DNA from: Kitasatospora setae KM-6054 | Lineage (GTDB): Bacteria; Actinomycetota; Actinomycetes; Streptomycetales; Streptomycetaceae | Reading direction: 5' to 3' | Assembly: GCF_000269985.1 (NCBI RefSeq) | Contig: NC_016109.1 | Location: 4,464,001 to 4,528,000 of the forward strand | Length of the DNA: 64,000 bases | In this document: in pieces, positions 1-64,000 of the stretch | How positions within the stretch are numbered: position 1 is the first letter of the stretch | How the letters are laid out: each line of letters begins with the position of its first letter | Notes under the pieces: generated by a model | What the model saw: only the letters and a program-made list of their open reading frames with translations | What the model was told of the DNA's origin: nothing | Databases searched by the model: none | Program-made: the position numbers and the translations under genes

Positions 1-75
1 CGGGTCTCGATCGGCGAGGTCAAGGGCAACGACCTGTTCCTGGGCGCCGCGGAGGCGTTCCGCAAGGAGCTCTGA
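1..75 (+). CDS. C-terminal end of an unidentified protein
   Basis: Only the last 24 codons are inside the window, in frame from base 1 to a TGA at 73-75. The tail reads as a soluble alpha-helical end (SIGEVKGNDLFLGAAEAF then RKEL). That is too little to assign a family. A strong hairpin starts 15 bases after the stop, so this gene probably ends its own transcript and is not in an operon with the next gene. Confidence 0.6.
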   Translation, partial: RVSIGEVKGNDLFLGAAEAFRKEL

Positions 76-89
76 GTGGTCGTCACCCC

Positions 90-120
90 ACCGTGCGGGC
101 AACGGGGTTGCCCGCACGGT
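90..120 (+). terminator. Strong stem-loop terminator
   Basis: A perfect 14-bp inverted repeat (arms 90-103 and 107-120, arm ACCGTGCGGGCAAC) with a 3-base GGG loop starts 15 bases after the stop of the upstream gene. There is no T-tract, which is common for terminators in high-GC actinobacteria. Confidence 0.75.
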
Positions 121-134
121 CCGGAGGGGAAGGA

Positions 135-169
135 CTCCCTGCGGCAAGCGCCCGACGCACCGCAGGGAG
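135..169 (+). promoter_or_regulatory. Hairpin that masks the trpB2 ribosome binding site
   Basis: A perfect 10-bp inverted repeat (135-144 and 160-169, arm CTCCCTGCGG) lies directly before the ATG at 177. Its right arm contains the GGGAG that would serve as Shine-Dalgarno sequence, 7-8 bases before the start. Folding would hide the ribosome binding site, so translational control is possible. This is inferred from base pairing alone. Confidence 0.45.
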
Positions 170-176
170 AGCCCGG

Positions 177-1469
177 ATGACCCGGCACGACACCGACCCG
201 ACCCCCACCGCCTGGTACGACATCCGACCGGACCTGCCCGCGCCGGTCCCGCCGATGCTGCACCCCGGCACCAAGGAACCGGTCACCGCCGACGACCTGG
301 CCCCGCTGTTCCCCGCCGAACTGGCCGCCCAGGAGCTCGGCGGCCCGCGCGAGGTCGACATCCCCGGCGCCGTCCTCGACCTGTACCGCCGCTTCCGCCC
401 CGCGCCGCTGGTCCGCGCCGAGCGGCTGGAACGCGCGCTGCGCACCCCCGCCCGGATCTACTACAAGTACGAGGGCGGCAACCCGACCGGCTCGCACAAG
501 CTCAACACCGCGCTGGCGCAGGCGTACTACAACAAGGCGGCCGGGGTGACCGGCCTGGTCACCGAGACCGGCGCCGGGCAGTGGGGCAGCGCGCTCGGCC
601 TGGCCTGCTCCTTCCTGGAGCTGGACTGCGAGGTCTTCATGGTCCGGGTCTCCTACGACCAGAAGCCGTACCGGCGGGCCCTGATGGAGACCTACGGCGC
701 CGCGGTGCACGCCTCGCCGTCCGAGCTGACCGCCGCCGGGCGGGCCGCGCTGGCGGCCGACCCGGCGGCCACCGGCAGCCTCGGCCTGGCGATCTCCGAG
801 GCGGTCGAGCGGGTCGCGGCGGCCGGCGGCCGGGCCAAGTACGCGCTCGGCTCGGTGCTCAACCACGTGCTGCTGCACCAGACCGTGATCGGCCAGGAGG
901 CGCTGGCCCAGTTCGCCCGGATCGGCGACTACCCGGACGTGGTGATCGGCGCGGCCGGCGGCGGCTCCAACTTCGGCGGCCTGGCCTTCCCGTTCCTGGG
1001 CGAGCAGTTGGCGGGCCGCCGCCCGGTGCGGGCGGTCGCGGTCGAGCCCGCGTCCTGCCCCTCGCTGACCCGCGGCCGCTACGACTACGACTTCGGCGAC
1101 AGCGCCGGCACCACCCCGCTGATGAAGATGCACACCCTCGGGCACGGCTTCACCCCGCCCGCGATCCACGCCGGCGGGCTGCGCTACCACGGCATGTCGC
1201 CGATCGTCAGCCACCTCAAGGAGCTCGGGCTGATCGAGGCCGTCGCCGTGCCGCAGACCGCCTGCTTCGAGGCGGGCGTGGCCTTCGCCCGGGCCGAGGG
1301 CGTGGTCCCCGCGCCGGAGTCCACCCACGCGGTGCGGGCGGCGGTCGACGAGGCGCTGGCCTGCCGGGAGTCCGGCGAGTCGAAGGCGATCGTGTTCGCG
1401 CTCTCCGGACACGGGCACTTCGACATGCAGGCGTACCTGGACCACTTCGCCGGCCGGCTCACCGACTGA
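177..1469 (+). CDS. trpB2: TrpB2-type tryptophan synthase beta chain (PLP enzyme)
   Basis: This 430-residue protein is a fold-type II PLP enzyme of the TrpB2 (TrpB-like) subfamily, which condenses indole with serine to tryptophan and usually works without a TrpA partner. The PLP lysine lies in GNPTGSHKLNTALAQAYY, the phosphate-binding glycine loop is GAAGGGSNFGG, and ETGAGQWG is the conserved TrpB active-site stretch. The N-terminal region with YDIRPDLP and MLHPGTKEPV is typical of TrpB2 rather than TrpB1. The ATG at 177 is chosen because GGGAGAG precedes it; the frame is open further upstream, but that would include the terminator hairpin. No other trp gene lies nearby, so this is an extra or salvage enzyme. 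Its last codons form part of a 33-bp repeat also found at 5586. Confidence 0.9.
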   Translation: MTRHDTDPTPTAWYDIRPDLPAPVPPMLHPGTKEPVTADDLAPLFPAELAAQELGGPREVDIPGAVLDLYRRFRPAPLVRAERLERALRTPARIYYKYEGGNPTGSHKLNTALAQAYYNKAAGVTGLVTETGAGQWGSALGLACSFLELDCEVFMVRVSYDQKPYRRALMETYGAAVHASPSELTAAGRAALAADPAATGSLGLAISEAVERVAAAGGRAKYALGSVLNHVLLHQTVIGQEALAQFARIGDYPDVVIGAAGGGSNFGGLAFPFLGEQLAGRRPVRAVAVEPASCPSLTRGRYDYDFGDSAGTTPLMKMHTLGHGFTPPAIHAGGLRYHGMSPIVSHLKELGLIEAVAVPQTACFEAGVAFARAEGVVPAPESTHAVRAAVDEALACRESGESKAIVFALSGHGHFDMQAYLDHFAGRLTD

Positions 1470-1495
1470 CAGTGATGATGTTCGTGGTGACGCTG
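1463..1495 (+). repeat. 33-bp direct repeat, copy 1 (trpB2 stop)
   Basis: This 33-bp stretch matches 5586-5618 at 32 of 33 positions (one T/C change). It contains the last codon and stop of trpB2 (GAC TGA), and the other copy contains the last codon and stop of the unrelated methyltransferase gene. It may be the junction of an inserted cassette or the left end of an IS110-type element. Confidence 0.85.
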
Positions 1496-1614
1496 TCCGC
1501 GAGGAGATCGCGGCCCGCAGGACAGCTCCATCCGGGTCCGGCCCGGGCACCCGGGCGCGTCAAAACACCCACCAGTTCCGGAGGACGGCGGGCAGTAAGC
1601 AGGGCAAGAGCCGA

Positions 1615-1815
1615 CTACACGCCGCCGGGCAGCAGATGGTCGGCGATGTCGTTGGCCAGTTCCTCCATGTCGTCGGCGGTCGGCTCCTCGCCGTCCTCCC
1701 AGCGGAACACCGGGATCCGCCGGCCGCACACCCCGGCCGAGCAGGTGCACGGCGGCCACAGCACCGCCAGCACGCTGGAGAGGGCCGTCGAAGGTGACGT
1801 CGCCGCCGTCGCGGC
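1615..1815 (-). pseudogene. Small Cys-containing ORF, possibly frameshifted
   Basis: On the minus strand this frame encodes LSSVLAVLWPPCTCSAGVCG followed by an acidic helix with DDMEELANDIADHLL, ending in TAG. Its composition looks like a real small protein, with a CxCxxxxC cluster. It lacks a convincing start. A GTG overlapping the TGA of the preceding small gene opens a different frame (SRDGGDVTFDG) that would need a one-base shift near 1775 to join it. It is therefore either a frameshifted gene or a short protein starting at an internal GTG. Function unknown. Confidence 0.35.
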
Positions 1816-1956
1816 TCACCGGTCGATCACCCGGACCGTGATCGACCGGCCGTCGGTGTGGCCGGTCGACGTCGCGATCTTCTCGCCGCTGGCGCGCCAC
1901 TCCCAGATCCACTCCAGCGCCACGTCGGGGTCCCTCAGGTTCTGGTTCGTCGCCAC
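1816..1956 (-). CDS. Small unknown protein (46 aa)
   Basis: GTG start at 1956 with AGAGGTGG about seven bases upstream on the minus strand. The product is short and polar (DPDVALEWIWEWRASGEKIA, ending TVRVIDR). It runs away from the XRE/DUF6879 module and lies head to tail with the Cys-containing ORF at 1615-1815, sharing the GTGA overlap typical of coupled genes. I recognise no family. The 142 bases that separate it from the divergent gene at 2098 could hold promoters for both. Confidence 0.5.
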   Translation of the reverse strand: MATNQNLRDPDVALEWIWEWRASGEKIATSTGHTDGRSITVRVIDR

Positions 1957-2097
1957 GGCGTCCACCTCTTCCCGATGGCGTGGCGGAACTTCGAATCGCA
2001 CACACAGCAGCAAGTTCGAGAAAGCTGGGCGCGCCCAGCCGGCGGATGGGGCAGGCTCTAGCACAACGATCGTCCGCAACTGCCTGGGAGCGACATC

Positions 2098-2325
2098 ATG
2101 GCCCTACGCAAGCTCGGCACGGACCCCGACAGCAAGAACAGCGGATCACCGACCGTCTACCTGGACGAGGAGACCGGCAACTACCTGTTGCAGGGCTGGA
2201 AGGTCCTCGACGCGGAACGGCTCGCCCAGATGGACATCCCCGACCACGAAACCGTGATCGAATTCCCGCAGCGCATGGTGCAGTTCTTCCCGGAGGTGAA
2301 CGGTGGCTTCGGAGAGGACGTTTGA
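2098..2325 (+). CDS. Small acidic protein upstream of DUF6879
   Basis: A 75-residue soluble protein (TVYLDEETGNYLLQGWKVLD, then IPDHETVIEFP) with ATG at 2098. Small proteins with this GNYLLQGWKV-type core commonly precede DUF6879 and XRE/DUF5753 genes in streptomycetes. It overlaps the next gene by 23 bases, so the two are translationally coupled. By analogy with the WhiJ/AbaA-type loci of Streptomyces, where an XRE regulator works with small partner proteins, it may modulate the regulator encoded two genes on; that is inference. Confidence 0.7.
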   Translation: MALRKLGTDPDSKNSGSPTVYLDEETGNYLLQGWKVLDAERLAQMDIPDHETVIEFPQRMVQFFPEVNGGFGEDV

Positions 2326-2818
2326 GGAACTGTTCGAAGCAAGTAGCAGCTCCGCAGTCCACTTGGAGATGCGGGACGGCTACATGCTGGACGACCCGTC
2401 GTACCTGGCGTGGCTGGAAGATCGTCGGCTCGACCTCGACGACCCGGAAAGTCAGGAGTGGCGGACGCTGGTCCGCTCGGCCGTAGACCGAGGCGTAGAG
2501 GTCCGCCGCGCCCGGATCGTCTCCGAGCCGGTGAGCGACTACATCCGCTTCGAACACGAGATCACTGCCCCGCACAACGTCAAGGCGGGCGAACAGGTCC
2601 GCTGGCTACCCCGGAGGCTCGCTACCGATCTGGCGTTGCCCGGCAACGACTTCTGGATCTTCGACGACCGTCTGGCACTGATCAACCACTTCTCTGGAGA
2701 CGGCGACTGGGCCGACACGGAGACCGTCACCGATCCGGCTGTGGTCAAGCTCTGCTCCGACGCGTTCGCAGCGGTCTGGGAACGTGCCGTGCCGCACGAG
2801 GACTACCACCCCGCCTGA
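2303..2818 (+). CDS. DUF6879 family protein
   Basis: A 171-residue protein with the DUF6879 pattern: VEVRRARIVSEPVSDYIRFE in the middle, then AGEQVRWLPRR and DFWIFDDRLALINHF. The GTG start at 2303 follows GGAGGTGAA closely and lies inside the end of the upstream gene. The biochemical role of this family is unknown. It is found beside XRE/DUF5753 regulators in actinobacteria, as here, where the regulator starts 7 bases after this stop. The gene belongs to a three-gene unit 2098-3680. Confidence 0.85.
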   Translation: MASERTFEELFEASSSSAVHLEMRDGYMLDDPSYLAWLEDRRLDLDDPESQEWRTLVRSAVDRGVEVRRARIVSEPVSDYIRFEHEITAPHNVKAGEQVRWLPRRLATDLALPGNDFWIFDDRLALINHFSGDGDWADTETVTDPAVVKLCSDAFAAVWERAVPHEDYHPA

Positions 2819-2825
2819 TCGATCG

Positions 2826-3680
2826 ATGGACCATCCACAGCAGTCGCCGTCCTCCAGCGCCCGACAAGCCCGATTCGACCTCGGCAAGAGGCTGAAGGAC
2901 ATCCGGAAAGGCGCCGGCCTGACAGCGCGGGAGTTGGCCTCCCTCGCAGGCTGGCACGAGTCCAAGGCTTCACGGCTGCAAAGCGGCCGAACGTCCCCTA
3001 CGGAGTCGGACATTCGCTTGTGGACGGTACTCTGTGGCGTCCCCGAGCAGGCGGATGATCTGATTGCCACAGCGCACAGCGTCGAAGGCATGTACGTCGA
3101 GTGGCGCCGCCGAACACGGGCCGGTCTACGACATGTCCAGCAGGCCGCCGTGCCGCTCTACCAGCGCACTCGACACTTCCGAATCTACGAGCCCGGCGTC
3201 TGCCCCGGCCTACTCCAAACACCCGCATACGCGTCAGCGCTCATGGGCGCGATCATCGCGTTTCAGCACATCCCCGACGACACCGACGCCGCGGTGGCCG
3301 CCCGCATCGAACGCCAGCAGGTGCTGCACCAGGGTGGCACCTTCGCCTTCCTCCTGGAGGAATCAGTCCTCCGTGCGCGGGTGGCCGACGACGAGACCAT
3401 GGCCGGACAGCTCGGCTACCTACTGCACGCGACCACACTGCCGTCCGTCAGCATCGGGATCGTACCGACGTCGGCTCACCGGGCGATGTGGCCGGTCGAA
3501 GGGTTCTGGATCTTCGACGAGGAACGCGTCCTCGTCGAACTCGTCACCGCCGAGGTGACCGTCACACAGCCGCGCGAGATCGAACTCTACGCGCGGACCT
3601 TCACCACCCTCGCCACCATCGCCGTCTACGGCGCGAAAGCTCGCGCCCTCATCACGGGGGCCATCGACGCGCTCAGGTGA
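2826..3680 (+). CDS. XRE-family regulator with DUF5753 domain
   Basis: A 284-residue regulator. Residues about 16-70 form the helix-turn-helix (LKDIRKGAGLTARELASLAG, then HESKASRLQSGRTSPTESDI). The rest is a DUF5753 ligand- or partner-binding domain (LYQRTRHFRIYEPGVCPGLL, then YASALM, with FAFLLEESVLRARV further on). Proteins of this type, such as WhiJ, control development and antibiotic genes in Streptomyces and usually act with a small DUF397 or similar partner. No DUF397 gene is present here; DUF6879 takes its place. ATG 2826 gives the standard length. Confidence 0.88.
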   Translation: MDHPQQSPSSSARQARFDLGKRLKDIRKGAGLTARELASLAGWHESKASRLQSGRTSPTESDIRLWTVLCGVPEQADDLIATAHSVEGMYVEWRRRTRAGLRHVQQAAVPLYQRTRHFRIYEPGVCPGLLQTPAYASALMGAIIAFQHIPDDTDAAVAARIERQQVLHQGGTFAFLLEESVLRARVADDETMAGQLGYLLHATTLPSVSIGIVPTSAHRAMWPVEGFWIFDEERVLVELVTAEVTVTQPREIELYARTFTTLATIAVYGAKARALITGAIDALR

Positions 3681-3828
3681 ATCCATGCAAGTTCGAGCAA
3701 GTTCCTGGAGACGCCCCTCGCCCTGCTCCTAACGTCGTGTCAAGCAGGAACACTCGACCGGCGAACGGGAGCAACCCCATGGCGGCCTCGGGACAGGAAC
3801 CGAAGTACCGGCCTCGCAGCCCAGCCTC

Positions 3829-3948
3829 GTGATCAAGACCTACGCGGTCGACCCGACCGACGGCACCCGCGCCCTCCGGTCGGCGACCTCGTCCGACGAG
3901 CCGATCCCAGCCCACCACAGCCGGTCCACGCAGGACGACGTCGCCTGA
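3829..3948 (+). CDS. Doubtful 39-residue peptide
   Basis: From a GTG at 3829 the frame gives IKTYAVDPTDGTRALRSATS and a polar tail ending in a TGA at 3946. The frame is open back to 3733. No good ribosome binding site is visible. It is listed because it sits in a run of small ORFs between the XRE regulator and the methyltransferase and has a plausible RiPP-precursor size. Another short frame from ATG 3779 (17 codons) overlaps it and is equally uncertain. Confidence 0.22.
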   Translation: MIKTYAVDPTDGTRALRSATSSDEPIPAHHSRSTQDDVA

Positions 3949-3958
3949 CGGGCACCCC

Positions 3959-4123
3959 GTGGACTCGTTCGCCACCAGCATCTTCGGCATCGGCGGCTAC
4001 TTCAACGGCGCCCGCGCCGCCCGCAGCGAGATCCTCGCCGCCCGCGAATCCGGCCAGGGACTCCCCCTCCTGAACGCCGGCGAGCCCTACCTCGGCGACG
4101 CCAGCGCCACGCAACGCCCCTGA
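3959..4123 (+). CDS. Small peptide (54 aa), unknown
   Basis: GTG 3959 opens 54 codons (DSFATSIFGIGGYFNGARAA, then EILAARESGQGLPLLNAGEP). The segment is amphipathic and unlike the very polar neighbours. It starts 10 bases after the preceding TGA, so coupling is possible, but only a weak ACGGG motif lies upstream. It might be the remaining end of a larger protein or a leader peptide. No family recognised. Confidence 0.35.
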   Translation: MDSFATSIFGIGGYFNGARAARSEILAARESGQGLPLLNAGEPYLGDASATQRP

Positions 4124-4238
4124 ACTCCCGCCCCGGCCGCCGCTCTGCCAAGAACCCGGCCGGGGCGGGCCGGCAACACCGCGCAATCCGAACGCCAACC
4201 AGCCCTCAGAATCCGCACGTCGTGAAGGAGGGACCAGT

Positions 4239-4337
4239 ATGACAACCCCCACTCCCACCGAGCGCCCGCCCGGCGACACCGGCCCCGGCAGCAGGCCGAC
4301 GCGAAGCTGCACCCACCCCACCAAGCGGACCAACTGA
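4239..4337 (+). CDS. Very small peptide with strong RBS (32 aa)
   Basis: ATG 4239 is preceded by GAAGGAGGG at near-ideal spacing, which is strong support for translation. The product is Pro/Thr-rich with one Cys (TTPTPTERPPGDTGPG near the start, SCTHPTKRTN at the end). It precedes another 31-residue peptide and the methyltransferase gene on the same strand. It could be a RiPP precursor or a regulatory peptide; nothing in the sequence proves either. Confidence 0.55.
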   Translation: MTTPTPTERPPGDTGPGSRPTRSCTHPTKRTN

Positions 4338-4355
4338 GCGACAGGAGAACCAGCC

Positions 4356-4451
4356 ATGGCGGGTAAGCACGGTGACGGCAAGGGCGGATCCGAAGGGGAC
4401 AAGAAGCAGACCCCCAAGGAGTCCGACGGCCAGTGGCCCCCGAAGAAGTGA
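4356..4451 (+). CDS. Very small Lys/Gly-rich peptide (31 aa)
   Basis: ATG 4356 follows ACAGGAGAACCAGCC, a good ribosome binding site. The peptide is strongly hydrophilic (AGKHGDGKGGSEGDKKQTPK, ending QWPPKK). Its stop is 10 bases before the methyltransferase ATG, so the two are probably cotranslated. The position suggests a possible substrate or partner of the methyltransferase; this is inference. There is no leader/core pattern of a known RiPP class. Confidence 0.55.
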   Translation: MAGKHGDGKGGSEGDKKQTPKESDGQWPPKK

Positions 4452-4461
4452 GTTTCAACTG

Positions 4462-5592
4462 ATGGACAAATACGCGCAGTTGCTCGCCGAACTAACTTCG
4501 GCTGGTGTCCTGGGCGAGGAGTGGCGGGGCGCGTTCGAGCGCGCCCCGCGCTCTGCCTTCGTGCCGGACACCGTCTGGGCCCCCGACACCGACCACCCCA
4601 CCGGCTACCGCCGGATCACCCGCAGCAACGACCCCACCGACTGGTGGGCGCTGGTCAACGCGAACGACGTCGTCGTCACCCAGCTCGACGACGGGGCCGA
4701 GGACGGGCCAGGGACCGCAACGTCCTCCGCGTCGATGCCGTCCCTCGTCGCCACCATGCTCCGACACCTCGACGCCGCCGACGGACACACCGTCCTCGAC
4801 ATCGGCACCGGCACCGGCTGGACCAGTGCCCTACTGTCCGCCCGGCTCGGAGAGCAACGAGTCACCACCATCGAAGTCGATCAGGCAATGGCTGCTGGAG
4901 CCACGTCCGCGCTCGCCAAGGCCGGCTTCGACCCAACCCGCATCATCGGCGACGGCCTCGCCGGTTGGCTGCCCAACGCTCCATACGATCGCATCCACTC
5001 CACCGCGGCCGTCCAGACCGTCCCCCGCGCCTGGATCGACCAGACCACCCCCGGCGGCATCATCGTCACCCCCTGGGGCACCCCGTTCGCCAACGCCGGG
5101 CTGCTGCGCCTCGTCATCGGCGAACACGGCCAACCGACCTACGGCCGGTTCGTCGACAACGTCACCTTCATGTGGATGCGCGCCCAACGGCCGCATCGGG
5201 TAACCGATCTCGCCGAGATCCCCAGCGTCCTCAGCGCATCCCCGATGGATCCCAGAATGGCGTTGGAGGACGTGGACGCCGCGTTCACCATCGGACTCCG
5301 GGTGCCCGGAGTCCGCTTCGAACACCGCTGGGACACCGCCGACCGCACCAGCACCTACCGGATGCACATGTCGGACGGAGCAGGCTCGTGGGCGTCAGTC
5401 CACTACCACGAGTGGGACGCCGAGGACGCTCTTCTCCAAGCCGGTCCCCGCCGGCTCTGGGACGAGATCACCGCAGCCCGCCTCTGGTGGCTGGAAGAGG
5501 GCAAGCCGTCGCTGTCCCAGTTCGGCCTCACCCTCACCCCAGACGGCCAACAGACCGTCTGGCTGAACGACCCCGGCAACGTCGTCGACTGA
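4462..5592 (+). CDS. PIMT-like class I methyltransferase
   Basis: A 376-residue SAM-dependent methyltransferase resembling protein-L-isoaspartate O-methyltransferase. Motif I is VLDIGTGTGWTSALLS (about residues 110-125). It is preceded by an N-terminal region with FVPDTVWAPDT and the PIMT-like MPSLVATMLRHL, and followed by VTTIEVD and PGGIIVTPWG. A long C-terminal extension (about residues 230-376) is typical of actinobacterial members found beside XRE regulators or in RiPP clusters (FxLD and ATP-grasp/graspetide systems). No ATP-grasp ligase or lanthipeptide enzyme is adjacent, so the substrate is unknown; the two small peptides just upstream are candidates. Its stop codon lies inside the second copy of the 33-bp repeat. 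Confidence 0.85.
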   Translation: MDKYAQLLAELTSAGVLGEEWRGAFERAPRSAFVPDTVWAPDTDHPTGYRRITRSNDPTDWWALVNANDVVVTQLDDGAEDGPGTATSSASMPSLVATMLRHLDAADGHTVLDIGTGTGWTSALLSARLGEQRVTTIEVDQAMAAGATSALAKAGFDPTRIIGDGLAGWLPNAPYDRIHSTAAVQTVPRAWIDQTTPGGIIVTPWGTPFANAGLLRLVIGEHGQPTYGRFVDNVTFMWMRAQRPHRVTDLAEIPSVLSASPMDPRMALEDVDAAFTIGLRVPGVRFEHRWDTADRTSTYRMHMSDGAGSWASVHYHEWDAEDALLQAGPRRLWDEITAARLWWLEEGKPSLSQFGLTLTPDGQQTVWLNDPGNVVD

Positions 5593-5618
5593 CAGTGATG
5601 ATGTCCGTGGTGACGCTG
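5586..5618 (+). repeat. 33-bp direct repeat, copy 2 (methyltransferase stop)
   Basis: Matches 1463-1495 at 32 of 33 positions, at a distance of 4123 bp. It carries the final GAC TGA of the methyltransferase gene and continues into the non-coding DNA before an IS110 transposase fragment. If it is an IS110-type left end, the CT of GACTGA would be the usual core dinucleotide; if it is a cassette junction, the 1496-5618 segment is one unit. Confidence 0.85.
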
Positions 5619-5827
5619 CGGGTGGGTCTGACTCGCCGACTGACTGACGTCTCGACTGTCCTGTTTGGGATTTGTCGGCCTGCCGGGCGTCACCACGCAC
5701 GCGGCCGCACGGGCGCTTGTGACTTCATGGGAGCCTGGCCAGAGGCCCCACCACTGCCTTGTCCACCCGCCCGACCGGCGCGTGCCGCCCCCGGCTCGGA
5801 CAAGCGGCAAGGACGGGCACGACCAGC

Positions 5828-6253
5828 ATGACGCCTGGCGGCCGGGAGATCACCGGCGGAGTCGACACCCACGGCCTGACCCACCATGCGGCGGTGGTCG
5901 ACCCCATCGGCCGGCACCTGGCCGACCGGGAGCTCCCCACCACCGTCCGCGGCTACCGGGACCTCCTGGACTGGATGCGCTCGCACGGCGCCCTGAGCGC
6001 AGTCGGCGTGGAGGGCACCGGCGCCTACGGGGCCGAGTTGGCGCGCGTGCTGATCGCCGCCGGCGTCACGGTCGTCGACGTTGACCGGCCCGACCGCGAG
6101 ACCCGGCGCACGAAGGGCAAATCCGACCCGATCGATGCCCCCGCCGCCGCGACGGCCGTCCTGTCGGGCCGGACCACCGGAATTCCCAAGAGCCGGGACG
6201 GCGCGGTCGGGGCCGTCCCTGTCCTGCGGATCGCCCGCCGGACGCCCGGGTGA
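5828..6253 (+). pseudogene. IS110-family transposase, N-terminal fragment
   Basis: The 141 codons match the RuvC-like DEDD domain of IS110 transposases: GGVDTHGLTHHAAVVDPIGR with the first catalytic Asp, VGVEGTGAYGAELARVL with the Glu, and KGKSDPIDAPAAATAVL with the Asp pair. The similarity stops after PKSRDGAVGAVPVLRIARR, and a stop follows at once. The C-terminal transposase domain with its serine motif is missing, so this is a truncated, inactive copy. The 209 bases before the start could include the non-coding (bridge RNA-type) end of the element. Bases 6254-6432 hold no recognisable gene. Confidence 0.8.
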
Positions 6254-6432
6254 AGCGCTGACGGGACTTCGCTGGGAGGTCGCTGGGAGTCGGGTCAAGG
6301 GCTGGTGGTCCGCCGGTAGGCCACCGCCCCCCGGGCGGTCGGTGCGCACCGGTCTGTCCGGATCGGCGCTCCCAGCCGGCGCCCAGGATCCGCACAGAAC
6401 GGCGCAAGAGCGCGGGGCGATGCTTCTGCGCC

Positions 6433-7788
6433 ATGAAGGTGCTTCCGCGACGGCGTGGGGCCGTCCTCGTCAACTCCGCGCTCGGCGTGGCCCTGCTCGG
6501 CGGGGCCGCGCTGGCGTACACCACCCTGGACAGCGGCACGAGCAAGGCCGCCACCGGCTCCAAGGTCAGGACCGCCACGGTCGCCAAGGGGACGGTCCAG
6601 GCCACCGTGTCCGGATCGGGCACGCTGTTCTCCCCGTCCGACGCCGGGCAGGACTTCACCACCGGGGGCAGGCTCACCTCGGTGAAGGTCGCGGTCGGCG
6701 ACGCGGTGAAGAAGGGCCAGGTGCTCGCCACCGTCGACACCGCCGCCGTCCAGCAGCAGGTCGACCAGGCGCAGGCCGCGCTGAACACCGCCGAGGCCAA
6801 CCTGGCCAAGGCCGAGGCCGGCGAGACGGTCACCACCACGGTGCCCGGCACGTCCGGCTCCAACCGCACCGGCGGCACCGGCGGCGCGGGGGCGAGCGGC
6901 GCGGGGGCGAGCAGCACCCCGCAGCCGACCACCACGACCACCGTCAAGGTCGACCAGGCCCAGGTGGCCTCCGCCCAGCAGCAGGTCGACAACGCCGAGA
7001 CGACGCTCGCCAACGCCAAGGACGCGCTGGCCGGCACCACCCTCACCGCGACCACCGACGGCACCGTCGCCTCGATCTCCGGCAAGGTCGGCGAGAACGT
7101 CTCCGGCACCGGCTCCTCCGGCGGCTCGTCCTCCTCCGGCGGCACCTCGTCCGGCGCCAAGACCTCGACCGGCGGCGGCGCTTCGAGCACCACCCCGGCC
7201 GGCTTCATCGTGCTGACCAACCCGTCCGGGATGGAGGTCACCGCGAACTTCTCCGAGCTGGACTCGCTCAAGCTGAAGAAGGGCCAGCCGGCGACCGTCA
7301 CCCTGAACGCGCAGTCCGACACCAAGCTCCAGGCCACCGTGCTGTCGGTCTCCTCGCTGCCCTCCAGCTCCACCAACGGGGCCGTGCAGTACGGCGCGAC
7401 GCTGCGGATCGGCTCCGACACCTCGGCGCTGCGCACCGGCCTGAGCGCCACCATCTCGGTCACCACCGGCTCCGCCGACAACGCCCTGTCGGTGCCCACC
7501 GCGGCCCTCCAGGGCACCGGCGCCACCCGCACCGCGACCGTCGTGCACGACGACGGCTCCACCGAGCGGGTGCAGGTCACCGTCGGCATCGAGGGCGACA
7601 GCACCGTGCAGGTCACCGAGGGCCTCACCGAGGGCGAGAAGGTCGAGCTGACCTCCACCACCGCGGGCACCGGCAACGGCTTCCCGTCCGGCCAGTTCCC
7701 GGGCGCCGGCGGCGCGGCGGGCGGCCTCGGCGGCGCGTCCGGCGGCTTCGGCGGCGGCACCCGCGGCGGCGGCGGGGGCACCCGCTGA
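6433..7788 (+). CDS. MacA-like efflux adaptor (HlyD/RND adaptor family)
   Basis: A 451-residue membrane-anchored adaptor. Residues about 9-30 form the signal/anchor helix (VNSALGVALLGGAALAYTTL). A split biotinyl-lipoyl domain (GRLTSVKVAVGDAVKKGQVL and LTATTDGTVASISGKVGENV) surrounds a coiled coil rich in Gln/Ala (VDQAQAALNTAEANLAKAEA). Beta-barrel and membrane-proximal domains follow. Two Gly/Ser/Thr-rich linkers and a Gly-rich C-terminus are typical of actinobacterial versions. It overlaps the ATPase gene by 3 bases (TGATG) and forms with it and the permease a MacAB-type efflux system for an unknown substrate. No clear ribosome binding site precedes ATG 6433, so the start is moderately certain. 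Confidence 0.85.
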   Translation: MKVLPRRRGAVLVNSALGVALLGGAALAYTTLDSGTSKAATGSKVRTATVAKGTVQATVSGSGTLFSPSDAGQDFTTGGRLTSVKVAVGDAVKKGQVLATVDTAAVQQQVDQAQAALNTAEANLAKAEAGETVTTTVPGTSGSNRTGGTGGAGASGAGASSTPQPTTTTTVKVDQAQVASAQQQVDNAETTLANAKDALAGTTLTATTDGTVASISGKVGENVSGTGSSGGSSSSGGTSSGAKTSTGGGASSTTPAGFIVLTNPSGMEVTANFSELDSLKLKKGQPATVTLNAQSDTKLQATVLSVSSLPSSSTNGAVQYGATLRIGSDTSALRTGLSATISVTTGSADNALSVPTAALQGTGATRTATVVHDDGSTERVQVTVGIEGDSTVQVTEGLTEGEKVELTSTTAGTGNGFPSGQFPGAGGAAGGLGGASGGFGGGTRGGGGGTR

Positions 7789-8567
7789 TGCGCGCCGGCA
7801 AGCCCCCGGTGATCCAGATCCGCCGGGTCACCAAGTCGTACGGGCACGGCGACGCCGTCGTGCACGCCCTGCGCGGGCCGATGACCGGCGGCGGTGAGCC
7901 GCTCGGCGTCGACCTGGACATCGCCGAGGGCGACTACGTCGCGGTGATGGGCTCCTCCGGCTCGGGCAAGTCCACCCTGATGAACATCCTCGGCTGCCTC
8001 GACGTGCCCAGCACCGGCCGCTACCTGCTGGACGGCACCGACGTCGGCCACCTGGACGAGGGCCAGCTCGCGCTGGTCCGCAACCGCAAGATCGGCTTCG
8101 TGTTCCAGTCCTTCAACCTGGTGCCCCGCACCACCGCGCTCGCCCAGGTCGAGCTGCCGCTCGCCTACGCGGGCGTCCGGGCCGCCGAGCGGCGCCGCCG
8201 GGCGCTGGCCGCGCTCGGCCTGGTCGGCCTGGCCGACCGGGCCGGGCACAAGCCCAACCAGCTCTCCGGCGGCCAGCAGCAGCGCGTCGCGGTCGCCCGG
8301 GCGCTGGTCACCGCGCCCGCGATGCTGCTCGCCGACGAGCCCACCGGCAACCTCGACAGCCGCTCCACCGAGGAGGTGCTGGCCGTCATCGACGCGCTCA
8401 ACGCGCGCGGCCGCACCGTGGTGGTGATCACCCACGAGGACGAGGTCGCGCTGCACGCCAAGCGGGTCGTCCGGCTGGTCGACGGCGCGGTCGTCTCGGA
8501 CGTCCGGCAGGCCCCGGTCGACGGACCGCCGCCGGCCCTGGCCGCGACCGCGGGGGTGGTCGCGTGA
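7788..8567 (+). CDS. MacB-type ABC transporter ATPase
   Basis: A 259-residue ATPase of the LolD/MacB family. Walker A is GSSGSGKST, the Q-loop is in VFQSFNLVPRTTAL, the signature is LSGGQQQRVAVARALV, Walker B is MLLADEPTGNLDS and the switch His lies in VVVITHED. It energises the permease encoded by the next gene, whose GTG overlaps this stop by four bases (GTGA). A short insertion near residue 30 (GPMTGGGEPLG) follows the A-loop region. Confidence 0.9.
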   Translation: MRAGKPPVIQIRRVTKSYGHGDAVVHALRGPMTGGGEPLGVDLDIAEGDYVAVMGSSGSGKSTLMNILGCLDVPSTGRYLLDGTDVGHLDEGQLALVRNRKIGFVFQSFNLVPRTTALAQVELPLAYAGVRAAERRRRALAALGLVGLADRAGHKPNQLSGGQQQRVAVARALVTAPAMLLADEPTGNLDSRSTEEVLAVIDALNARGRTVVVITHEDEVALHAKRVVRLVDGAVVSDVRQAPVDGPPPALAATAGVVA

Positions 8568-9766
8568 TCGCCTGGCAGATGCTCCGCTTCGCGGTCGGCG
8601 GCCTGGCCGCCAACAAGGTCCGCTCCGCGCTGACCATGCTCGGCGTGCTGATCGGCGTGGCCTCGGTGATCCTGCTGCTGGCGGTCGGCAACGGCTCCTC
8701 GGTGGCGGTCAAGGAGTCGATCACCTCGCTCGGCACCAACGCGCTGACCGTCTCCTCCGCCGCCTCGCGCGGCTCGGCCACCGCCGCCAAGAAGCTCACC
8801 GTGGAGGACGCCAAGGCGCTCGCCACCGCCGCCGACACCCCGTCCATCAAGTCGGTCGCCCCGGTGGTCACCACCAGCGGCACCGCGCTGTACGGGAACA
8901 TCTCGTACCAGCCCGGCCAGATCGTCGGCACCTACCCCGCCTACTTCGAGACCGCCAACCTGAAGGTCGACAAGGGCGACTACTTCTCCGCCGACGACGT
9001 GCTGAACTCCCGCAAGGTCGCGGTGCTCGGCTCGACCACCGCCAAGGAGCTGTTCGCCGCCGAGGACCCGGTCGGCAAGAAGATCACCGTCGGCGGCACC
9101 CCGTTCACCGTGGTCGGGGTGCTGAAGACCAAGGGCTCCACCGGCTTCAACGACCCCGACGACGTGCTGGTCGCGCCGCTGCCGACCGTGCAGAACGCGT
9201 TCACCGGCTTCGGCTCGGTCAACCAGATCCTGGTGCAGGCCGCCTCGGCCGAGACCACCACCGAGGCACAGTCCGACATCACCCGGATCCTGATGGGCAC
9301 CCACGCCGTCAAGGACGCCGCCAAGGCCGACTTCCGGATCAGCAACCAGACCTCGCTGCTGACCGCCCGCGAGTCCACCACCAGGACCTTCACCGTCCTG
9401 CTCGGCGCGGTCGCCGCGATCTCGCTGCTGGTCGGCGGCATCGGCATCACCAACATCATGCTGGTGACGGTCACCGAGCGGACCAGGGAGATCGGCATCC
9501 GCAAGGCGCTCGGCGCGCCCCGCGCGGTCATCCTCGGCCAGTTCCTCGCCGAGTCGACCCTGCTGTCGGTGATCGGCGCCGGCCTCGGCGTGGCCGCCGG
9601 GATCGCCGGCTCGCACTTCCCGGTGGTCGGCATCAAGCCCGTGGTGATCCCCGAGTCGGTGCTCGGCGCGTTCGCCATCGCCGTCGCCATCGGCCTGTTC
9701 TTCGGCAGCTACCCCGCCAACCGGGCCGCCTCGCTGCGCCCGATCGACGCCCTCCGGCACGAGTAG
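8564..9766 (+). CDS. MacB-type ABC transporter permease
   Basis: A 400-residue permease with the MacB/FtsX layout: one helix near the N-terminus (residues about 20-45, SALTMLGVLIGVASVILLLA), an extracellular MacB_PCD domain (about 50-270), then three C-terminal helices (VLLGAVAAISLLVGGIGI, ILGQFLAESTLLSVIGAGLG, VLGAFAIAVAIGLFFGSYPA). ERTREIGIRKALGAPR is the conserved cytoplasmic loop. It works with the ATPase and adaptor just upstream in export of an unidentified compound, possibly a peptide or antibiotic. Confidence 0.9.
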   Translation: MIAWQMLRFAVGGLAANKVRSALTMLGVLIGVASVILLLAVGNGSSVAVKESITSLGTNALTVSSAASRGSATAAKKLTVEDAKALATAADTPSIKSVAPVVTTSGTALYGNISYQPGQIVGTYPAYFETANLKVDKGDYFSADDVLNSRKVAVLGSTTAKELFAAEDPVGKKITVGGTPFTVVGVLKTKGSTGFNDPDDVLVAPLPTVQNAFTGFGSVNQILVQAASAETTTEAQSDITRILMGTHAVKDAAKADFRISNQTSLLTARESTTRTFTVLLGAVAAISLLVGGIGITNIMLVTVTERTREIGIRKALGAPRAVILGQFLAESTLLSVIGAGLGVAAGIAGSHFPVVGIKPVVIPESVLGAFAIAVAIGLFFGSYPANRAASLRPIDALRHE

Positions 9767-9778
9767 AAGGAACGCCCC

Positions 9779-10372
9779 ATGTCAGACGACCAGGAGCTGC
9801 TGGCCACCGCGCCGGACGCCCGCGACATCACCGCCGAGCTGGCCGCGCCCCCGCGCCGCAAGCTCCCCTGGCCCACCCTGGCGCTGGCCGGCTGCGTCAT
9901 CGCCGTGCTCTCCTTCGCCGGCGGCGCCTGGTACCAGAAGGACAGCGGCAGCACCGGGAGCGGCACCCGGGCGGGCGCCGGATCCGACCGCGCCCCCGGC
10001 ACCGGCCGCGGCGGCTACGGCGGCGGCAACGGCGGCGGCCAGTTCCCCGGCGGCGGCAACGGCGGTGGCGGCGGCGCGGCGGGCGGCTTCACCCGGGGCA
10101 CCGTGAAGTCGGTGGAGGGCGACACCGTCTACCTGACCGACGCCAACGGCAACACCGTCAAGGTCACCACCCAGGACTCCACCAAGGTCACCACCACCAA
10201 GGAGGGCAAGGTCGGCGACCTGCAGCCCGGCCAGACCGTCACGGTGCTGGGCAGCAAGGCCGCGGACGGCTCCTACAGCGCCACCCAGCTCACCGAGGGC
10301 GGCGCGGCGGGCGGCTTCGGCGGCAACCGCGGCGGTGGGACCGGCACCACCGGCGGTAGCGGGAACCGCTGA
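9779..10372 (+). CDS. Membrane-anchored DUF5666-like protein
   Basis: A 197-residue protein with an N-terminal cytoplasmic segment, one transmembrane helix (WPTLALAGCVIAVLSFAGGA, about residues 40-59), a long Gly-rich linker and a small beta-barrel-like domain (GTVKSVEGDTVYLTDANGNT, then VKVTTQDSTKV and LQPGQTVTVLG) of the DUF5666 type. It ends in a second Gly-rich tail. It is the last gene of the MacAB operon, 12 bases after the permease stop, and is probably an exported accessory component. ATG 9779 follows AAGGAACGCCCC. Confidence 0.75.
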   Translation: MSDDQELLATAPDARDITAELAAPPRRKLPWPTLALAGCVIAVLSFAGGAWYQKDSGSTGSGTRAGAGSDRAPGTGRGGYGGGNGGGQFPGGGNGGGGGAAGGFTRGTVKSVEGDTVYLTDANGNTVKVTTQDSTKVTTTKEGKVGDLQPGQTVTVLGSKAADGSYSATQLTEGGAAGGFGGNRGGGTGTTGGSGNR

Positions 10373-10395
10373 TTCCGGTACCGGTTCGGGCACGA

Positions 10396-10423
10396 GCGGA
10401 TGACTAATCCAATCTTCATCCGC
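10396..10423. promoter_or_regulatory. Palindrome between the efflux operon and the two-component genes
   Basis: A perfect 8-bp inverted repeat, GCGGATGA and TCATCCGC, with a 12-base A/T-richer centre in an otherwise GC-rich gap. It lies 24 bases after the DUF5666 stop and about 127 bases before the response regulator start. It could be an operator, perhaps for the regulator itself, or a weak terminator. Confidence 0.4.
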
Positions 10424-10549
10424 TTTGCGTAGCCTGACCGGGCTAGGGTCTGTCTGACGGTGTTCGGCCGGACGGGTCCGGCGGACGCCGCGGACAGACC
10501 CCGTGGTGTCCGGGGTGGCCCATTCGTCCGGCCGGGAGGCGGAGCAATC

Positions 10550-11311
10550 GTGTCAGGCGCAGTGCAGTCGAACCCGGTCCCGACGGTCCAGGCCGGGGGC
10601 GAGCCCTTCCTGCTGGTGGTCGACGACGAACCGAACATCCGCGAGCTGCTCTCCGCCAGCCTGCGCTTCTCCGGTTTCCGGGTGGCCTCCGCCGCGACCG
10701 GCCAGGAGGCGCTGGACGCGGTCGCCGCCGAGCGCCCCGACCTGGTGGTGCTGGACGTGATGCTGCCCGACCTGGACGGCTTCACCGTGGTGCGCCGGCT
10801 GCGCGACCAGACCCAGTGGCCGCAGAGCCCCGAGCACGTCCCGGTGCTGTTCCTGACCGCCAAGGACGGCACCGGCGACAAGGTGCAGGGCCTGGCGGTC
10901 GGCGCCGACGACTACGTCACCAAGCCGTTCAGCCTGGAGGAGCTGATCGCCCGGATCCGGGCGATCCTGCGCCGGGCCGGCGGCCCGGCCGACGACGGCC
11001 GCCTGGTGGTCGCCGACCTCACCCTGGACCCGGCCGCGCACGAGGTCACCCGCGGCGGCGTCCCGGTCTCGCTCTCCCCCACCGAGTTCAAGCTGCTGCA
11101 CTACCTGATGGCCAACGTCGGCCGGGTGGTCTCCAAGGCGCAGATCCTCGACCACGTGTGGGCCTACGACTTCGGCGGCGACCTCTCCATCGTCGAGTCG
11201 TACATCTCCTACCTGCGCCGCAAGCTCGACTCCGGGCCGGGCCACGGCCCCAAGCTGATCCACACGGTGCGCGGCATCGGCTACGCGCTGCGCCGCCCGC
11301 CGAACGGCTGA
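10550..11311 (+). CDS. OmpR/PhoB-family response regulator
   Basis: A 253-residue regulator. The receiver domain (residues about 20-138) shows the acidic pair in VVDDEPNI, the phosphoacceptor Asp69 in VVLDVMLPDLDG, and Thr/Lys in FLTAKD and YVTKPFSLEEL. The winged-helix domain (about 150-250) shows LSPTEFKLLHYLMAN, SKAQILDHVWAYDF and IVESYISYLRRKLD. GTG 10550 is preferred over an upstream in-frame ATG because GGAGGCGGAG lies just before it. It pairs with the kinase that follows, one base after its stop, and probably controls the adjacent efflux operon. Confidence 0.9.
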   Translation: MSGAVQSNPVPTVQAGGEPFLLVVDDEPNIRELLSASLRFSGFRVASAATGQEALDAVAAERPDLVVLDVMLPDLDGFTVVRRLRDQTQWPQSPEHVPVLFLTAKDGTGDKVQGLAVGADDYVTKPFSLEELIARIRAILRRAGGPADDGRLVVADLTLDPAAHEVTRGGVPVSLSPTEFKLLHYLMANVGRVVSKAQILDHVWAYDFGGDLSIVESYISYLRRKLDSGPGHGPKLIHTVRGIGYALRRPPNG

Positions 11312-11312
11312 G

Positions 11313-12779
11313 ATGGCCCGCTTCTCGCTCCGGGTGCGGCTGCTGGTGCTGGCGCTGCTGCTGGTCACCACCGGCCTGGTGGTGAGCGACACCCTGGTGC
11401 TGGGCACCGTCCGCGGCCAACTGGTGGACCGGGTCGACGAGCAGCTCGACCGGTTCGCCGAGCCGCTCTCCCGCCGGGCGCCGTCCAAGCAGACCGGCGG
11501 CTCGGTGTTCAGCAGCGCCCAGGGCGGGGTCCGCCGGACCGGGCAGAGCCTGCCCAGCGAGTACGTGGTGCGCTACCTGGGCGAGGACGGCGCGGTGCAG
11601 TCGGTGATCCGGCAGCCGCTGAGCGAGTCCGACCCGCCGCCGCAGCTGCCCGCGCTGGACCGCAAGGGGCTGACCGAGCGGCTGGCCGACCCGTTCACCG
11701 CCTCCGGGCCGCGCTCCAGCGAGTGGCGCTCGATGGTGCTGCCGCTGCAGCGGTCCGCCGCCGCGGCCGACCCGGCCGGGCCGAAGTACGTGCAGGTCGC
11801 GGTGCCGCTGGCGGAGGTCCAGTCGACCATCTCGCACCTGCGCACCACCTTCCTGAGCATCGGCGCCGCGGTGCTGGCCGGCCTGGCCGTGCTGGGCGCG
11901 TTCGCGGTCCGGGCCGGGCTGCGGCCGCTGCGCCAGCTGGAGGCGGGCGCCCAGCGGATCGCCGACGGCGACCTGTCGTACCGGATGCCGGAGCTGCCCG
12001 CCCGCACCGAGGCGGGCCGGCTGTCCGCCGCGCTGAACGGGATGCTCACCCACATCGAGACCGCGTTCGCCGCCCGGGCCGCCTCCGAGGAGCGGATGCG
12101 GCGCTTCGTCGCCGACGCCTCGCACGAGCTGCGCACCCCGCTGGCGGGCATCCGCGGCTTCGCCGAGCTGCACCGGATGGGCGCGCTGCGGGACGTCGAC
12201 CGGGCGATGGACCGGATCGAGTCGGAGGCGGTCCGGCTCGGCGCGCTGGTCGAGGACCTGCTGATGCTGGCCCGGATCGACGAGGAGCGCCCGCTCGACC
12301 TGGCCCCGATGGACCTGCGCACGCTGGCCGCCGACGCGCTGCACGACCTGACCGCGCTCGACCCCGGCCGCCCGGTCGCGCTGACCGGCCCGAACGGCCT
12401 GGGCGCCCCGCAGCCCGCCCCGGTGCTGGGCGACGAGGCCCGGCTGCGCCAGGTGGTGACCAACCTGGTCGGCAACGCGGTCAAGCACACCCCGCCCGGC
12501 ACCGCGGTGCGGATCGGCGTGGGCCGCTCCGACGGCGGCTGCCTGCTGGAGGTCGCCGACCGGGGGCCGGGGCTGACCGAGGAGCAGGCCGCCCTGGTGT
12601 TCGAGCGCTTCTACCGGGCGGACGCCTCGCGCAGCCGCCGGGCCGGCCAGTCCGGGGGATCGGGGCTCGGCCTGGCGATCGCCAGCGCCCTGGTCTCGGC
12701 GCACGGCGGCGAGCTGACCCTGCGCACCGCGCCGGGCGACGGCGCGGCCTTCCGACTCTCGCTGCCCCACCAGCGCTGA
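11313..12779 (+). CDS. Sensor histidine kinase, partner of the OmpR regulator
   Basis: A 488-residue membrane kinase. Helices lie at about residues 8-30 and 170-195 and enclose an extracellular sensor region of about 140 residues. A HAMP domain (LRQLEAGAQRIADGDLSYRM), the HisKA dimerisation domain with the phosphorylated His in DASHELRTPLAGIRGF, and a HATPase domain with NLVGNAVKHTPPG, DRGPGLTEEQ and GGSGLGLAI follow. It resembles the TcrY/MprB type of actinobacteria. The ATG follows the regulator stop after one base, so the two are made together. Confidence 0.9.
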   Translation: MARFSLRVRLLVLALLLVTTGLVVSDTLVLGTVRGQLVDRVDEQLDRFAEPLSRRAPSKQTGGSVFSSAQGGVRRTGQSLPSEYVVRYLGEDGAVQSVIRQPLSESDPPPQLPALDRKGLTERLADPFTASGPRSSEWRSMVLPLQRSAAAADPAGPKYVQVAVPLAEVQSTISHLRTTFLSIGAAVLAGLAVLGAFAVRAGLRPLRQLEAGAQRIADGDLSYRMPELPARTEAGRLSAALNGMLTHIETAFAARAASEERMRRFVADASHELRTPLAGIRGFAELHRMGALRDVDRAMDRIESEAVRLGALVEDLLMLARIDEERPLDLAPMDLRTLAADALHDLTALDPGRPVALTGPNGLGAPQPAPVLGDEARLRQVVTNLVGNAVKHTPPGTAVRIGVGRSDGGCLLEVADRGPGLTEEQAALVFERFYRADASRSRRAGQSGGSGLGLAIASALVSAHGGELTLRTAPGDGAAFRLSLPHQR

Positions 12780-12933
12780 CGTCCCGTCAGCGGGGTCGGC
12801 GTCAAGCGCCGTTCGGTACAGCGGGACGGCCCGGCCGCTGCTTGTGAAGGGCCGAACGGGGAGCGGATCATCTGCTTGTCCGAAAACACCCACCCCCGCG
12901 CGTCCACTCCGATAAGCATCGTGGATACTGCCT

Positions 12934-12957
12934 TTGTGAACGTGTTCACGTTCACAA
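12934..12957. promoter_or_regulatory. Rex-type redox operator upstream of cydA
   Basis: A perfect inverted repeat, TTGTGAACGT and ACGTTCACAA, with four central bases. It also contains overlapping TTGTGAA-N4-TTCAC half-site arrangements that resemble the Rex operator consensus (TGTGAA-N4-TTCACA) known from Streptomyces coelicolor. It lies 84 bases before the cydA start. Rex is known to repress cydABCD in S. coelicolor and to release it when NADH/NAD+ rises, so the same control is expected here. Confidence 0.8.
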
Positions 12958-13041
12958 GCGGACAAGCTTGGGCGGGTATGGCACGCCTGGGTGCTACATG
13001 TGCCTTGTATCCCGTTATGCGCACAACCGAGAGAGGGCGCA

Positions 13042-14583
13042 GTGGACCTAGCAGTCGCTCACGAGACCATCTCGCGATGGCAGTTCGGCATCACCACCGT
13101 CTACCACTTCCTGTTCGTGCCCCTCACGATCAGCCTGGCCTCGATCGTGGCCGGACTGCAGACCGCCTGGGTCCGCACGGGCAAGGAGAAGTACTTCCAC
13201 GCCACCAAGTTCTGGGGCCGGCTCTTCCTGATCAACATCGCGATGGGCGTGGTCACCGGCATCGTCCAGGAGTTCCAGTTCGGCATGAACTGGTCCGACT
13301 ACTCCCGCTTCGTCGGCGACGTGTTCGGCGCCCCGCTGGCGATGGAGGCGCTGATCGCCTTCTTCTTCGAGTCCACCTTCATCGGCCTGTGGATCTTCGG
13401 CTGGGACCGGCTCCCGAAGAAGGTCCACCTGGCCTGCATCTGGCTGGTGGCGATCGGCACCGCGCTGTCCGCCTACTTCATCCTGGCCGCCAACTCCTGG
13501 ATGCAGCACCCCGTCGGGTACAAGATCGACCCGGCCACCGGCAAGGCCCAGCTCACCGACATCGTCCGGGTGCTGACCCAGAACACCACCGTCGTCCAGG
13601 TCTTCCACACCCTGACCGCCGCCTTCCTCACCGGCGCCGCCTTCGTGGTCGGCATCGCCAGCTACCACCTGTGGCGGGCCAAGCGCGGCAAGGAGGCCGA
13701 CCGGCGGAAGACCGCCGCGATGCGCACCTCGCTGCGGGTCGGCCTGGCCATCGCCGTGGTGGCCGGCCTGGGCACCGCGATCAGCGGCGACACCCTCGGC
13801 AAGGTGATGTTCGAGCAGCAGCCGATGAAGATGGCCGCCGCCGAGGCGCTCTGGGACACCCAGGCGCCCGCCCCGTTCTCGGTGTTCGCGATCGGCGACG
13901 TCACCCAGGGCCACAACTCGGTCGAGCTGGAGATCCCCGGGATACTGTCCTTCCTCGCCCACAACGACTTCTCCTCCTCGGTGCCCGGCATCAACGACAC
14001 CGCCGCCGCCGAGGCCGCCAAGTACGGCGGGCAGCCCGAGGACTACATCCCGAACATCTTCGTCACCTACTGGGGCTTCCGGCTGATGATCGGCTTCGGC
14101 ATGACGTCCTTCGTCGCCGCGCTGATCGGCCTGTGGACCACCCGCCGGACGTTCTGGCTCGCCCCCGAGCACCGCACCGGCGAGGACGAGCCGCCGAAGC
14201 TGATGCTCACGAAGAAGCGCGAGATGAACGTCTTCCTCACCCGGTGGAGCTGGCGGATCGGCATCCTCACCATGGGCTTCCCGCTGCTCGCCAACAGCTT
14301 CGGCTGGATCTTCACCGAGATGGGCCGCCAGCCCTGGGTGGTCTTCGGCCTGATGCGCACCCGCGACGCGGTCTCCCCCAACGTCACCGTCGGCACCCAG
14401 GTGGTCGGCCTGGCCACGCTGACCGCGCTCTACGCGATCCTCGCCGTGATCGAGGTCAGGCTGCTCGCCAAGTACGCCGCGGCCGGCCCCGACACGTCCG
14501 AGCGGCCGCCCGCGAAGGACCCGACCCTGCGCGGTCCCTCCGACGACGAGGACGCCGACCAGCCCCTCGCCTTCGCGTACTGA
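13042..14583 (+). CDS. cydA: Cytochrome bd ubiquinol/menaquinol oxidase subunit I
   Basis: A 513-residue polytopic membrane protein that oxidises quinol and reduces oxygen at haems b558, b595 and d. The N-terminal ISRWQFGITTVYHFLFVPLT carries the conserved haem-ligand His. FESTFIGLWIFGWDRL is the conserved helix with Glu, and VFHTLTAAFLTGAAFV contains the second His ligand. Residues 300-420 hold a short quinol loop region of the actinobacterial type and then RLMIGFGMTSFV. The GTG at 13042 follows GAGAGAGGGCGC and gives the standard N-terminus; upstream in-frame starts would cross the promoter region. It is the first gene of cydA-cydB-cydDC. Confidence 0.95.
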   Translation: MDLAVAHETISRWQFGITTVYHFLFVPLTISLASIVAGLQTAWVRTGKEKYFHATKFWGRLFLINIAMGVVTGIVQEFQFGMNWSDYSRFVGDVFGAPLAMEALIAFFFESTFIGLWIFGWDRLPKKVHLACIWLVAIGTALSAYFILAANSWMQHPVGYKIDPATGKAQLTDIVRVLTQNTTVVQVFHTLTAAFLTGAAFVVGIASYHLWRAKRGKEADRRKTAAMRTSLRVGLAIAVVAGLGTAISGDTLGKVMFEQQPMKMAAAEALWDTQAPAPFSVFAIGDVTQGHNSVELEIPGILSFLAHNDFSSSVPGINDTAAAEAAKYGGQPEDYIPNIFVTYWGFRLMIGFGMTSFVAALIGLWTTRRTFWLAPEHRTGEDEPPKLMLTKKREMNVFLTRWSWRIGILTMGFPLLANSFGWIFTEMGRQPWVVFGLMRTRDAVSPNVTVGTQVVGLATLTALYAILAVIEVRLLAKYAAAGPDTSERPPAKDPTLRGPSDDEDADQPLAFAY

Positions 14584-14594
14584 GGACGGATCAC

Positions 14595-15599
14595 ATGCAC
14601 CTGCACGACCTCTGGTTCATCCTGATCGCCGTCCTGTGGATCGGCTACTTCTTCCTGGAGGGCTTCGACTTCGGCGTCGGCATCCTGACCCGGACGCTGG
14701 CCCGGAACACCGCCGAGCGCCGCGTCCTGATCAACACCATCGGCCCGGTCTGGGACGGCAACGAGGTGTGGCTGCTGACCGCCGGCGGCGCCACCTTCGC
14801 GGCCTTCCCCGACTGGTACGCCACCCTGTTCAGCGGCTTCTTCATCCCGCTGCTGCTGATCCTGGTCTGCCTGATCGTCCGCGGCGTCTCCTTCGAGTAC
14901 CGGCACCAGCGCGACGGCGAGCGCTGGCAGCGCAACTGGGAGCTGGCGATCTTCTGGACCTCGCTGCTGCCCGCCTTCCTGTGGGGCGTCGCCTTCGCCA
15001 ACATCGTGCACGGCGTCGACATCGACCGGGACAAGAACTACGTCGGCACGCTCTGGGACCTGCTCAACCCGTACGCGCTGCTCGGCGGCCTCACCACCCT
15101 GGTGCTGTTCACCTTCCACGGCGCGGTGTTCGCCTCGCTCAAGACCGCCGGCGAGATCCGGGTCCGGGCCCGCGCCCAGGCCACCGGCCTCGGCCTGGCC
15201 ACCGCCGTGCTCGCCCTGGTCTTCCTGGTCTGGACGCAGGCGCACTCCGGCAACGGCTGGAGCCTGGCCGCCCTGGTGGTCGCCGTCCTCGCCCTGCTCG
15301 GCGCGCTCGGCGCCAACCGGCTGGCCCGCGAGGGCTGGGCGTTCGCGCTCAGCGGCCTGACCGTGGTGGCCGCCGTCGGGATGCTCTTCCTGTCGCTGTT
15401 CCCCGACGTGATGCCCTCGACGCTGAACCCCGACTGGTCGCTGACCGTCTCCAACGCCGCGTCCTCCGGCTACACCCTCAAGGTGATGACCGTCGTCGCG
15501 GCGGTCTTCACCCCGCTGGTGCTGCTCTACCAGAGCTGGACCTACTGGGTCTTCCGGCGCCGGATCGGCGTCCAGCACATCCCCGCCGCCCACCACTGA
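14595..15599 (+). CDS. cydB: Cytochrome bd oxidase subunit II
   Basis: A 334-residue polytopic protein that partners CydA. The N-terminal helix LWFILIAVLWIGYFFLEGFD with the FxxEGFDFGVG motif, GPVWDGNEVWLLTAGGA and IVRGVSFEYRHQRD are hallmark CydB sequences. The ATG lies 11 bases after the cydA stop, with GAGGACGGATCAC between. The 17-base gap to cydDC supports one operon. Confidence 0.95.
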   Translation: MHLHDLWFILIAVLWIGYFFLEGFDFGVGILTRTLARNTAERRVLINTIGPVWDGNEVWLLTAGGATFAAFPDWYATLFSGFFIPLLLILVCLIVRGVSFEYRHQRDGERWQRNWELAIFWTSLLPAFLWGVAFANIVHGVDIDRDKNYVGTLWDLLNPYALLGGLTTLVLFTFHGAVFASLKTAGEIRVRARAQATGLGLATAVLALVFLVWTQAHSGNGWSLAALVVAVLALLGALGANRLAREGWAFALSGLTVVAAVGMLFLSLFPDVMPSTLNPDWSLTVSNAASSGYTLKVMTVVAAVFTPLVLLYQSWTYWVFRRRIGVQHIPAAHH

Positions 15600-15616
15600 C
15601 CCAGGAGCAGAACCCG

Positions 15617-19096
<3,480 letters not shown>

Positions 19097-19164
19097 CCGG
19101 GTCGGTCGGGTCGCGGCCTGATCGGGTCGGTCGGGACAGGACGCCACGGGGAATGGGGCAAACC

Positions 19165-20973
19165 ATGACAGACGTGCACACTGGTGACATGCAGACGCCG
19201 GACCAGCCGGACGCCGAGGGCGAACGGCCGCGCATCCCCGAGATCTCCTCGCTCGGGCTCGACACCCTGGTCACCGAGGTCTCCGAGCGGCTGCAGTCGG
19301 CCGCCGCGGTGACCGACCGGATGCAGCGCCTGCTGGAGGCGGTGGTGTCGGTCGGCGCGGGCCTGGACCCGCACGCCACGCTGCAGCGGATCGCGGCCGG
19401 CGCGGCCGAGCTGGTCGACGCCGACTACGCCGCGATGGGCGTGGTGAACCCGAACGGCAGCGGCCTGTCGGACTTCATCCACATCGGCATCGACGACGCG
19501 ACCGCCGCCGAGATCGGCCACCTGCCGACCGGCCGCGGCATCCTGGGCGCGCTGATCGACGACCCGCGCCCGCTGCGGCTCACCGACCTGTCCACCGACC
19601 CGCGCTCGGTCGGCTTCCCGCCGCACCACCCGCCGATGGTGTCCTTCCTCGGGGTGCCGATCCGGGTCCGCGGCGAGGTGTTCGGCAACCTCTACCTGAC
19701 CGGCAAGAAGGGCGGCGGCGCGTTCACGCCCGAGGACGAGCAGGTGGTGCTGGCGCTCGGCGCGGCGGCGGGCGTGGCGATCGAGAACTCCCGGCTGTAC
19801 GAGCAGGGCCGCCGCCGCGAGCGCTGGATCACCGGCGCGGCCGCCGTGACCACCGCGCTGCTCTCCACCGACGAGGCGCAGATCGCGCTCACCGTCGCCG
19901 CCGAGCAGGTCCGCGAACTCGCCGACGGCGCCCTCGGGATGATCCTGCTGCCGGCCGGCGAGGACCGGATGCGGGTCGCGCACGCCTCCGGCGAGCAGGC
20001 CGGGCACCTGACCGGCGAACTGCTGCCCGAGCACGGCTTCGCCCCCCGGGTGCTGGCCGGCGAGGCGGTCTACCTGGACGACCTGGCGACCGCCCCGGAG
20101 ACCTCGTCCGACGCCCAGTTCGACCGGCTGGCAAGGGAGTTCGGCCCGGCGATGGCGGTTCCGATGGTCTCCGCTGGCCGGGTGCTGGGCGCGCTGTGCG
20201 TGTGGCGGCGGGCCGGGACGGCGCCGTTCACCGAGACCGAGCGGCAGCTCTCGCAGACCTTCGCCGCGCAGGCGGCGCTCGCCCTCCGGCTGGCCGAGTA
20301 CCAGCGCAACCAGCAGCGGCTGGCGGTCTTCCAGGACCGCGACCGGATCGCCCGCGACCTGCACGACCTGGTCATCCAGCGGCTGTTCGCCACCGGCATG
20401 ATGCTGGAGTCGGCCGCCCGCCGGGCCGCCGTCCCCGAGGTGCAGGAGCGGATCGGCCAGGCCGTCGACGAGCTGGACGCCACCATCCAGGAGGTCCGCA
20501 CCACCATCTACGCCCTCCAGCACGGCGACACCGACGACCAGCCGGACACCCTGCGCACCCGGGTGCTGCGCGAGGGCAGCCAGGCCGCCGCCGCGCTCGG
20601 GTTCAAGCCCACCATCACCTTCACCGGCCCGGTGGAGAGCCTGGTCGGCGAGAAGACCTCCCGCCAACTGCTGGCCGCGCTACGGGAGATGCTCTCCAAC
20701 ACGGCCCGGCACGCGCGCGCCTCCCGGGTCGCCGTCGAGCTGGACGCCACCGTCCACCTCGGTCCGGAGGGCCGCCCGCTCTCGCCCTCCCGCACCGGCC
20801 CGCCCGGCGTGCTGCTCACCGTCACCGACGACGGCGTCGGCATCCCGCCCGGCGGCCGCCGCTCCGGCCTGCGCAACCTCACCCGCCGGGCCGAGGCGCT
20901 CGGCGGCGACGCCTGGCACGAGCCCGGACCGGGCGACCGGGGCACCCGGGTCCGCTGGACCGCCCGGCTCTGA
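19165..20973 (+). CDS. GAF-domain sensor histidine kinase (DevS-like), linked to cyd
   Basis: A soluble kinase of about 602 residues. Two GAF domains (residues about 45-200 and 215-365) precede a HisKA_3 domain with the phosphorylated His in RDRIARDLHDLVIQRLF and a HATPase domain with MLSNTARHARA and DDGVGIPPGGRRSGLRNL. The first GAF (ADYAAMGVVNPNGSGLSDFI, then GIDDATAAEIGHLPTGRGIL) resembles the haem-binding GAF of DevS/DosS oxygen and NO sensors. The order cydA-cydB-cydCD-kinase is also found in S. coelicolor. No response regulator is adjacent. ATG 19165 is chosen; an in-frame ATG at 19153 is equally possible. Confidence 0.85.
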   Translation: MTDVHTGDMQTPDQPDAEGERPRIPEISSLGLDTLVTEVSERLQSAAAVTDRMQRLLEAVVSVGAGLDPHATLQRIAAGAAELVDADYAAMGVVNPNGSGLSDFIHIGIDDATAAEIGHLPTGRGILGALIDDPRPLRLTDLSTDPRSVGFPPHHPPMVSFLGVPIRVRGEVFGNLYLTGKKGGGAFTPEDEQVVLALGAAAGVAIENSRLYEQGRRRERWITGAAAVTTALLSTDEAQIALTVAAEQVRELADGALGMILLPAGEDRMRVAHASGEQAGHLTGELLPEHGFAPRVLAGEAVYLDDLATAPETSSDAQFDRLAREFGPAMAVPMVSAGRVLGALCVWRRAGTAPFTETERQLSQTFAAQAALALRLAEYQRNQQRLAVFQDRDRIARDLHDLVIQRLFATGMMLESAARRAAVPEVQERIGQAVDELDATIQEVRTTIYALQHGDTDDQPDTLRTRVLREGSQAAAALGFKPTITFTGPVESLVGEKTSRQLLAALREMLSNTARHARASRVAVELDATVHLGPEGRPLSPSRTGPPGVLLTVTDDGVGIPPGGRRSGLRNLTRRAEALGGDAWHEPGPGDRGTRVRWTARL

Positions 20974-21003
20974 CCGGGACCGCCCGGCTCCGAGCCCGGG
21001 CCT

Positions 21004-21051
21004 GCGGGCATCGATCCGTCCGGGCCGGCGGGCATCGATCCGTCCGGACCG
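21004..21051. repeat. Two 24-bp tandem repeats
   Basis: The unit GCGGGCATCGATCCGTCCGG plus four bases occurs twice in a row (21004-21027 and 21028-21051) with one A/G difference. A second short duplication, GACCGCCCGGCTC, occurs at 20958 and 20978. These lie between the kinase stop and the DUF72 start, where replication slippage is the simple explanation. Confidence 0.7.
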
Positions 21052-21065
21052 GGAAGGCGCGGCGC

Positions 21066-21947
21066 ATGGGAGAGATCAGGGTCGGCGCCTGCTCCTGGAC
21101 GGACCGCGCACTCGTCGCCGGCGGCTGGTACCCGCCGGGGCGGCGGGACGCCGAGGGCAGGCTGCGCCACTACGCGACGAGGTTCCCGCTGGTCGAGGTC
21201 GACGCCACCTACTACGCGCTGCCCAGCACCCGCAACAGCGCCCTGTGGGCCGAGCGCACCCCCGCCGGCTTCCGCTTCGACGTCAAGGCGTTCTCGCTGC
21301 TCACCGGCCACCCCACCCGGGCCGCCGCGCTGCCCGCCGACCTGCGCCCGGTCCGGCGGGACGACCCGGGGCTGCTGGACGAGGTGTGGGCCCGGTTCAG
21401 CGGCGCGCTCGAACCGCTGCGCGCGGCCGGACGGCTCGGCACCCTGCTCTTCCAGTTCCCGCCCGGGCTGGCCCCGGGCGCCCCGGCCCGGGCGGTGCTG
21501 CGGGCCTGCCGGGAGCGCACCGCCGGGTGGCCGCTGGCGGTGGAGTTCCGCCACCCCGGCTGGTGGCGGCCGGAGCAGGCCGACGCCACCCGCGCCCTGC
21601 TGGCCGGGCTGGACGCGGCCGCGGTGGCGGTGGACACCGCGCAGGGCCTGCCCGGCTCCGTCCCGCCGGTCGCCGAGGTCACCTCCCGGGACCTCGCGGT
21701 GGTCCGCTTCCACGGCCGCAGCCCGGCCTGGGGCACCGGCTCCAAGGAGGACCGCTACCGGCACGACTACGCGCCGGCCGAGCTCGCCCCCTGGGTGGAG
21801 CGGATCCGGGCGCTGGCCGACCGGGCCCGGGAGACGCACGTCCTGTTCAACAACTGCTGCGGCGACGCCGCCGTCCGGGCCGCCGAGACGATGGCCGGCC
21901 TGCTGGCTCCGCTGGGGACGGTGGTCAGCCCAGCAGGGTCTCGATGA
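21066..21947 (+). CDS. DUF72 (YecE-like) TIM-barrel protein
   Basis: A 293-residue protein of the DUF72/YecE family. Diagnostic segments are RVGACSWTDRALVAGGWYPP at the N-terminus, VEVDATYYALPSTRNSALWA, GFRFDVKAFSLLTGH, LLFQFPPG, LAVEFRHPGWW and the C-terminal HVLFNNCCGDAAVRAAETM. The fold is a TIM barrel related to sugar-phosphate isomerases/endonuclease IV; the reaction is not established. ATG 21066 gives the standard N-terminus. Its 3' end overlaps the convergent HAD gene by 23 bases. Confidence 0.88.
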   Translation: MGEIRVGACSWTDRALVAGGWYPPGRRDAEGRLRHYATRFPLVEVDATYYALPSTRNSALWAERTPAGFRFDVKAFSLLTGHPTRAAALPADLRPVRRDDPGLLDEVWARFSGALEPLRAAGRLGTLLFQFPPGLAPGAPARAVLRACRERTAGWPLAVEFRHPGWWRPEQADATRALLAGLDAAAVAVDTAQGLPGSVPPVAEVTSRDLAVVRFHGRSPAWGTGSKEDRYRHDYAPAELAPWVERIRALADRARETHVLFNNCCGDAAVRAAETMAGLLAPLGTVVSPAGSR

Positions 21948-22740
21948 CCGCGGCGACGCCGTCCTGCTCGTTGCTGACGGTGTGCCGGGCGACCGCGGCC
22001 AGCACCAGCGGGTGGGCGTTGGCGACGGCGTAGGACTGGCCGGCCCAGGCCAGCATCTCCAGGTCGTTGGGCATGTCGCCGAAGGCCACCACCTCGGCCG
22101 GGCCGATGCCCTGCTGGGCGCACCAGCGGGCCAGGCTGCTGGCCTTGGTGACGCCGGGGGCGCTGATCTCGATCAGCGGGATCGGGCTGGAGCGGGTGAC
22201 CTCGGCGCGCGGGCCGACCACCGCCCTGGCCCGGTCCAGGAAGGCGTCGGGGGAGAGGTCCGGGTGCTTGCCGAGCACCTTGAACAGGCCGTCCACCAGC
22301 CCGGCGGCGAGCAGCTCGGCCGCCGGGCCGACCGCGTGCTCCTTGTCGGACTCCCACATCGCCACGTTGTACTCCGGCTCCCGGGCGAAGCCGCCGGGGA
22401 ACTCGAACGCGAAGGCGGTGCCCGGCAGTTCGGCCCGCAGCAGCTCCACCACGGCGAGCGCGCCGGCCGGGTCGAGCGGACAGGTCTCCAGCAGTTCGCC
22501 GCGCCGGACGTCGACCACCGCGCCGCCGTTGGAGCAGATCGCCACGCCGTGGCCGCCGATGTGCGGGCCGAGGTGCCGCATCCAGCGCGGCGGCCGCCCG
22601 GTGACGAACACCACCTGCACCCCGGCGGCCTCCGCGGCGGCCAGCGCGGCGGCCGTCCGGGCGGTCACCGTGCCGCCGGAGCACAGCAGGGTGCCGTCGA
22701 GGTCGGTGGCGATCAGGCGGGGGCGCGGGGAGGCGGTCAT
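21925..22740 (-). CDS. HAD-family phosphatase (Cof/type IIB)
   Basis: A 271-residue Cof-type hydrolase. Motif I with the nucleophile and acid Asp is IATDLDGTLLCSGGTV, motif II is VVFVTGRPPRWM, and motifs III/IV lie in GVTKASSLARW and VVAFGDMPNDLEMLAWAG. The large type IIB cap occupies about residues 85-190. Enzymes of this group dephosphorylate sugar phosphates or FMN-type substrates; the exact substrate cannot be told. ATG at 22740 fits the family start; six upstream codons (MREDGR) are possible but unneeded. Confidence 0.9.
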   Translation of the reverse strand: MTASPRPRLIATDLDGTLLCSGGTVTARTAAALAAAEAAGVQVVFVTGRPPRWMRHLGPHIGGHGVAICSNGGAVVDVRRGELLETCPLDPAGALAVVELLRAELPGTAFAFEFPGGFAREPEYNVAMWESDKEHAVGPAAELLAAGLVDGLFKVLGKHPDLSPDAFLDRARAVVGPRAEVTRSSPIPLIEISAPGVTKASSLARWCAQQGIGPAEVVAFGDMPNDLEMLAWAGQSYAVANAHPLVLAAVARHTVSNEQDGVAAVIETLLG

Positions 22741-22758
22741 CCGTCCATCTTCGCGCAC

Positions 22759-22808
22759 TCCCCGGGGAACCGGTCCCGTTCGTGCGGACGGGACCGGTTC
22801 CCCGGGGA
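22759..22808 (-). terminator. Long perfect hairpin terminator
   Basis: A perfect 21-bp inverted repeat (22759-22779 and 22788-22808, arm beginning TCCCCGGGGAACCGG) with an 8-base loop begins 6 bases after the stop of the lipoprotein gene on the minus strand. It separates that gene from the HAD gene, which reads in the same direction. Confidence 0.85.
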
Positions 22809-22813
22809 CGGGC

Positions 22814-23782
22814 TCAGGCCGCGACGTTCAGGGTGACCGCGGCGGTGTGCAGCGTGCCGCCGGTCTGGAACTGCAGGAACAGCCTCCAGTCACCCGGCTT
22901 CGGCAGCTCGGCGTGGAACGCCAGGGTCGGGCCGCCGCCCGCGCCCTCGACGGCCTTCGCCTCCGGGTGCAGGTGCGCGAACGCCCGGTCGCCGGCGTGG
23001 AAGGCGGTCAGGTGCGCGTACGTCTCCAGGTACGGCTGCAGGTCGGTGACCGGCTGCCCGTCCCTGCTGACGGTGACGGTCAGCTCCCCGGCCGTCCCGG
23101 CCCTCGGTGCGCCCGCGACGGTCACCGTGTAGCCGTCCGCCGTGGTGCTGCCGGCCGCCGCGGGCAGCGGCACCGGCTCGGCCTGCCCCGGCACCGTCAC
23201 CGTCCGGCTGAGCACCAGGCCGGTGCCCGCGCCGCTGCCCGCGCCCGGCACGAACGAGGCGTACATCCGCCAGTCGCCGGGGGCCAGCGCGGCCAGCGGG
23301 GCGGTCCAGCCGCCGTCCGCCGCCCGCACCGGGTGCAGGTGCTGGAAGCCGGACAGGTCGGCGCGGATCGCGTAGAAGTGCATCTCCTTGGTGGTGTCGG
23401 GCCGGTACGAGGTGAGCACCCGGCCGTCCGGCCCGGTCACGGTGAACCGGTACTCGGAGCCGGCCAGCGCGCCGTCCAGCCGGTAGCCGCCGCGCTCGGC
23501 GGCCAGGCCGTCGGCCCCGGCGGCACCGGCCGGGGCGGTGCCGTGGTCCATGCCCTCCATGCCGCCCATCGCGGCCATGTCGTGGCCGGTGGCGGACGCG
23601 GACGCGGGGGCGGGGGTGGTCGGGGCGGTGCCGTGGTCCATGCCGCCCATGCCGCCGCTGCCGCAGGCGGCCAGGGTCAGGGCGAGCACGCCGGCCGCGG
23701 CGGCGGCGAGCAGGGCGCGGCGGGTCCGGTGGGAGGTGGTCAGGGGGGTGGTCAGGGGGGTGGTCGTACGGGTGCGGGTCAT
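22814..23782 (-). CDS. Met/His-rich lipoprotein, possible metal binding
   Basis: A 322-residue secreted lipoprotein. The signal peptide ends in a lipobox (LALTLAACGSGG, about residues 28-39). The mature N-terminus contains repeated MGGMDHG and MEGMDHG segments, which could bind copper or another soft metal. Two beta-rich halves follow, with repeated FYAIRADLSGFQHLHPVRA and FHAGDRAFAHLHPEAKA motifs, each next to a GDWRMYASF or GDWRLFLQF strand. The start is the ATG after a short leader, giving a normal signal peptide with basic residues. It lies about 100 bases after the DUF6153 gene, probably in one transcript. Confidence 0.7.
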   Translation of the reverse strand: MTRTRTTTPLTTPLTTSHRTRRALLAAAAAGVLALTLAACGSGGMGGMDHGTAPTTPAPASASATGHDMAAMGGMEGMDHGTAPAGAAGADGLAAERGGYRLDGALAGSEYRFTVTGPDGRVLTSYRPDTTKEMHFYAIRADLSGFQHLHPVRAADGGWTAPLAALAPGDWRMYASFVPGAGSGAGTGLVLSRTVTVPGQAEPVPLPAAAGSTTADGYTVTVAGAPRAGTAGELTVTVSRDGQPVTDLQPYLETYAHLTAFHAGDRAFAHLHPEAKAVEGAGGGPTLAFHAELPKPGDWRLFLQFQTGGTLHTAAVTLNVAA

Positions 23783-23880
23783 CGGGGGTTCGCTCCAGGG
23801 TGCGCGCGCGGGTGCGCGGTCGCGGACAGGACGCGGCGCCCGGCCGGCCGCGGACGCGCGGAACCGGCCGGGTGGCGCCC

Positions 23881-24354
23881 TCACCTGCGGGCGACGCAGA
23901 CCCGGAGCAGGACGTCCCGCCCGTCGTCCGGCGGGGCCCGCCCGCCCCGCTCGGCCCCGGCCCCGCCGGGGGCGGCGAGCGGCGGCAGCGGCGGGTGCGG
24001 CGGCAGGGCCGCGCCCGGGGCGGGCACCGGCGCGCGGTCACGGGCCTGGGTGGAGACGCAGCCGGACGCCGAACTCCCGTGCCGCACGGGCACGGTGGCG
24101 CTCGCCGGGTCGGCCCCGGGCCGGGCGCTGCCGACCGCCGGCGCGTGGTGCGGGGCGGGGGCGGCCGCCATCGTGGGGTCGGCCGCCGGCGCGTGGTGCG
24201 GCGCGGGGACGGGGGCGGCGGGGTGGCAGCCGGTGGCGCTCGCCGGGCTGCCGTGCATCAGGAACAGTCCGAGCAGCAGGGCGCACAGCACCGCCCACCG
24301 GGCGGCCGTCCGGCCGGCCGGTGCGGGGCCCGTGGTCCGCGCTGTCCGCTCCAT
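23881..24354 (-). CDS. DUF6153-like small secreted/membrane protein
   Basis: A 157-residue protein with one N-terminal helix (WAVLCALLLGLFLMHGSPAS) and a Pro/Ala/His-rich remainder that contains a duplicated APHHAPA element. The helix ending in LMHG and the following Cys are characteristic of DUF6153 proteins, which accompany copper or metal lipoproteins in streptomycetes. ATG 24354 or the in-frame ATG at 24366 could start it. It precedes the Met/His-rich lipoprotein gene and may share its metal-related role. Confidence 0.65.
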   Translation of the reverse strand: MERTARTTGPAPAGRTAARWAVLCALLLGLFLMHGSPASATGCHPAAPVPAPHHAPAADPTMAAAPAPHHAPAVGSARPGADPASATVPVRHGSSASGCVSTQARDRAPVPAPGAALPPHPPLPPLAAPGGAGAERGGRAPPDDGRDVLLRVCVARR

Positions 24355-24558
24355 TCCGCTCACCATACCCCTGCCCGGTATGCGAAAGGGCGAGATCGGC
24401 CCACCGGCCCGGGCCGCACCGGGGCAGGTCCGGGTCCGCCGCGGTTCCGGTTCCGGTCCCGGTTCCGGCCCCCGAACCCGACCCGGGCGCCTAGAGTTTC
24501 GTCCACGGAGCAGGCCGGGCGCGGACCGGCCACGGACCGATGGGGACGGGCGGGGGAC

Positions 24559-25467
24559 GTGGCGAACACAGGCATGGGCGGAGGGCCGGGCTCCGGGAGC
24601 ACGGAGTACTGGCAGGCGATGGCCGACGCCGCGGAGCGGGAGGCCCGCCGCAGGCGGAAGCTGCTGCTCGGCGCGGCCGTCGCCGCCGCGGCGGTGCTCG
24701 GCGCGGGCGCCCTGGTGCTGGTCCTGGTCCTGCCGGGCGGCGGGCCGGACGGGCCGGACCGGCCGAGCGGGCCGAGCGTGCGGGCCGCGAGCAGCGCGCC
24801 GCCGCCCGAGCCGTCGGCCGCCACGCCCAGGCTGACCCTTGGCCCGACCGCGTCGCTCGGCACCACCGGCGGGTACGACGGCCAGGCCCTGCTGGTCACC
24901 GGCAACGCCGACGGCTACGCCGAGGCGGAGGGCGCGGCGCTCGACACCGGCGCCGACTTCACCGTCTCCGCGCTGGTCCGGGTCGACACCGACAGCGGCC
25001 CGAAGGCCGCCGTCTCGCAGAACGCCGCGGCGTTCTCGTCCTTCTTCCTCGGCCGGGACGACGCCACCGACACGGTCCGCAACCGCTGGGTCTTCAAGGT
25101 CCAGACCGACGCCGAGGTCGGCAGGAGCGTCGCCGCGGTCTCCGCCGCCGACACCGTGGCGGGCCGCTGGACGCTGCTCACCGGCGTCTACAGCAAGCAG
25201 GACGCCACCATCGCGCTGTACGTCGACGGCGTCCTGGCCCAGACCTCGCCGGCGCCGCGGATCATCCCCAGCACCGGCCCGCTGGAGTTCGGCCGGATCC
25301 GCTCCAGCGGCATGTGGGTGAAGCCCTGGAACGGCGCGATCGCCGACGTCCGGCTCTGGAAGCGGGCGCTGACCGCCGAGCAGGTCGGCGCGCTCAAGGA
25401 CGCGAAGCCCGGCCCGCCGACCCCGTTCGAGCGCTTCCTGGCCCCCGGGGCGTCCGCCGCCCCCTGA
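24559..25467 (+). CDS. Membrane-anchored LamG-like (concanavalin-like) protein
   Basis: A 302-residue protein. A cytoplasmic N-terminus rich in Arg (EREARRRRKLLLGAAVA) leads into one helix (about residues 35-57, VAAAAVLGAGALVLVLVLPG), a Pro/Ser linker and a LamG/concanavalin A-like beta-sandwich (about 95-290; FTVSALVRVDTDSGPKAAVS, WTLLTGVYSKQDATIALYVD, NGAIADVRLWKRALTAEQVG). Such domains bind carbohydrate or protein at the cell surface. GTG 24559 follows GGGGGA; ATG 24574 inside the N-terminus is an alternative. Confidence 0.8.
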   Translation: MANTGMGGGPGSGSTEYWQAMADAAEREARRRRKLLLGAAVAAAAVLGAGALVLVLVLPGGGPDGPDRPSGPSVRAASSAPPPEPSAATPRLTLGPTASLGTTGGYDGQALLVTGNADGYAEAEGAALDTGADFTVSALVRVDTDSGPKAAVSQNAAAFSSFFLGRDDATDTVRNRWVFKVQTDAEVGRSVAAVSAADTVAGRWTLLTGVYSKQDATIALYVDGVLAQTSPAPRIIPSTGPLEFGRIRSSGMWVKPWNGAIADVRLWKRALTAEQVGALKDAKPGPPTPFERFLAPGASAAP

Positions 25468-25502
25468 GCCCTGAGCGCTGAGTCCATTCGGTGGGCCCAG
25501 CG

Positions 25503-25542
25503 GACGGCACCCGTCCCCGAGGGCGTGGGGGCGGGTGCCGTC
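25503..25542. terminator. Bidirectional terminator between convergent genes
   Basis: The arms GACGGCACCCG (25503-25513) and CGGGTGCCGTC (25532-25542) extend inward through one G-T pair and four G-C pairs, leaving an 8-base loop. It lies between the ends of the LamG gene and the ParB-like gene and can serve both strands. Confidence 0.8.
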
Positions 25543-25560
25543 GCGGTGTCAACCAGCCTG

Positions 25561-26628
25561 TCAGCCGAGGTTGTTGACCTTCTTGTACTCCAGCGCGTAG
25601 GCCAGCTTGCCCGGCTTGGCGTCGGTGTACGGCTTGCTCAGCTTGTCGAACTCGCCCTTGTTGGCGGGCTTCCCGGCGTTCCACTGGTCCAGCGCGGACA
25701 GGTCGCCGGCCGTGAAACCGCTGTCGACCGGGGCGGTCTTCGGGAGCGCGGTCATCGCCTGGGTGGTGCTCTTCACGGCGGCCAGGTAGCTCGCCAGGTC
25801 GTTCCGGTCCCAGGTGGAGAGGTCGACCGGCGCGGCGTCGCGGATCCAGCTGCCCCAGTAGAACTCCTGGAACGGCACCGAGTTCTGGGTGTAGCCGATG
25901 TCGCGGCCGAAGTAGAGCAGGCTGCGGTAGGTGTCGTCCTGGAAGTTCGCCAGGCCGACCGAGGTCGGCAGCTTGTTGGTCTTGACCGGGCGGCCCTCGG
26001 GGTCGCTCAGGTAGACCCACTTCTCGGCCCGCATCCGGGCCCAGAAGTCCTTCTGGGTCAGCGTGCTCAGGTTGGCCAGCACCCGCAGCCGCACGTGCAG
26101 GTCCGCGCCGCCGTCCGGGGTCTCGTAGAACGAGGTCAGCGTGTGGTGGCCGTCGGTCAGGAACGGCTCGCCGCCCGGGCCGATCACCACGGTCTTCATC
26201 GCGGCGGTGCTGCTCGCGGTCTCGGCGCCCACCGGCAGCGCGCAGGTGAACGAGGACGGGTCGTCCAGCCGCGCGCCCGGCTGCGCGGCGACCGCCTCGA
26301 CCCGGCCGTCGGCCTCGCACCAGTCGCTGAACTTCTTGTTGATCGCGTCCTTGCCCAGCGTGTAGCGGCCCAGCTTGTAGTACACCTCGTCGTAGCCGAG
26401 CGCGGGCTGGGTCGGGTGCACGTCGCCGATCCGGACGTCCAGCAACTGGCCCGGCTGGGCGCACAGGTACCCGGCGAACGGCGTCTTGCGGTTGTCGTGC
26501 CCGCAGAACGACGGGCGCTCACCCGGCGCACCCGGCGCGGCGAACGCGGCCGGGGCGGTGGCGGCGACGGTGGCCAGGGCCGCGCCGACCGCCAACAGCG
26601 GCACGGCGGACGGGACTCGAAGACGCAT
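25561..26628 (-). CDS. Secreted ParB/Srx-like domain protein
   Basis: A 355-residue protein with a Sec signal peptide (RVPSAVPLLAVGAALATVAA, cleavage near AFAAPG). The mature part has the ParB/sulfiredoxin-like pattern: LLDVRIGDVHPTQPALGYDE at the start, then GGEPFLTDGHHTLTSFYETP, where the DGHH segment is the conserved phosphate/nucleotide-binding loop of ParBc_2 proteins. A helical C-terminal half (about residues 170-355) follows. The role of secreted members is unknown; it is not the chromosome-partition ParB. ATG 26628 follows GCAGGGAGTGCC. Confidence 0.75.
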   Translation of the reverse strand: MRLRVPSAVPLLAVGAALATVAATAPAAFAAPGAPGERPSFCGHDNRKTPFAGYLCAQPGQLLDVRIGDVHPTQPALGYDEVYYKLGRYTLGKDAINKKFSDWCEADGRVEAVAAQPGARLDDPSSFTCALPVGAETASSTAAMKTVVIGPGGEPFLTDGHHTLTSFYETPDGGADLHVRLRVLANLSTLTQKDFWARMRAEKWVYLSDPEGRPVKTNKLPTSVGLANFQDDTYRSLLYFGRDIGYTQNSVPFQEFYWGSWIRDAAPVDLSTWDRNDLASYLAAVKSTTQAMTALPKTAPVDSGFTAGDLSALDQWNAGKPANKGEFDKLSKPYTDAKPGKLAYALEYKKVNNLG

Positions 26629-26847
26629 GGCACTCCCTGCGAGATGGCTTGATCCGGGCCGTGAGCGTCCCAGCGACCGGCCAACACCCGGGGACGCCGC
26701 CGTGGACTCCCGGAGAACGCGGGCGGACGATCCGCCACCCCGGCCGCACGGAATGCCGGACCACCTGGACCTCACCGCCGCCACCGGCCCCGCCGGCGTT
26801 TCACCCGGACGAGGCCGTCGGGACGCGCGCTGCTCCCGCGGGCTCTC
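26629..26847. other. Intergenic region without recognised gene
   Basis: These 219 bases carry the promoter side of the ParB-like gene and the 3' side of the following unknown gene. No convincing ORF, RNA or hairpin was seen. Confidence 0.5.
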
Positions 26848-28044
26848 TCACCGCCGGCCGCCCGCGGCGAGCTCGCCGAGGCGCTCGCCGATCACCGAGA
26901 CGCCCGGGCGGGGCTCGTCCGCGTAGTACCAGGGCTTGCGCCGGCGCAGCAGTTCCTCACCGTGCTCGGCCCAGGTGAATCCGGGCTGCCGCAGCAGCTT
27001 CCGGAAGACCGTGTCGGCCGTCCCCGGGTGGGCGGCGGCCAGGCGGCGGATCGGCAGCGGCGCGATCGACTCCTCGCGCAGGTACACGCGCAGCAGGTCC
27101 TGGTGCTTCCGCCGGCCGGTCAGGTGCGGGTCGGCGAACAGGTCCCGCAGCATCCCGTAGTCGGCGTAGAAGTTGAGCCCGTCGACCTCGTCGTAGATGA
27201 CGCCGACGGTGTTCGCCGCCGCCGGCCCGGGCGGCAGCTCGAAGACCGGGAAGTCCGCCCCGGGAAGTCCGCCCCCGGGAAGCCGCCCGCCCCGTCCACG
27301 GCCGGGGCGCGCGGCGGGGGCGGCCTCCCACCGGTGCCGGTAGTAGGCGTTGAGCAGCTCCTCGGCCGCGGCGGGGGACAGGACGAGTTCGTCGCCGCCG
27401 CAGAACTCGACGAAGGCGGCCCGGTCCTCCCGCATCTGCTGCCAGCCCTGCTCGACCTTCTCGGGATTGCGGAAGACCAGCCGGGGCTCGCTGACCGCCA
27501 ACCGCAGCGCGGCCTCGGCGATCTCGGCGGCGTACGCCCTGGGGTAGTGCTCCATGGCCCCGGAGACCAGCCACGCCCCGCCGGCGGGGAGGAGGGGCAC
27601 CAGGCAGGTGAGCAGGAATCCTCCCTTGGAGACCCCGCGAAAGGCGGCCCGCCCGACGTTCGAGTACGTGCGGTACTCCAGGTCGTCCAGCAGGTTCAGC
27701 AGGACTACGGCATCCTCGTCCTTGCGTCGGACCTCGAAGATTCCCTCGACCGGGTCACGCCAGCCGAGCAGCAGCTCCCGTTCGGCCTCGGTCAAGTCCC
27801 GCCGTCCGGTGACGAACCGGTCCACCACGGTCGAACCGTCCGGCAGGCGGTACCGCAGCAGGAAGCGGTCGATGATCCGGATCGCCTCGGTCTCGTCCAA
27901 CTCCCGCCCCGGGCCGGCCGCCTCCAGCAGCAGCGGCGTCAGCCACCGGTCGAAGCGCGCACTCTGCCCGAAGGCGACCAGCTCACCCTTCAACTCGGCC
28001 GAGCGTTCGACGAGATCGGCGAGCAAGCGCGTATCCATGTCCAC
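26848..28044 (-). CDS. Unknown conserved protein, paralogue A
   Basis: About 398 residues, soluble, no signal or membrane segment. It shares its whole length with the protein at 30802-32046. Conserved stretches include ELKGELVAFGQSARFDRWLT at the N-terminus, LLNLLDDLEYRTYSN, FVEFCGGDELVL and, at the end, KPWYY and RPGVSVIGERLGEL. I recognise the type as a hypothetical family present in many streptomycetes but know no function. GTG 28044 or ATG 28038 may start it. Within the gene, 197 bp (27657-27853) are identical to the paralogue although the flanks diverge. Confidence 0.75.
   Translation of the reverse strand: MDMDTRLLADLVERSAELKGELVAFGQSARFDRWLTPLLLEAAGPGRELDETEAIRIIDRFLLRYRLPDGSTVVDRFVTGRRDLTEAERELLLGWRDPVEGIFEVRRKDEDAVVLLNLLDDLEYRTYSNVGRAAFRGVSKGGFLLTCLVPLLPAGGAWLVSGAMEHYPRAYAAEIAEAALRLAVSEPRLVFRNPEKVEQGWQQMREDRAAFVEFCGGDELVLSPAAAEELLNAYYRHRWEAAPAARPGRGRGGRLPGGGLPGADFPVFELPPGPAAANTVGVIYDEVDGLNFYADYGMLRDLFADPHLTGRRKHQDLLRVYLREESIAPLPIRRLAAAHPGTADTVFRKLLRQPGFTWAEHGEELLRRRKPWYYADEPRPGVSVIGERLGELAAGGRR
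27657..27853. repeat. 197-bp identical segment shared by the paralogues, copy 1
   Basis: Identical base for base to 31632-31828, whereas the sequence on either side of both copies differs at many positions. A conversion tract between the two paralogous genes is the likely cause. Confidence 0.85.
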
Positions 28045-28181
28045 GGCACCACGCTAGCGGGCACACGGCCACCACCCCTCGGCCTTGCCGGAACCTCCCC
28101 CGCCGGCGGCTCACGCGCAGGGCCGGCGCCGACGTCGGCGCCGGCAGGACGGGTTTCGAGGACGGCTTCTGGGAGTACCGG

Positions 28182-28397
28182 ATGAAGCCCGAGTACGAGC
28201 AGGATTTCCCGCCCGACAATCCCGAGCGTCGACGCCTCCATTCCAACGATCTCACCTACTGGGGAAATTTCCGTCAATTAGGGACAGAAGAAGTTTCCCG
28301 CGTGGTCGTGGAACACGTCGAAGATCTCGCCGGCCTGAGCTTTCAAGTCGGAAAACCCAAGGGTGAGGACAGTCGGGAACTGGTCAATTCCGGATGA
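28182..28397 (+). CDS. Small lower-GC ORF, possibly a 5'-truncated gene
   Basis: From ATG 28182 the frame gives 71 codons (KPEYEQDFPPDNPERRRLHS, then EEVSRVVVEHVEDLAGLSFQ). The frame continues upstream with plausible protein (FEDGFWEYR), so the ATG may be internal and the true 5' end lost. The region 28200-28490 is visibly A/T-richer than its surroundings, which points to recent transfer. No family recognised; the position before Rhs debris suggests part of a toxin or immunity module. Confidence 0.4.
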   Translation: MKPEYEQDFPPDNPERRRLHSNDLTYWGNFRQLGTEEVSRVVVEHVEDLAGLSFQVGKPKGEDSRELVNSG

Positions 28398-28424
28398 GAA
28401 AATTCGCTCTAGGCTTACGCGAAG

Positions 28425-28490
28425 ATGGAGCGCTACGATAAGATCGACAAGCCCGGCGGAGGTCACCACTTTTTCCATCGGAGGAAATGA
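28425..28490 (+). CDS. 21-residue His/Lys-rich tail peptide
   Basis: The frame ERYDKIDKPGGGHHFFHRRK runs to a TGA that overlaps the next gene's start (TGATG). It opens just after a TAG at 28410. It looks more like the last residues of a degraded polymorphic-toxin protein than an independent peptide, because the coupling TGATG is typical of a toxin gene followed by its immunity gene. Confidence that it is expressed is low. Confidence 0.3.
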   Translation: MERYDKIDKPGGGHHFFHRRK

Positions 28491-28960
28491 TGCCAGCCTC
28501 CCCGGAGGATTCGAGAAGGCTGCTCCTGGAAGCGGCCGGCCTCACCGTCCTCGGCACGCCGGACGCCACCGGCCTGCCCTCCCCGGGCGAGGTCTGGCCG
28601 TCGGTCTCCGGTTTCCTCGTCGAACCCGACGCCACCGTCGCGCTCAGCGCCCCCGACTGGGCCGCACGGGTCGACGAGCACTGGCTGCGGCTCTCGCGGG
28701 AGTCCGGACTGTTCGCCCCCGACGGGACCTTCCTCATCCACGTCGGCGGCCGCGGCATGGGCTGCCTCGGATGGGCCCTGGTCCGCCGGGACGACGACGC
28801 GCGCTTGGCAGCGCACCTCACCGACGGCCCGCAGCAGCCCGAGTTCGTCACCATGGCGCGCGACGGCCGCACCTCCTGCGGCGTGACGACCGAGGAGTAC
28901 GACATCTGGCTGGTGCGCTCCGCCCCCGTCCCCGTAGAAGCCGGGCAGGTGATCGGGTGA
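28490..28960 (+). CDS. Unknown protein (156 aa), candidate immunity protein
   Basis: ATG 28490 lies at good distance from GGAGGAA (28480-28486) and overlaps the preceding TGA; the ATG at 28487 is too close to the Shine-Dalgarno sequence. The product is a soluble, acidic protein (LEAAGLTVLGTPDATGLPSP, then FAPDGTFLIHVGGRGMGCLG and SCGVTTEEYDIWLVRSAPVP). Family not recognised. Its position right after a toxin-like tail and before Rhs debris makes an immunity role possible. Confidence 0.55.
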   Translation: MPASPEDSRRLLLEAAGLTVLGTPDATGLPSPGEVWPSVSGFLVEPDATVALSAPDWAARVDEHWLRLSRESGLFAPDGTFLIHVGGRGMGCLGWALVRRDDDARLAAHLTDGPQQPEFVTMARDGRTSCGVTTEEYDIWLVRSAPVPVEAGQVIG

Positions 28961-29078
28961 TACCCGGCGAGGCCCGTGAACCGCTCAGGATCCCGGTGGA
29001 CGACGTGAGGTGACGTGACCCGGAGATTTCCCTGGCGGACTTCCGGCGGTTCCTGTCCGCGCACCGACGAGGAGTCGG

Positions 29079-29418
29079 GACGCCCTGGACGGCCCGCGCG
29101 CCTTCGGCCTCGACCCCGTCGGCCGGGTCGTCTCCGTGCAGTCCCCGAGCGGAACGAGAGCTACGCCTACGACGCCGCCGGCAGCCTCATGACAACCTCC
29201 ACCGCTACTACAACCCTGAGACGGCCCGGTACACCAGCCCCGACCCGCTCGGTCTCGCTCCGGTGCTCAACAACGAGACCTACGTCCACAACCCGCACAC
29301 CTGGAGCGGCCATCTCGGGCTCTCTCCGCACCGGGGAGACCGTCGCTCCGGCCGGCCGGAGACCCCCAAGCCGCCCGAACTGGTCACCATCCGACACTTC
29401 ACCAACAAGGAGAGCTAG
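29079..29418 (+). pseudogene. Rhs/YD-repeat core remnant with toxin tip fragment
   Basis: The Rhs-associated core is clear although broken by frameshifts: PRAFGLDPVGRVVSVQSPSG, then ESYAYDAAGS, then a shifted frame from 29191 with NLHRYYNPETARYTSPDPLG (the Rhs core signature) and VLNNETYVHNPHTW, where a WVDPLG-type sequence would be expected. The final frame ends in VTIRHFTNKES and TAG at 29416, which may be the first residues of a C-terminal toxin domain that has been lost. At least two frame disruptions rule out function. Confidence 0.8.
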
Positions 29419-29439
29419 CGGAGCAGTAGGAGGGGTTCG

Positions 29440-29919
29440 ATGGAGATCAGTGGATTCTCGACGGATTTTGTGATCGATTCCTCGTTCGAGGAATGCGTGA
29501 TCCGTTTCGCCCGGGCGCAGCGCGAGCGGTGGCCGGCCCTCTACTTCTGCGGCGCACCCGCCGCCGATGCGCTGGATGCCGGATGGCGGCCGGCTGTCGA
29601 CCCCGACGAGGAGTATCCGGAGATCCTGACGTTCTCCAGCGGGGCGCCGATGGAGGAGTTCTGGGAAGAGCACGGGTACGCCCTGGACGAGAAGGGGGAG
29701 GGCCCCTTCTCGCTCTTCTACAGCTTCCACCGGGCCCGGATCGGTGCGCGGCTGGAAAACGTGGACACGGAGAACGAGGAAGTGGGCCGGTCGGCCGCAG
29801 GCACCGAACTGGTGCTGTCCAAGTTCTTCCTGGTCTCCCTCGTTACTCCGGCGAACCCCGAAGACGACGGCTTTTCCCGGGGCGTACTCGACGACTTCCG
29901 GCGTGCGTTCGAAGCCTGA
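29440..29919 (+). CDS. Orphan candidate immunity protein
   Basis: A 159-residue acidic soluble protein (FSTDFVIDSSFEECVIRFAR, DPDEEYPEILTFSSGAPMEE, GPFSLFYSFHRARIGARLEN). ATG 29440 follows GTAGGAGGGGTTCG. It begins 21 bases after the Rhs remnant, the place where immunity genes of Rhs toxins lie. The toxin domain itself is gone, so this would be an orphan immunity gene. Family not recognised; the assignment rests on position and composition. Confidence 0.6.
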   Translation: MEISGFSTDFVIDSSFEECVIRFARAQRERWPALYFCGAPAADALDAGWRPAVDPDEEYPEILTFSSGAPMEEFWEEHGYALDEKGEGPFSLFYSFHRARIGARLENVDTENEEVGRSAAGTELVLSKFFLVSLVTPANPEDDGFSRGVLDDFRRAFEA

Positions 29920-29951
29920 CCCGCGGCGTCCCGCGGCGTCCCGTGGCGTTC

Positions 29952-30030
29952 GCGACGGAGCGGATCCGGTTGGGGACGCTGGTGACGTCGGCCAAGCCTC
30001 GTTCGCCCATCACGGTCTGACTTGCGAAGA
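29952..30030 (+). pseudogene. LLM-gene scar A with element-type arm
   Basis: Bases 29952-29989 match codons of the LLM oxidoreductase gene (ATERIRLGTLVT) up to the TC at which the integrase cuts at 33527. The next 40 bases (from GGCCAAGCCTCGTTCGCCC) resemble the arm found after scars B and C. It is a truncated old left junction of an integrative element. Confidence 0.75.
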
Positions 30031-30055
30031 CGCGGCAGGTCGTCGGATGGGACGC

Positions 30056-30448
30056 TCAGATCGGCTCGACTGCCACCCGCGGATGGCAGAGTCGGCGGAG
30101 ATCGTCGGTGTCGCTCGTGACCACGGTGACGTCACCGCGTTCGAGGTGGGCCGTGGCCGCGAGCATCGCGTCGATGGCGTACTTGCGACCGTGCAGCCCT
30201 TCGGCTGCGAGGAGCTTGCTCGCGGCGCGTGCGATCTCCTCCGTGACGGTGCGCACCTTGGCCAGCGAGACGGCGTGGTCGAACGCTGCCTGCGGCACTT
30301 TCGGATCGCGGGCCTCCACCAGGGTCGCCGCACTGGTGACGACCAGAAGGTCGAGGTTGCGGGCGACGTCCAGCCAGACCGTCATGTCACGGTGGCGGCG
30401 GGAGAGCTTGGAGAGTGCTTCGCTGTCGAGAACGAGCGTTCCGCTCAC
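30056..30448 (-). CDS. VapC-like PIN-domain ribonuclease toxin 1
   Basis: A 130-residue PIN-domain protein: first acidic residue in LVLDSEALSKL, a conserved Glu in AATLVEARDPK, and Asp residues in KYAIDAMLAATA and VVTSDTDDLRRL. PIN toxins cut specific RNAs until bound by their antitoxin. The GTG start overlaps the antitoxin stop (GTGA), as is usual for vapBC. It lies 26 bases inside the arm of scar A, so it probably came with an integrative element. Confidence 0.85.
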   Translation of the reverse strand: MSGTLVLDSEALSKLSRRHRDMTVWLDVARNLDLLVVTSAATLVEARDPKVPQAAFDHAVSLAKVRTVTEEIARAASKLLAAEGLHGRKYAIDAMLAATAHLERGDVTVVTSDTDDLRRLCHPRVAVEPI

Positions 30449-30726
30449 GCGGCGTCCGCCGGAGCCGAGTTGTCGCGGTGGGCGGCGTGGTGGGCTCGGA
30501 TGCGTTCGGCCCTGGCCGCCACTTCGGCCGGGTCGACAGGGCCGTGCTCCGCTTCGGCGGTGGCGATGTACTCGTCGATGGCTTCGCGCTGGAGCTGCCG
30601 CTGCACGGCCTCCTCGATGTACGAGGAGACGCCCTGCTTCCCGGCGCGCGCGCGAATCGCCTCCAGCGTCTCGGCGCGCAAGGAGACACTGGTGACACGG
30701 GTCTTGCCGGAGCGAGGCGTATCCAT
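30445..30726 (-). CDS. VapB-like antitoxin 1
   Basis: A 93-residue antitoxin with an N-terminal DNA-binding segment (TRVTSVSLRAETLEAIRARA) of ribbon-helix-helix or related type and a charged C-terminal toxin-binding tail. ATG 30726 is preferred over the in-frame ATGs eight codons upstream because those lie within the probable operator. It is coupled to the PIN gene by GTGA overlap. Confidence 0.8.
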   Translation of the reverse strand: MDTPRSGKTRVTSVSLRAETLEAIRARAGKQGVSSYIEEAVQRQLQREAIDEYIATAEAEHGPVDPAEVAARAERIRAHHAAHRDNSAPADAA

Positions 30727-30733
30727 GGAAAAA

Positions 30734-30747
30734 GTGTAGTACATCAC
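30734..30747. promoter_or_regulatory. Palindromic operator candidate of vapBC 1
   Basis: The imperfect palindrome GTGTAGTACATCAC lies 8 bases before the antitoxin ATG in an A/T-richer stretch. Antitoxin-toxin complexes usually bind such sites to repress their own operon. Confidence 0.4.
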
Positions 30748-30801
30748 TTGTGAAGATCGGTCCCCTGTGCTGCCTTCGTTCCAGCACTCGAGCCCTGGTG
30801 A

Positions 30802-32046
30802 TCACGGTCGCGATCCACGTCGTGCCTTCGCGAACTTTCGTGGTCGCCCGCCGCCGGCGAGTTCGCCGAGGCGCTCGCCGATCACGGAGACGCCGGGCCG
30901 CGGCGCCTGCGCGTAGTACCAGGGCTTGCGCCTGCGCAGCAGTTCCTCACCGTGCTCGGCCCAGGTGAATCCGGGCCTTCGCAGCAGCCGCTGGAAGACC
31001 GTGTCGGCCGTCTCAGGGTGGGCGGCGGCCAGGCGGCGGATCGGCAGTGGCTCGATCGACTCCTCGCGCAGGTACGTGCGCAGCAGGTCCTGGTGCTTCC
31101 TGCGGCCCGTCAGGTCCGGGTCGGTGAACAGGTCGCGCAGCATCCCGTAGTCGGCGTAGAAGTTGAGTCCGTCGGTGTCGTCGAAGATGACACCGACGGA
31201 CTCCGCATCCGCGAGGTCGGACGGTAGCTCGAACGCCGGAAAGTCCAGCCCGGGCAGCCGTCCGCCCCGTGCGCGGTCGGGGTGTACGGCGATGGCGGCC
31301 TCTTGCCGATGGCGGTAGTAGGCGTTGAGCAGCTCCTCGACTGCGGCGGGGGCGAGGACCAGTTCGTCACCGCCGCAGAACTCGACGAAGGCGGCCCGGT
31401 CGTCCCGCATCCGCTGCCAGCCCTGTTCGATCTTCTCGGGGTTGTGGAAGACCAACTCAGGTCGGCTGGCTACCAGTTGGACCGCGGCCTGGGCGATCTC
31501 GGTGGCGGTGGACTTGGGGTGGTACTCCATCGCCCCGGAGATCAGCCACGTCCCGTCGGCCGGGCGGAGGGGCACCAGGCAGGTGAGGAGGAATCCTCCC
31601 TGGGACACTCCGCGGAACGCCGCCCGCCCGGCGTTCGAGTACGTGCGGTACTCCAGGTCGTCCAGCAGGTTCAGCAGGACTACGGCATCCTCGTCCTTGC
31701 GTCGGACCTCGAAGATTCCCTCGACCGGGTCACGCCAGCCGAGCAGCAGCTCCCGTTCGGCCTCGGTCAAGTCCCGCCGTCCGGTGACGAACCGGTCCAC
31801 CACGGTCGAACCGTCCGGCAGGCGGTACAGCAGGATGAAATGGTCGATGATCCGGATCGCCTCGGTCTCGTCCAGCCGCCGCTCGGGGCCGGCGGCTTCC
31901 AGCAGCAGCGGGGTCAGCCACCGGTCGAAGCGCGCACTCTGCCCGAAGGCGACCAGCTCACCCTTCAGCTCGGCGGCGCGGTGGATGAGATCCTCGAGCG
32001 AGGACTCACCGGTGTCGTGGCCTGCGTCCCCAACGGCGATTGCCAT
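30802..32046 (-). CDS. Unknown conserved protein, paralogue B
   Basis: A 414-residue soluble protein co-linear with the one at 26848-28044, but with a different first 20 residues (IAVGDAGHDTGESSLEDLIH) and a longer basic C-terminus (RPRKFAKARRGSR). ATG 32046 follows GGGAGGGCAGGGG, a strong ribosome binding site. It lies 38 bases after the small gene at 32085 and is probably cotranscribed with it. Function unknown. It sits between integration scars A and B, so it may be a copy acquired with, or trapped between, mobile elements. Confidence 0.75.
   Translation of the reverse strand: MAIAVGDAGHDTGESSLEDLIHRAAELKGELVAFGQSARFDRWLTPLLLEAAGPERRLDETEAIRIIDHFILLYRLPDGSTVVDRFVTGRRDLTEAERELLLGWRDPVEGIFEVRRKDEDAVVLLNLLDDLEYRTYSNAGRAAFRGVSQGGFLLTCLVPLRPADGTWLISGAMEYHPKSTATEIAQAAVQLVASRPELVFHNPEKIEQGWQRMRDDRAAFVEFCGGDELVLAPAAVEELLNAYYRHRQEAAIAVHPDRARGGRLPGLDFPAFELPSDLADAESVGVIFDDTDGLNFYADYGMLRDLFTDPDLTGRRKHQDLLRTYLREESIEPLPIRRLAAAHPETADTVFQRLLRRPGFTWAEHGEELLRRRKPWYYAQAPRPGVSVIGERLGELAGGGRPRKFAKARRGSRP
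31632..31828. repeat. 197-bp identical segment shared by the paralogues, copy 2
   Basis: Identical to 27657-27853. The two copies read in the same direction and are 3975 bp apart, so recombination between them could delete the Rhs debris, scar A and the first vapBC pair. Confidence 0.85.
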
Positions 32047-32084
32047 CCCCTGCCCTCCCGAGGCGATACGTGAGTTGCGTGGTG

Positions 32085-32396
32085 TCAACGGGACCAGTGG
32101 CGGTACGCCTCGATCCACTCGACGCCGTCCGGCGCAGGCGTCGGCATCGGCAACTCCAGGATTCCGATCCGTTGTCGAGCGGTGCCGCGCGAGCACAACG
32201 CGACGATCCGGCCGTCCTGGGCGAGGTCGACCCCGCGCACGATCACCTCGACACCGAGAACCGTCGTGCCGAACGGCACCGCCAGACTCTCCTCGATCAT
32301 GGTGAACAGGCCCGTCAGCTCTTCGTCCTCGCCGTAGGCATCGACGGTGGCCTCAGCGATCAGGGCTTCAAGCTCGGCCCTGCCCAGTGCACGCAT
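32085..32396 (-). CDS. Unknown small protein (103 aa)
   Basis: A soluble protein with an acidic N-terminal helix (ALGRAELEALIAEATVDAYG) and a beta-rich remainder (VPFGTTVLGVEVIVRGVDLA, then GRIVALCSRGTARQRIGILE, ending EAYRHW). It reads into paralogue B with 38 bases between. Such a pair could be a toxin/immunity or carrier set, but nothing specific is recognisable. Its ATG lies only a few bases from scar B, so its promoter would have to lie in the scar sequence. Confidence 0.55.
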   Translation of the reverse strand: MRALGRAELEALIAEATVDAYGEDEELTGLFTMIEESLAVPFGTTVLGVEVIVRGVDLAQDGRIVALCSRGTARQRIGILELPMPTPAPDGVEWIEAYRHWSR

Positions 32397-32400
32397 GGCG

Positions 32401-32532
32401 CCACGCGGCCTACGCGTACGACCACCTGAGCTGGCGGAGTTTCCGGGAGGAGCCGTGGTTCGGGTCGGTGCCGACGCTGACGGCGGCGGCCACGGCGACG
32501 GAGCGGATCAGGCTGGGGACGCTGGTGACGTC
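32401..32532 (+). pseudogene. LLM-gene scar B
   Basis: This remnant encodes HAAYAYDHLSWRSFREEPWF and continues through the LLM sequence to LGTLVT, stopping at the same TC (32531-32532) as scars A and C. The next bases (GGTCCATCCTCGTTCGCCC) match the arm of scar A. The 5' part of the gene (about 29 codons) is missing. Confidence 0.85.
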
Positions 32533-32605
32533 GGTCCATCCTCGTTCGCCCATCACGCACTGACCTGCGGGAACGCCCACCAGAAGCATTCGGCTCCGCT
32601 TGGAG

Positions 32606-33007
32606 TCAGATCGCGATGAGTCGGATCCGGGAGCCACAGAGTTTCGCCATGTCGTCGACGTCTGAGGTGAGCATGGCCACCGGTCCTGGTTGGCGGAGTG
32701 CCATCTCGGCAACAGTGGCGTCGATCGCGTATTTGTGACCGTGCAGGCCGGCTTCCACGAGCAGGTCCGCCGCTGTTTTGGCCGCAGGCTCGGTGACGGA
32801 CTCGACCCTGACCCGGGAGAGCACCCAGTTCAGTCGTGCCCTGTTCACTCGGGCATTGATGACCTCCACGATGGTGTTCGCGCAGGTCACGAGTTCGGCC
32901 CCCATGGAAACGAACAGGTCCAGCTTGACGAGGAGACGGCGGTCCTGCGCAACCCACGCGGACAGCCCCTGGGAGTCGAGAACGACCGTCGCGAAGCGCT
33001 CGCTCAC
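32606..33007 (-). CDS. VapC-like PIN-domain toxin 2
   Basis: A 133-residue PIN-domain protein: VVLDSQGLSAWVAQDRRLLV with the first Asp, CANTIVEVINARVNR with a conserved Glu, and KYAIDATVAEMALRQPGP then LTSDVDDMAKLCG with Asp residues. GTG 33007 overlaps the antitoxin stop. The overall architecture matches VapC 1, and it too lies just inside an integration scar (B), about 70 bases from it. Confidence 0.85.
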   Translation of the reverse strand: MSERFATVVLDSQGLSAWVAQDRRLLVKLDLFVSMGAELVTCANTIVEVINARVNRARLNWVLSRVRVESVTEPAAKTAADLLVEAGLHGHKYAIDATVAEMALRQPGPVAMLTSDVDDMAKLCGSRIRLIAI

Positions 33008-33252
33008 GCGGCCTCCGCCGACCGAGTCGCCTCGTCCGACCCGAAGATCTCCTCGTGTGCCCTCGCTTTCTCCTCCTCGGTGAAGGCGCCGTGCTCCTCC
33101 TGGTACTGGCGGAGGTCTTCGGCGAGCAGCTGCAGTCGGAGCTGTCGTGCGACGGCTTCCGCCACGTAGGCGGACACGTTGTCCGTGAGTTTCTTGAGTT
33201 CGGCCACCTGCTCCGTCGGCAGAGTAACCGTGATGCGCGTAGTGGCTGCCAT
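33004..33252 (-). CDS. VapB-like antitoxin 2
   Basis: An 82-residue protein with a ribbon-helix-helix-type N-terminus (TTRITVTLPTEQVAELKKLT) and a charged helix that should wrap the toxin (LRQYQEEHGAFTEEEKARAH). It lies upstream of and overlaps the PIN gene. The 61 bases to the LLM gene start at 33314 hold the divergent promoter region. Confidence 0.8.
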   Translation of the reverse strand: MAATTRITVTLPTEQVAELKKLTDNVSAYVAEAVARQLRLQLLAEDLRQYQEEHGAFTEEEKARAHEEIFGSDEATRSAEAA

Positions 33253-33313
33253 ACGCCAAGCATACTGCGGTGTGCATGCGGCTCGCGGGTGTTCGGCGGC
33301 ATAGTGTCAGGCC

Positions 33314-33559
33314 ATGCGACTGAGCACGGTGATCCTCCCCATCCACCGGTGGAGCGAGGGGCGGCAGGTGTGGCGGCGGGCCGAGGAGCTGGGGTTCCAC
33401 GCGGCCTACACGTACGACCACCTGAGTTGGCGGAGTTTCCGGGAGGAGCCGTGGTTCGGGTCGGTGCCGACCCTGACGGCGGCGGCCGGGGCGACGGAGC
33501 GGATCCGGTTGGGGACGCTGGTGACGTCAGTCAATCCTTTTTCATGCATCACATGCTGA
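33314..33559 (+). pseudogene. LLM oxidoreductase, N-terminal half of the split host gene
   Basis: From ATG 33314, 71 codons encode the start of an LLM-class F420/FMN-dependent oxidoreductase (RLSTVILPIHRWSEGRQVWR, then AYTYDHLSWRSFREEPWFGS). At the TC of codon 72 (33527-33528) the sequence changes to element DNA; the frame then runs ten codons (SVNPFSCITC) to a TGA. The right half begins with the same TC in the same frame at 51776. Together they give 295 residues, exactly the length of the intact copy at 33654. The fragment alone cannot form the TIM barrel. Confidence 0.9.
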
Positions 33560-33565
33560 CCTGCG
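33515..33565 (+). other. attL of the integrative element (scar C)
   Basis: The host sequence GACGCTGGTGACG is followed by the TC shared with the right junction (33527-33528), then the element arm AGTCAATCCTTTTTCATGC. The arm is related to those after scars A and B. Joined with the right arm it gives an imperfect inverted repeat around the TC, as expected for a serine-integrase attP. Confidence 0.75.
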
Positions 33566-33653
33566 GAAACGGCCCGAATTCGGCCGATGAAGGCCCGCAC
33601 GGAAGCCGCCGGAGCGCGCTCGGACGGTGAACGGCCCGCTCCGGCGGTGACTC

Positions 33654-34541
33654 TCAGCCGAGCTGGGCCAGGCCCTCGGTGGCGATCCGTTCGAAGACGC
33701 CGAGGTCGTTCTCGAAGATCGAGTCTGGTACCGGCCAGTGGACGACCAACTCGGTGATGCCCAACTCCTGGTAGCGGCCGGCCCAGTCGACGAAGGCGTC
33801 CAGCGACTGGAGCGGCTTCTCCGCGGTCGAACCCTGGAGCAGTACCTTCTCCAGCGTCGCCACGTCCCGCCCGGTCGCCTCACAGGCGGCCGTCAACTTC
33901 CCGATCTGCTGGGCGATCACCGCCGGCGCCTGCTCGACCGGCACGTCCGCGGGCCCCTTCGGGTCGCCGTACGTCACCCAGCCCTGCCCGTGCTCGGCGA
34001 CGAGCCTCAGCCCGCGCGGCCCGGTCGCCGCCACGTAGAACGGCACTCGTGGCACCTGCACGCAGCCGGGGATGTTCCGCGCCTCCACCGCCGAGTAGTA
34101 CGTGCCCTCCCGCGTGGTGGCGTCCTCCCGCAGCAACTCGTCCAGCAGCGGCACGAACTCCGCGAACCGGTCCGCCCGCTCCTTCGGCGACCACGCTTCC
34201 TGTCCCATCGCCGTCGCGTCGAACCCCGTCCCCCCGGCCCCGATCCCCAGGGTGACGCGACCGCCGGACACGTCGTCCAGAGTGATCAACTCCTTTGCGA
34301 GCGTCACGGGGTGGCGAAAGTTTGGCGAAGTTACCAGGGTTCCCAACCGGAGCCGCTCGGTGGCCGCCGCTGCCGCCGTCAGCGTCGGGACCGATCCGAA
34401 CCAGGGCTCCTCGCGGAAGCTCCGCCACGACAGGTGGTCGTAGGTGTAGGCCGCGTGGAAGCCGAGTTCCTCGGCTCGTCGCCAGATCTTCTGCCCCTCG
34501 CTCCACCGGTGGATGGGGAGGATCACGGTGCTCAGACGCAT
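33654..34541 (-). CDS. Element-borne intact LLM oxidoreductase (replacement copy)
   Basis: A complete 295-residue LLM-family (luciferase-like, F420- or FMN-dependent) oxidoreductase. LITLDDVSGGRVTLGIGAGG is the conserved barrel segment; VPFYVAATGPRGLRLVAEHG and WVTYGDPKGP follow. By hand count it is about 88% identical to the host gene split at 33527/51776. Over the integration site both encode GTLVTSPNFRHPVTLA, but 11 of these 16 codons differ at the third base, many to A/T-ending forms rare here (GTA, ACT, CCA, TTT, GCA). The copy reads opposite to the host gene, 126 bases inside the left end. It probably restores the function lost on integration while lacking a usable integration site. Confidence 0.9.
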   Translation of the reverse strand: MRLSTVILPIHRWSEGQKIWRRAEELGFHAAYTYDHLSWRSFREEPWFGSVPTLTAAAAATERLRLGTLVTSPNFRHPVTLAKELITLDDVSGGRVTLGIGAGGTGFDATAMGQEAWSPKERADRFAEFVPLLDELLREDATTREGTYYSAVEARNIPGCVQVPRVPFYVAATGPRGLRLVAEHGQGWVTYGDPKGPADVPVEQAPAVIAQQIGKLTAACEATGRDVATLEKVLLQGSTAEKPLQSLDAFVDWAGRYQELGITELVVHWPVPDSIFENDLGVFERIATEGLAQLG

Positions 34542-34586
34542 GCCGTCGAGCCTAGCCGGACGTACTGGCCGTGCGCCGGATGCGCC

Positions 34587-35531
34587 TCACACAGCGGCGT
34601 GAGAGCGTCGCCCACTGGCCATCGCGGATTGCAGGGCGGCCCTGACCCGCGCGGCACCAGCAGTCGCCACATCCGATCCTTTTCCGACCGCGCTAGTTCG
34701 AGCTGTGAGGCCCGCGCATGGGCGGCAGATACCCGGGCGGGGCACTGGGTCGTGGCACTTGGCGCACTCGGCGTACCGGGCGGCTGCGGGTCGTACAGCG
34801 GCCTGGACGGGCGGCATCTTGCGGGTCAGGCGGTCGCGGAGCACCCCCGCCGGTGAGTGCATCGGGACGGGCAGGCCCGGCAGCAGGGCATGGGCGAGGT
34901 CGGCATGGGTCGCGCCGCGTTCCAGCCACTGGGCGACCAGGGGCGCGAGTTCCTCGGCTTCGGCCTGACCGAGGCGCAGGCGGGGTTCGGGGCGGATCGC
35001 CCGGAAGAGCACCGCGACCGCCTCGCGGAGTTGTTCATCCGGTACCGCAGTGGGCTCCTCGCTGTCCTGCTGGCAGCTCTCCTCCCGCCCTCCCGCCTTC
35101 GCCTGCGGCGCAGCGTCGGAAACGGCCTCCGGCTCGGCGGGGTGGGAGGTTTCTTGGTACCGGTCCTTTGGAAGGGCGTCAGCACCGCCGGTGGTCGCTC
35201 CACCGGAGACCGGACGGGTGGCACCCGGCAGCGGCGGGAGCTGCGGGGTGTCGTAGACGTGGATCTCGCTGACGATTCTGCCGTCGGGCATCCGGATCTT
35301 CTCGACCCGGTAGAAGCCGGCGTCGGTCAGCTCCTTCAGGGCCTTGCGGATCGCGCCGCGCCCCTGCGGGCTGGTGTCGGCCATGTGCCGACCGTCCTCG
35401 CGCCAGCCGTCGGGGCGGGAGAGAAGGTCCGCAAGCAGGCCGCGGGCGGTGTAGGACAGGTACCGGTACTGCAGCATCGCGTTGGGCAGCACGGTGTAAT
35501 GGCGCGCGTGGGCGCTACGATGAACACGCAT
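34587..35531 (-). CDS. Winged-helix replication/regulatory protein of the element
   Basis: A 314-residue protein. The N-terminus (HYTVLPNAMLQYRYLSYTAR, then GLLADLLSRPDGW and ALKELTDAGFYRVEKIRMPD) is the winged-helix domain of phage and plasmid replication organisers of the DnaD/RepA-like type. A disordered Pro/Glu-rich centre follows, then a helical part (LAPLVAQWLERGATHADLAH) and a Cys-rich tail (CAKCHDPVPRPGICRPCAG) that is a likely zinc knuckle. It lies downstream of the replacement gene on the same strand and may drive replication during transfer, with the DnaB-like helicase at 47556. Confidence 0.65.
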   Translation of the reverse strand: MRVHRSAHARHYTVLPNAMLQYRYLSYTARGLLADLLSRPDGWREDGRHMADTSPQGRGAIRKALKELTDAGFYRVEKIRMPDGRIVSEIHVYDTPQLPPLPGATRPVSGGATTGGADALPKDRYQETSHPAEPEAVSDAAPQAKAGGREESCQQDSEEPTAVPDEQLREAVAVLFRAIRPEPRLRLGQAEAEELAPLVAQWLERGATHADLAHALLPGLPVPMHSPAGVLRDRLTRKMPPVQAAVRPAAARYAECAKCHDPVPRPGICRPCAGLTARTSAVGKGSDVATAGAARVRAALQSAMASGRRSHAAV

Positions 35532-35786
35532 CGGGAGTTGATCGCTCCTGTTGCCGGACCCCGGGGTGTTAGCGCACCGCCGGGGTCACCTATTTTCGGT
35601 GGACCACGGAACGTACCACAACGACCAGGCACACAAGGCACGTTGATGCTAGCGGCCTTGATCACATTCACCATCTGCCGCTGGCCAGCCATGTGTGCTG
35701 GTCGGTGTGGGTACCGCAGTTCCTGGGCGGCCAGACGGCCTTGTCCCGAAGCTGACGTGCCCCCTTCCGTTGCCTGGCTGGGCAGG
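35532..35786. other. Intergenic region with the promoter side of the winged-helix gene
   Basis: These 255 bases are less GC-rich near 35590-35690 (CTATTTTCGG and TGATCACATTCACC), consistent with a promoter for the leftward winged-helix gene. No ORF with family likeness was seen. Confidence 0.4.
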
Positions 35787-36380
35787 TCAGGCGGCGCTCA
35801 GGACCGAACTCTTCACGAACCGGCGGCTCAGGAAGGTGTACCGGGCTCCGGCCGTTATGGGGCGGACGCCGTGCATGAAGTCGCGGGTGGCGGGGAAGGC
35901 GACGAGCGCTCCCTTGGCGGGACGGAGGTCGAGCGGCGGCTGCTCGAAGTAGAGGGCGCCGCCGTCGTACTCGTCGGGGCCGCTGAGGAAGAGCACGGTG
36001 GTGAGGTCACCGCCGATGACGGGCTGGCCGTTGGTGGCGGCCCGTTCGAGTTCGACGGCGGTCACCTCGTCGTGGTGGGTGACGAATCCGGCGCCGACCC
36101 CGTAGCGGTAGATCAGGGTCGGCTGGCCGGGGACGGGGTAGCTCTCGACGCCGAAGAAGGTGTCGATGTGCGGCGTGACGGCGGCCGTGACGAGAGCGGC
36201 GAGGTGTTCCGGCACCTCGACGTACTCGCACTTGCGGAGCGCCTCGTCGACGACGCCCTGGTAACTCCGGGGGCGCTGGGTGCTGTGCTCGAAGTGCCGG
36301 AGCAGTTCCTCGCACAGGACGGCGGGCAGGGCGTTGTCGACGGTGAGCGGGCCGAGCGTGTTCCAGGGTGCTGAGGTCAT
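35787..36380 (-). CDS. 2OG-Fe(II) oxygenase
   Basis: A 197-residue oxygenase of the prolyl-4-hydroxylase-like/PF13640 type. The iron triad is His102 and Asp104 (in FVTHHDEVT) with His170 (in RDFMHGVRPI), and Arg180 (GARYTFLSRR) should bind 2-oxoglutarate. TTVLFLSGPDEYDGGALYFE is the conserved strand pair. Its ATG overlaps the CysRS stop by four bases (ATGA), so both products are made together. The substrate is unknown; within this operon it may hydroxylate an amino acid or peptide. Confidence 0.85.
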   Translation of the reverse strand: MTSAPWNTLGPLTVDNALPAVLCEELLRHFEHSTQRPRSYQGVVDEALRKCEYVEVPEHLAALVTAAVTPHIDTFFGVESYPVPGQPTLIYRYGVGAGFVTHHDEVTAVELERAATNGQPVIGGDLTTVLFLSGPDEYDGGALYFEQPPLDLRPAKGALVAFPATRDFMHGVRPITAGARYTFLSRRFVKSSVLSAA

Positions 36381-37762
36381 ACGGATGTCACCTCTTCTGT
36401 GAACCACCATCGGGTCGTGTCGGGGGTGTCCTCGATGACGATCCCCCGCTGGTGCAGGGTCTTGCGGATCTCGTCGGCTTCCTCGAACCTGCGGGCCTGC
36501 CGCAGTTCGCGCCGGCGGGCGAGCAGGGCCTCGATCTCGGCGTCGTCCGTGGTGCGGTCGTCGAGGTCGAAGGCGTCGAAGAGCTCGTCGAGTTCGCGGA
36601 GCAGCGCCAGGGCGGCAGTGCCGGGAGGCTCCTCGCGCCGGTTCTGCTCGCGGATGTAGTCGAAGAGGACGGCGAGCGCGCCGGGGGTGTCGAGGTCGTC
36701 GTCCAGGCGCTCGAAGATCGCCTCCCGGGCGTTGCGTGCCAGGGCTGCGCTCGCCGGGCTGTCCTCGTGGTTGCGGTCGATCAGGCGGGCGAAGTTCTCC
36801 ACCCGCCGGCGGGCGGCCCGGGCCTGTTCGAGGGTGGTGTCGTTCAGCTCCATGGAGGAGCGGTAGTGCTGGCTGAGGAAGGCGTAGCGCAGGGTGCGGA
36901 AGTCCGCGGTCTTGAGGATGTCGCGGATGGTCAGGAAGTTGCCGGTGCTCTTGGACATCTTCGCGCCGTCGACGCGGAGCAGACCGGTGTGCATCCAGTA
37001 GCGGGCGAGCGGGTCGAGGCCGGAGGCGGCCTCCATCTGGGCGATCTCGGCTTCGTGGTGCGGGAAGATCAGGTCGACGGCACCGCCGTGCAGGTCGTAC
37101 TGGGGGCCGAAGAGGGCTTCGGTGATGGCGGTGTCCTCGATGTGCCAGCCGGGCCGGCCTTCGCCGAGGGCGGTGGCCCAGTAGGGCTCGCCGGGCTTGC
37201 GGGCCTTCCAGAGAGCGAAGTCGCCGGGGTTGCGCTTCTGGTCGTTCTCGTCCACCCGGGCGAGTGAGTCCTCGGCCTTGACCTCGGTGCGGCCGGAGAG
37301 CTTGCCGTAGCCAGGGAAGGTGGTCAGGTCGTAGTACCAGCCGTCGTCGAGCCGGTAAGCGTGGCCGCGCTCGATGAGCTGCTGGACCTGGGCGACGATC
37401 TCGTCGATGTGGTCGTGGGCGCGGCCGAAGACGTCGACGTTGGTGTTGTGCAGGGCGGCCATGTCGTCGAGGTAGTGCTTCTCGTACTCGGTGGCGAGGT
37501 CGCGGGGGTCCATGCCCAGCTCGTTGGCGCGACGGATGATCTTGTCGTCGACGTCGGTGAGGTTCTGGGCGTAGGTGACCTGGTAGCCGCGCTTCTTCAG
37601 GTAGCGGGCGACGAGGTCGAACTGGGTGTAGGTCTTCGCGTGGCCGACGTGGCTCAGCCCGTAGACGGTCGGGCCGCAGACGAACATCCTGACCACGCCG
37701 GGCGTCATGGTGACGAATTCCTCTTTGCGCTTGGTCAGCGTGTTGTGCAGCCTGATGGCCAT
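36377..37762 (-). CDS. cysS: Cysteinyl-tRNA synthetase homologue (accessory copy)
   Basis: A 461-residue class I synthetase with all CysRS parts: FVCGPTVYGLSHVGHAKTY with the HIGH-type HVGH, TDVDDKIIRRANELG, FPHHEAEIAQMEAASG, the KMSKS loop (GAKMSKSTGNFLTI), and the C-terminal domain ending RFEEADEIRKTLHQRGIVIE. A notable difference is WHIEDTAI where E. coli CysRS has WHIECSAM: the zinc-ligand Cys209 position is Asp. As cargo it may be an inhibitor-resistant CysRS, or supply Cys-tRNA (or activated cysteine) to a biosynthetic step with the neighbouring oxygenase and ATP-grasp enzyme. Confidence 0.88.
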   Translation of the reverse strand: MAIRLHNTLTKRKEEFVTMTPGVVRMFVCGPTVYGLSHVGHAKTYTQFDLVARYLKKRGYQVTYAQNLTDVDDKIIRRANELGMDPRDLATEYEKHYLDDMAALHNTNVDVFGRAHDHIDEIVAQVQQLIERGHAYRLDDGWYYDLTTFPGYGKLSGRTEVKAEDSLARVDENDQKRNPGDFALWKARKPGEPYWATALGEGRPGWHIEDTAITEALFGPQYDLHGGAVDLIFPHHEAEIAQMEAASGLDPLARYWMHTGLLRVDGAKMSKSTGNFLTIRDILKTADFRTLRYAFLSQHYRSSMELNDTTLEQARAARRRVENFARLIDRNHEDSPASAALARNAREAIFERLDDDLDTPGALAVLFDYIREQNRREEPPGTAALALLRELDELFDAFDLDDRTTDDAEIEALLARRRELRQARRFEEADEIRKTLHQRGIVIEDTPDTTRWWFTEEVTSV

Positions 37763-37800
37763 CTCTCGGACCTCTCCCCGGTCGGTGATCTGTCGTGCGC

Positions 37801-37860
37801 CGAAACCGACCCAACAGCCTTTCCGATAAACCGATTTGGTTGACCGTCAGGCCGGTTTCG
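37801..37860. promoter_or_regulatory. Inverted-repeat cluster upstream of the CysRS gene
   Basis: CGAAACCG (37801-37808) and CGGTTTCG (37853-37860) form a perfect 8-bp inverted repeat, with AAACCGATTTGGTT between them. The stretch is A/T-richer than the coding DNA on both sides and lies 39 bases before the CysRS ATG. A promoter with an operator, perhaps for the XRE regulator at 40489, is likely. Confidence 0.4.
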
Positions 37861-37889
37861 ACAGGGCCTTGAAGCCTATCGCGCGGCTG

Positions 37890-38792
37890 CTACCAGGCCG
37901 CTCCGTCCGGATCCGCGCACCGCGACCCCCGCAGCTGCAGCCTGCGCTGGTAGTGGCTGCGGAGCTGCTGGGCCTCGGGCCCGCCGATGACGAAGCCGTC
38001 GACGCTCGCGCAGAACTTCTCCAGCGCCTCGACCCGGCGTTCCAGGTCGCTCTGGCTGGCGGGGTAGCAGCGGATCGCCTCGTGGAGGATCTCGGACTGG
38101 TCCGCAGTGATGAAGTCGCGGCTGACGAGCTGGGAGAGCTTCCACTTCCTGTTCGGGATGAACTGACCGGCGGCGGCGTAGATGCAGTCGATCACCTCGT
38201 CCACCGCGAGGTTGAGCAGGTAGTGGCCGGCCTCGGGGCCGAGCCGACGGGCCTGGCGCAGGGACATCTCCCGCACGTCCCAGGTGATCCGGTTGGCCAG
38301 CCGCTCGCGCTCCAGGTCGAGCTGGGTGCGGGCGGCGTGGGCCTTGTGGTGGATGAGCTGCTGGAACGAGCCGCTGCGGTCGTGGAGGACCTGGGCCTTG
38401 TGCAGGTAGGTGTCACACTTCTCGCCGGGCCAGTTGGTCCTGGGGTCGCACTCGTACTGGTAGATGAGCTGGTGGACGTTGACTTCCATCGAGCCCCAGG
38501 GGACGGGGACGTGGAAGAGGAACCTCGGCACCCAGTCGGGGATCCGGTCGGCGATCACCTCGCAGGTGTCGGCGAGGTGGGGGCGCCACTCGGCGGCCTG
38601 CAGCGGGATGTCGAGGACGACGGCGACATCGAAGTCGGACTCCTCGTCGAAGCAGGTCGGGTTGGACGGGCAGTCGGCGCTGGAGGACAGGATGTAGAGG
38701 GCCTGGACCTCGGGCTTGGCGATCCACTCGGTCAGCAGTGGCGTCATCGCCTCGCGCGCGAGTTCGAGGGCGCTGTTCGGTGTGCGGCGCAT
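37890..38792 (-). CDS. Nucleotidyltransferase-fold protein
   Basis: A 300-residue protein with an N-terminal polymerase-beta-type nucleotidyltransferase domain: LYILSSSADCPSNPTCFDEE followed by SDFDVAVVLDIP matches the GS-x-DxD pattern with an insertion of about ten residues between the Ser motif and the Asp pair. The C-terminal half is helical (RLANRITWDVREMSLRQARR, then GHYLLNLAVDEVIDCIYAAA). It may transfer a nucleotide to a small molecule or protein. ATG 38792 follows GGAGGTCGTGAAC and starts 2 bases after the ATP-grasp stop, so the two genes are coupled. Confidence 0.75.
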   Translation of the reverse strand: MRRTPNSALELAREAMTPLLTEWIAKPEVQALYILSSSADCPSNPTCFDEESDFDVAVVLDIPLQAAEWRPHLADTCEVIADRIPDWVPRFLFHVPVPWGSMEVNVHQLIYQYECDPRTNWPGEKCDTYLHKAQVLHDRSGSFQQLIHHKAHAARTQLDLERERLANRITWDVREMSLRQARRLGPEAGHYLLNLAVDEVIDCIYAAAGQFIPNRKWKLSQLVSRDFITADQSEILHEAIRCYPASQSDLERRVEALEKFCASVDGFVIGGPEAQQLRSHYQRRLQLRGSRCADPDGAAW

Positions 38793-38794
38793 GT

Positions 38795-39934
38795 TCACGA
38801 CCTCCTGTGGTCGGTGATCAAGGACCTTCCGAGGGTGCCGGCCAGGCCGCCGTGGGTGCGCTGGAGGTTCATCAGGCTCGGGCTGCTGTTGCCCTCGACG
38901 ATGAGCGCTTGGGCGTCGTTGTCCACGGCGATGTCCCAGCCGATGACGGGCGTGCGGGGGAAGTGGACGGCGGCCCGCTCGGCTGCCTCGATGACCTGGC
39001 GGATGGTGCTGATCTTCTGGTCGGCGAAGGCCAGGCCCGAGATGGGGTGGTGGCTGTAGCGGGTGAGGGCGGTGGTGTGCGCGGTGTCGTCGACCCTGCC
39101 GGTGGTGGCGTCGACCCGCACGTACAGGCCGCCGTTGCAGGCGTTGTCGACGGCGTCCGTGGTCGTGCTGCTCTTGAACAGGCAGTGCAGGACCTGGGGG
39201 CCGTCCAGCGGGTGGAGGCGGGTGATGACCCGGAAGGTGTTTAGCGAGTAGGGGTTGAACGCGGCCAGCTCGTCGTGCTGATGGACGAACGCCTCGATCA
39301 GCCAGCCTCCCCACTTCGCGCCGTACCTGGCCAATGAGAACGGCGTGCCGTCCTGCTGGAGCAGTTCACCGCCCTCGTTGTCGAGGACGAGGACGCCGGC
39401 GCCGCCGCTGGTGTGCCTGGCCGGTTTGATCACCACCTCGGCGATGCCACCAAGGGCAGTGTCCAGTGCGGCGGGGGAGTCGGCCGGCACCGGTCGCCCA
39501 GCCCGGTCGAACCAGGATCCCTGCTCGCCGGTCATCAGGAGTAGCGGCTGGGGGACGCCCGCGTCGCCGAGGATGCGCTTGCACGCGATCTTGTCGTCCA
39601 GGAGGAGGGCGGAGCGGTTCACCGCGGGCAGCAGGCGGCTGTAGAAGACGGTGTCGGGCACGTACGCCGCTGCCGAGGTGAGGTCCACTCCGGTCCGGTA
39701 GAGCTCGTACCGGAAGTAGTGGAACGGCAGACAGCGCCACTGGGCGGTCAGGGCAGCCAACTCGAACCCGATCTGGGATATCGGCTTGCGATCGGCTGTC
39801 TGCCGGTACATCGGCAGGTAGGTCTTCACGGTGTTCTCGACTTGGTGGGCGACCCACAGCGGGGCCGTCACCTTCGGGCCGATCCAGGCCCGGAAGAACT
39901 CGTCGAGCATGTTGGCGCGGAGGTTGAACCTCAA
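38795..39934 (-). CDS. ATP-grasp ligase (sugar-transfer-associated type)
   Basis: A 379-residue ATP-grasp enzyme resembling the sugar-transfer-associated ATP-grasp family. LLDDKIACKRILGDAGVPQP begins the ATP-binding part, VVIKPARHTSGGAGVLVLD is the lysine/glycine loop, and IGWDIAVDNDAQALIVEGNS carries the metal-binding Asp/Glu/Asn. Such enzymes join a carboxylate to an amine or thiol through an acyl-phosphate. TTG 39934 follows GGAAGGAACGATGAA; an internal ATG at 39910 is an alternative. It is the second gene of the leftward cargo operon. Confidence 0.8.
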   Translation of the reverse strand: MRFNLRANMLDEFFRAWIGPKVTAPLWVAHQVENTVKTYLPMYRQTADRKPISQIGFELAALTAQWRCLPFHYFRYELYRTGVDLTSAAAYVPDTVFYSRLLPAVNRSALLLDDKIACKRILGDAGVPQPLLLMTGEQGSWFDRAGRPVPADSPAALDTALGGIAEVVIKPARHTSGGAGVLVLDNEGGELLQQDGTPFSLARYGAKWGGWLIEAFVHQHDELAAFNPYSLNTFRVITRLHPLDGPQVLHCLFKSSTTTDAVDNACNGGLYVRVDATTGRVDDTAHTTALTRYSHHPISGLAFADQKISTIRQVIEAAERAAVHFPRTPVIGWDIAVDNDAQALIVEGNSSPSLMNLQRTHGGLAGTLGRSLITDHRRS

Positions 39935-39982
39935 TTCATCGTTCCTTCCGCTCGTGCGAGGTCGGATGGTGCTGGGCGCGCT

Positions 39983-40189
39983 CTAGGCGGCCGGTTCGTG
40001 GTCGGGGAGGGAACGCGCGGGCGGTGTCGCAGCCCCGTGCCCCGCACTGGGCTGGTGCTGAATCGCGATCCCGAGCAGCGTGAGCACGACGATGTGCCCC
40101 AGCCCCCACAGAGCGGTGAGTGTGGTTCCCACGGGGTCGCGGCGCTCGCCACGATGGCGACCCCGTTGCTGGTTCACGGCTGCGTCCAT
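39983..40189 (-). CDS. Small membrane protein heading the cargo operon (68 aa)
   Basis: ATG 40189 follows GAGGGCACCAGTC. A basic N-terminus (NQQRGRHRGERRDPVG) precedes one membrane helix (TLTALWGLGHIVVLTLLGIA), then a short polar tail ending DHEPAA. It ends 48 bases before the ATP-grasp gene. It may anchor an enzyme complex at the membrane or act as a small exported product; no family recognised. Two large hairpins lie upstream. Confidence 0.55.
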   Translation of the reverse strand: MDAAVNQQRGRHRGERRDPVGTTLTALWGLGHIVVLTLLGIAIQHQPSAGHGAATPPARSLPDHEPAA

Positions 40190-40223
40190 GACTGGTGCCC
40201 TCGGCTCCCCTCGGTGGCTTGAA

Positions 40224-40266
40224 GGCGGTCCCGCCCAGGCGGGGGTTTTCACTGGGCGGGACCGCC
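40224..40266. promoter_or_regulatory. Perfect 14-bp hairpin with nested terminator-like stem
   Basis: GGCGGTCCCGCCCA (40224-40237) and TGGGCGGGACCGCC (40253-40266) pair perfectly. On the plus strand the left arm can instead pair with the adjacent GGCGGG to give a short stem followed by GGTTTT, a terminator-like form. The two folds exclude each other, an attenuator-like layout between the divergent cargo and XRE genes. Confidence 0.5.
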
Positions 40267-40274
40267 GGCTGGTG

Positions 40275-40331
40275 GCCGCTCCGAAGGCCCCAGGAGCCGG
40301 AGGTTCCGGCTTCACTTTCCTTCGGAGCGGC
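40275..40331. promoter_or_regulatory. Second perfect hairpin (13 bp) between divergent operons
   Basis: GCCGCTCCGAAGG (40275-40287) and CCTTCGGAGCGGC (40319-40331) enclose a 31-base loop that itself contains CCGGAGGTTCCGG. It lies 8 bases from the first hairpin. The region 40190-40488 has no gene besides these structures and must hold the promoters of both the leftward cargo operon and the rightward XRE gene. Confidence 0.5.
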
Positions 40332-40488
40332 GGGCATCTCGCGGATCGAGACCCGAGGAGCCGTGCAGGAACTAGGCTTCCCTCATCGCGTGCGATGCCG
40401 TAGCGATGAAACTACGGGCAGTGATGCAGAGGTTCGACGGACTGCCGGTACGAGTTACCCGGACGATCGAGGCCAGGGGGCGCACGGA

Positions 40489-41661
40489 ATGCCTGCTCGT
40501 ACGCCATCGCGGCGTGGAGAAACACTGACTGGCGGTCGGAGTACGCCCGAACGTGGGCCGGACGGCCTGGTCGCCGGCTTCCTGTTCAAGGTCATCCGGG
40601 AGCAAATCCCGCGTACCCAGGAGGAGTTGGCTGCTGACCTCGGCGTAGACAAGAGCACCCTGCAGGGCTGGGAGTCCGGCCGCCGTCCGCTGTCAGCGAC
40701 GAGGGCCGGCAATCTCGTTGCCATGCGCCGCAAGCTCATCCGCTTGGGCGCGCCACCCGCTCTGGTCGACGCACTCAACATCGCTATGGATGCCGACTTC
40801 ATCCTCGCCGAGATCCTGAGCGGGGGCACCGGCGACCGGCCGTTCGACGAACACCCGCTCGCCAGTTGGGTCTTGACGCGCGACACCACCCACATGATCG
40901 GGTGGGCGGTCAGCGGGGTGCTCCCCGGCATGGTGTCCGCGAAGCTGAGCATCCCGGCAGCCCGACGAGGCCCGGTCGCTGTCGCTCCGCTTCTCGACAC
41001 CGCCGACCGCGCCCGGTTCTTCGACATCCTCCGCCAGCACGCGGAGCGGGCAGACCGTGATGGCGACGATGTCGCGCTGCTGCGACGACAGGTGTTCTAC
41101 CTGTCCTCCTACGACCGCGACTGGGACGCGGCGGCCTGGTTCGACACGATGCGGCGCCGAGGACGGCTCACGGCCTCCGTATCCGGATGGTCGCCCCGCT
41201 GGGCCGAGGCCCGATCGGTCGCCGCAGCCCTCGCCCGCCAAGGCGATCCCGACCTGCTGCGGGACTTCATCGCCCGCTCCCTGACCGACAACGACGCAGC
41301 CGAAGCGGCGAACCTCAACTACTGGGCCCACTGGCTCGGCCTGGACTCCCGCCCGCAGACCGACGACAGCTTCATGGCCGAACGCGACCGCCCCGCCTGG
41401 GACGGCTCCGCGCTGCTGCGGCAGCTCGCGGTCCGACTCGATCGGGCAGTCGAATACACGGACCTGTACGTGCACTCGATCTGGGCCCTGCTGATCGCAC
41501 GACGGGGACTGCTCGAAGCCGACCCGCACATCGCCCAGGACCTGAACTCGCGGGTTCAAGTCCTCCTCGACGGGGACAGTCTTTCTACGCAGTCCCGCCG
41601 CGAGCTGGAGGCCGTGCACTACGGTCTTCGGATAGGCGGATTCGGCACAACCGGTAACTGA
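40489..41661 (+). CDS. XRE-family regulator with long C-terminal domain
   Basis: A 390-residue regulator. The helix-turn-helix covers about residues 35-85 (REQIPRTQEELAADLGVDKS, then TLQGWESGRRPLSATRAGNL). The long C-terminal part is helical (ALVDALNIAMDADFILAEIL, then DRARFFDILRQHAERADRDG and AAANLNYWAHWLGLDS) and may be a tetratricopeptide-like sensor domain. ATG 40489 follows AGGGGGCGCACGGA. It is divergent from the cargo operon and directly precedes an HD-domain gene, an arrangement common in streptomycetes. It may control both operons. Confidence 0.8.
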   Translation: MPARTPSRRGETLTGGRSTPERGPDGLVAGFLFKVIREQIPRTQEELAADLGVDKSTLQGWESGRRPLSATRAGNLVAMRRKLIRLGAPPALVDALNIAMDADFILAEILSGGTGDRPFDEHPLASWVLTRDTTHMIGWAVSGVLPGMVSAKLSIPAARRGPVAVAPLLDTADRARFFDILRQHAERADRDGDDVALLRRQVFYLSSYDRDWDAAAWFDTMRRRGRLTASVSGWSPRWAEARSVAAALARQGDPDLLRDFIARSLTDNDAAEAANLNYWAHWLGLDSRPQTDDSFMAERDRPAWDGSALLRQLAVRLDRAVEYTDLYVHSIWALLIARRGLLEADPHIAQDLNSRVQVLLDGDSLSTQSRRELEAVHYGLRIGGFGTTGN

Positions 41662-41683
41662 TCCAACGCACCGAAGGACGGCG

Positions 41684-42259
41684 ATGACGGACGACAAGCA
41701 GTCGCAGGGCACCGCGAGCTTCCTGCTGGAGATGGGGATGCTCAAGCGGGCCAAGCGGTCCGGCTGGTGGATCGCCGGCGTCAAGGACCCGGAGACCATC
41801 GCCGAGCACAGCTTCCGCACCGCGGTCGTCGGTGCCGTGCTGGCGATGATGGAAGGCGCCGACCCGGCGAAGGTCGCGCTGCTCTGCACCTTCCACGACA
41901 CGCAGGAGACCCGGATCGGCGACATCCCGCACATCGGTCGGCGCTATCTCACCGCCTCCTCCAACGAGAAGGTGACGGCCGATCAGGTAAGCGCGGCGCA
42001 CCCGTCCGTCCTCGCCGGCGTCCAGGCGATCGTCGAGGAGTACGAGAACGCCGAGAGCCTCGAAGTCACCGTGGCCCACGACGCCGACAAGCTCGAATGC
42101 CTGATCCAGGCCGTGGAGTACCGCGAACAGGGCTACCAGAACGTCCAGCCCTGGATCGACAGCAGCCTCGGCAGCCTCAAGACCGACTCCGCCCGTACCC
42201 TGGCCGAGGCCGCGCTCAACATGACCTCGCTGGAGTGGCAGAAGGTCTATCTCGGCTGA
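41684..42259 (+). CDS. HD-domain hydrolase (YfbR-like)
   Basis: A 191-residue HD-superfamily phosphohydrolase. His in PETIAEHSFRTAVVGAVLA, the His-Asp pair in CTFHDTQETRIGDIPHIGR, and the distal Asp in VAHDADKLECLIQAVEYREQ give the HD_3 pattern. YfbR relatives remove phosphate from deoxynucleoside monophosphates, but the substrate here is uncertain. ATG 41684 lies 22 bases after the XRE stop with GAAGGACGGCG before it. A hairpin follows the stop. Confidence 0.85.
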   Translation: MTDDKQSQGTASFLLEMGMLKRAKRSGWWIAGVKDPETIAEHSFRTAVVGAVLAMMEGADPAKVALLCTFHDTQETRIGDIPHIGRRYLTASSNEKVTADQVSAAHPSVLAGVQAIVEEYENAESLEVTVAHDADKLECLIQAVEYREQGYQNVQPWIDSSLGSLKTDSARTLAEAALNMTSLEWQKVYLG

Positions 42260-42267
42260 CCAGGCGC

Positions 42268-42298
42268 GGGGAGGCCACCACCGTCCGGCGGCCTCCCC
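42268..42298. terminator. Bidirectional terminator after the HD gene
   Basis: GGGGAGGCC (42268-42276) and GGCCTCCCC (42290-42298) pair perfectly with a 13-base loop. The stem lies between the convergent ends of the HD gene and the zinc-ribbon gene. Confidence 0.7.
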
Positions 42299-42303
42299 CA
42301 TGT

Positions 42304-42639
42304 TCAGGCCACGTGCCACACCACTCCGGCGAGCAGGCCGTCGAAGCCCAGCGCCCTCATGCCCTCGTCGAAGTCCTCCCACTCGTGTTCGGGTTCGGTG
42401 AAGTGCTGGTCGAAGTAGGCGCGGGTGAGGTCGGGTTCCTCCCACTCGTGTGCGCAGCGGCAGCGGACGAAGACGTGGTGGCGGACGTTGAGCAGGAGCC
42501 AGTCGCGGCGGGCATGGCAGCGGGCGCAGACGATGGGGATGCCGCGGGCATCGAGTTCGGCGGGATGGGGGACGGCTCGCACGATCGGGCGGTGGGGCTC
42601 GGGGGCGGGGGTGTGGAAGTCGGGGTCGTAGTCGGTCAT
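42304..42639 (-). CDS. Small zinc-ribbon-like protein
   Basis: A 111-residue protein with CARCHARRDWLLLNVRHHVF followed by VRCRCAHEWEEPD: a CxxC and a CxC pair separated by a beta hairpin, typical of a small zinc ribbon. Acidic and aromatic residues fill the C-terminus (EHEWEDFDEGMRALGFDGLL). Such proteins are frequent in actinobacterial integrative elements beside mobilization genes. Role unknown. Confidence 0.65.
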   Translation of the reverse strand: MTDYDPDFHTPAPEPHRPIVRAVPHPAELDARGIPIVCARCHARRDWLLLNVRHHVFVRCRCAHEWEEPDLTRAYFDQHFTEPEHEWEDFDEGMRALGFDGLLAGVVWHVA

Positions 42640-42772
42640 GCGGTCCCTTCAAGCGCGGTGGCGTGGTGCAAGGGAGCACAAGACGTGCGGCGGCCGGCAA
42701 GTTCCCGACCGCCGCTGAAGACATCACATCGACACCTTGACCAAGCCGTCGCCTGCGCAAGGGCGTTGGAGG

Positions 42773-43498
42773 TCAGTCCTCGCCGTGGGCGAGGAGGTCT
42801 CCGGGTTCGGGCGCAAGGACGTACAGGAGGCTTTCGTACTCGGCGCGGTCCTCGTCGGTCATGGCGGCGCCGGGGTCGCCGATCAGGGTTCCGGCGGGGA
42901 CGTGGCCGTAGTACTTGGCGAGCAGGGCCTCCATGGCGCGGGGTGCGTCGGCTTCCTGTTCGGTGTCGAAGTCGAGTTCGAGCTTGATCTGTGCGAGGAC
43001 GGCTTCGGTCTCCCGGTCCGTGCAAGTGGCGGCCAGGGCCTGTTCGGCCTGGGTGAAGGGCCGTCCGTCGCGGTGGGTCAAGGTCTTGGTGGCGATCAAC
43101 GCGGGAAGGTCGGCGTCGAGCAGCAGCGCGACGACCTCGGGACGGATGCCGGTGCGGGCCCAGTAGCTCAGGCGTTCGTACTCGGTGCGGTCCTCGCCGG
43201 TCATGGCGGCGACGATGTCCTCGCGGGCGGTGCCGTCGGGGAGGTTGCGCGCATACCGGTGCAGGAGGACGCGGGCAACGCGGGCCGGGTCGTCGCAGAG
43301 GCCCTGGGCGAGGCCGAGCCTGTACGCGAAGATCAGGGTTTCGAGCTCCAGGTCGGTGGCCTGGTGAGCGAGGTTCTGCTCGGTCTCGGTGAAGGGGCGG
43401 CCGTCGCGGTGGGACCAGGTGCCGGTGTCGGGGCGGATGGTGAAGTCGGCGTCGATGAGCAGGCGGAGGATGTCGAGGGGGCAGTCGGGCTGGGACAA
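42773..43498 (-). CDS. Unknown acidic repeat protein next to the relaxase
   Basis: About 241 residues if the TTG at 43498, which follows GGAGATTCACCACC, is used; the frame stays open to an ATG at 43654 inside the relaxase gene. The protein has two similar halves: the sequence SHRDGRPFTETEQNLAHQAT is matched by THRDGRPFTQAEQALAATCT, and MTGEDRTEYERLSYW by MTDEDRAEYESLLYV. Each unit is a helical repeat of about 100 residues. It lies downstream of the relaxase in the mobilization operon. No known family. Confidence 0.6.
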   Translation of the reverse strand: MSQPDCPLDILRLLIDADFTIRPDTGTWSHRDGRPFTETEQNLAHQATDLELETLIFAYRLGLAQGLCDDPARVARVLLHRYARNLPDGTAREDIVAAMTGEDRTEYERLSYWARTGIRPEVVALLLDADLPALIATKTLTHRDGRPFTQAEQALAATCTDRETEAVLAQIKLELDFDTEQEADAPRAMEALLAKYYGHVPAGTLIGDPGAAMTDEDRAEYESLLYVLAPEPGDLLAHGED

Positions 43499-43577
43499 GG
43501 TGGTGAATCTCCTGGAGAGAGGCGGGTGCTGATGGCGTGACGGGGGTGGGGGGGTGCTCCGGGCTCCTAGGCCGGGT

Positions 43578-45365
43578 TCAGGGGCGGTGGACGGGTCGAT
43601 GCGATGTGGTCGCCAGCGGTCCCGGCACTGGGGCGGCCGGTAGTGATGGGCCACGGGACATGCCGGGCTGGGGAGTTGGCTGGGCGGGGCGGGCGGCGGT
43701 GCTCCTGGACAGCGCTGCCGCGGTGCGGTGGTCTTCGGGCGTGATGGTCGGGGCGGGTACCGGGAGGCGGGCGTCTCGGCGGATGCGCCAGGTGAGGACG
43801 GCGGCGGGCGAGTCGGCGCTGGCGAGTTCCCGGCGGCCGGCGGCGTGGGTGAGCAGGACGGCGGGGTCGTGGCCTGCTGCTTCGGCTTCGGCCAATGTGG
43901 CCGCGAGCGCCGCCCAGTCGTCCTCGGCGAGTACCCGGACGGCCTGGTCGGCGGGCAGCACCTGCCGGACCGTCGCCGTCTGCCGCTCGCGGACCGGCTC
44001 CGGGAGCTGGCGGCCCCGGGTGTCGAGCAGTGCGATCGGTCGTCCGGCGTGCCTGCCGTAGGCGGTGCGCAGGTGGTCGGCCGCAGTGCGGGCGGCGTCG
44101 GCCTGGTGCCGATGGCCTTGGGCGGCGTGCCACTTGGCGATGACGAGCGCGAGCAGGATCAGGCTGGACAGGATGGTGGCGGCGGCCGTGCCTTCCTCTC
44201 CTCGGCCGCCGGTGGGGCCGGCGTAGAGGAGTTCGCGGGCGGCCGAGCGCATCGTGCGCAGGTCGCTGCGGGCGGTGCGGGTGCGGGCGACGGCGGCGTA
44301 TTCAAGGGCGCGGGCGGCCTGGTTGATCTCCTTCCTGGACAGGACGGGGCTGGTGAGGGCGAGGGCATCGAGCGTCTCGATCGTGCCGCTGACCACCGCG
44401 GCGACCTGCCCGGCTTGGGGCTCATCGTCGAAGCTGCGGGTTACGCGGTCGGCGGTGGTGCTGGCCCGGTAGCGGACCGCGGCCGGACGCCCTTGGTCGC
44501 CAGGGCGGTTGGGTGCGGGCTGGTCGAGGCCGGCGGCGAAGCGCTCGTGGATTTTGGGCAGGGTGAGGTCGGCGGCGAGCTGGCTGCCGGAGAACCACAC
44601 CGGAGGGCCCGGGTCGCCGGTGGGCAGGGCGAACGTGTAGCCCTTGGCGTCGCCGGAGGGAAGGCGGCGGACCTCGAAGGCGATGCCCTGCGCGGTGAGG
44701 CGGGCGAGGAACTCTCCCTCGTCGGCCGCACCGGCCAGGGCCCGGCGAACACCGGTCCGAAGCCGCTCCCGCCCGGTCTCCCCCTGCCCCAGCCGCTCCG
44801 CCTTGCGCAGCTCCGGGCTCTTGGCGCGCTTGGGGATACCGGCCCGGTACTCGCGGGTGCGGGTACCGGACCAGTCCTTGAGCCCCAACTCACTCTCGAT
44901 CCTGGTGAGCTCGGCTTCCGTCCGGTACTGGTCGCCCCGCAGACGGGCCTGGGTCAGGTCGGCGCGCACCGTGGTGGCAAGGATGTGGATGTGGTTGTCC
45001 CCGTGGTGCACGGCGACCCACCGGCAGCCTTCCGGGTCGCCGTCGGGGACGATGCCGGCGGCGGCCACGACCCGGCGGGCGACCTGGCCCCACTCCTCGT
45101 CGCTCAGGTTCCGGTCGCCGGGGTCGGCGCGGACCATGCGGTGGTAGACGTGCTTGGCGACCGGCCTGCCGTAGCGGACGACGTGCAGGTCGAGGGCGTC
45201 CCGCAACTGCGCGAGAGTGGCCTCCCAGTCGCGGCCCGGGTCGGGCGCGAGGCCGTCCCAGGACGCGACGAGGTGCGGGTCGGTGTGCTCGTTGCGCCGG
45301 CCCGGACCGTACAGGTACTTGAGCGCCTTGAGCGTGTTCGTGCCGGAGCGGGCCGTGGTGATCAC
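43578..45365 (-). CDS. Relaxase/mobilization nuclease (MobA/VirD2-like)
   Basis: A 595-residue protein. The relaxase core is in the first 200 residues: LKYLYGPGRRNEHTDPHLVA, KHVYHRMVRADPGDRNLSDE and, decisive, the three-His metal motif in VAVHHGDNHIHILATTVRAD. It should nick oriT through a tyrosine or equivalent and lead single-stranded transfer. The C-terminal half has a membrane-like helix (TILSSLILLALVIAKWHAAQ) and a Pro-rich tail. It overlaps the MobC-like gene by four bases (GTGA). Confidence 0.85.
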   Translation of the reverse strand: MITTARSGTNTLKALKYLYGPGRRNEHTDPHLVASWDGLAPDPGRDWEATLAQLRDALDLHVVRYGRPVAKHVYHRMVRADPGDRNLSDEEWGQVARRVVAAAGIVPDGDPEGCRWVAVHHGDNHIHILATTVRADLTQARLRGDQYRTEAELTRIESELGLKDWSGTRTREYRAGIPKRAKSPELRKAERLGQGETGRERLRTGVRRALAGAADEGEFLARLTAQGIAFEVRRLPSGDAKGYTFALPTGDPGPPVWFSGSQLAADLTLPKIHERFAAGLDQPAPNRPGDQGRPAAVRYRASTTADRVTRSFDDEPQAGQVAAVVSGTIETLDALALTSPVLSRKEINQAARALEYAAVARTRTARSDLRTMRSAARELLYAGPTGGRGEEGTAAATILSSLILLALVIAKWHAAQGHRHQADAARTAADHLRTAYGRHAGRPIALLDTRGRQLPEPVRERQTATVRQVLPADQAVRVLAEDDWAALAATLAEAEAAGHDPAVLLTHAAGRRELASADSPAAVLTWRIRRDARLPVPAPTITPEDHRTAAALSRSTAARPAQPTPQPGMSRGPSLPAAPVPGPLATTSHRPVHRP

Positions 45366-46069
45366 CGGCGAACGGCCTTCGCCAGACGCATCGCCACAAC
45401 GTCGACCTGCGCGACGGCCCGGCGCGCCTCGACCAACAGCGTCGTGGCCTTGTCCAGGGTGGCCTGCGCAGGGCCGTGCTCGATGCCGAGCTGGGCGTTG
45501 AGCTGGAAGGCGATCTGGTTGGCGTTCACGCCGACCCGGGCGACCTGGAACCGCACCGCATCCAGCGCCTGCACAGCCTCGTCCAACTGCTCGTCCCGGG
45601 ACACCATGCCGGCGCCGCCCGGGGTCAGCGCCTGGCGCTCCAGGTAGTCGGCCACGTTCAGGCCGGTCTCCCGCGCGAGCCGCTTGATCTGCGCTGCGCG
45701 CTCCGCGGTGCAGCGGAAGCCGAGCTTCTTCGTCTTCGGGTTCGCGTTGTCACGGCGGCGGCGCTTGGGACCGCGGACGCTCGCGCCCTCAGCACGGTCG
45801 GCAGGGCGAGCGGGCACGGTCGGCTCGACGGCGGGCGTCTCTTCCTGCTTCGCCGCGCCCTCGCGGTGAAGCCCCGGTGCTGCCGCCCTCGGCAGCACCG
45901 GCCCGTCCACGCCCCCCTGGGCGGGGGCGCCCGCGTGCGTGGCCCCGTAGGGGCCCCGCACGCACTCGCTTGCTCCGCTGTCGACCTGCCGGTAGTCAAC
46001 TCCATTGCGGCCCAGTGAGGTTACAGCACTGGTCGGGTGCTCGGGCGGGGTCTGTCGGATGGCGGTCAC
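45362..46069 (-). CDS. MobC-like relaxosome protein
   Basis: A protein of up to 235 residues. The conserved C-terminal part (KKLGFRCTAERAAQIKRLAR, then ETGLNVADYLERQAL and VGVNANQIAFQLNA) matches bacterial MobC mobilization proteins, which bind near oriT and help the relaxase. GTG 46069 follows CCCGGAGCACCCAC. The first 85 residues have no known domain and cover a cluster of hairpins (45874-45963), so a later start is possible. It is the gene before the relaxase. Confidence 0.75.
   Translation of the reverse strand: MTAIRQTPPEHPTSAVTSLGRNGVDYRQVDSGASECVRGPYGATHAGAPAQGGVDGPVLPRAAAPGLHREGAAKQEETPAVEPTVPARPADRAEGASVRGPKRRRRDNANPKTKKLGFRCTAERAAQIKRLARETGLNVADYLERQALTPGGAGMVSRDEQLDEAVQALDAVRFQVARVGVNANQIAFQLNAQLGIEHGPAQATLDKATTLLVEARRAVAQVDVVAMRLAKAVRR
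45874..45963. other. Cluster of three hairpins, oriT candidate
   Basis: Three inverted repeats lie within 90 bases: CCGGTGCTGCC/GGCAGCACCGG (45874-45901, perfect), GCCCCC/GGGGGC (45911-45928), and a 14-bp stem with one mismatch (45933-45946 and 45950-45963). Such clusters just upstream of relaxase genes often mark the origin of transfer. No nick-site consensus was recognised. Confidence 0.4.
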
Positions 46070-46159
46070 GTGGGTGCTCCGGGAGTGGGCTGATGGTGGA
46101 GGGGGGATGGAGGCAGGGCCTGCGGGTGGGGGTCGGGTTGACGGCCGATGGGGCTCGGG

Positions 46160-47293
46160 TCAGCGGTGGTCCCGGCGGTCGGCGGCGTGCTTCTCGGCGC
46201 GCAGGATGGTCATGACGTCGGTGAGGCGGTCGCCGGAGATCGTCACGCCCTGGGAGCGGACGGCCTTGCGGACACTGGCGCGGCTGAGCCGTCCGGTCCG
46301 CTGCCACGCCTGGCGGCCGATGTCGGCGAGCACTTCCTCGGACGCACCCGGCGGACGGCCGACTGGCCTGCCCGTCCGATCCGGCGGGAGAGTTCCGGAC
46401 AGGTCGTCCCCGACGGTCCGACCGTCGACGCCGTCCGGAGTCCCGGTATGCTCCTCGCCCACCGGGCCGGGCACCGATGCCATCTCCGGACCGATGGCAG
46501 CATCGCCCGTCCGCTCGTCGGCGGGAATTCCGGACAGGCCCTGACCTGCGACTTCGCAGCCAGTGAGCTCGACGGGACGCGCGGGCTCCTCGACGGTCCG
46601 GTCCCCGGACCGGTGGCCTGCGGGAGTTGCGGACGGGCCACCGGTCCCGGCTTCAGCCAACCGGACGCTGCCGAGGGTTGCCGCGGACCGGTGCCCGAAC
46701 TCGTGGCCGTGCTCCGCAGCCACCCCGTGGTCCGGGGCGGCTGACGGGTCACCGGTGTGACCGCCGGGAGTTCCGGACACCCTGGCCGTCGCGGTCCGGG
46801 TCGGGGCTGCGTCGGCGTCCGGAACGGGGTAGTGGTCCGGACGGGGACCGTGGCGGGTGATGAGGATGAAGAGGTGGACCGCGCCACCGAGGGCGAGCGG
46901 GGCGAGGGTGGACAGCAGTCCGACCACGCTGTCGCCCAGCCGCAGCCCGCCCCCGTCGTCGGGCAGGTGGTTGAGGCGAACGGCGTGGAGGGCGTTGGCC
47001 CAGACGCTGGCGGCGGTGGCACTGGCGAACAGCAGCCAGGTGTAGGCGCGGGCCGGCCACGGGGCGGCGCGCAGGACGAGCAGGGCGCGCACCCCGTACG
47101 CGATGAACCCGTCGAGGGCCATCGGGAAGACGTAGGTCAGCGGCCCGCGGACGTGGATCGCGGCGGCCATCTGCTGCAGCGCGTCGTAGGACAGGACGAA
47201 GCCCGCGGCACCGAGGAGGGCGACCGCGACGCGGTCCCAGGCGCTGACACGCCGCTCGGTCCGAGTGGTGCGGCGGGGTGGGGTGTTGGGCAT
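46160..47293 (-). CDS. DUF2637 membrane protein of the element
   Basis: A 377-residue protein. The first 170 residues are a DUF2637 membrane domain with about four helices (VALLGAAGFVLSYDALQQMA, VFPMALDGFIAYGVRALLVL, YTWLLFASATAASVWANALH, LAPLALGGAVHLFILITRH). The C-terminal part is a low-complexity linker with many SGT/GGHT-type repeats and ends in a helix-turn-helix-like segment (GRLSRASVRKAVRSQGVTIS). DUF2637 proteins are found in Streptomyces plasmids and integrative elements as spread/transfer-linked proteins. ATG 47293 has GGAG 14 bases upstream. Confidence 0.75.
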   Translation of the reverse strand: MPNTPPRRTTRTERRVSAWDRVAVALLGAAGFVLSYDALQQMAAAIHVRGPLTYVFPMALDGFIAYGVRALLVLRAAPWPARAYTWLLFASATAASVWANALHAVRLNHLPDDGGGLRLGDSVVGLLSTLAPLALGGAVHLFILITRHGPRPDHYPVPDADAAPTRTATARVSGTPGGHTGDPSAAPDHGVAAEHGHEFGHRSAATLGSVRLAEAGTGGPSATPAGHRSGDRTVEEPARPVELTGCEVAGQGLSGIPADERTGDAAIGPEMASVPGPVGEEHTGTPDGVDGRTVGDDLSGTLPPDRTGRPVGRPPGASEEVLADIGRQAWQRTGRLSRASVRKAVRSQGVTISGDRLTDVMTILRAEKHAADRRDHR

Positions 47294-47354
47294 GAGAGGG
47301 CTGGTGCTCCGAGATCGTCGGGAGTGGTGGCAGGCCCAGGCCGCAGGGCGCGCA

Positions 47355-47384
47355 CGCGTTCCCCCTCTTAAGGAGGGGAACGCG
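47355..47384. terminator. Hairpin between helicase and DUF2637 genes
   Basis: CGCGTTCCCC (47355-47364) and GGGGAACGCG (47375-47384) pair perfectly; the centre CTCTTAAGGA continues partly paired. It lies 172 bases after the helicase stop on the minus strand and ahead of the DUF2637 gene. The 262-base gap 47294-47555 holds no gene. Confidence 0.6.
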
Positions 47385-47555
47385 CGTGCAGCGGGGGCCG
47401 CGTGAACGGCATGCAGAAGCGCGTGGGTCTGTGACCTGCGGTTTCACCGTGCTGCGTGCGCGGTGAGCGGGATGCGTGGCGGCCGGCGTGGCCGGTGGCG
47501 CGTGATCGGCGACGTGGACCGCGCCGACGAGACAGTCGTCGGCGCGGTGGGCCGG

Positions 47556-49118
47556 TCAGGAGACGGCGGCGATGTGGCGGACGGTGGAGCGGTAGCGGGT
47601 CTGCTGGCCGCCACCGCTCCCGCCGGTGGCGCCGTCCTGCCGGGTGGCCCGGCCCGTCTTGACCAGGGTTTCCAGGCGCCTGCGGGCCTTCTCGATGTCG
47701 GAGCGGTCGGGATCCGCCTCTCCGGTCAGGCGGCAGGCCAGCTCACGGGCGGTCATGCCCTGCGGGGCGGCGGTGAGGATGGCGGCCGGGTCGAGGGTTG
47801 CCTCGACGGTGGAGGTGCCCCGGGTGTGGTCGTGGACCACCGACAGCGGACCGACGTCGCCGGTGACGGTCTTGAGCTGGTGCAGCTTCACGATCGGATC
47901 CCCGGCCGCGCCCGCGAGGAACAGCACGCTGCCCGCTCCGGCGGTGAACCACGCCGACCCGTACACCCGGTCCAGGACCGGCCGCTCGCCGCGCTTCGCG
48001 TCCCCGCCGGACTTGCGCTGGTGGTGCAGCTCCAGCAGCTGGGTGCCGGAGCGCAGGAGCCGCTGGCGGGCGTTGTTGTAGGCGAGGCCGGCCTCGTCGT
48101 CGGTGAGCTTGCCGACGACGTCCTTGAGGCTGTCGATGACCACGGTGTCCGCGCGGTGGGCCTCGGCCATCTCGGCGAGCAGGTTCGGCTCCCGGTCCAG
48201 CGACGCGGGGAGCGGGCCGGTCCAGAACACCAGCCGCTCCGCGAGGTGGCGATGGTCGGCGGGCATGACACGGCGGGCGAAGGCGCGGGCGATCTGCGGC
48301 GGGCGGTCCATCGCCAGGTACAGGACGCGCTCGCCCTCGGCGACCGGCATGTCGAGCACGGCCGACAGCAGGCCGAGGCGGGCCAGGACGACCTGGTGGG
48401 CGATCGTGGTCTTTCCCACCCCGGGCGGGCCGACCAGCATCAGGGACTCGCCGTCCGCCCAGGCGGTCTGCTCGCGGCTGCCCCAAATCGGGGCGACCTG
48501 GTCGCCGAGGTCCTGGACGAAGGACCAGCCGTCCACCGCGAACCTGGTCAGCCGCTGCCCGCGTACGCCGAAGCCACGGTCGGCGGACGAGGTCAGCTCC
48601 GCGTCGAGCGCGGCCCGGATCCGCTCCGGGTCGGCGCCCTCGGCACCGGACTGCTGCAGCAGCCGAACGGCGGTGGCCTGCCAGCGCCGCAGCTCGGCCT
48701 TCTCCCGCACGATCTGCGCGTGGTAGTCCGCGCCCGAGACCGGGACGGAGGCGGTGAACAGGCGGTGCAGGTAGGTGGGGCCGCCGACGCGGCTGAGGTT
48801 GCCGCCCTTGGCGAGCTGGGCTCCCACCGCGGTCGGGTCGGTCGGGGCGCCCTCGTCGCGCAGCGCGAGCAGTGCGCGCCAGATGTCGCTGTGGGCGGGT
48901 CGGTAGAAGTCGCCCGGCTCCAGGATCGGGCGGATCACGTCGATCGCCTCCGCCTGGAACATGCCGGTGCCCAGCACCATCGCCTCGGCGTCCAGGTCGT
49001 GCGGCGGCACCGGCAATCCGCCCAGCCCGCCCAGAGCCGGAGCCGGAGCCGGAGCGGCGGGATCGTCGTCCTGGAAGGGGGGTGCGGTCCGGGGGTTGGG
49101 AAACGTACGCTGGGACAC
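47556..49118 (-). CDS. DnaB/RepA-like replicative helicase
   Basis: A 520-residue protein. An N-terminal DnaB-type domain (PPHDLDAEAMVLGTGMFQAE, then FYRPAHSDIWRALLALRDEG) is followed by a RecA/AAA_25 ATPase with Walker A LVGPPGVGKTTIAHQVV, ERVLYLAMDRPPQIARA and Walker B ADTVVIDSLKDVV. A winged-helix end (RSDIEKARRRLETLVKTGRA) closes it. The N-terminus looks like chromosomal DnaB, while the ATPase resembles plasmid RepA helicases. GTG 49118 follows GCAAGGAGCTCC. It probably supports replication of the excised element. Confidence 0.8.
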   Translation of the reverse strand: MSQRTFPNPRTAPPFQDDDPAAPAPAPALGGLGGLPVPPHDLDAEAMVLGTGMFQAEAIDVIRPILEPGDFYRPAHSDIWRALLALRDEGAPTDPTAVGAQLAKGGNLSRVGGPTYLHRLFTASVPVSGADYHAQIVREKAELRRWQATAVRLLQQSGAEGADPERIRAALDAELTSSADRGFGVRGQRLTRFAVDGWSFVQDLGDQVAPIWGSREQTAWADGESLMLVGPPGVGKTTIAHQVVLARLGLLSAVLDMPVAEGERVLYLAMDRPPQIARAFARRVMPADHRHLAERLVFWTGPLPASLDREPNLLAEMAEAHRADTVVIDSLKDVVGKLTDDEAGLAYNNARQRLLRSGTQLLELHHQRKSGGDAKRGERPVLDRVYGSAWFTAGAGSVLFLAGAAGDPIVKLHQLKTVTGDVGPLSVVHDHTRGTSTVEATLDPAAILTAAPQGMTARELACRLTGEADPDRSDIEKARRRLETLVKTGRATRQDGATGGSGGGQQTRYRSTVRHIAAVS

Positions 49119-49180
49119 GGAGCTCCTTGCGCGGTGCCCTGCGGCTGGCAGGCCGAAGGCACCCGTGTTGATCGTTATTT

Positions 49181-49230
49181 GTGGGCGGTCGTCAGGGAGT
49201 CGTCTCGGCCCTTGGTGCTCCAACACCAGG
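49181..49230. repeat. Duplicated leader segment, copy 1
   Basis: GTGGGCGGTCGTCAGGGAGT begins this copy, which ends in GGTGCTCCAACACCAGG; both blocks recur at 49614-49666. On the minus strand it lies 63-112 bases before the helicase GTG. The other copy lies before the small gene at 49289-49546. Confidence 0.75.
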
Positions 49231-49288
49231 GGCCGACCCCTTTTCCCCGGGAAATCCGCGCCGTGCGCGGGGCCCGGGGTGGGCGCGG

Positions 49289-49546
49289 TCAGGCCGCGCG
49301 AGCCACGGCACCGGCCGAGGCGCTCCCCATCAGGTCGGCTAGGCGGGCCGCGCTGCGGGGGCTGATCGTCGTCCGGAAGCCGGAGCAGACGCGCTCCAGG
49401 GCGCGTGCGCGATCGTCGGCCGGCTGTCCCGAGAGTGAACGGTCACTGACCGCACTGGCCTGGACGGCGCCGGGTCGGCGCAGGAAGATCACGTTCCCGT
49501 CGGCGCCGGGAGAGTGCATGGGGTCGGGGTGTGCGGGCAGGGTCAA
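49289..49546 (-). CDS. Small unknown protein upstream of the helicase (85 aa)
   Basis: TTG 49546 directly follows GAGGAGGCTCAG, a near-perfect Shine-Dalgarno sequence. The product has a polar start (TLPAHPDPMHSPGADGNVIF) and a helical end (FRTTISPRSAARLADLMGSA). It lies 170 bases upstream of the helicase gene and may be cotranscribed with it. Function unknown; small DNA-binding or regulatory proteins occupy this place in other actinobacterial elements. Confidence 0.55.
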   Translation of the reverse strand: MTLPAHPDPMHSPGADGNVIFLRRPGAVQASAVSDRSLSGQPADDRARALERVCSGFRTTISPRSAARLADLMGSASAGAVARAA

Positions 49547-49643
49547 CTGAGCCTCCTCGCGGCCGGGTACGGGGCTGGCAGGCCCCTCGGGGTGCACCCG
49601 GGTCGCGCGGGTTGTGGGCGGTCGTCAGGGAGTCGGCGGCCAT
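49443..49643 (-). CDS. Doubtful 66-residue Arg/Pro-rich ORF
   Basis: ATG 49643 has GGAGCACC ten bases upstream, the same Shine-Dalgarno variant used before the MobC-like gene. The frame (AADSLTTAHNPRDPGAPRGA and an Arg-rich tail) overlaps the better-supported gene 49289-49546 in another frame. The words SLTTAH also appear, followed by a stop, in the leader copy at 49181-49230, so the repeat may encode a leader peptide. Confidence 0.25.
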   Translation of the reverse strand: MAADSLTTAHNPRDPGAPRGACQPRTRPRGGSVDPARTPRPHALSRRRRERDLPAPTRRRPGQCGQ

Positions 49644-49666
49644 GGGCCTGGTGCTCCAACACCAGG
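49614..49666. repeat. Duplicated leader segment, copy 2
   Basis: Matches 49181-49230 in GTGGGCGGTCGTCAGGGAGT and in GGTGCTCCAACACCAGG, with a 3-base length difference between the blocks. CTGGTG and CACCAG form a short inverted repeat. GGCTGGCAGGCC also precedes both copies. Confidence 0.75.
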
Positions 49667-50122
49667 CCCGGACCAGGGCTGCGGGCCGGACGCTGGCAGG
49701 CGTATCGGCACGCTCCTCGGCGGCTACGTCATGTCAGAAGCTCCTCGTTTCAGGGCAGGCTGGGGCATCCGGCGACGGCACGAAGGCCGTCGCCGCACAC
49801 AAGTGACCACGGGATGGCCGGTTTGGTCCGGCCGGAAGACGGTGATAGACGGCGCGACCGCGCCGGGCAGGAGGTCGCAGGGACAAGGGAGATCGCAGGC
49901 GAAGAACCTGGGGATGCGATTACTCAAGCAGCCGCGATATCTCCCGAGCAAGGACTTCGCTGAAATCCACCGGGCAAGGAGTCCGGCGAGATCGTTGCCG
50001 GATTTCCCACAGCACCTCCGACCTGGGACGAAGCTCCTCTGCGACGCTCCTGATCGCGGCGTTGGATCTCCTCCTCGAAATGCGACTCACGCCTTTCCTC
50101 CTCCCGGAGCTATCCGGGCCCG

Positions 50123-50186
50123 CACCGGGTCCGCAACACCACGATCGCCCCCGCGCGGCCCGACGTATCGGGCCGATCATGTGGTA
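50123..50186. repeat. 64-bp imperfect repeat, copy 1
   Basis: CACCGGG, CCACGATCG and a palindromic core (GGCCCGACGTATCGGGCC) followed by GATCATGTGGTA. The same order occurs 98 bases further on. Spaced repeats of this kind are typical of replication or recombinase/excisionase binding regions. Confidence 0.55.
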
Positions 50187-50220
50187 AGGCCACGGCACCC
50201 TCTTCGGACGGCGGACCCTC

Positions 50221-50284
50221 CACCGGGCCCCCGAGACCACGATCGACCACTCTCGGCCGGATGCGTTCGGCCGATCTTGTGCTA
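50221..50284. repeat. 64-bp imperfect repeat, copy 2
   Basis: CACCGGG, CCACGATCG, then the palindromic core CGGCCGGATGCGTTCGGCCG and ATCTTGTGCTA, in register with 50123-50186. It ends 30 bases from the recombinase stop codon. Confidence 0.55.
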
Positions 50285-50313
50285 GCGGGCTGGCCGCTTC
50301 TTGGGGATGTCGG

Positions 50314-51747
50314 TCAGAGCTGGTTCTGCTCGATGCCGATCCGGTCCCAGTCGAAGAGGCCAGGGGTCTTCGTAGAGGCGTCGATGATCACCCCGGAGAA
50401 CAGGAACCGCAGCACCGCGTTCCGCCTATCGTCGGTCATCTCCTCCGCGAACCAGGCATCTCGCGCGCCGGGTCCGGTCAGCCCTTCGAGGAGCTTCATC
50501 GGCCGCACTGCCACCCGCCGCTGAGCCTTGGCGATGCGTGCTTGGATCTCCTTCCTCATCTTCCGGTACTCGGCCGTGCTGATCTCCTTGGCCGTCCACA
50601 TCTCGTTCAGCTCGGCGAGCTGCTGCTGGTCCGCCTCGACCGCCTCGGCGGCGCTGTCCGTGAGCGAGGTGGTGGCCAACTGCCCCGAGACCGTGAGCTT
50701 GCCGAGGAGGTCGATCGCTGCGTCCCGGACGAAGTCCTCCAGCTTGATGGCCGCGATCCGTCGGACGCACTTCTTGTCGTCGTTGCGCGTCCTTCGGACG
50801 CAGAGGTACGAGGGGGAGCCGCCGACCTTGGTGCCGGACATCAGGGTGCCGCACCGGCCGCACATCACCAGGCCGCGCAGCAGGTAGAACCTCCGCAGCT
50901 GCAGGTTGGTCTGGTGGATCTGTGATCGGAACTCGCGCCGGGCGCGTGTCTCCTCCCAGGTGCCGGCGTCGATGATGGCGGGCCAGTTGCCGGGCCCGAG
51001 TTCCTCGCCCTGGTGCATGCGGATTCCGGCGACGTGCCGGGAGTCGAGCAGCGCGCGGACGGTGCCCTGAGTCCACGCCTTCCCGTACACCGTCTTGATG
51101 CCGCGCTTGTGCAGCGTGAGGGCGATGGCATAGGGGTTCTCGCCCTTGAGGTAGCGGTCGAAGATCTCGCGGACGATCTCCGCCTCCTCCTCGATGATCT
51201 TCATGCCGCCCACCTCGTAGCCGAACCGACGCTTGCCCGAGTGGGGCAGGCCCGCATCCGCCCGGTCCTGGAGCGCTGACTTGAGCCGCCGCGAGGTGTC
51301 GTCCGACGACCGACAGGCGTGGGCCACCTCAATGCGCAGGATGAACCGGTCATCGGGGTCCGAGAGGTTCCGCCGGTTCGCCTCCCCGTGCAGGAGGATC
51401 TGGTGCTCGTCGGAGACCGTGAGCAACTCTTCGAGGTCCCTCGGCTGCCGCATCAGGCGGTCGGGGTGGTAAGCGATGATGTGGCGGAACTCCCGGCCGC
51501 TCGCGGCCCCGAGTAGCTCGTCCCAGCCAGGACGCTTCCGGTTGCGGCGCCACGCGGACCGGCTGTTGTCGACGTAGACATGGCGGGGGTCGATCACCAG
51601 GCCCCGGCGCTCGGCGATTTCCCGGCAGATCCGCTCCTGGCGGTCCACGCCGGTCTGATCCTCGTCGTCCGCCTGGGAGATCCGGCAGTAGATCGCTGCC
51701 GCCTCGCCCGGGATGATCTCCGGCTCCCGCTTCCCGTTACGTCGCAT
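50314..51747 (-). CDS. int: Large serine recombinase (integrase)
   Basis: A 477-residue integrase. The N-terminal catalytic domain starts AAIYCRISQADDEDQTGVDR with the nucleophile Ser in CRISQ, and continues to the conserved AYHPDRLMRQPRDLEELL. The recombinase domain (RRFGYEVGGMKIIEEEAEIV, then ALTLHKRGIKTVYGKAW) and a zinc ribbon (GLVMCGRCGTLMSGTKVGGS, then YLCVRR and KKCVRRIA) follow, with a coiled coil near residues 370-420 (QQLAELNEMWTAKEISTAEY). ATG 51747 lies 29 bases from the attR crossover, the usual place for a serine integrase gene. It is expected to join attP and attB across the TC dinucleotide. Confidence 0.93.
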   Translation of the reverse strand: MRRNGKREPEIIPGEAAAIYCRISQADDEDQTGVDRQERICREIAERRGLVIDPRHVYVDNSRSAWRRNRKRPGWDELLGAASGREFRHIIAYHPDRLMRQPRDLEELLTVSDEHQILLHGEANRRNLSDPDDRFILRIEVAHACRSSDDTSRRLKSALQDRADAGLPHSGKRRFGYEVGGMKIIEEEAEIVREIFDRYLKGENPYAIALTLHKRGIKTVYGKAWTQGTVRALLDSRHVAGIRMHQGEELGPGNWPAIIDAGTWEETRARREFRSQIHQTNLQLRRFYLLRGLVMCGRCGTLMSGTKVGGSPSYLCVRRTRNDDKKCVRRIAAIKLEDFVRDAAIDLLGKLTVSGQLATTSLTDSAAEAVEADQQQLAELNEMWTAKEISTAEYRKMRKEIQARIAKAQRRVAVRPMKLLEGLTGPGARDAWFAEEMTDDRRNAVLRFLFSGVIIDASTKTPGLFDWDRIGIEQNQL

Positions 51748-51800
51748 GGACCGATTGTATGAAGGCGGAATGGCCTCGCCGAACTTCCGGCATCCGGTGA
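51748..51800 (+). other. attR of the integrative element
   Basis: The element arm GAAGGCGGAATGGCC precedes the shared TC (51776-51777), then the host gene resumes with GCCGAACTTCCGGC. The arm and the reverse complement of the left element arm (GAAAAAGGATTGACT) agree at about 9 of 15 positions, an imperfect dyad around TC as in serine-integrase attP sites. Confidence 0.75.
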
Positions 51801-52450
51801 CGCTGGCGAAGGAGCTGATCACGCTGGACGACGTGTCCGGGGGGCGGCTGACGCTGGGGATCGGGGCGGGCGGGACGGGGTTCGACGCGACGGCGATAGG
51901 GCAGGAGGCGTGGTCGCCGAAGGAGCGGGCGGACCGGTTCGGGGAGTTCGTGGGGCTGCTGGACGAGTTGCTGACGCACGACGCGGTGACCCGGGAGGGC
52001 ACGTACTACTCGGCGGTGGAGGCGCGGAACATCCCGGGCTGCGTGCAGACGCCCCGGGTGCCGTTCTACGTGGCGGCGACCGGGCCGCGCGGGCTGCGGC
52101 TGGCGGCGGAGCACGGGCAGGGCTGGGTGACGTACGGTGACCCGCGCGGGCCGGCGGACGTGCCGGTGGAGCAGGCGCCCGGGGTGGTCGCGAGGCAGCT
52201 GGAGAAGCTGGCGGCGGCCTGCGCGGCGGCCGGCCGGGACGTCGGCGAGCTGGAGAAGGTGCTGCTGCAGGGGTCGACGGCGGAGCAGCCGCTGCGGTCG
52301 GTGGGCGCGTTCGTGGACTGGGCGGGCACCTACCGGGAGCTGGGCGTCACCGAGCTGGTGATCCACTGGCCGGTCCCGGACTCGATCTTCGCCAACGACC
52401 TCGCGGTCTTCGAGGAGATCGCCACCGAGGGCCTCGCCCAGCTCGGCTGA
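51776..52450 (+). pseudogene. LLM oxidoreductase, C-terminal part of the split host gene
   Basis: From the TC of codon 72 the frame runs in phase with 33314-33526 and encodes 224 residues: SPNFRHPVTLAKELITLDDV, GIGAGGTGFDATAIGQEAWS, VPFYVAATGPRGLRLAAEHG and the end FEEIATEGLAQLG. Without the first 71 residues the barrel is incomplete. An in-frame ATG in the element arm (MASPNFRHPV) could allow translation of a truncated protein, probably without activity. A hairpin terminator follows. Confidence 0.9.
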
Positions 52451-52528
52451 GGATCCCGGCTGCGCGGTCGGCGCTGCGGGTCGGCGGCGCGGCCGGCGGT
52501 GTCCGTCCGCCGCCGAATCCGGACGGCT

Positions 52529-52576
52529 CCGGCTTCCCGCCGCGCCGCCGTTTCCCGGGGGGCGGCGGGAAGCCGG
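52529..52576 (+). terminator. 15-bp hairpin terminator after the LLM gene
   Basis: CCGGCTTCCCGCCGC (52529-52543) and GCGGCGGGAAGCCGG (52562-52576) pair perfectly around an 18-base loop. It lies 78 bases after the LLM stop. Confidence 0.75.
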
Positions 52577-52589
52577 ATAACCGCGGAAT

Positions 52590-52614
52590 CGCCCGCCCCG
52601 TAAACTGGCGGGCG
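52590..52614 (+). promoter_or_regulatory. Palindrome enclosing a -10-like TAAACT
   Basis: CGCCCGCC (52590-52597) and GGCGGGCG (52607-52614) flank CCGTAAACT. TAAACT (52601-52606) fits an actinobacterial -10 box and is 49 bases before the ATCase start. A repressor binding the dyad would cover the promoter. Confidence 0.4.
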
Positions 52615-52654
52615 CCCCGAATGCAGCAGAGTCACCAGAGGAAGTCGGACCGCC

Positions 52655-53698
52655 ATGTCTCTCATCGGAAAGCACATTCTCTCCAGCGACCTCTTCGACC
52701 GGGACCAACTGGAGGAGCTCTTCGAACTGGCGGACGTGCTGGCACCGGTGGCCCGCGGCCGGCAGGTCACCCGGGTGCTGGAGGGCGCGGTGATGGCGAG
52801 CCTCTTCTTCGAGGCGAGCACCCGGACCCGGCTCAGCTGCGAGACGGCCTTCCTGCGCCTGGGCGGCGGGGTGACCAGCAGCACCGGCGCCGAGATCATG
52901 TCGATCTCCAAGGGCGAGTCGCTGGCCGACACCAGCCGCGTGGTCACCGGCTACTGCGACCTGGTGGTGATGCGCCACCCCGAGGTGAGCGCCGTGCACG
53001 AGTTCGCCGCGGCGACCAACATCCCGGTGGTCAACTGCGGCAACGGCGCCGGCGAGCACCCGACCCAGGCGCTGCTCGACATGTTCACCCTGCACCGGGA
53101 GTTCGCCCGGATCGGCCTCCCGATGGACGGCCGCCGGATCGCCCTGGTCGGCGACCTGCGGCACGGCCGCACGGTGCACTCGCTGATCAAGCTGCTCTCC
53201 CGCTACGAGGGCCTGACCATCGTCTGCGTCGCCCCCGACTCGCTCGGGATGCCCGTCGAGCTGATGGAGCTGGCCGAGAACCGCGGCCACCGGGTCGAGC
53301 AGAGCGACCAGCCGCGGACCGGCCTGAAGGGCGCCGACGTGATCTACACGACGCGGCTGCAGACCGAGCGGTTCGCGGACAAGCCGGTGCCGTACAGCGA
53401 CGACTTCCGGATCGACAAGGCCCTGTTCAGCGAGGTCGGCGGCCCGGACACGGTGATCATGCACCCGCTGCCGCGGGACGGCCGCCCGGGCTCCAACGAC
53501 CTGGCCACCGACCTCAACGGCGACCCGCGGCTGGCGGTGTTCCGGCAGACCGACGCCGGCATCCCGATGCGGATGGCGCTGTTCGCCTCGGTGCTCGGCG
53601 TGGCCGACGCGGTCGCCGACTCGCTCCGCCCGGCGACCTGGTACCGCCCGGAGTACACCGGGCCGGAGGACGCCCCGTTCTACAAGAACGCCCGCTGA
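52655..53698 (+). CDS. Aspartate carbamoyltransferase-type enzyme
   Basis: A 347-residue transcarbamylase. ASLFFEASTRTRLSCETAFL has the carbamoyl-phosphate loop (STRTR), EIMSISKGESLADTSRVV carries the conserved Lys, GEHPTQALLDMFTLHREF matches aspartate rather than ornithine carbamoyltransferases (HPTQ, not HPCQ), and VIMHPLPRDG is the C-terminal loop. It would condense carbamoyl phosphate with aspartate in pyrimidine synthesis. It is not in a pyr operon and is longer than typical PyrB (about 310-325), so it is probably a second, stand-alone enzyme. ATG 52655 lies 14 bases after a GAGGAAG motif. Confidence 0.82.
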   Translation: MSLIGKHILSSDLFDRDQLEELFELADVLAPVARGRQVTRVLEGAVMASLFFEASTRTRLSCETAFLRLGGGVTSSTGAEIMSISKGESLADTSRVVTGYCDLVVMRHPEVSAVHEFAAATNIPVVNCGNGAGEHPTQALLDMFTLHREFARIGLPMDGRRIALVGDLRHGRTVHSLIKLLSRYEGLTIVCVAPDSLGMPVELMELAENRGHRVEQSDQPRTGLKGADVIYTTRLQTERFADKPVPYSDDFRIDKALFSEVGGPDTVIMHPLPRDGRPGSNDLATDLNGDPRLAVFRQTDAGIPMRMALFASVLGVADAVADSLRPATWYRPEYTGPEDAPFYKNAR

Positions 53699-54095
53699 GC
53701 CGACGGCGCGAGCGCACCCCCGGCGTCCCCGATTACCGGCACCCGTTCCCGGAATCGCGCGCACGGGGAATGGCACCGGGAATGGCGCCGGGAATGGCAC
53801 GGGTGCCGCGACAAAACCGGAGCGCCCCGGAAGGGATTTCTCCGCATGCCGAAACCCCCTCGTTCCGGCCGCGGCGGCGGGCGCCTTCTCCCTGTTCCTC
53901 CCCGGAGCCGGTCCCCTTTCTCCGCGCACCGTTCGTGACGGCCCGTCCGGTCCGCGCCCGCGCGGCCGGGCGGTCCGGCCGCGCGGGACCCGGTCCGGTC
54001 CGAGGGGGCGCTTCGGCCGTGGTCCGGACCGGGCCCTAGGCTCGGCGGGGAGCCCGACGGACGGGCCAGGCAAGGCGCCTCTTGGAGGGGTACGG
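53699..54095. other. Intergenic region with short tandem repeats
   Basis: No gene is visible in these 397 bases. At 53764-53799 a 12-base unit (CCGGGAATGGCA and variants) occurs three times. The 3' end contains the promoter of the next gene, which starts after GGAGGGGTACGG. Confidence 0.5.
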
Positions 54096-55412
54096 ATGAG
54101 CTGGGACGGCGGCAGCCCGGGGCAGCAGCAGTACGGTGGCGGCCAGCCGCAGGGGCCGGGCGGATGGCCGGGCTACGGCCCGCCCGGCGGCGGCACCGGC
54201 GGCTGGGGGCAGCAGAACCCCTGGGGCGCCCTCCCCCCGATCGCGCCGAAGCCCGGCGTGCTGCCGCTGCGCCCGCTCACCTTCGGCGACATGTTCAGCG
54301 CGGTCTTCGACACCCTGCGCCGCTACACCGCCGCGGTCTACCTGCCGCTGCTGGCGGTCGTCGGCGTCCTCGCCGTGCCGTTGGCGGTGGGCTGCGTCCT
54401 GCTGGCGGGCCCGCTCGCCGACGGGTTCAACGCCCTGGTGAACGCCGGTGACGACGTCACGGCCGACCAGGCGTGGGACGTGTTCCGGCCGATCCTGCTG
54501 CTGGTGGGCATGCTCACGCTGGTGTCGTTCCTGCTGTACGCGACCGCCGGGCCGCTGGTCACGGTGGTGCTGCGGGCCGCGACGCTCGGCCGGCCGATGA
54601 AGGCCGCCCAGGCGTGGAAGGAGGCCCGCCCCCGGCTGGCCACGACCTTCGCCGCGCTGGCGCTGACCTTCGGCTCGGTGGTCCTGGCGTACGTCCTGAT
54701 GACCGGTCTGCTGATCCTGCTCGCCGGCACGGACGCCCCGGGCGCGGTCTGGCTGCTGCTGGTGCTGCTGTTCCTGGTGCTGGTGGCGGGCGGGATCTAC
54801 ACCATGGTCCGGCTGTCGCTGCAGATCCCGGCGGCGGTCCTGGAGGAGGGCACCGCCGTGGCGGCGGTCCGCCGCGCCTGGCGGCTCAACCGGGGCAACT
54901 GGTGGCGCACCCTCGGCCTCACCCTGCTGGTCACGGTGCTCGGCGGGATCGCGACCAGCATCCTCAGCTTCCCGTTCCGGATCATCCTGGCGATCGTGAT
55001 GCCGGCCAGCGCGGACTTCTCGGGGGACGGCTCGACCCTGGGCACCACCAGCCACGGCTCGATGACCACCCTGCTGCTGGCCTCCGCGCTGCTGGGGCTG
55101 CTCACCACGACGATGACCTCCCCGCTGGTGCCGCTGGCCAACGGCGTCCTCTACATCGACCGCCGGATCCGCACCGAGCGCCTGGACGTCGCGCTGGCCG
55201 AGGCCGCGGGCATCCACTTCGCCGAGTCCTCCGGCTACCCGCAGGCCACCGTGCCCGCCCCGGCCCAGCCCGCTTCGTACCCGCCCGCTTCGTACCCGCC
55301 CGCTTCGTACCCGCCCGCCGGGCCGGTTCCGACGCCGCCCGCGACCCCGCCCGCGACGCCGCCCGCCGCACCGGCCGGGCCGGGCGCCGGAGAGGGTCCG
55401 GAGGGGAGCTGA
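54096..55412 (+). CDS. Polytopic membrane protein with Gly- and Pro-rich ends
   Basis: A 438-residue protein. A Gly/Gln/Pro-rich cytoplasmic N-terminus (about residues 1-55) leads to LRPLTFGDMFSAVFDTLRRY, a motif of membrane proteins related to the glycerophosphodiester phosphodiesterase membrane domain. About six helices follow (for example VYLPLLAVVGVLAVPLAVGC, PILLLVGMLTLVSFLLYATA, WLLLVLLFLVLVAGGIYTMV). RAWRLNRGNWWRTLGLTLLV is a conserved cytoplasmic turn. The C-terminus carries three tandem ASYPP units (near 55268-55312) and a Pro/Ala tail. Function unknown. Confidence 0.75.
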   Translation: MSWDGGSPGQQQYGGGQPQGPGGWPGYGPPGGGTGGWGQQNPWGALPPIAPKPGVLPLRPLTFGDMFSAVFDTLRRYTAAVYLPLLAVVGVLAVPLAVGCVLLAGPLADGFNALVNAGDDVTADQAWDVFRPILLLVGMLTLVSFLLYATAGPLVTVVLRAATLGRPMKAAQAWKEARPRLATTFAALALTFGSVVLAYVLMTGLLILLAGTDAPGAVWLLLVLLFLVLVAGGIYTMVRLSLQIPAAVLEEGTAVAAVRRAWRLNRGNWWRTLGLTLLVTVLGGIATSILSFPFRIILAIVMPASADFSGDGSTLGTTSHGSMTTLLLASALLGLLTTTMTSPLVPLANGVLYIDRRIRTERLDVALAEAAGIHFAESSGYPQATVPAPAQPASYPPASYPPASYPPAGPVPTPPATPPATPPAAPAGPGAGEGPEGS

Positions 55413-55610
55413 CCGCGCCTGGTTGCGGTTGCATCACGGGCTGTCCGTTTGGCTGTGGATTATGGCGAATGGACCGCGGAACCGTGTTGTTGAGGGGCGC
55501 ACAGGTCTCACATAATTCGTGCACCGCGTGATGACGACCGCGTTCGGGCCGGCCGGGGGGACGGCTCGCGCGGCCGCGCGGACAGCCATGTGAACCCTGG
55601 GGGGAGACCC

Positions 55611-56588
55611 TTGTCCGTTCCCGAACCGTCCGCTGAGCCGACACCGGCTCCGGCCGCTCCGGAAGCCCCGCCCGCCGTCCCCGCAGCTCCGGACGCCGGG
55701 CCCCACCCCGCCGCGCCGGCCCCGCCGGAGTCGCCGACTCCCGCTGCGCCGACGCTTTCTGACGTCCAGTCAACTTCTCTTGCCTCGACGGCTTTTGGCG
55801 CCCCGCCGGTTCCGGGCGCCCCGCGCCGGCTGCCCCGGGCGGTCGGTGTGGCCCTGTCGGTGGCCGGTCTGCTCGCGGTGACCGCCGCCAGCGCGGTGGT
55901 CACCGTCGCGGTGGGCAAGCCCGACCGCGCCGACCGCGCGGTGGCCGCCGCGCCGGCCCCGTCGGGGTCCGGCGCCTCCCCGTCGGCGAGCGCGAGCGCG
56001 AGCGCGGCTCCGACGCCCACCCCGAGCCCGACGCCCAGCACGCCCCCGCCGCCGCCCCCGGCCCCGCGCCCGTCCAGCACCCTGCAGGGCAGCGTCTCGG
56101 GCGGCAAGCACAGCGGCGACCTGCGGTACTTCCTGCTGCCCGTGCCCGACGACGCGGACCCGTACGGCTCCCCGGACGGCGCGATGATGAGCATGGAGGA
56201 CCTGCAGGCGCAGTACAGCAAGAACGTCGACATCAAGAGCGTCCTCGACTCCTGGAACTTCAAGGACGCGGCCACCCGCACCTACCGCACCCGGGACGGG
56301 AAGAGCGAGGTCCGGATCGACCTCAAGCGGTTCAGCCGGACCGACCGCGCCCAGGGCTTCGCCGACAACAGCAGCTTCGACCAGGACTCCTTCGACATCG
56401 CCGGGGTGTCCAACGCGAAGGGCTACATCTTCAAGCCCGAGCAGCAGGCGTACACCGGCCACCTGATCGGCATCGGCGTGGTCGGCGACGTGGTCTACGA
56501 GGTCACCGTCGACGTGCAGGGCGACCCCGACAAGGCGCTGCTCGCCGACGCGATGAAGCGCGCCCACGACCGCCTCGCCAACGGCTGA
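55611..56588 (+). CDS. Membrane-anchored protein, paralogue 1 of 4
   Basis: A 325-residue protein read from TTG 55611, which follows GGGGGGAGACCC; a GTG at 55590 is an alternative. A Pro/Ala-rich cytoplasmic part (about 1-80) precedes one helix (AVGVALSVAGLLAVTAASAV) and a Ser/Pro/Ala linker. The extracellular domain opens with SGDLRYFLLPVPDDADPYGS, continues FSRTDRAQGFADNSSFDQDS, and ends VTVDVQGDPDKALLADAMKR. The same layout recurs in the next three genes. Function unknown; likely sensor or envelope protein. Confidence 0.72.
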   Translation: MSVPEPSAEPTPAPAAPEAPPAVPAAPDAGPHPAAPAPPESPTPAAPTLSDVQSTSLASTAFGAPPVPGAPRRLPRAVGVALSVAGLLAVTAASAVVTVAVGKPDRADRAVAAAPAPSGSGASPSASASASAAPTPTPSPTPSTPPPPPPAPRPSSTLQGSVSGGKHSGDLRYFLLPVPDDADPYGSPDGAMMSMEDLQAQYSKNVDIKSVLDSWNFKDAATRTYRTRDGKSEVRIDLKRFSRTDRAQGFADNSSFDQDSFDIAGVSNAKGYIFKPEQQAYTGHLIGIGVVGDVVYEVTVDVQGDPDKALLADAMKRAHDRLANG

Positions 56589-56622
56589 CGGACGTCCCGA
56601 ACTCTCTTCCCAGGAGCATCAG

Positions 56623-57540
56623 TTGAGCACCGAACCCGCGGACTCCGGGCAGTCCGGGACGGCCGCCGCGCCGCCACCCGCCGCGCCGGCGGCACCCGCC
56701 GCACCCGCCGCACCCGCCGCGCCCCCGAACCCGTTCGCCCCGCCCGCCCCGCTCGTCCCGTACGCCGCCCCGCACGCCGTGCCGGACGCCACCGAGCCGT
56801 CGGACGCCACCGACCTGCTCGAAGCGGGCGGCGAGCCCGCCCGGCCGAAGCGGCGGATCGGCGCCGGCGCGCTGTTCCTGACGGCCGTGCTGGCCGGGCC
56901 GGTGATCGGCGCCGCGGTCGGCTACGCGATCCAGTCCTCCCGGCCGCCGACGCCGCTGCCGGCCATCACCGCGCCCAAGCCCTCGTACCCCGCCGAGCGG
57001 GTCGACCCGAAGGCGCTGGCCGCCGCCGGGCCGCAGCCCCTGAACATCGACGGCGACCTGCGCAAGCTGCTGGTCGACCGCCCGTCCGGCACCGAGGACC
57101 GGACCGACGGCGACGGCGACGGCTGGCTCTCCCCGGCCGACCGGGCGGAGACCTTCGGCAACAGCCAGCGCATGTTCAGCGAGATGCTCAGCAACGGCTT
57201 CCGCCGCGCCGCCACGGTGCGCTGGGAGAGCAACGGGGACCTCTACCGGGTGATGCTGGTGCAGTACGCGCCGGACTCCGCCCTCCAGGCGATCACCGGG
57301 GTCACGCCGGACAGCACCGTCGACATGGACGTCTCGAAGTTCCCGGGCAACGACGAGAGCTACCTGCTGATCTCGAAGAAGACCTTCAACTACGCGCGCA
57401 GCACCGAGAAGTACTACTACGGCGAGGCCACCGCCCGGAAGGGCACCGTGGTGATGACCGTCCAGGTGTACGCCAAGAACGCGGTGGACCGCGCGCAACT
57501 CGAAGACATCGCCAAGCGGCAGTGGGAGCGACTCGCGTGA
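56623..57540 (+). CDS. Membrane-anchored protein, paralogue 2 of 4
   Basis: A 305-residue protein read from TTG 56623 after CCAGGAGCATCAG. The N-terminus is rich in Pro and Ala, the helix is GALFLTAVLAGPVIGAAVGY, and the outer domain contains IDGDLRKLLVDRPSGTEDRT, then NSQRMFSEMLSNGFRRAATV and YGEATARKGTVVMTVQVYAK. The LRxLL motif corresponds to LRYFLL of paralogue 1. It overlaps the next gene by four bases (GTGA), so the group is an operon. Confidence 0.72.
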   Translation: MSTEPADSGQSGTAAAPPPAAPAAPAAPAAPAAPPNPFAPPAPLVPYAAPHAVPDATEPSDATDLLEAGGEPARPKRRIGAGALFLTAVLAGPVIGAAVGYAIQSSRPPTPLPAITAPKPSYPAERVDPKALAAAGPQPLNIDGDLRKLLVDRPSGTEDRTDGDGDGWLSPADRAETFGNSQRMFSEMLSNGFRRAATVRWESNGDLYRVMLVQYAPDSALQAITGVTPDSTVDMDVSKFPGNDESYLLISKKTFNYARSTEKYYYGEATARKGTVVMTVQVYAKNAVDRAQLEDIAKRQWERLA

Positions 57541-58403
57541 CCGACATCGAACCCACCACCGCGCCCGAACCCGCGCCCGAACCCACCACCGCGCCCGAAC
57601 CCACCACCGCGTCCGAGCCCGCGTCCGAGCCCGCCGCCCTCGACCCGCAGCAGCCGCGGCGCGGTGCGCGGCGGGCCCCGAAGGCGGTCGCCGCGGTGCT
57701 CGCGGCGGCGCTGCTCGGCGTCGGCATCGGCGAGGTGGTCATCCGGGTCGGCTACGACGACGGGGGCGCGGCGCCGGTCGCCGCGGCCACCGCCCCGGCG
57801 CCCGCGCCGTCGGCGAGCACGCCCGCGCCGTGGGGCGCCAAGTCGAACGGCAACCACTTCGGCAGCCTGCGCGACCTGCTGCTGCCGGTGCCCGACGGCT
57901 ACCGGCTCGGCCCGGACTACAAGGGCCTCGGCAACGACAACGAGCTGGTCGGCGACGAACTGGCCCGGGCGCAGGAGGAGATGGTCTCCGAGGTCCCGGA
58001 GAAGTACCGGGGCGAGCTGAAGGACGCGCTCTCCACCCTGCACTTCACCGGGGTCGGGGTGCGCAGCCTGGCGCGCTCGGACAGCCGGCTGATGGCGGTG
58101 CTGAAGCTCAGCCAGTTCAACCAGCAGACGGTGTCGCGGCAGAACGCGCTGTTCGGCGCGCTGGTCGACGACAGCGACCTGTTCCGGCGCGGCCCGCAGG
58201 TGCCGGGCCACCCGGACGCCCGCTGCGGACTGCCCACGCTGGAGGCCGGCGACCAGCTCGACTACGTCACCTGCTACTCGGCCGAGGGCGATCTGCTGGT
58301 GCAGATGCGGGTCTCGGGGATAGCACCCCTCGACCAGAACAAGGTCGTGGACCTGTTCCGTCAGCAACTGGACCGACTGGCCCGACCGGGAGCCTCCGTA
58401 TGA
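57537..58403 (+). CDS. Membrane-anchored protein, paralogue 3 of 4
   Basis: A 288-residue protein from GTG 57537, with GGAG nine bases upstream. The N-terminus repeats EPTTAPEP, the helix is AVAAVLAAALLGVGIGEVVI, and the outer domain starts HFGSLRDLLLPVPDGYRLGP, the clearest version of the family motif. Two Cys (RCGLPTLEAGDQLDYVTCYS) may form a disulfide. Its stop overlaps the ATG of paralogue 4 (ATGA). Confidence 0.72.
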   Translation: MTDIEPTTAPEPAPEPTTAPEPTTASEPASEPAALDPQQPRRGARRAPKAVAAVLAAALLGVGIGEVVIRVGYDDGGAAPVAAATAPAPAPSASTPAPWGAKSNGNHFGSLRDLLLPVPDGYRLGPDYKGLGNDNELVGDELARAQEEMVSEVPEKYRGELKDALSTLHFTGVGVRSLARSDSRLMAVLKLSQFNQQTVSRQNALFGALVDDSDLFRRGPQVPGHPDARCGLPTLEAGDQLDYVTCYSAEGDLLVQMRVSGIAPLDQNKVVDLFRQQLDRLARPGASV

Positions 58404-59425
58404 GCAGCGACACCCCTTCCCTCCCGCCGGAGCCGAACGTCCCGGCCCAGCAGGCGAGTTCACCCGATCCGGCCGCCCAGGCCGCGCCCGAGCCGGCCGC
58501 CCCGGTCACCCCGGACGCAGGGGCCGAGCAGCCGCTGTTCCCGGCCCCGCCGGCCGCGGCGCCCGCGCCGGAGCGGACGCCGGAGGAGCGCGCCGCGCGC
58601 CGCCGCCGCCGGCAGCTGGGCGCGGCGGCGCTGCTGGCGGTGGTGACCGGGGTGGCGGCGGCGGTCCTGGTGACGCTGCCGGAGCGCACCGACATCCCGG
58701 GCCTGGCCACGCCGAACGACGGCCGGTACGAGTTCCCGGAGCTGGCGCTCCCGCCGCTGCCGGCCGGTGCCTCGCCGCCGAACGAGTACAAGATGCGGAC
58801 GCACGCGGCGGACCTGCGCGGCCTGCTGCTGCCGCTGCCGAAGGGCGCGGTGGCCACCGCGCCGTCGGCGTCCGTCTCGGCGTCCGGGTCGGCGTCCGTC
58901 TCGGCGTCGCCGTCCGCGTCCCCGTCGGCCTCCGTCTCGCCGTCCGGTTCGGGTGCGGCCTCGCCGTCCCCGGGCCTGCCGTCGGTGCCGGGCCGCTGGA
59001 TCCCGTGCGACCGGGACGCGATGCTGGCGAAGGACGACGCGTACGCGCTGCGGCTGACCACCGACGCCTGCCGGGGCGCCGCCGCCCAGGGCTGGACGGC
59101 GGCCGACGGGACGCGCACCGAGCTGCGGCTGTTCCGGTTCGGGTCGAAGGACGAGGCGGCGGACTTCTTCGCCCGCGCCTACCAGCAGACCTCGACGAAG
59201 GACATCGGGGCGACCCACCTGGACGCCGAGAGCAAGTACCCGGTGGCGCTGGGGGAGACCGACATCCGGGTGTCCGACGAGCAGGTGGCGGGCCTGGCGA
59301 CCGGCCGGATCGGCTGGCTGCAGAGCGGCGACGTGGTCGCGCTGGTCCAGCTGACCAACCCGAAGGGCGTCCCGACGCAGGCGTTCCGGCAGGTGTTCGC
59401 GCTGCAGAGCGGCATGCTGTACTGA
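58400..59425 (+). CDS. Membrane-anchored protein, paralogue 4 of 4
   Basis: A 341-residue protein. The cytoplasmic part is Pro/Ala-rich and ends in EERAARRRRRQLG, followed by the helix AAALLAVVTGVAAAVLVTLP. The outer domain opens HAADLRGLLLPLPKGAVATA, then has a Ser/Ala linker (repeated SASVSASGS-type units) and a folded end with two Cys (WIPCDRDAMLAKDDAYALRL, then TTDACRGAAAQG). FGSKDEAADFFARAYQQTST resembles the corresponding part of paralogue 1. Confidence 0.72.
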   Translation: MSSDTPSLPPEPNVPAQQASSPDPAAQAAPEPAAPVTPDAGAEQPLFPAPPAAAPAPERTPEERAARRRRRQLGAAALLAVVTGVAAAVLVTLPERTDIPGLATPNDGRYEFPELALPPLPAGASPPNEYKMRTHAADLRGLLLPLPKGAVATAPSASVSASGSASVSASPSASPSASVSPSGSGAASPSPGLPSVPGRWIPCDRDAMLAKDDAYALRLTTDACRGAAAQGWTAADGTRTELRLFRFGSKDEAADFFARAYQQTSTKDIGATHLDAESKYPVALGETDIRVSDEQVAGLATGRIGWLQSGDVVALVQLTNPKGVPTQAFRQVFALQSGMLY

Positions 59426-59551
59426 CGCCGACTCAGCCGTCCGGTCCGCTCCTCCCCTAGGGGGCGGGCCGGGCGGGTCATCCCGTGGGGTGAGGGAAGC
59501 CCGGCTTCCCAGCGCATTCCGCGGACCGGGGCGCGGGGCTACGTTGATGCC

Positions 59552-60586
59552 GTGTCCACAGTCATCAAGACGGACGGCCTCACCAAGAGGTTCTCCCGGG
59601 TCACCGCGCTCGACCGGCTCACCGTTGAGGTGCAGCCGGGCGTGGTCGGCCTGGTGGGGGCGAACGGCGCGGGCAAGTCCACCCTCATCAAGATCCTCCT
59701 CGGGCTGTCCCCGGCCACCGAGGGCACCGGCCAGGTGCTCGGGCTGGACATCGCCACCCAGGGTCCGGAGATCCGCGAGCACGTCGGCTACATGCCGGAG
59801 CACGACTGCCTGCCGCCGGACGTGTCCGCCACCGAGTTCGTCGTGCACATGGCCCGGATGTCCGGCCTGCCGGCCGCCGCGGCCCGCGAGCGCACCGCCG
59901 ACACCCTCCGCCACGTCGGCCTGTACGAGGAGCGCTACCGCCCGATGGGCGGCTACTCGACCGGCATGAAGCAGCGGGTGAAGCTGGCCCAGGCCCTCGT
60001 CCACGACCCGAAGCTGGTGCTGCTGGACGAGCCGACCAACGGCCTCGACCCGGTCGGCCGGGACGAGATGCTGGCGCTGATCCGCCGCGTGCACAGCGAC
60101 TTCGGCATCTCGGTGCTGGTCACCACCCACCTGCTGGGCGAGCTGGAGCGGACCTGCGACCACCTGGTGGTGATCGACGGCGGCAAGCTGCTGCGCTCCT
60201 CCTCCACCGCCTCGTTCACCGGCAGCACCCGACTGCTCGCCGTCGAGGTCACCGACCACCCGACGGACCGCGCCTTCGACGCCGACGCCGTCCTCACCGA
60301 GCGGCTGACCGCGGCCGGCCTGACGGTCCGTCCGGACGGCAGCCGGATCCTGCTGGTGGAGATCGCCGGCGAGGAGACGTACGACACCGTCCGCGACACC
60401 GTGGACGACCTCGGCCTGGGCCTGGTGCGGCTGGAGCAGCGCCGCCACCGGGTCGCCGAGATCTTCAGCACCCGCGCCGACGAACCCGCCGGCCAGCCCG
60501 GCGCGCCCGACGGCACCCCCGACGCACCCGGCACCCCCGACCACGACGCCCTCCAGGACGCGTCCGCAGGAGGCGAGCAGGCATGA
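59552..60586 (+). CDS. ABC-2-type transporter ATPase 1
   Basis: A 344-residue ATPase of the ABC-2 export class. Walker A is GANGAGKSTLIKILLG, the signature is YSTGMKQRVKLAQALVHDP, Walker B is LVLLDEPTNGLDPVGRDEM, and the switch His lies in VLVTTHLLGELER. The C-terminal extension ends in an Ala/Pro-rich tail. GTG 59552 lies 7-8 bases after TACGTT (59539-59544), a -10-like box, and has no obvious Shine-Dalgarno sequence, so the transcript may be leaderless. The stop overlaps the permease start. Confidence 0.88.
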   Translation: MSTVIKTDGLTKRFSRVTALDRLTVEVQPGVVGLVGANGAGKSTLIKILLGLSPATEGTGQVLGLDIATQGPEIREHVGYMPEHDCLPPDVSATEFVVHMARMSGLPAAAARERTADTLRHVGLYEERYRPMGGYSTGMKQRVKLAQALVHDPKLVLLDEPTNGLDPVGRDEMLALIRRVHSDFGISVLVTTHLLGELERTCDHLVVIDGGKLLRSSSTASFTGSTRLLAVEVTDHPTDRAFDADAVLTERLTAAGLTVRPDGSRILLVEIAGEETYDTVRDTVDDLGLGLVRLEQRRHRVAEIFSTRADEPAGQPGAPDGTPDAPGTPDHDALQDASAGGEQA

Positions 60587-61479
60587 CCACTCCCGCCGAC
60601 GCCCACGGTGGCGTCATCCACGACATCGGCTACCGCCCTTACGGCGGACCGCGGTTGGGCCGCCGGTACGCCACCCGGTCGCTGTACGTGCAGAGCCTGC
60701 GGGCCGCGTTCGGCCTGGGCCGTTCCGGCAAGTCCAAGGTGCTGCCGTTCCTGCTGTTCGGCGCGATGACCGCGCCCGCGCTGGCGATGCTGGCGATCGC
60801 GCTGTTCGTCGGCATGGACAAGATGCCGCTGGACTACGCGGCCTACCTGTCGACGCTCGCCGTGCTGCCGCAGATCTTCCTGGCCGCGCAGGCGCCGGTG
60901 CTGATGTCGCGCGACCTGCGGCACCACGTCGTCCCGCTGTACTTCTCCCGCCCGGCGACCCGCGGCGACTACGTGGCGGCCAAGTTCGCCGCGATGTTCA
61001 GCGCGCTGATGATCGTGCTGTCGGCGCCGCTGCTGCTGCTGTTCGTCGGCGCGCTGCTGGCGAAGTTCCCGGTCGGCGACAACCTGGTGCACCTGCTGTA
61101 CGGCCTGGCCGCCGCGGTGCTGTACGCGCTGGTGTACTCCGCGCTGGGCCTGCTGATCGCCGCCGCGACCCCGCGCCGGGGCTTCGGCGTGGCCGCGATC
61201 ATGGGCGTGCTGATGATCACCCGGGCGCTGGCCTCGATCGTCTACGCGATCAACGGCGGCTTCGACGCGCTGCGCCAGGAGTCCGCCTCCTGGGCGTACC
61301 TGATCTCCCCGTCGCAGCTGGTCGACGCCCTGGTCAACCAGCTCTTCGGCCTGCAGAAGGGCGAGCTGTTCGTCCTGCACGCCCCGGGCGCCGCGGGCAC
61401 GGCGGTGTTCGCCCTCGTCCTCCTCGCACTCACGGCCGGCGGCTACGCGCTGGTGCTGCGCCGCTACCGGAACGTCTGA
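60583..61479 (+). CDS. ABC-2-type transporter permease 1
   Basis: A 298-residue permease with about six helices (VLPFLLFGAMTAPALAMLAI, MFSALMIVLSAPLLLLFVGA, VLYALVYSALGLLIAAATPR, VFALVLLALTAGGYALVLRR). The N-terminal IGYRPYGGPRLGRRYATRSL is a motif of ABC-2 permeases linked to multidrug or lipid export in actinobacteria. It is paired with the ATPase before it; ATG 60583 overlaps that stop by four bases. Substrate unknown. Confidence 0.85.
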   Translation: MTTPADAHGGVIHDIGYRPYGGPRLGRRYATRSLYVQSLRAAFGLGRSGKSKVLPFLLFGAMTAPALAMLAIALFVGMDKMPLDYAAYLSTLAVLPQIFLAAQAPVLMSRDLRHHVVPLYFSRPATRGDYVAAKFAAMFSALMIVLSAPLLLLFVGALLAKFPVGDNLVHLLYGLAAAVLYALVYSALGLLIAAATPRRGFGVAAIMGVLMITRALASIVYAINGGFDALRQESASWAYLISPSQLVDALVNQLFGLQKGELFVLHAPGAAGTAVFALVLLALTAGGYALVLRRYRNV

Positions 61480-61488
61480 GAGGCAGCC

Positions 61489-62406
61489 ATGGCCGTCATC
61501 ACCATCGACAAGGTCTCCCGCTGGTTCGGGAACGTGGTCGCCGTCAACGACGTCACGATGACCATCGGGCCGGGCGTCACCGGCCTGCTCGGCCCCAACG
61601 GCGCCGGCAAGTCCACCCTCATCCACATGATGAGCGGCTTCCTGGGGCCGTCCTCCGGCACCGTCGCGCTGGACGGCCAGGCGATCTGGCGCAGCCAGCA
61701 GGTCTACCGGAAGGTCGGCCTGGTCCCGGAGAAGGAGTCGATGTACGACTACCTGACCGGCTGGGAGTTCGTCCTCGCCAACGCCGAACTGCACGGCCTG
61801 GCCGACCCGGGCGCCGCCGCCGAGCGGGCCCTCGCCCTGGTCGAGATGGCGTACGCCCAGGAACGGCAGACCGGCACCTACTCCAAGGGCATGAAGCAGC
61901 GCGTCAAGATGGCGTCCGCGCTGGTCCACGACCCCGAGGTGCTGCTGCTCGACGAGCCGTTCAACGGCATGGACCCGCGCCAGCGCCTGCACCTGATGGA
62001 GCTGCTGCGCCGGTTCGGCGCCGACGGGCGGACCGTGCTGTTCTCCTCGCACATCCTGGAGGAGGTCGAGCAACTCGCCCGCCACATCGAGGTGGTGGTG
62101 GCCGGCCGGCACGCCGCGTCCGGCGACTTCCGGGAGATCCGCCGCCTGATGACCGACCGCCCGCACCGCTACCTGGTGCGCTCCAGCGACGACCGCCGGC
62201 TCGCCGCGGCGCTGATCGCGGACGGCTCCACCTCCGGCATCGCCTTCGACGACGCCGAGAAGGCGCTGAGCGTCCAGGCGGTCGACTTCCAGGGCTTCAC
62301 CACCCTGCTGCCCAAGGTCGCCAGGGCGGCCGGCATCCGCCTGTACACCGTCTCCCCGGCCGACGAGTCGCTGGAAAGCGTCTTCTCGTACCTGGTCTCG
62401 TCCTGA
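61489..62406 (+). CDS. ABC-2-type transporter ATPase 2
   Basis: A 305-residue ATPase. Walker A is LGPNGAGKSTLIHMMSGFLG, the signature is YSKGMKQRVKMASALVHDP, Walker B is LLLDEPFNGMDPRQRLHLME and the switch His is in LFSSHILEEVEQLARH. It is related to the ATPase at 59552 but lacks the long tail. It starts 9 bases after permease 1, so the four ABC genes form one operon, probably two exporters or one hetero-oligomeric exporter. Confidence 0.88.
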   Translation: MAVITIDKVSRWFGNVVAVNDVTMTIGPGVTGLLGPNGAGKSTLIHMMSGFLGPSSGTVALDGQAIWRSQQVYRKVGLVPEKESMYDYLTGWEFVLANAELHGLADPGAAAERALALVEMAYAQERQTGTYSKGMKQRVKMASALVHDPEVLLLDEPFNGMDPRQRLHLMELLRRFGADGRTVLFSSHILEEVEQLARHIEVVVAGRHAASGDFREIRRLMTDRPHRYLVRSSDDRRLAAALIADGSTSGIAFDDAEKALSVQAVDFQGFTTLLPKVARAAGIRLYTVSPADESLESVFSYLVSS

Positions 62407-62416
62407 AGGGCCCCCG

Positions 62417-63133
62417 ATGAACACCACCGTCGCCCGGCTCACCGCGCGCGGCCTGTTCGGCCGCCGCCGGGTCCTCATCCTGCTGGCCGTCCCGGTCCTG
62501 CTGCTGGCGATCTCCGTGGTCGCCCGCAACAGCGACCTGGACCGGCTGGACCTCGCGCACAACCTCCTGGGCAACCTCGCGCTCGGCACCCTGGTGCCGA
62601 TCACCGGCCTGATCGTCGGCACCGGCGTGATCGCCACCGAGATCGAGGACGGCTCGATCGTCTACCTGCTCGCCAAACCGCTGCCCCGCTGGAAGATCGT
62701 CACCACCAAGCTGGCCGTCGCGATCGGCAGCACCTGGCTGCTGGCCGCCGTCCCCACCTTCGTCGCCGGCCTGGTGCTGTACGGCGGCGGCGACCGGGTG
62801 GCGCTCGGCTACGGCGTCGGCGCGCTCGCCGCCGGCGCCGCGTACAGCGCGCTGTTCCTGCTGCTGGGCGTGGTCACCCGGCACGCGGTGATCGCCGGCC
62901 TGGCGTACGCGCTGATCTGGGAGAGCCTGATCGGCAACTACGTCGAGGGCGCCCGGACCTTCTCGATCCAGCAGTGGGGCCTGTCCCTGACCAAGGCGGT
63001 CGCCGCCGACGGCACCGTGATCGCCCCGGTCGGCCTGCCCACCGCGATCTGGCTGCTGGCGATCGTCGGGATCGGCGCCACCGCGCTCGCCTCGGTCAAG
63101 CTCGCCGGGCTCACCCTGGGCGGCGAGGAGTAG
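62417..63133 (+). CDS. ABC-2-type transporter permease 2
   Basis: A 238-residue permease with about six helices (VLILLAVPVLLLAISVVARN, LGTLVPITGLIVGTGVIATE, AIGSTWLLAAVPTFVAGLVL, AYSALFLLLGVVTRHAVIAG, AIWLLAIVGIGATALASVKL). EIEDGSIVYLLAKPLPRWKI is the conserved cytoplasmic loop of ABC-2 permeases. It follows ATPase 2 after 10 bases and ends the operon; a strong hairpin follows. Confidence 0.85.
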   Translation: MNTTVARLTARGLFGRRRVLILLAVPVLLLAISVVARNSDLDRLDLAHNLLGNLALGTLVPITGLIVGTGVIATEIEDGSIVYLLAKPLPRWKIVTTKLAVAIGSTWLLAAVPTFVAGLVLYGGGDRVALGYGVGALAAGAAYSALFLLLGVVTRHAVIAGLAYALIWESLIGNYVEGARTFSIQQWGLSLTKAVAADGTVIAPVGLPTAIWLLAIVGIGATALASVKLAGLTLGGEE

Positions 63134-63147
63134 CCACCCGGACAACA

Positions 63148-63178
63148 CGGCGGGGACGGTCACCGACCGTCCCCGCCG
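63148..63178. terminator. Bidirectional hairpin terminator
   Basis: CGGCGGGGACGGTC (63148-63161) and GACCGTCCCCGCCG (63165-63178) pair perfectly with a 3-base loop; one more A-T pair extends it. It separates the ABC operon from the convergent MFS gene. Confidence 0.85.
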
Positions 63179-63203
63179 TTCCGCTCTCCCCGCCTCTCCC
63201 CGC

Positions 63204-64000
63204 TCAGACCGTCCGGTCGCGCCCCGCGCCCCAGCCGGCCACCGCCGCGACCGCCGCCAGCGCCAGCAGCACCACCAGCGTCACGTCCCAGCCGCCGGTC
63301 AGCTGGTGCAGCGCGCCCGCGCCGACCGGGCCGGCCGCCGCGACCAGGTAGCCGACCGCCTGGCTCATCCCGCCCAGCCGGGCCGCGCCCGGCACGCTGT
63401 CGGTGCGCAGCACGATGAACGCCAGACCCAGGCCCAGCGAGCCGCCCTGCGCCAGGCCCAGCACCGCCGCCGAGAACCACGCCCCGGAGACCGGCGCCAG
63501 CAGCAGCCACAGCACGCCCGCGCCGTTCAACCCGGCCATCGCCAGCGCCAGGCCGCGCTGCCGGGTCATCCGGCCCGCCAGCAGCGGCACCAGGAACGCG
63601 CCGACCACCTGCACCAGGTTGCTGAACGCGAACACCAGGCCCGCCTCGCCGCGCGGCATCCCGTGGTCGGCCAGGATCGTCGGCATCCAGGCGACCAGCG
63701 TGTACACCAGCAGCGAGGAGACACCCATGAAGACGCTGATCTGCCAGGCCAGCGCCGACCGCCACGGGCTGCCCACCGGCTTGGGCGGGGCGACCGGCCC
63801 GGCCACCCGCACCGGCGCCGTCCGCTCCTGCCGGGCCCGCAGCACCTGCGGCAGCCAGGCCACCGCGGCGACCAGCGCCAGCACCGACCAGGCGCCCAGC
63901 GAGGCCCGCCAGCCGCCGCCCAGCGCCCGCTCCAACGGCACCGACAGGGCGGCCGCCATGGTCGCGCCGACCAGCATGGTGGTCGAGTAGACGCCGGTCA
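63204..64000 (-). CDS. MFS transporter (CynX/NimT type), C-terminal part
   Basis: The last 265 or so residues of a major facilitator protein; the frame is open to the window edge. It spans the end of the N-terminal half (YSTTMLVGATMAAALSVPLE), the central loop with PPKPVGSPWRSALAWQISVF, and the six C-terminal helices (for example VSSLLVYTLVAWMPTILADH, GLVFAFSNLVQVVGAFLVPL, LGLGLAFIVLRTDSVPGAAR). GMSQAVGYLVAAAGPVGAGA matches CynX/NimT-family cyanate/nitroimidazole-type carriers. Substrate unknown. Confidence 0.85.
   Translation of the reverse strand, partial: TGVYSTTMLVGATMAAALSVPLERALGGGWRASLGAWSVLALVAAVAWLPQVLRARQERTAPVRVAGPVAPPKPVGSPWRSALAWQISVFMGVSSLLVYTLVAWMPTILADHGMPRGEAGLVFAFSNLVQVVGAFLVPLLAGRMTRQRGLALAMAGLNGAGVLWLLLAPVSGAWFSAAVLGLAQGGSLGLGLAFIVLRTDSVPGAARLGGMSQAVGYLVAAAGPVGAGALHQLTGGWDVTLVVLLALAAVAAVAGWGAGRDRTV

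Follow-up and report, generated by a model that had tools for sequence, protein, structure and literature searches.

Pamtides and the layout of the locus

The imiditides are a class that was first described in 2023. As far as the available text of the published reports extends, type I pamtides pair a precursor gene with a methyltransferase gene and have no ligase or cyclase (PMC10787088, PMC13001092), their enzymes act with the precursor alone (PMC10787088), and WXXXGXP is the motif given for imiditide enzymes (PMC13001092). In the accessible part of a report on group 13 graspetides, these are noted to co-occur with DUF397 and DUF5753 genes (PMC13097080).

The window analysed here is a stretch of 64,000 nucleotides from Kitasatospora setae KM-6054, and it contains a locus that is quite probably a gene cluster for a type I pamtide (imiditide), carried on a cassette of recent arrival. 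The features are as follows.

1464..1495, plus strand: left copy of the 32-nt direct repeat D1, which brackets the module
2098..2325, plus strand: 75-residue protein whose gene opens the regulator module (ORF)
2303..2818, plus strand: DUF6879 protein (PF21806, E 1.2e-58, Pfam)
2826..3680, plus strand: XRE regulator with HTH_31 and DUF5753 (PF13560, E 1.8e-11; PF19054, E 3.4e-34)
4127..4169, plus strand: GC-rich 13-bp stem-loop before the micropeptide (fold)
4239..4337, plus strand: peptide A, a 32-residue Pro-rich micropeptide of the RPPG family (ORF with RBS)
4356..4451, plus strand: peptide B, the 31-residue candidate precursor (conserved beside orthologous PAMTs; composition)
4425..4427, plus strand: codon of Asp24 in DGQW, the predicted modification site (DGQW conservation)
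4462..5592, plus strand: PAMT, a PIMT-like peptide aspartyl O-methyltransferase of 376 residues (PF01135, E 3.1e-28)
5587..5618, plus strand: right copy of the 32-nt direct repeat D1
5759..6253, plus strand: truncated IS110-type transposase (PF01548, E 1.1e-15, residues 34-147)

The DUF6879 gene starts 23 nt inside the end of the gene for the 75-residue protein, which gave no match in Pfam or NCBIfam, and the PAMT start codon, ATG 4462, lies 10 nt past the stop of peptide B. A longer XRE gene with a start at 2784 is also possible. The stem-loop, which can be aligned in two other loci as well (L048 and L049), is unexceptional given its composition (z -1.10) and is possibly a terminator or attenuator; a scan for sigma-70-type promoters and terminators returned nothing that exceeded shuffled sequences.

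With SpaA-SpaM and NmaA-NmaM the locus shares the combination of precursor and PAMT, a linear precursor rich in Gly, Pro, Asp and Lys, a conserved Asp, the WXXXGXP motif and the absence of a cyclase. Unlike typical type I precursors, which have about 45 residues, peptide B has only 31 and carries a DGQW motif. The two CXXCXGXG motifs of type II pamtides (cysimiditides) are absent, and the precursor is Cys-free. Group 13 graspetides (graspimiditides) have the PAMT family in common with this locus, as judged by a TIGR04188 match, but graspetide membership was ruled out by the lack of an ATP-grasp ligase beside the precursor. What goes beyond the published description of the class is the regulator pair, the RPPG micropeptide and the reuse of this front end before a GNAT-like cargo; no mention of a DUF6879-XRE pair and RPPG micropeptide upstream was found in the available portions of the type I descriptions (PMC10787088, PMC13001092).

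Methyltransferase and candidate precursor

The methyltransferase had been predicted to be PIMT-like and of the kind that modifies RiPPs, and its architecture bears this out. The PCMT match (PF01135) stops at residue 206 of 376, leaving a C-terminal extension of more than 100 residues beyond the PIMT homology, within which WXXXGXP is present as WLEEGKP at residue 343 of 376; the protein also carries a GTGTG SAM motif. Its best NCBIfam model was the graspetide-associated TIGR04188, which was matched over positions 1-362 of 363 at 292 bits, short of the cut-off of 380. An AlphaFold model built from 8 rows had a mean pLDDT of 53 and did not confirm the fold of the extension. The original prediction was also correct that the cassette holds no ligase or cyclase, as the nearest ATP-grasp match (TIGR04187) lies at 4159401, about 300 kb from the locus, and no lanthipeptide or lasso enzymes were found by ORF reading across the window's first 20 kb plus 12 kb upstream. 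Elsewhere in this genome, a graspetide ATP-grasp gene lies next to each of two other PAMTs.

Peptide B, judging from its sequence, is the likely substrate of the PAMT. Its ATG at 4356 is preceded by GACAGGAGAACCAGCC, and this small, adjacent peptide contains 7 Gly, 7 Lys, 3 Asp and 3 Pro among 31 residues, lacks Cys and has a conserved Asp near Gly or Pro. Conservation of a peptide beside homologous methyltransferases, which had been put forward as a check, was found for peptide B (4356-4451): DGQW with a single candidate Asp (Asp24) is present in 13 of 13 rows from close PAMT homologues, the motif adjoins all nine closest PAMT relatives, and an HGDG(K/Q)GG-type N-terminus occurs in 12 of the 13 close precursor rows. 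The precursor of one close relative, L050, is without the usual N-terminal half. Furthermore, distances among enzymes followed those among precursors (r 0.92, Mantel, 26 loci), and the precursor-PAMT pair was found again in unrelated gene surroundings. A composition-based filter detected no precursor-like ORF at 10 of 80 same-genus PAMT loci among the matches listed, a sample composed mostly of the best-scoring members of a longer list together with the seven strongest PAMTs of the genome itself.

By analogy with characterised relatives, the PAMT would methylate Asp24 of linear peptide B with SAM, and the resulting methyl ester would close to an aspartimide and open mostly to isoaspartate. Recognition may likewise depend on charge, involving the Lys-rich tail of the precursor and the C-terminal part of the PAMT.

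The rank of TIGR04188 as best model and the presence of graspetide ATP-grasp genes in the genome would suit a graspetide, lasso or lanthipeptide cluster in which the PAMT is secondary and the primary enzyme is encoded elsewhere, but the distance to the nearest ATP-grasp match, the Cys-free precursor and the recurrence of the precursor-PAMT pair in unrelated surroundings make this very improbable. That the enzyme is a housekeeping protein-repair PIMT, with the peptide ORFs incidental, is scarcely credible: such an enzyme would account for the PCMT domain, but not for the C-terminal extension, the conserved precursor or the patchy and mobile distribution.

The micropeptide and the regulator pair

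Two small peptides with ribosome binding sites had been proposed before the methyltransferase (4239, 4356), and both can be read directly in the sequence; the ATG of peptide A at 4239 is preceded by GAAGGAGGGACCAGT and begins a frame of 32 residues. Two further peptides suggested before 4239 did not survive comparison, since the only match of ORF 3829-3948, 20 residues long, is in the closest relative, where indels in the aligned DNA break the frame, and ORF 3959-4123 has a weak 21-residue match; both were ruled out as not conserved. The idea of a minimal peptide-modifying cassette is well supported for peptide B only. Because peptide A belongs to a conserved family that differs from the precursor, that of RPPG micropeptides, and has no conserved Asp, a role as substrate is unsupported, and peptide A is probably not modified by the PAMT.

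In tblastn comparisons of the loci, peptide A matched the closest relative, L048, at E 6e-8 and L054 and L090 at E 2e-4. Three close pairs, of which two are identical and the third has one residue changed, have 10 of their 11 nucleotide differences at third codon positions, while ten close pairs pooled gave only 24, 25 and 39 differences by codon position. A codon test on 23 micropeptides chosen by amino-acid motif was circular and was excluded from the evidence. A motif filter was positive at 17 of 89 PAMT loci, most being without peptide A, and no mention of the RPPG family was found in the literature searched. L048 carries peptide A as a fusion with the precursor, and L176 as a fusion with a larger protein. 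In EF-P-dependent leader peptides, translation of a Pro-Pro leader governs the gene behind it; in peptide A, RPPG is conserved and an RBS is present. We weakly infer control in cis: peptide A might act as a Pro-Pro-Gly leader whose translation would set that of the precursor, which begins 18 nt beyond it.

The DUF6879-XRE pair lies upstream on the same strand at 30 of the 80 same-genus PAMT loci among the matches listed, many PAMT loci having no such pair, and at 24 of these 30, again among the matches listed, a homologue of the 75-residue protein (tblastn) precedes it. In 11 genomes, 22 of the 53 PAMTs among the matches listed had a DUF6879 gene no more than 3 kb away, where 0.37 was expected; this count excluded the weakest 14 of 93 DUF6879 matches and took both PAMT and GNAT-like rows among the matches listed. 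Because none of nine PAMT loci in other genera had the pair upstream on the same strand, the linkage may be genus-specific. Mantel comparisons, which included 27 of the 30 full-module loci, gave r 0.95 for DUF6879 vs XRE, and r 0.04 and r 0.07 for PAMT vs DUF6879 and vs XRE, respectively. L012 was omitted from alignment A1 because of a stop within the stretch requested for it. Within the genus, this regulator pair and micropeptide also stand before a different conserved Lys-rich peptide (KHKG...PPKH), which is followed by a protein labelled GNAT-like from sub-threshold matches, and near-identical XRE proteins accompany both PAMT and GNAT-like cargoes. Across a 55-row XRE tree, cargo type changed 23 times, the shuffled mean being 22.7. 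It was concluded that the pair is a real partner of the PAMT, but one whose evolution does not track that of the peptide and enzyme. XRE and DUF6879 probably control transcription of the cassette, and since regulator pairs are swapped between cargoes, their trigger is presumably not the specific peptide but some other cue.

A signalling cassette had also been proposed, in which the modified peptide would be an autoinducer read by DUF6879 or by the XRE protein through its DUF5753 domain. The position of the pair beside peptide and enzyme in the 30 listed loci would agree with this, but the regulator shows no co-variation with either, PAMT and GNAT-like cargoes are served by near-identical XRE proteins, and the pair is missing from many PAMT loci. 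Given this lack of co-evolution between regulator and peptide, the signalling role is unsupported and is considered improbable; the reading of the regulator as a receptor for its particular peptide was rejected on the absent co-variation and on cargo changes on the XRE tree that resemble shuffled ones. It is conceivable, though doubtful, that peptide A works in trans, as a second product or split leader peptide, instead of as a cis regulator. Its conservation beside two cargo types and its fusions to the precursor and to a larger protein speak for such a role, and the fusion in L048 is as compatible with a leader segment as with a cis regulator; against it, the motif filter left most PAMT loci without peptide A, and the precursor alone suffices for published type I enzymes in the available text of PMC10787088.

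A possible exchangeable front end

We tentatively suggest that DUF6879-XRE and the RPPG micropeptide form an exchangeable front end common to several peptide-modifying cassettes of the genus, with either a PAMT and Gly/Lys-rich precursor or the unreported KHKG...PPKH peptide and GNAT-like protein as back end. The micropeptide would serve as a ribosome-pausing switch, and exchange of regulators would prevent cross-control where one genome holds many paralogous cassettes. For activating silent imiditide clusters, the regulator pair, both conserved and exchangeable, and the conserved micropeptide would offer two handles.

The shared front end also leads to a second peptide-enzyme pair, the one with the GNAT-like protein, of which no description was found in the literature searched. 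It resembles the GNAT-modified RiPPs (selidamides, nostolysamides), described in the accessible part of PMC13060382, in combining a Lys-bearing peptide with an acyltransferase, here one assigned from the sub-threshold label; a sequence search of the GNAT-like profile against solved structures gave nothing at E below 0.6.

Like the Streptomyces XRE-DUF397 pairs, as presented in the available part of PMC10364602, the regulator module joins an XRE protein to a small protein of unknown function. Unlike them, it has DUF6879 as the partner, encoded before the XRE gene, together with an added 75-residue protein and a peptide-enzyme cargo downstream; no Pfam match to DUF397 was found in the nine ORFs scanned. 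An hhalign comparison of DUF6879 with XRE gave, for one pair, a probability of 50 and E 1.6e-4 in the C-terminal part of DUF5753, a likeness that is suggestive only.

A pamtide-type core

The components of the module, and their spacing, are as follows:

2098-5592 (+), module, with all genes on this strand
Head of the gene order, gene for a 75-residue protein
2303-2818 (+), DUF6879 gene, overlapping the 75-residue gene by 23 nt
2826-3680 (+), XRE regulator with DUF5753, followed by a gap of ~560 nt before peptide A
4239-4337 (+), peptide A, 32 residues
4356-4451 (+), peptide B, 31 residues
4462-5592 (+), PIMT-like methyltransferase, 376 residues, a peptide aspartyl O-methyltransferase (PAMT)

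Both peptides were originally predicted to have clear ribosome binding sites, and a purine-rich site is present at each. The search for conserved peptide-methyltransferase pairs that was suggested alongside bears out such a pair for peptide B, the candidate substrate of the PAMT. At least nine close relatives of the enzyme (60-78% identity) occur in other genomes of the genus, and reading the upstream DNA of nine close relatives, three more loci and the window revealed a DGQW motif in all 13 rows. The N-terminus is of the HGDG(K/Q)GG type in every row but that of locus L050 (12 of 13). More distant PAMT homologues, Streptomyces and Nocardiopsis loci among them, are accompanied by other peptides rich in Gly, Lys and Pro, most of which have a DG motif. 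Such peptides were found at 68 of 80 same-genus loci (mostly the best-scoring of a longer list) and 8 of 9 others, using a filter that itself favours this composition. Precursor distances followed enzyme distances (r 0.92, 26 loci). At two same-genus loci, L058 and L179, the PAMT frame is broken in comparison with that of the window, and the precursor is still there.

A paper on pamtides (PMC10787088) and a 2026 review (PMC13001092) describe the type I members, also called imiditides, as combining a small precursor rich in Gly, Pro, Asp and Lys with a PAMT bearing a C-terminal extension, with no other primary enzyme in the cluster. Every feature of this class that can be tested in sequence is found in the window, and we judge the core of the locus to be a new member of this class, which has been known since 2023. 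By analogy with SpaM, NmaM and relatives, a methyl ester would be converted to an aspartimide and then to isoaspartate. The nearest ATP-grasp (graspetide) gene in this genome lies ~300 kb from the window, and two other PAMTs of the genome adjoin graspetide ATP-grasp genes on the same contig (G000:C1):

G000:C1 801614-803661, graspetide-type cluster, ATP-grasp next to PAMT
G000:C1 1783411-1785458, graspetide-type cluster, ATP-grasp next to PAMT

A conserved micropeptide and a sister cassette

The proposed role as a modified peptide probably does not extend to peptide A. Because its relatives share M(S/T)TP...RPPG(PG)PMPP and have no conserved Asp, it appears not to be of substrate type. Of 89 PAMT rows, 17 contain a peptide A-type sequence, as selected by motif and ribosome site. 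A match to peptide A also led to locus L125, where DUF6879, XRE and peptide A are joined by a Lys-rich peptide and a protein of 187 residues. This protein has 28 matches (2 remote, 5 fragments) in 16 of 70 genomes of the genus and no strong match outside the genus among 297 family genomes; a KHKG...PPKH peptide precedes it in 19 of the 28, and a peptide A type stands before the Lys-rich peptide at 13. Pfam matches were weak (best E 0.041), with 9 of 13 members matching Acetyltransf_CG, and these, together with our reading of the sequence, tentatively point to a GNAT-like protein. The arrangement of DUF6879-XRE, RPPG micropeptide, KHKG...PPKH peptide and GNAT-like protein is seen at L125, L150, L151, L154, L157 and other loci, and is genus-restricted.

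When 297 family genomes were searched with a DNA pattern for (G/R)PPGPMPP(D/E), nine matches emerged, eight of them in the genus, and the reversed control gave one. All eight adjoin a cassette (seven GNAT-like, one PAMT), while the ninth, in another genus, lies inside a long open frame. Because the pattern was derived from such loci, these matches demonstrate specificity, not independent discovery. The shorter RPPGPMPP, searched in 70 genomes, gave seven matches (control, one): three by GNAT-like genes, one by a PAMT, one at the start of another protein and two elsewhere. At L176, RPPGPMPP forms the N-terminus of a 177-residue protein, in a longer open frame, with a WHA..T..Y..VHH pattern; it resembles proteins that follow DUF6879-XRE at L141 and L143. 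Peptide A is fused to the precursor at L048.

In three close peptide A pairs, 10 of 11 nucleotide differences fall at third codon positions, suggesting that peptide A is translated; over ten pairs the third-position excess is modest (24, 25 and 39 differences by codon position). We prefer the reading that peptide A would be a leader acting in cis, with pausing at Pro-Pro-Gly; EF-P-dependent leaders are known from elsewhere (PMC5299641, PMC5021804).

An exchangeable regulator pair

In 11 genomes, a DUF6879 gene lies within 3 kb of 22 of 53 PAMTs, where random placement would give 0.37. Of 79 DUF6879 genes (93 matches minus the 14 weakest), 26 are by a PAMT. DUF6879 and XRE genes are upstream of the PAMT on the same strand at 30 of the 80 same-genus loci (mostly the best-scoring of a longer list), with the 75-residue gene in 24 of these 30, and at 0 of 9 loci of other genera. 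Across 27 loci, DUF6879 and XRE distances were tightly correlated (r 0.95), while PAMT distances were uncorrelated with those of DUF6879 (r 0.04, permutation p 0.26) or XRE (r 0.07, permutation p 0.12), and precursor distances did not correlate with those of the pair. A tree of 55 XRE proteins (29 from PAMT loci, 11 from GNAT-like loci, 15 from others) required 23 changes of cargo label, no different from shuffles (22.7). On these results the regulator half and the cargo half (peptide and enzyme) are separately inherited. The XRE protein nearest to that of the window (76% identity) comes from a locus without a PAMT or GNAT-like enzyme, and the next two from GNAT-like loci. The exchangeable regulator, conserved micropeptide and sister cassette are what goes beyond the known class and are the reason that the locus merits following.

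DUF5753 and DUF397 genes are noted as neighbours in papers on graspetides (PMC8939145, PMC13097080); no mention of DUF6879 by name was found in the literature searched. A FWIFDD segment is common to DUF6879 and the DUF5753 part of XRE and is also a DNA repeat (window 2635-2667 and 3488-3520); hhalign of DUF6879 against XRE gave a probability of 50, in the C-terminal region. L130, L141 and L143 have DUF6879-XRE pairs and neither a PAMT nor a GNAT-like gene. The small proteins encoded after these pairs, of which the two that were scanned gave no Pfam match, are possibly further cargo types.

Probable horizontal acquisition of the module

A direct repeat brackets the module:

1464-1495 and 5587-5618 (window), two copies of a 32-nt direct repeat (TGACAGTGATGATG...), which spans a stop codon

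In the relative G024, the segment corresponding to window 1471-6232 is missing and both flanking genes, which we take to be tryptophan-synthase-beta-like and HlyD-like, are adjacent (locus L193, the one informative locus of 11). Other genomes have the cassette without either flanking gene nearby, and third-position GC is 0.81-0.84 within the module versus at least 0.95 for most neighbours. The cassette was probably gained horizontally, although loss from G024 is a conceivable explanation of the state of that genome. A truncated IS110 transposase follows the repeat-bracketed module, and a third copy of the repeat (G000:C1:6124845; 2 mismatches in 27 nt) lies after the apparent stop of another gene.

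Follow-up and report, generated by a model that had tools for sequence, protein, structure and literature searches.

When a conserved gene is interrupted by an integrative element and a second, complete version of the same gene lies inside that element, the question arises whether the carried copy serves as a replacement, and how it would escape the integrase acting on the original. Such an arrangement was found in the window, that is, the whole 64,000-nt stretch of DNA analysed (72% G+C; the source genome is one contig of 8.78 Mb), where an LLM-type oxidoreductase gene (probably F420/flavin-type) is split inside codon 72 by an 18.2-kb integrative element at 33527-51775. The features of the split gene, the two junctions and the carried copy are as follows.

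33314-33526, plus strand: N-terminal half of the LLM gene, codons 1-71, ending at attL
33500-33575, plus strand: attL, with the attB left half, the core TC (33527-33528) and the attP right arm AGTCAATCCTTTTTCATGCATCACATGCTGACC
33654-34541, minus strand: carried (inner) complete LLM gene, 295 aa, Pfam Bac_luciferase, E 3.8e-44
34296-34343, minus strand: recoded attB-equivalent of the carried copy, codons 67-82, position computed from 33654-34541
51749-51810, plus strand: attR, with the attP left arm CCGATTGTATGAAGGCGGAATGGCC, the core TC (51776-51777) and the attB right half
51776-52450, plus strand: C-terminal half of the LLM gene, codons 72-295

The earlier note on this DNA had claimed that the element splits the gene after codon 71, that the two halves rejoin in frame to 295 residues, that a complete 295-residue version of about 88% identity lies on the opposite strand 126 bases inside the left end, and that across the crossover 11 of 16 codons differ synonymously with no residue change; our analysis confirmed all of these, with 33314-33526 plus 51776-52450 encoding the in-frame 295 aa, the carried copy inverted 126 bp inside the element, and the 16 codons being codons 67-82. 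Overall, codons of the carried and split genes differ synonymously in 73 cases and non-synonymously in 36 (DNA identity 85.4%, protein ~88%). The 11 synonymous and 0 non-synonymous differences in codons 67-82 are the maximum among all 16-codon stretches, with a binomial P of 2.5e-4 that is not corrected for choosing this stretch. The LLM protein matched PF00296 (E 3.8e-44), and its best NCBIfam subfamily, TIGR03619, scored 140.3 bits, under the cut-off of 166.9. Restoration of a gene end in place at attL or attR was considered and rejected, as neither junction completes the LLM gene: the left half meets a stop soon past attL (ORF 33314-33559), and attR is without an N-terminal part. The 2-bp TC is the only overlap of the attL and attR junctions, is consistent in related elements and is accompanied by no long direct repeat, which is the pattern that would be expected of a large serine integrase. 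Such an integrase, and the following further genes, were identified in the element.

50314-51747, minus strand: large serine integrase, 477 aa, Pfam Resolvase PF00239, Recombinase PF07508 and Zn_ribbon_recom PF13408
47556-49226, minus strand: DnaB-N domain helicase/primase-like protein, common to related elements
46160-47293, minus strand: DUF2637 protein, common to related elements
45362-46069, minus strand: NikA-like mobilization accessory protein, Pfam PF21983
43578-45365, minus strand: relaxase (MobA/VirD2-like), Pfam PF03432, present in 9/12 related loci
41684-42259, plus strand: cargo HD-domain gene, absent from related elements
38795-39934, minus strand: cargo ATP-grasp gene, absent from related elements
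36377-37762, minus strand: cargo cysteinyl-tRNA synthetase homologue (CysS), absent from related elements

The integrase start codon lies 28 bp from the attR core, and the predicted function of the enzyme is to catalyse attP x attB recombination. Because relaxase, NikA-like and DnaB-like genes are present, the element is an integrative, probably mobilizable one; no conjugation-apparatus families were found among the scanned ORFs, which make up part of the ORFs of the element.

Whole genomes from the genus, from the family and from two other genera were then searched for the integrase. Eleven relatives were found at 80-83% identity, giving, with that of the window, 12 elements (80-100%) in three genera. 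All 12 are located in the LLM gene, whose C-half is separated from the integrase start by 20-30 bp, and all 12 contain a complete inverted LLM copy, so that the arrangement is universal among the related elements. The distance from the carried copy to the nearest N-terminal half ranges from ~0.1 kb or less up to ~14 kb. Common to these elements are the integrase, the LLM copy and usually a relaxase or helicase-like gene, and the cargo varies. An identical anatomy but without a related integrase was found at one further locus (G012), and the 13 carried copies counted below are those of the 12 elements with the integrase plus this one. No internal stop interrupts any of the carried copies, which, with dN/dS of 0.10-0.21 in five comparisons, are judged to be under purifying selection; a TAGGCT/TAAGCT-like hexamer is kept shortly upstream of the start in most of them, and we infer that the carried copy is expressed.

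Comparison of the crossover region revealed a local recoding of the carried copies. Native genes mostly read GTG/GTC ACS TCG CCG/CCC AAC at the crossover, whereas the carried copies mostly read GTA/GTT/GTC ACG TCN CCA/CCT AAC/AAT, with the third positions of codons 70, 73, 74 and 78 recoded to A/T. At codon 73, A or T stands in the third position in 12/13 carried copies, but in 0/13 of their own split targets and 0/57 same-genus standalone genes. Among 284 codons tested, codon 73 is the most A/T-enriched (p 1.2e-12) and codons 70, 74 and 78 rank third to fifth, behind the outlier codon 289, in tests that count related copies as independent and thus give P values that are too small. The mark is not absolute, as the carried copy of G673 has CCG at codon 73. 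Likewise, G058, which had been counted among the 57 'standalone' genes, actually lies in carried-copy position, with an opposite-orientation scar and a displaced C-fragment, and codons 72, 73 and 75 of this decayed copy read TCA, CCG and TTT. Codons 70 and 73 have their third bases at equal distances on either side of the core.

Synonymous differences between carried copies and their own targets, when pooled, amounted to 54/91 (59%) in codons 72-78 versus 716/2116 (34%) from codon 86 to the end, while control pairs of random standalone genes showed no rise (21.5% in codons 72-78 vs 22.7% beyond codon 85). A/T third positions in the carried copies peak at codons 70-78, at 40% vs a median of 9.8%. 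An overall drift of the carried genes towards A/T was rejected as the cause of the recoding, their mean A/T third-position share being 11%, versus 29% over codons 66-79 and 40% over codons 70-78. The earlier note had proposed to look for a synonymous rise over the crossover and for intact copies in relatives at the same site, and both are present; its proposal that selection keeps the function while destroying the integrase site is supported by this rise together with the copies in 12/12 elements.

The best explanation overall, with a probability of about 0.83, is that the element supplies an attB-recoded complete copy and thereby keeps the host gene function. The serine integrase would recognise attB within the LLM coding sequence and cut at the TC core in codon 72; integration would destroy the resident LLM gene, and the complete carried copy with its own start region would make the insertion harmless. 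Because a full carried copy would itself contain attB, that attB would be recoded synonymously near the core, at codon 73 most consistently and also at codons 70, 74 and 78. The integrase should then neither join attP to the copy on its own element (autointegration) nor add a second element there. We infer that the recoding blocks the integrase and makes the carried site 'integration-proof', and avoidance of autointegration would be its most economical cause.

How often the recoding arose bears on one alternative, in which an ancestral element copy acquired the recoding a single time and kept it while gene conversion exchanged the remainder of the gene for host-like sequence. A core of ACC CTC GTN ACG TCN CCW is common to most carried copies, as this alternative would predict, and the recoding could go back to a small number of events. 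However, the alleles differ (CCA/CCT, GTA/GTT/GTC, AAC/AAT and TCA/TCT/TCG), and the flanking gene tree, from which the attB region was excluded, places the recoded copies in several host-specific clades, with a Fitch count of 6 changes. We regard a single recoding as possible, while leaning against it; the main claim would stand under it as well, because retention through conversion would need selection.

The history of the locus is recorded in scars, in which codons 1-72 are fused to the attP arm (TCGGTCAAGCCTCGTTCACCCATCACG...) and which lie upstream of intact LLM genes across the genus, in tandem with up to five in a row. The attP right arm of attL in the window is conserved in ~75 other scars, and the scar pattern matched 66/395 family genomes and 7/17 genera, versus 0 for a reversed-pattern control. 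Three scars are present in the window, including two relics just left of the element that were absent from the earlier note.

32402-32557, plus strand: relic scar of an older insertion, LLM codons 29-72 and attP arm
29946-30017, plus strand: relic scar of another older insertion, LLM codons ~58-72 and attP arm

Each scar is the record of one insertion, and since scars lie upstream of intact genes in many genomes, the LLM locus is targeted repeatedly yet always refilled. In three genera, 70/70, 35/35 and 58/61 genomes contain a matching LLM gene, nearly always full length, the gene being strongly conserved and perhaps needed by the host. A common downstream neighbour was not found across the genus, neighbours being conserved only within groups of genomes.

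The recoded codons are rare in used sites: among ~76 scars read, codon 70 ends in A/T in 3/76 used left half-sites vs 9/13 carried copies, and codon 73 ends in A/T in 0/13 used right half-sites. Because a few scars (G007 and G646) have partly recoded left halves, it seems that recoded genes can become targets again. The scar rows also bear on a second alternative, that the recoding guards against other elements of the family (superinfection exclusion or locus competition) and not against autointegration. Up to five successive scars speak for intense repeated targeting, and no intact target other than the carried gene would remain in the cell; on the other hand, sequence cannot separate this protection from self-protection, and self-protection, acting in every circular intermediate, would probably be the stronger pressure. 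A guard against other elements as the actual cause is thus somewhat unlikely in our judgement.

Under the replacement reading, the refilling of the locus could follow from the orientation of the carried copy. Because this copy is inverted, homologous recombination between the carried C-half and the displaced C-half would be unable to delete the element and would invert it instead; the inversion would restore a complete gene that reads in its original direction, with an N-terminal scar left behind, and repeats of this insertion-inversion cycle would lead to the tandem scars of many genomes. Several loci fit inversion. In G047, a scar is followed by ~20 bp, inverted codons 243-142 and then the intact gene, and in G040 an inverted C-fragment lies beside a scar; in G050 and G113, scars and gene are followed by an inverted N-fragment directly behind the stop, which fits inversion through an older scar. 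A further case came from an out-of-sample set of 55 LLM genes of two other genera, from which known element copies had been set aside. Codon 73 ends in A/T in 4/55 of these genes, three of which (G145, G135 and G165) belong to decayed elements as their carried copies, with an opposite-orientation N-fragment on one side and a C-fragment on the other, and the fourth (G132) has the orientation of the N-scars upstream of it, is separated from them by an inverted C-fragment and is apparently a restored gene, the four assignments resting on fragment coordinates and short loci. The G132 arrangement fits inversion as well. Against inversion, the inverted C-fragments of G047 and G040 could instead have been left by a carried copy that decayed, and an attR-arm remnant beside restored genes, which would be a second mark of inversion, was found at <=6 mismatches only in the window itself. 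We consider inversion between the inverted copies a reasonably probable refill route.

Scars could alternatively stem from direct-orientation full copies followed by deletion through homologous recombination, which would leave the identical end state of N-scars upstream of an intact gene. Yet the copy is inverted in 12/12 intact elements, inverted C-fragments adjoin scars in G047, G040 and G132, and the recoded allele stands in restored orientation in G132, making this route quite improbable. In its fullest form, the replacement reading becomes a natural 'insert-and-rescue', in which the recoded inverted copy would become the host's only gene via inversion, the core gene would be repeatedly replaced by element-borne alleles, and attB sensitivity would be lost and regained in an arms race; to this extended version we give even odds. 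As for the view that the element picked up a diverged homologue by chance, as it would any cargo, and that the synonymous differences are plain divergence, the copies do differ throughout (73 synonymous codons) and the local excess in the single pair is modest (P 2.5e-4), but a copy in 12/12 elements beside unshared CysS, ATP-grasp and HD cargo, and a recoding that is local, repeated and A/T-directed, leave it hardly credible.

No precedent for a full-length, inverted, att-recoded replacement was found in the open-licence literature searched, in which reviews cover elements that restore one end of a gene and elements that interrupt dispensable genes (PMC5704250, PMC12884075, PMC4383910). Islands and IMEs rebuilding the end of their target gene, such as the tRNA/tmRNA islands (Islander, PMC4383910) and the dusA and trmE islands (PMC4482086, PMC8409611; reviewed in PMC5704250), likewise integrate site-specifically into a conserved gene whose function is preserved by element DNA. 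Their att-adjacent DNA, however, replaces the 3′ or 5′ end in place, whereas in the present element the two target halves remain apart and the gene is supplied as a separate, inverted copy of full length, with its own start region and recoded att. IMEs whose serine integrases target rumA and other internal sites, disrupting the gene (PMC5704250), share the serine integrase, the internal coding site and the relaxase, but their targets are described as dispensable genes, while the present element carries a replacement. The engineered Cleave-and-Rescue and home-and-rescue drives (PMC7951863, PMC7968924) are similar in that a gene is disrupted and a recoded copy supplied that their own enzyme does not recognise, as would also hold here; they are synthetic, nuclease-based and eukaryotic, in contrast to this natural, bacterial and integrase-based parallel, for which drive is not claimed. 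An element of this design can exploit an attachment site mid-way in a conserved gene. From the recoding it seems that a recombinase can exert strong selection on synonymous sites, and the recoded positions amount to a natural mutational map of integrase attB specificity, of use in engineering; the scar arrays offer a countable fossil record of integrations.

A sister integrase clade of 72-77% identity was found inside an aminotransferase gene (PF00155) in G001, G318, G075 and G139. It resembles the LLM-site elements in its related integrase, conserved metabolic target and arrays of displaced fragments, but differs in that displaced C-terminal fragments accumulate, with an intact direct-orientation gene at the far end in G001, so that this clade seems to use ordinary 3′-end rebuilding.

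The integrase clade to which the element's large serine integrase belongs seems to have changed targets, because a 72% identical integrase is inserted in a different LLM-family gene (locus L074, genome G097), which is 29% identical to the LLM gene of the window.

The remains of earlier insertions were found to the left of the element, at 25561-33252, and this debris contains:

26848-28044, protein without Pfam match
30802-32196, protein without Pfam match
32606-33252, toxin-antitoxin pair, PIN/CcdA-like

Relatives of the two Pfam-less proteins occupy almost identical positions at other loci, and both proteins and the toxin-antitoxin pair were found again amid scars in other genomes.

In the standalone LLM genes (loci L081-L159), several unrelated types of sequence occupy the 45 bases preceding the start codon, which suggests that the 5′-ends of these genes have been repeatedly replaced. 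Compared by eye, the upstream type of the carried LLM copy was seen again in four genomes (G038, G013, G032, and G058).

Inside the element, a full cysteinyl-tRNA synthetase homologue (36377-37762; TIGR00435, 438 bits) lies close to an ATP-grasp gene; this may be a small cargo with a role in biosynthesis or resistance. The homologue is not shared by the related elements.

Sister serine integrases are inserted in a class I/II aminotransferase gene (loci L070-L071 and L076-L080; genomes G001, G318, G075 contig C34, and G139 at 4.44 Mb), and at some of these loci displaced C-terminal fragments lie in tandem arrays outside attR.
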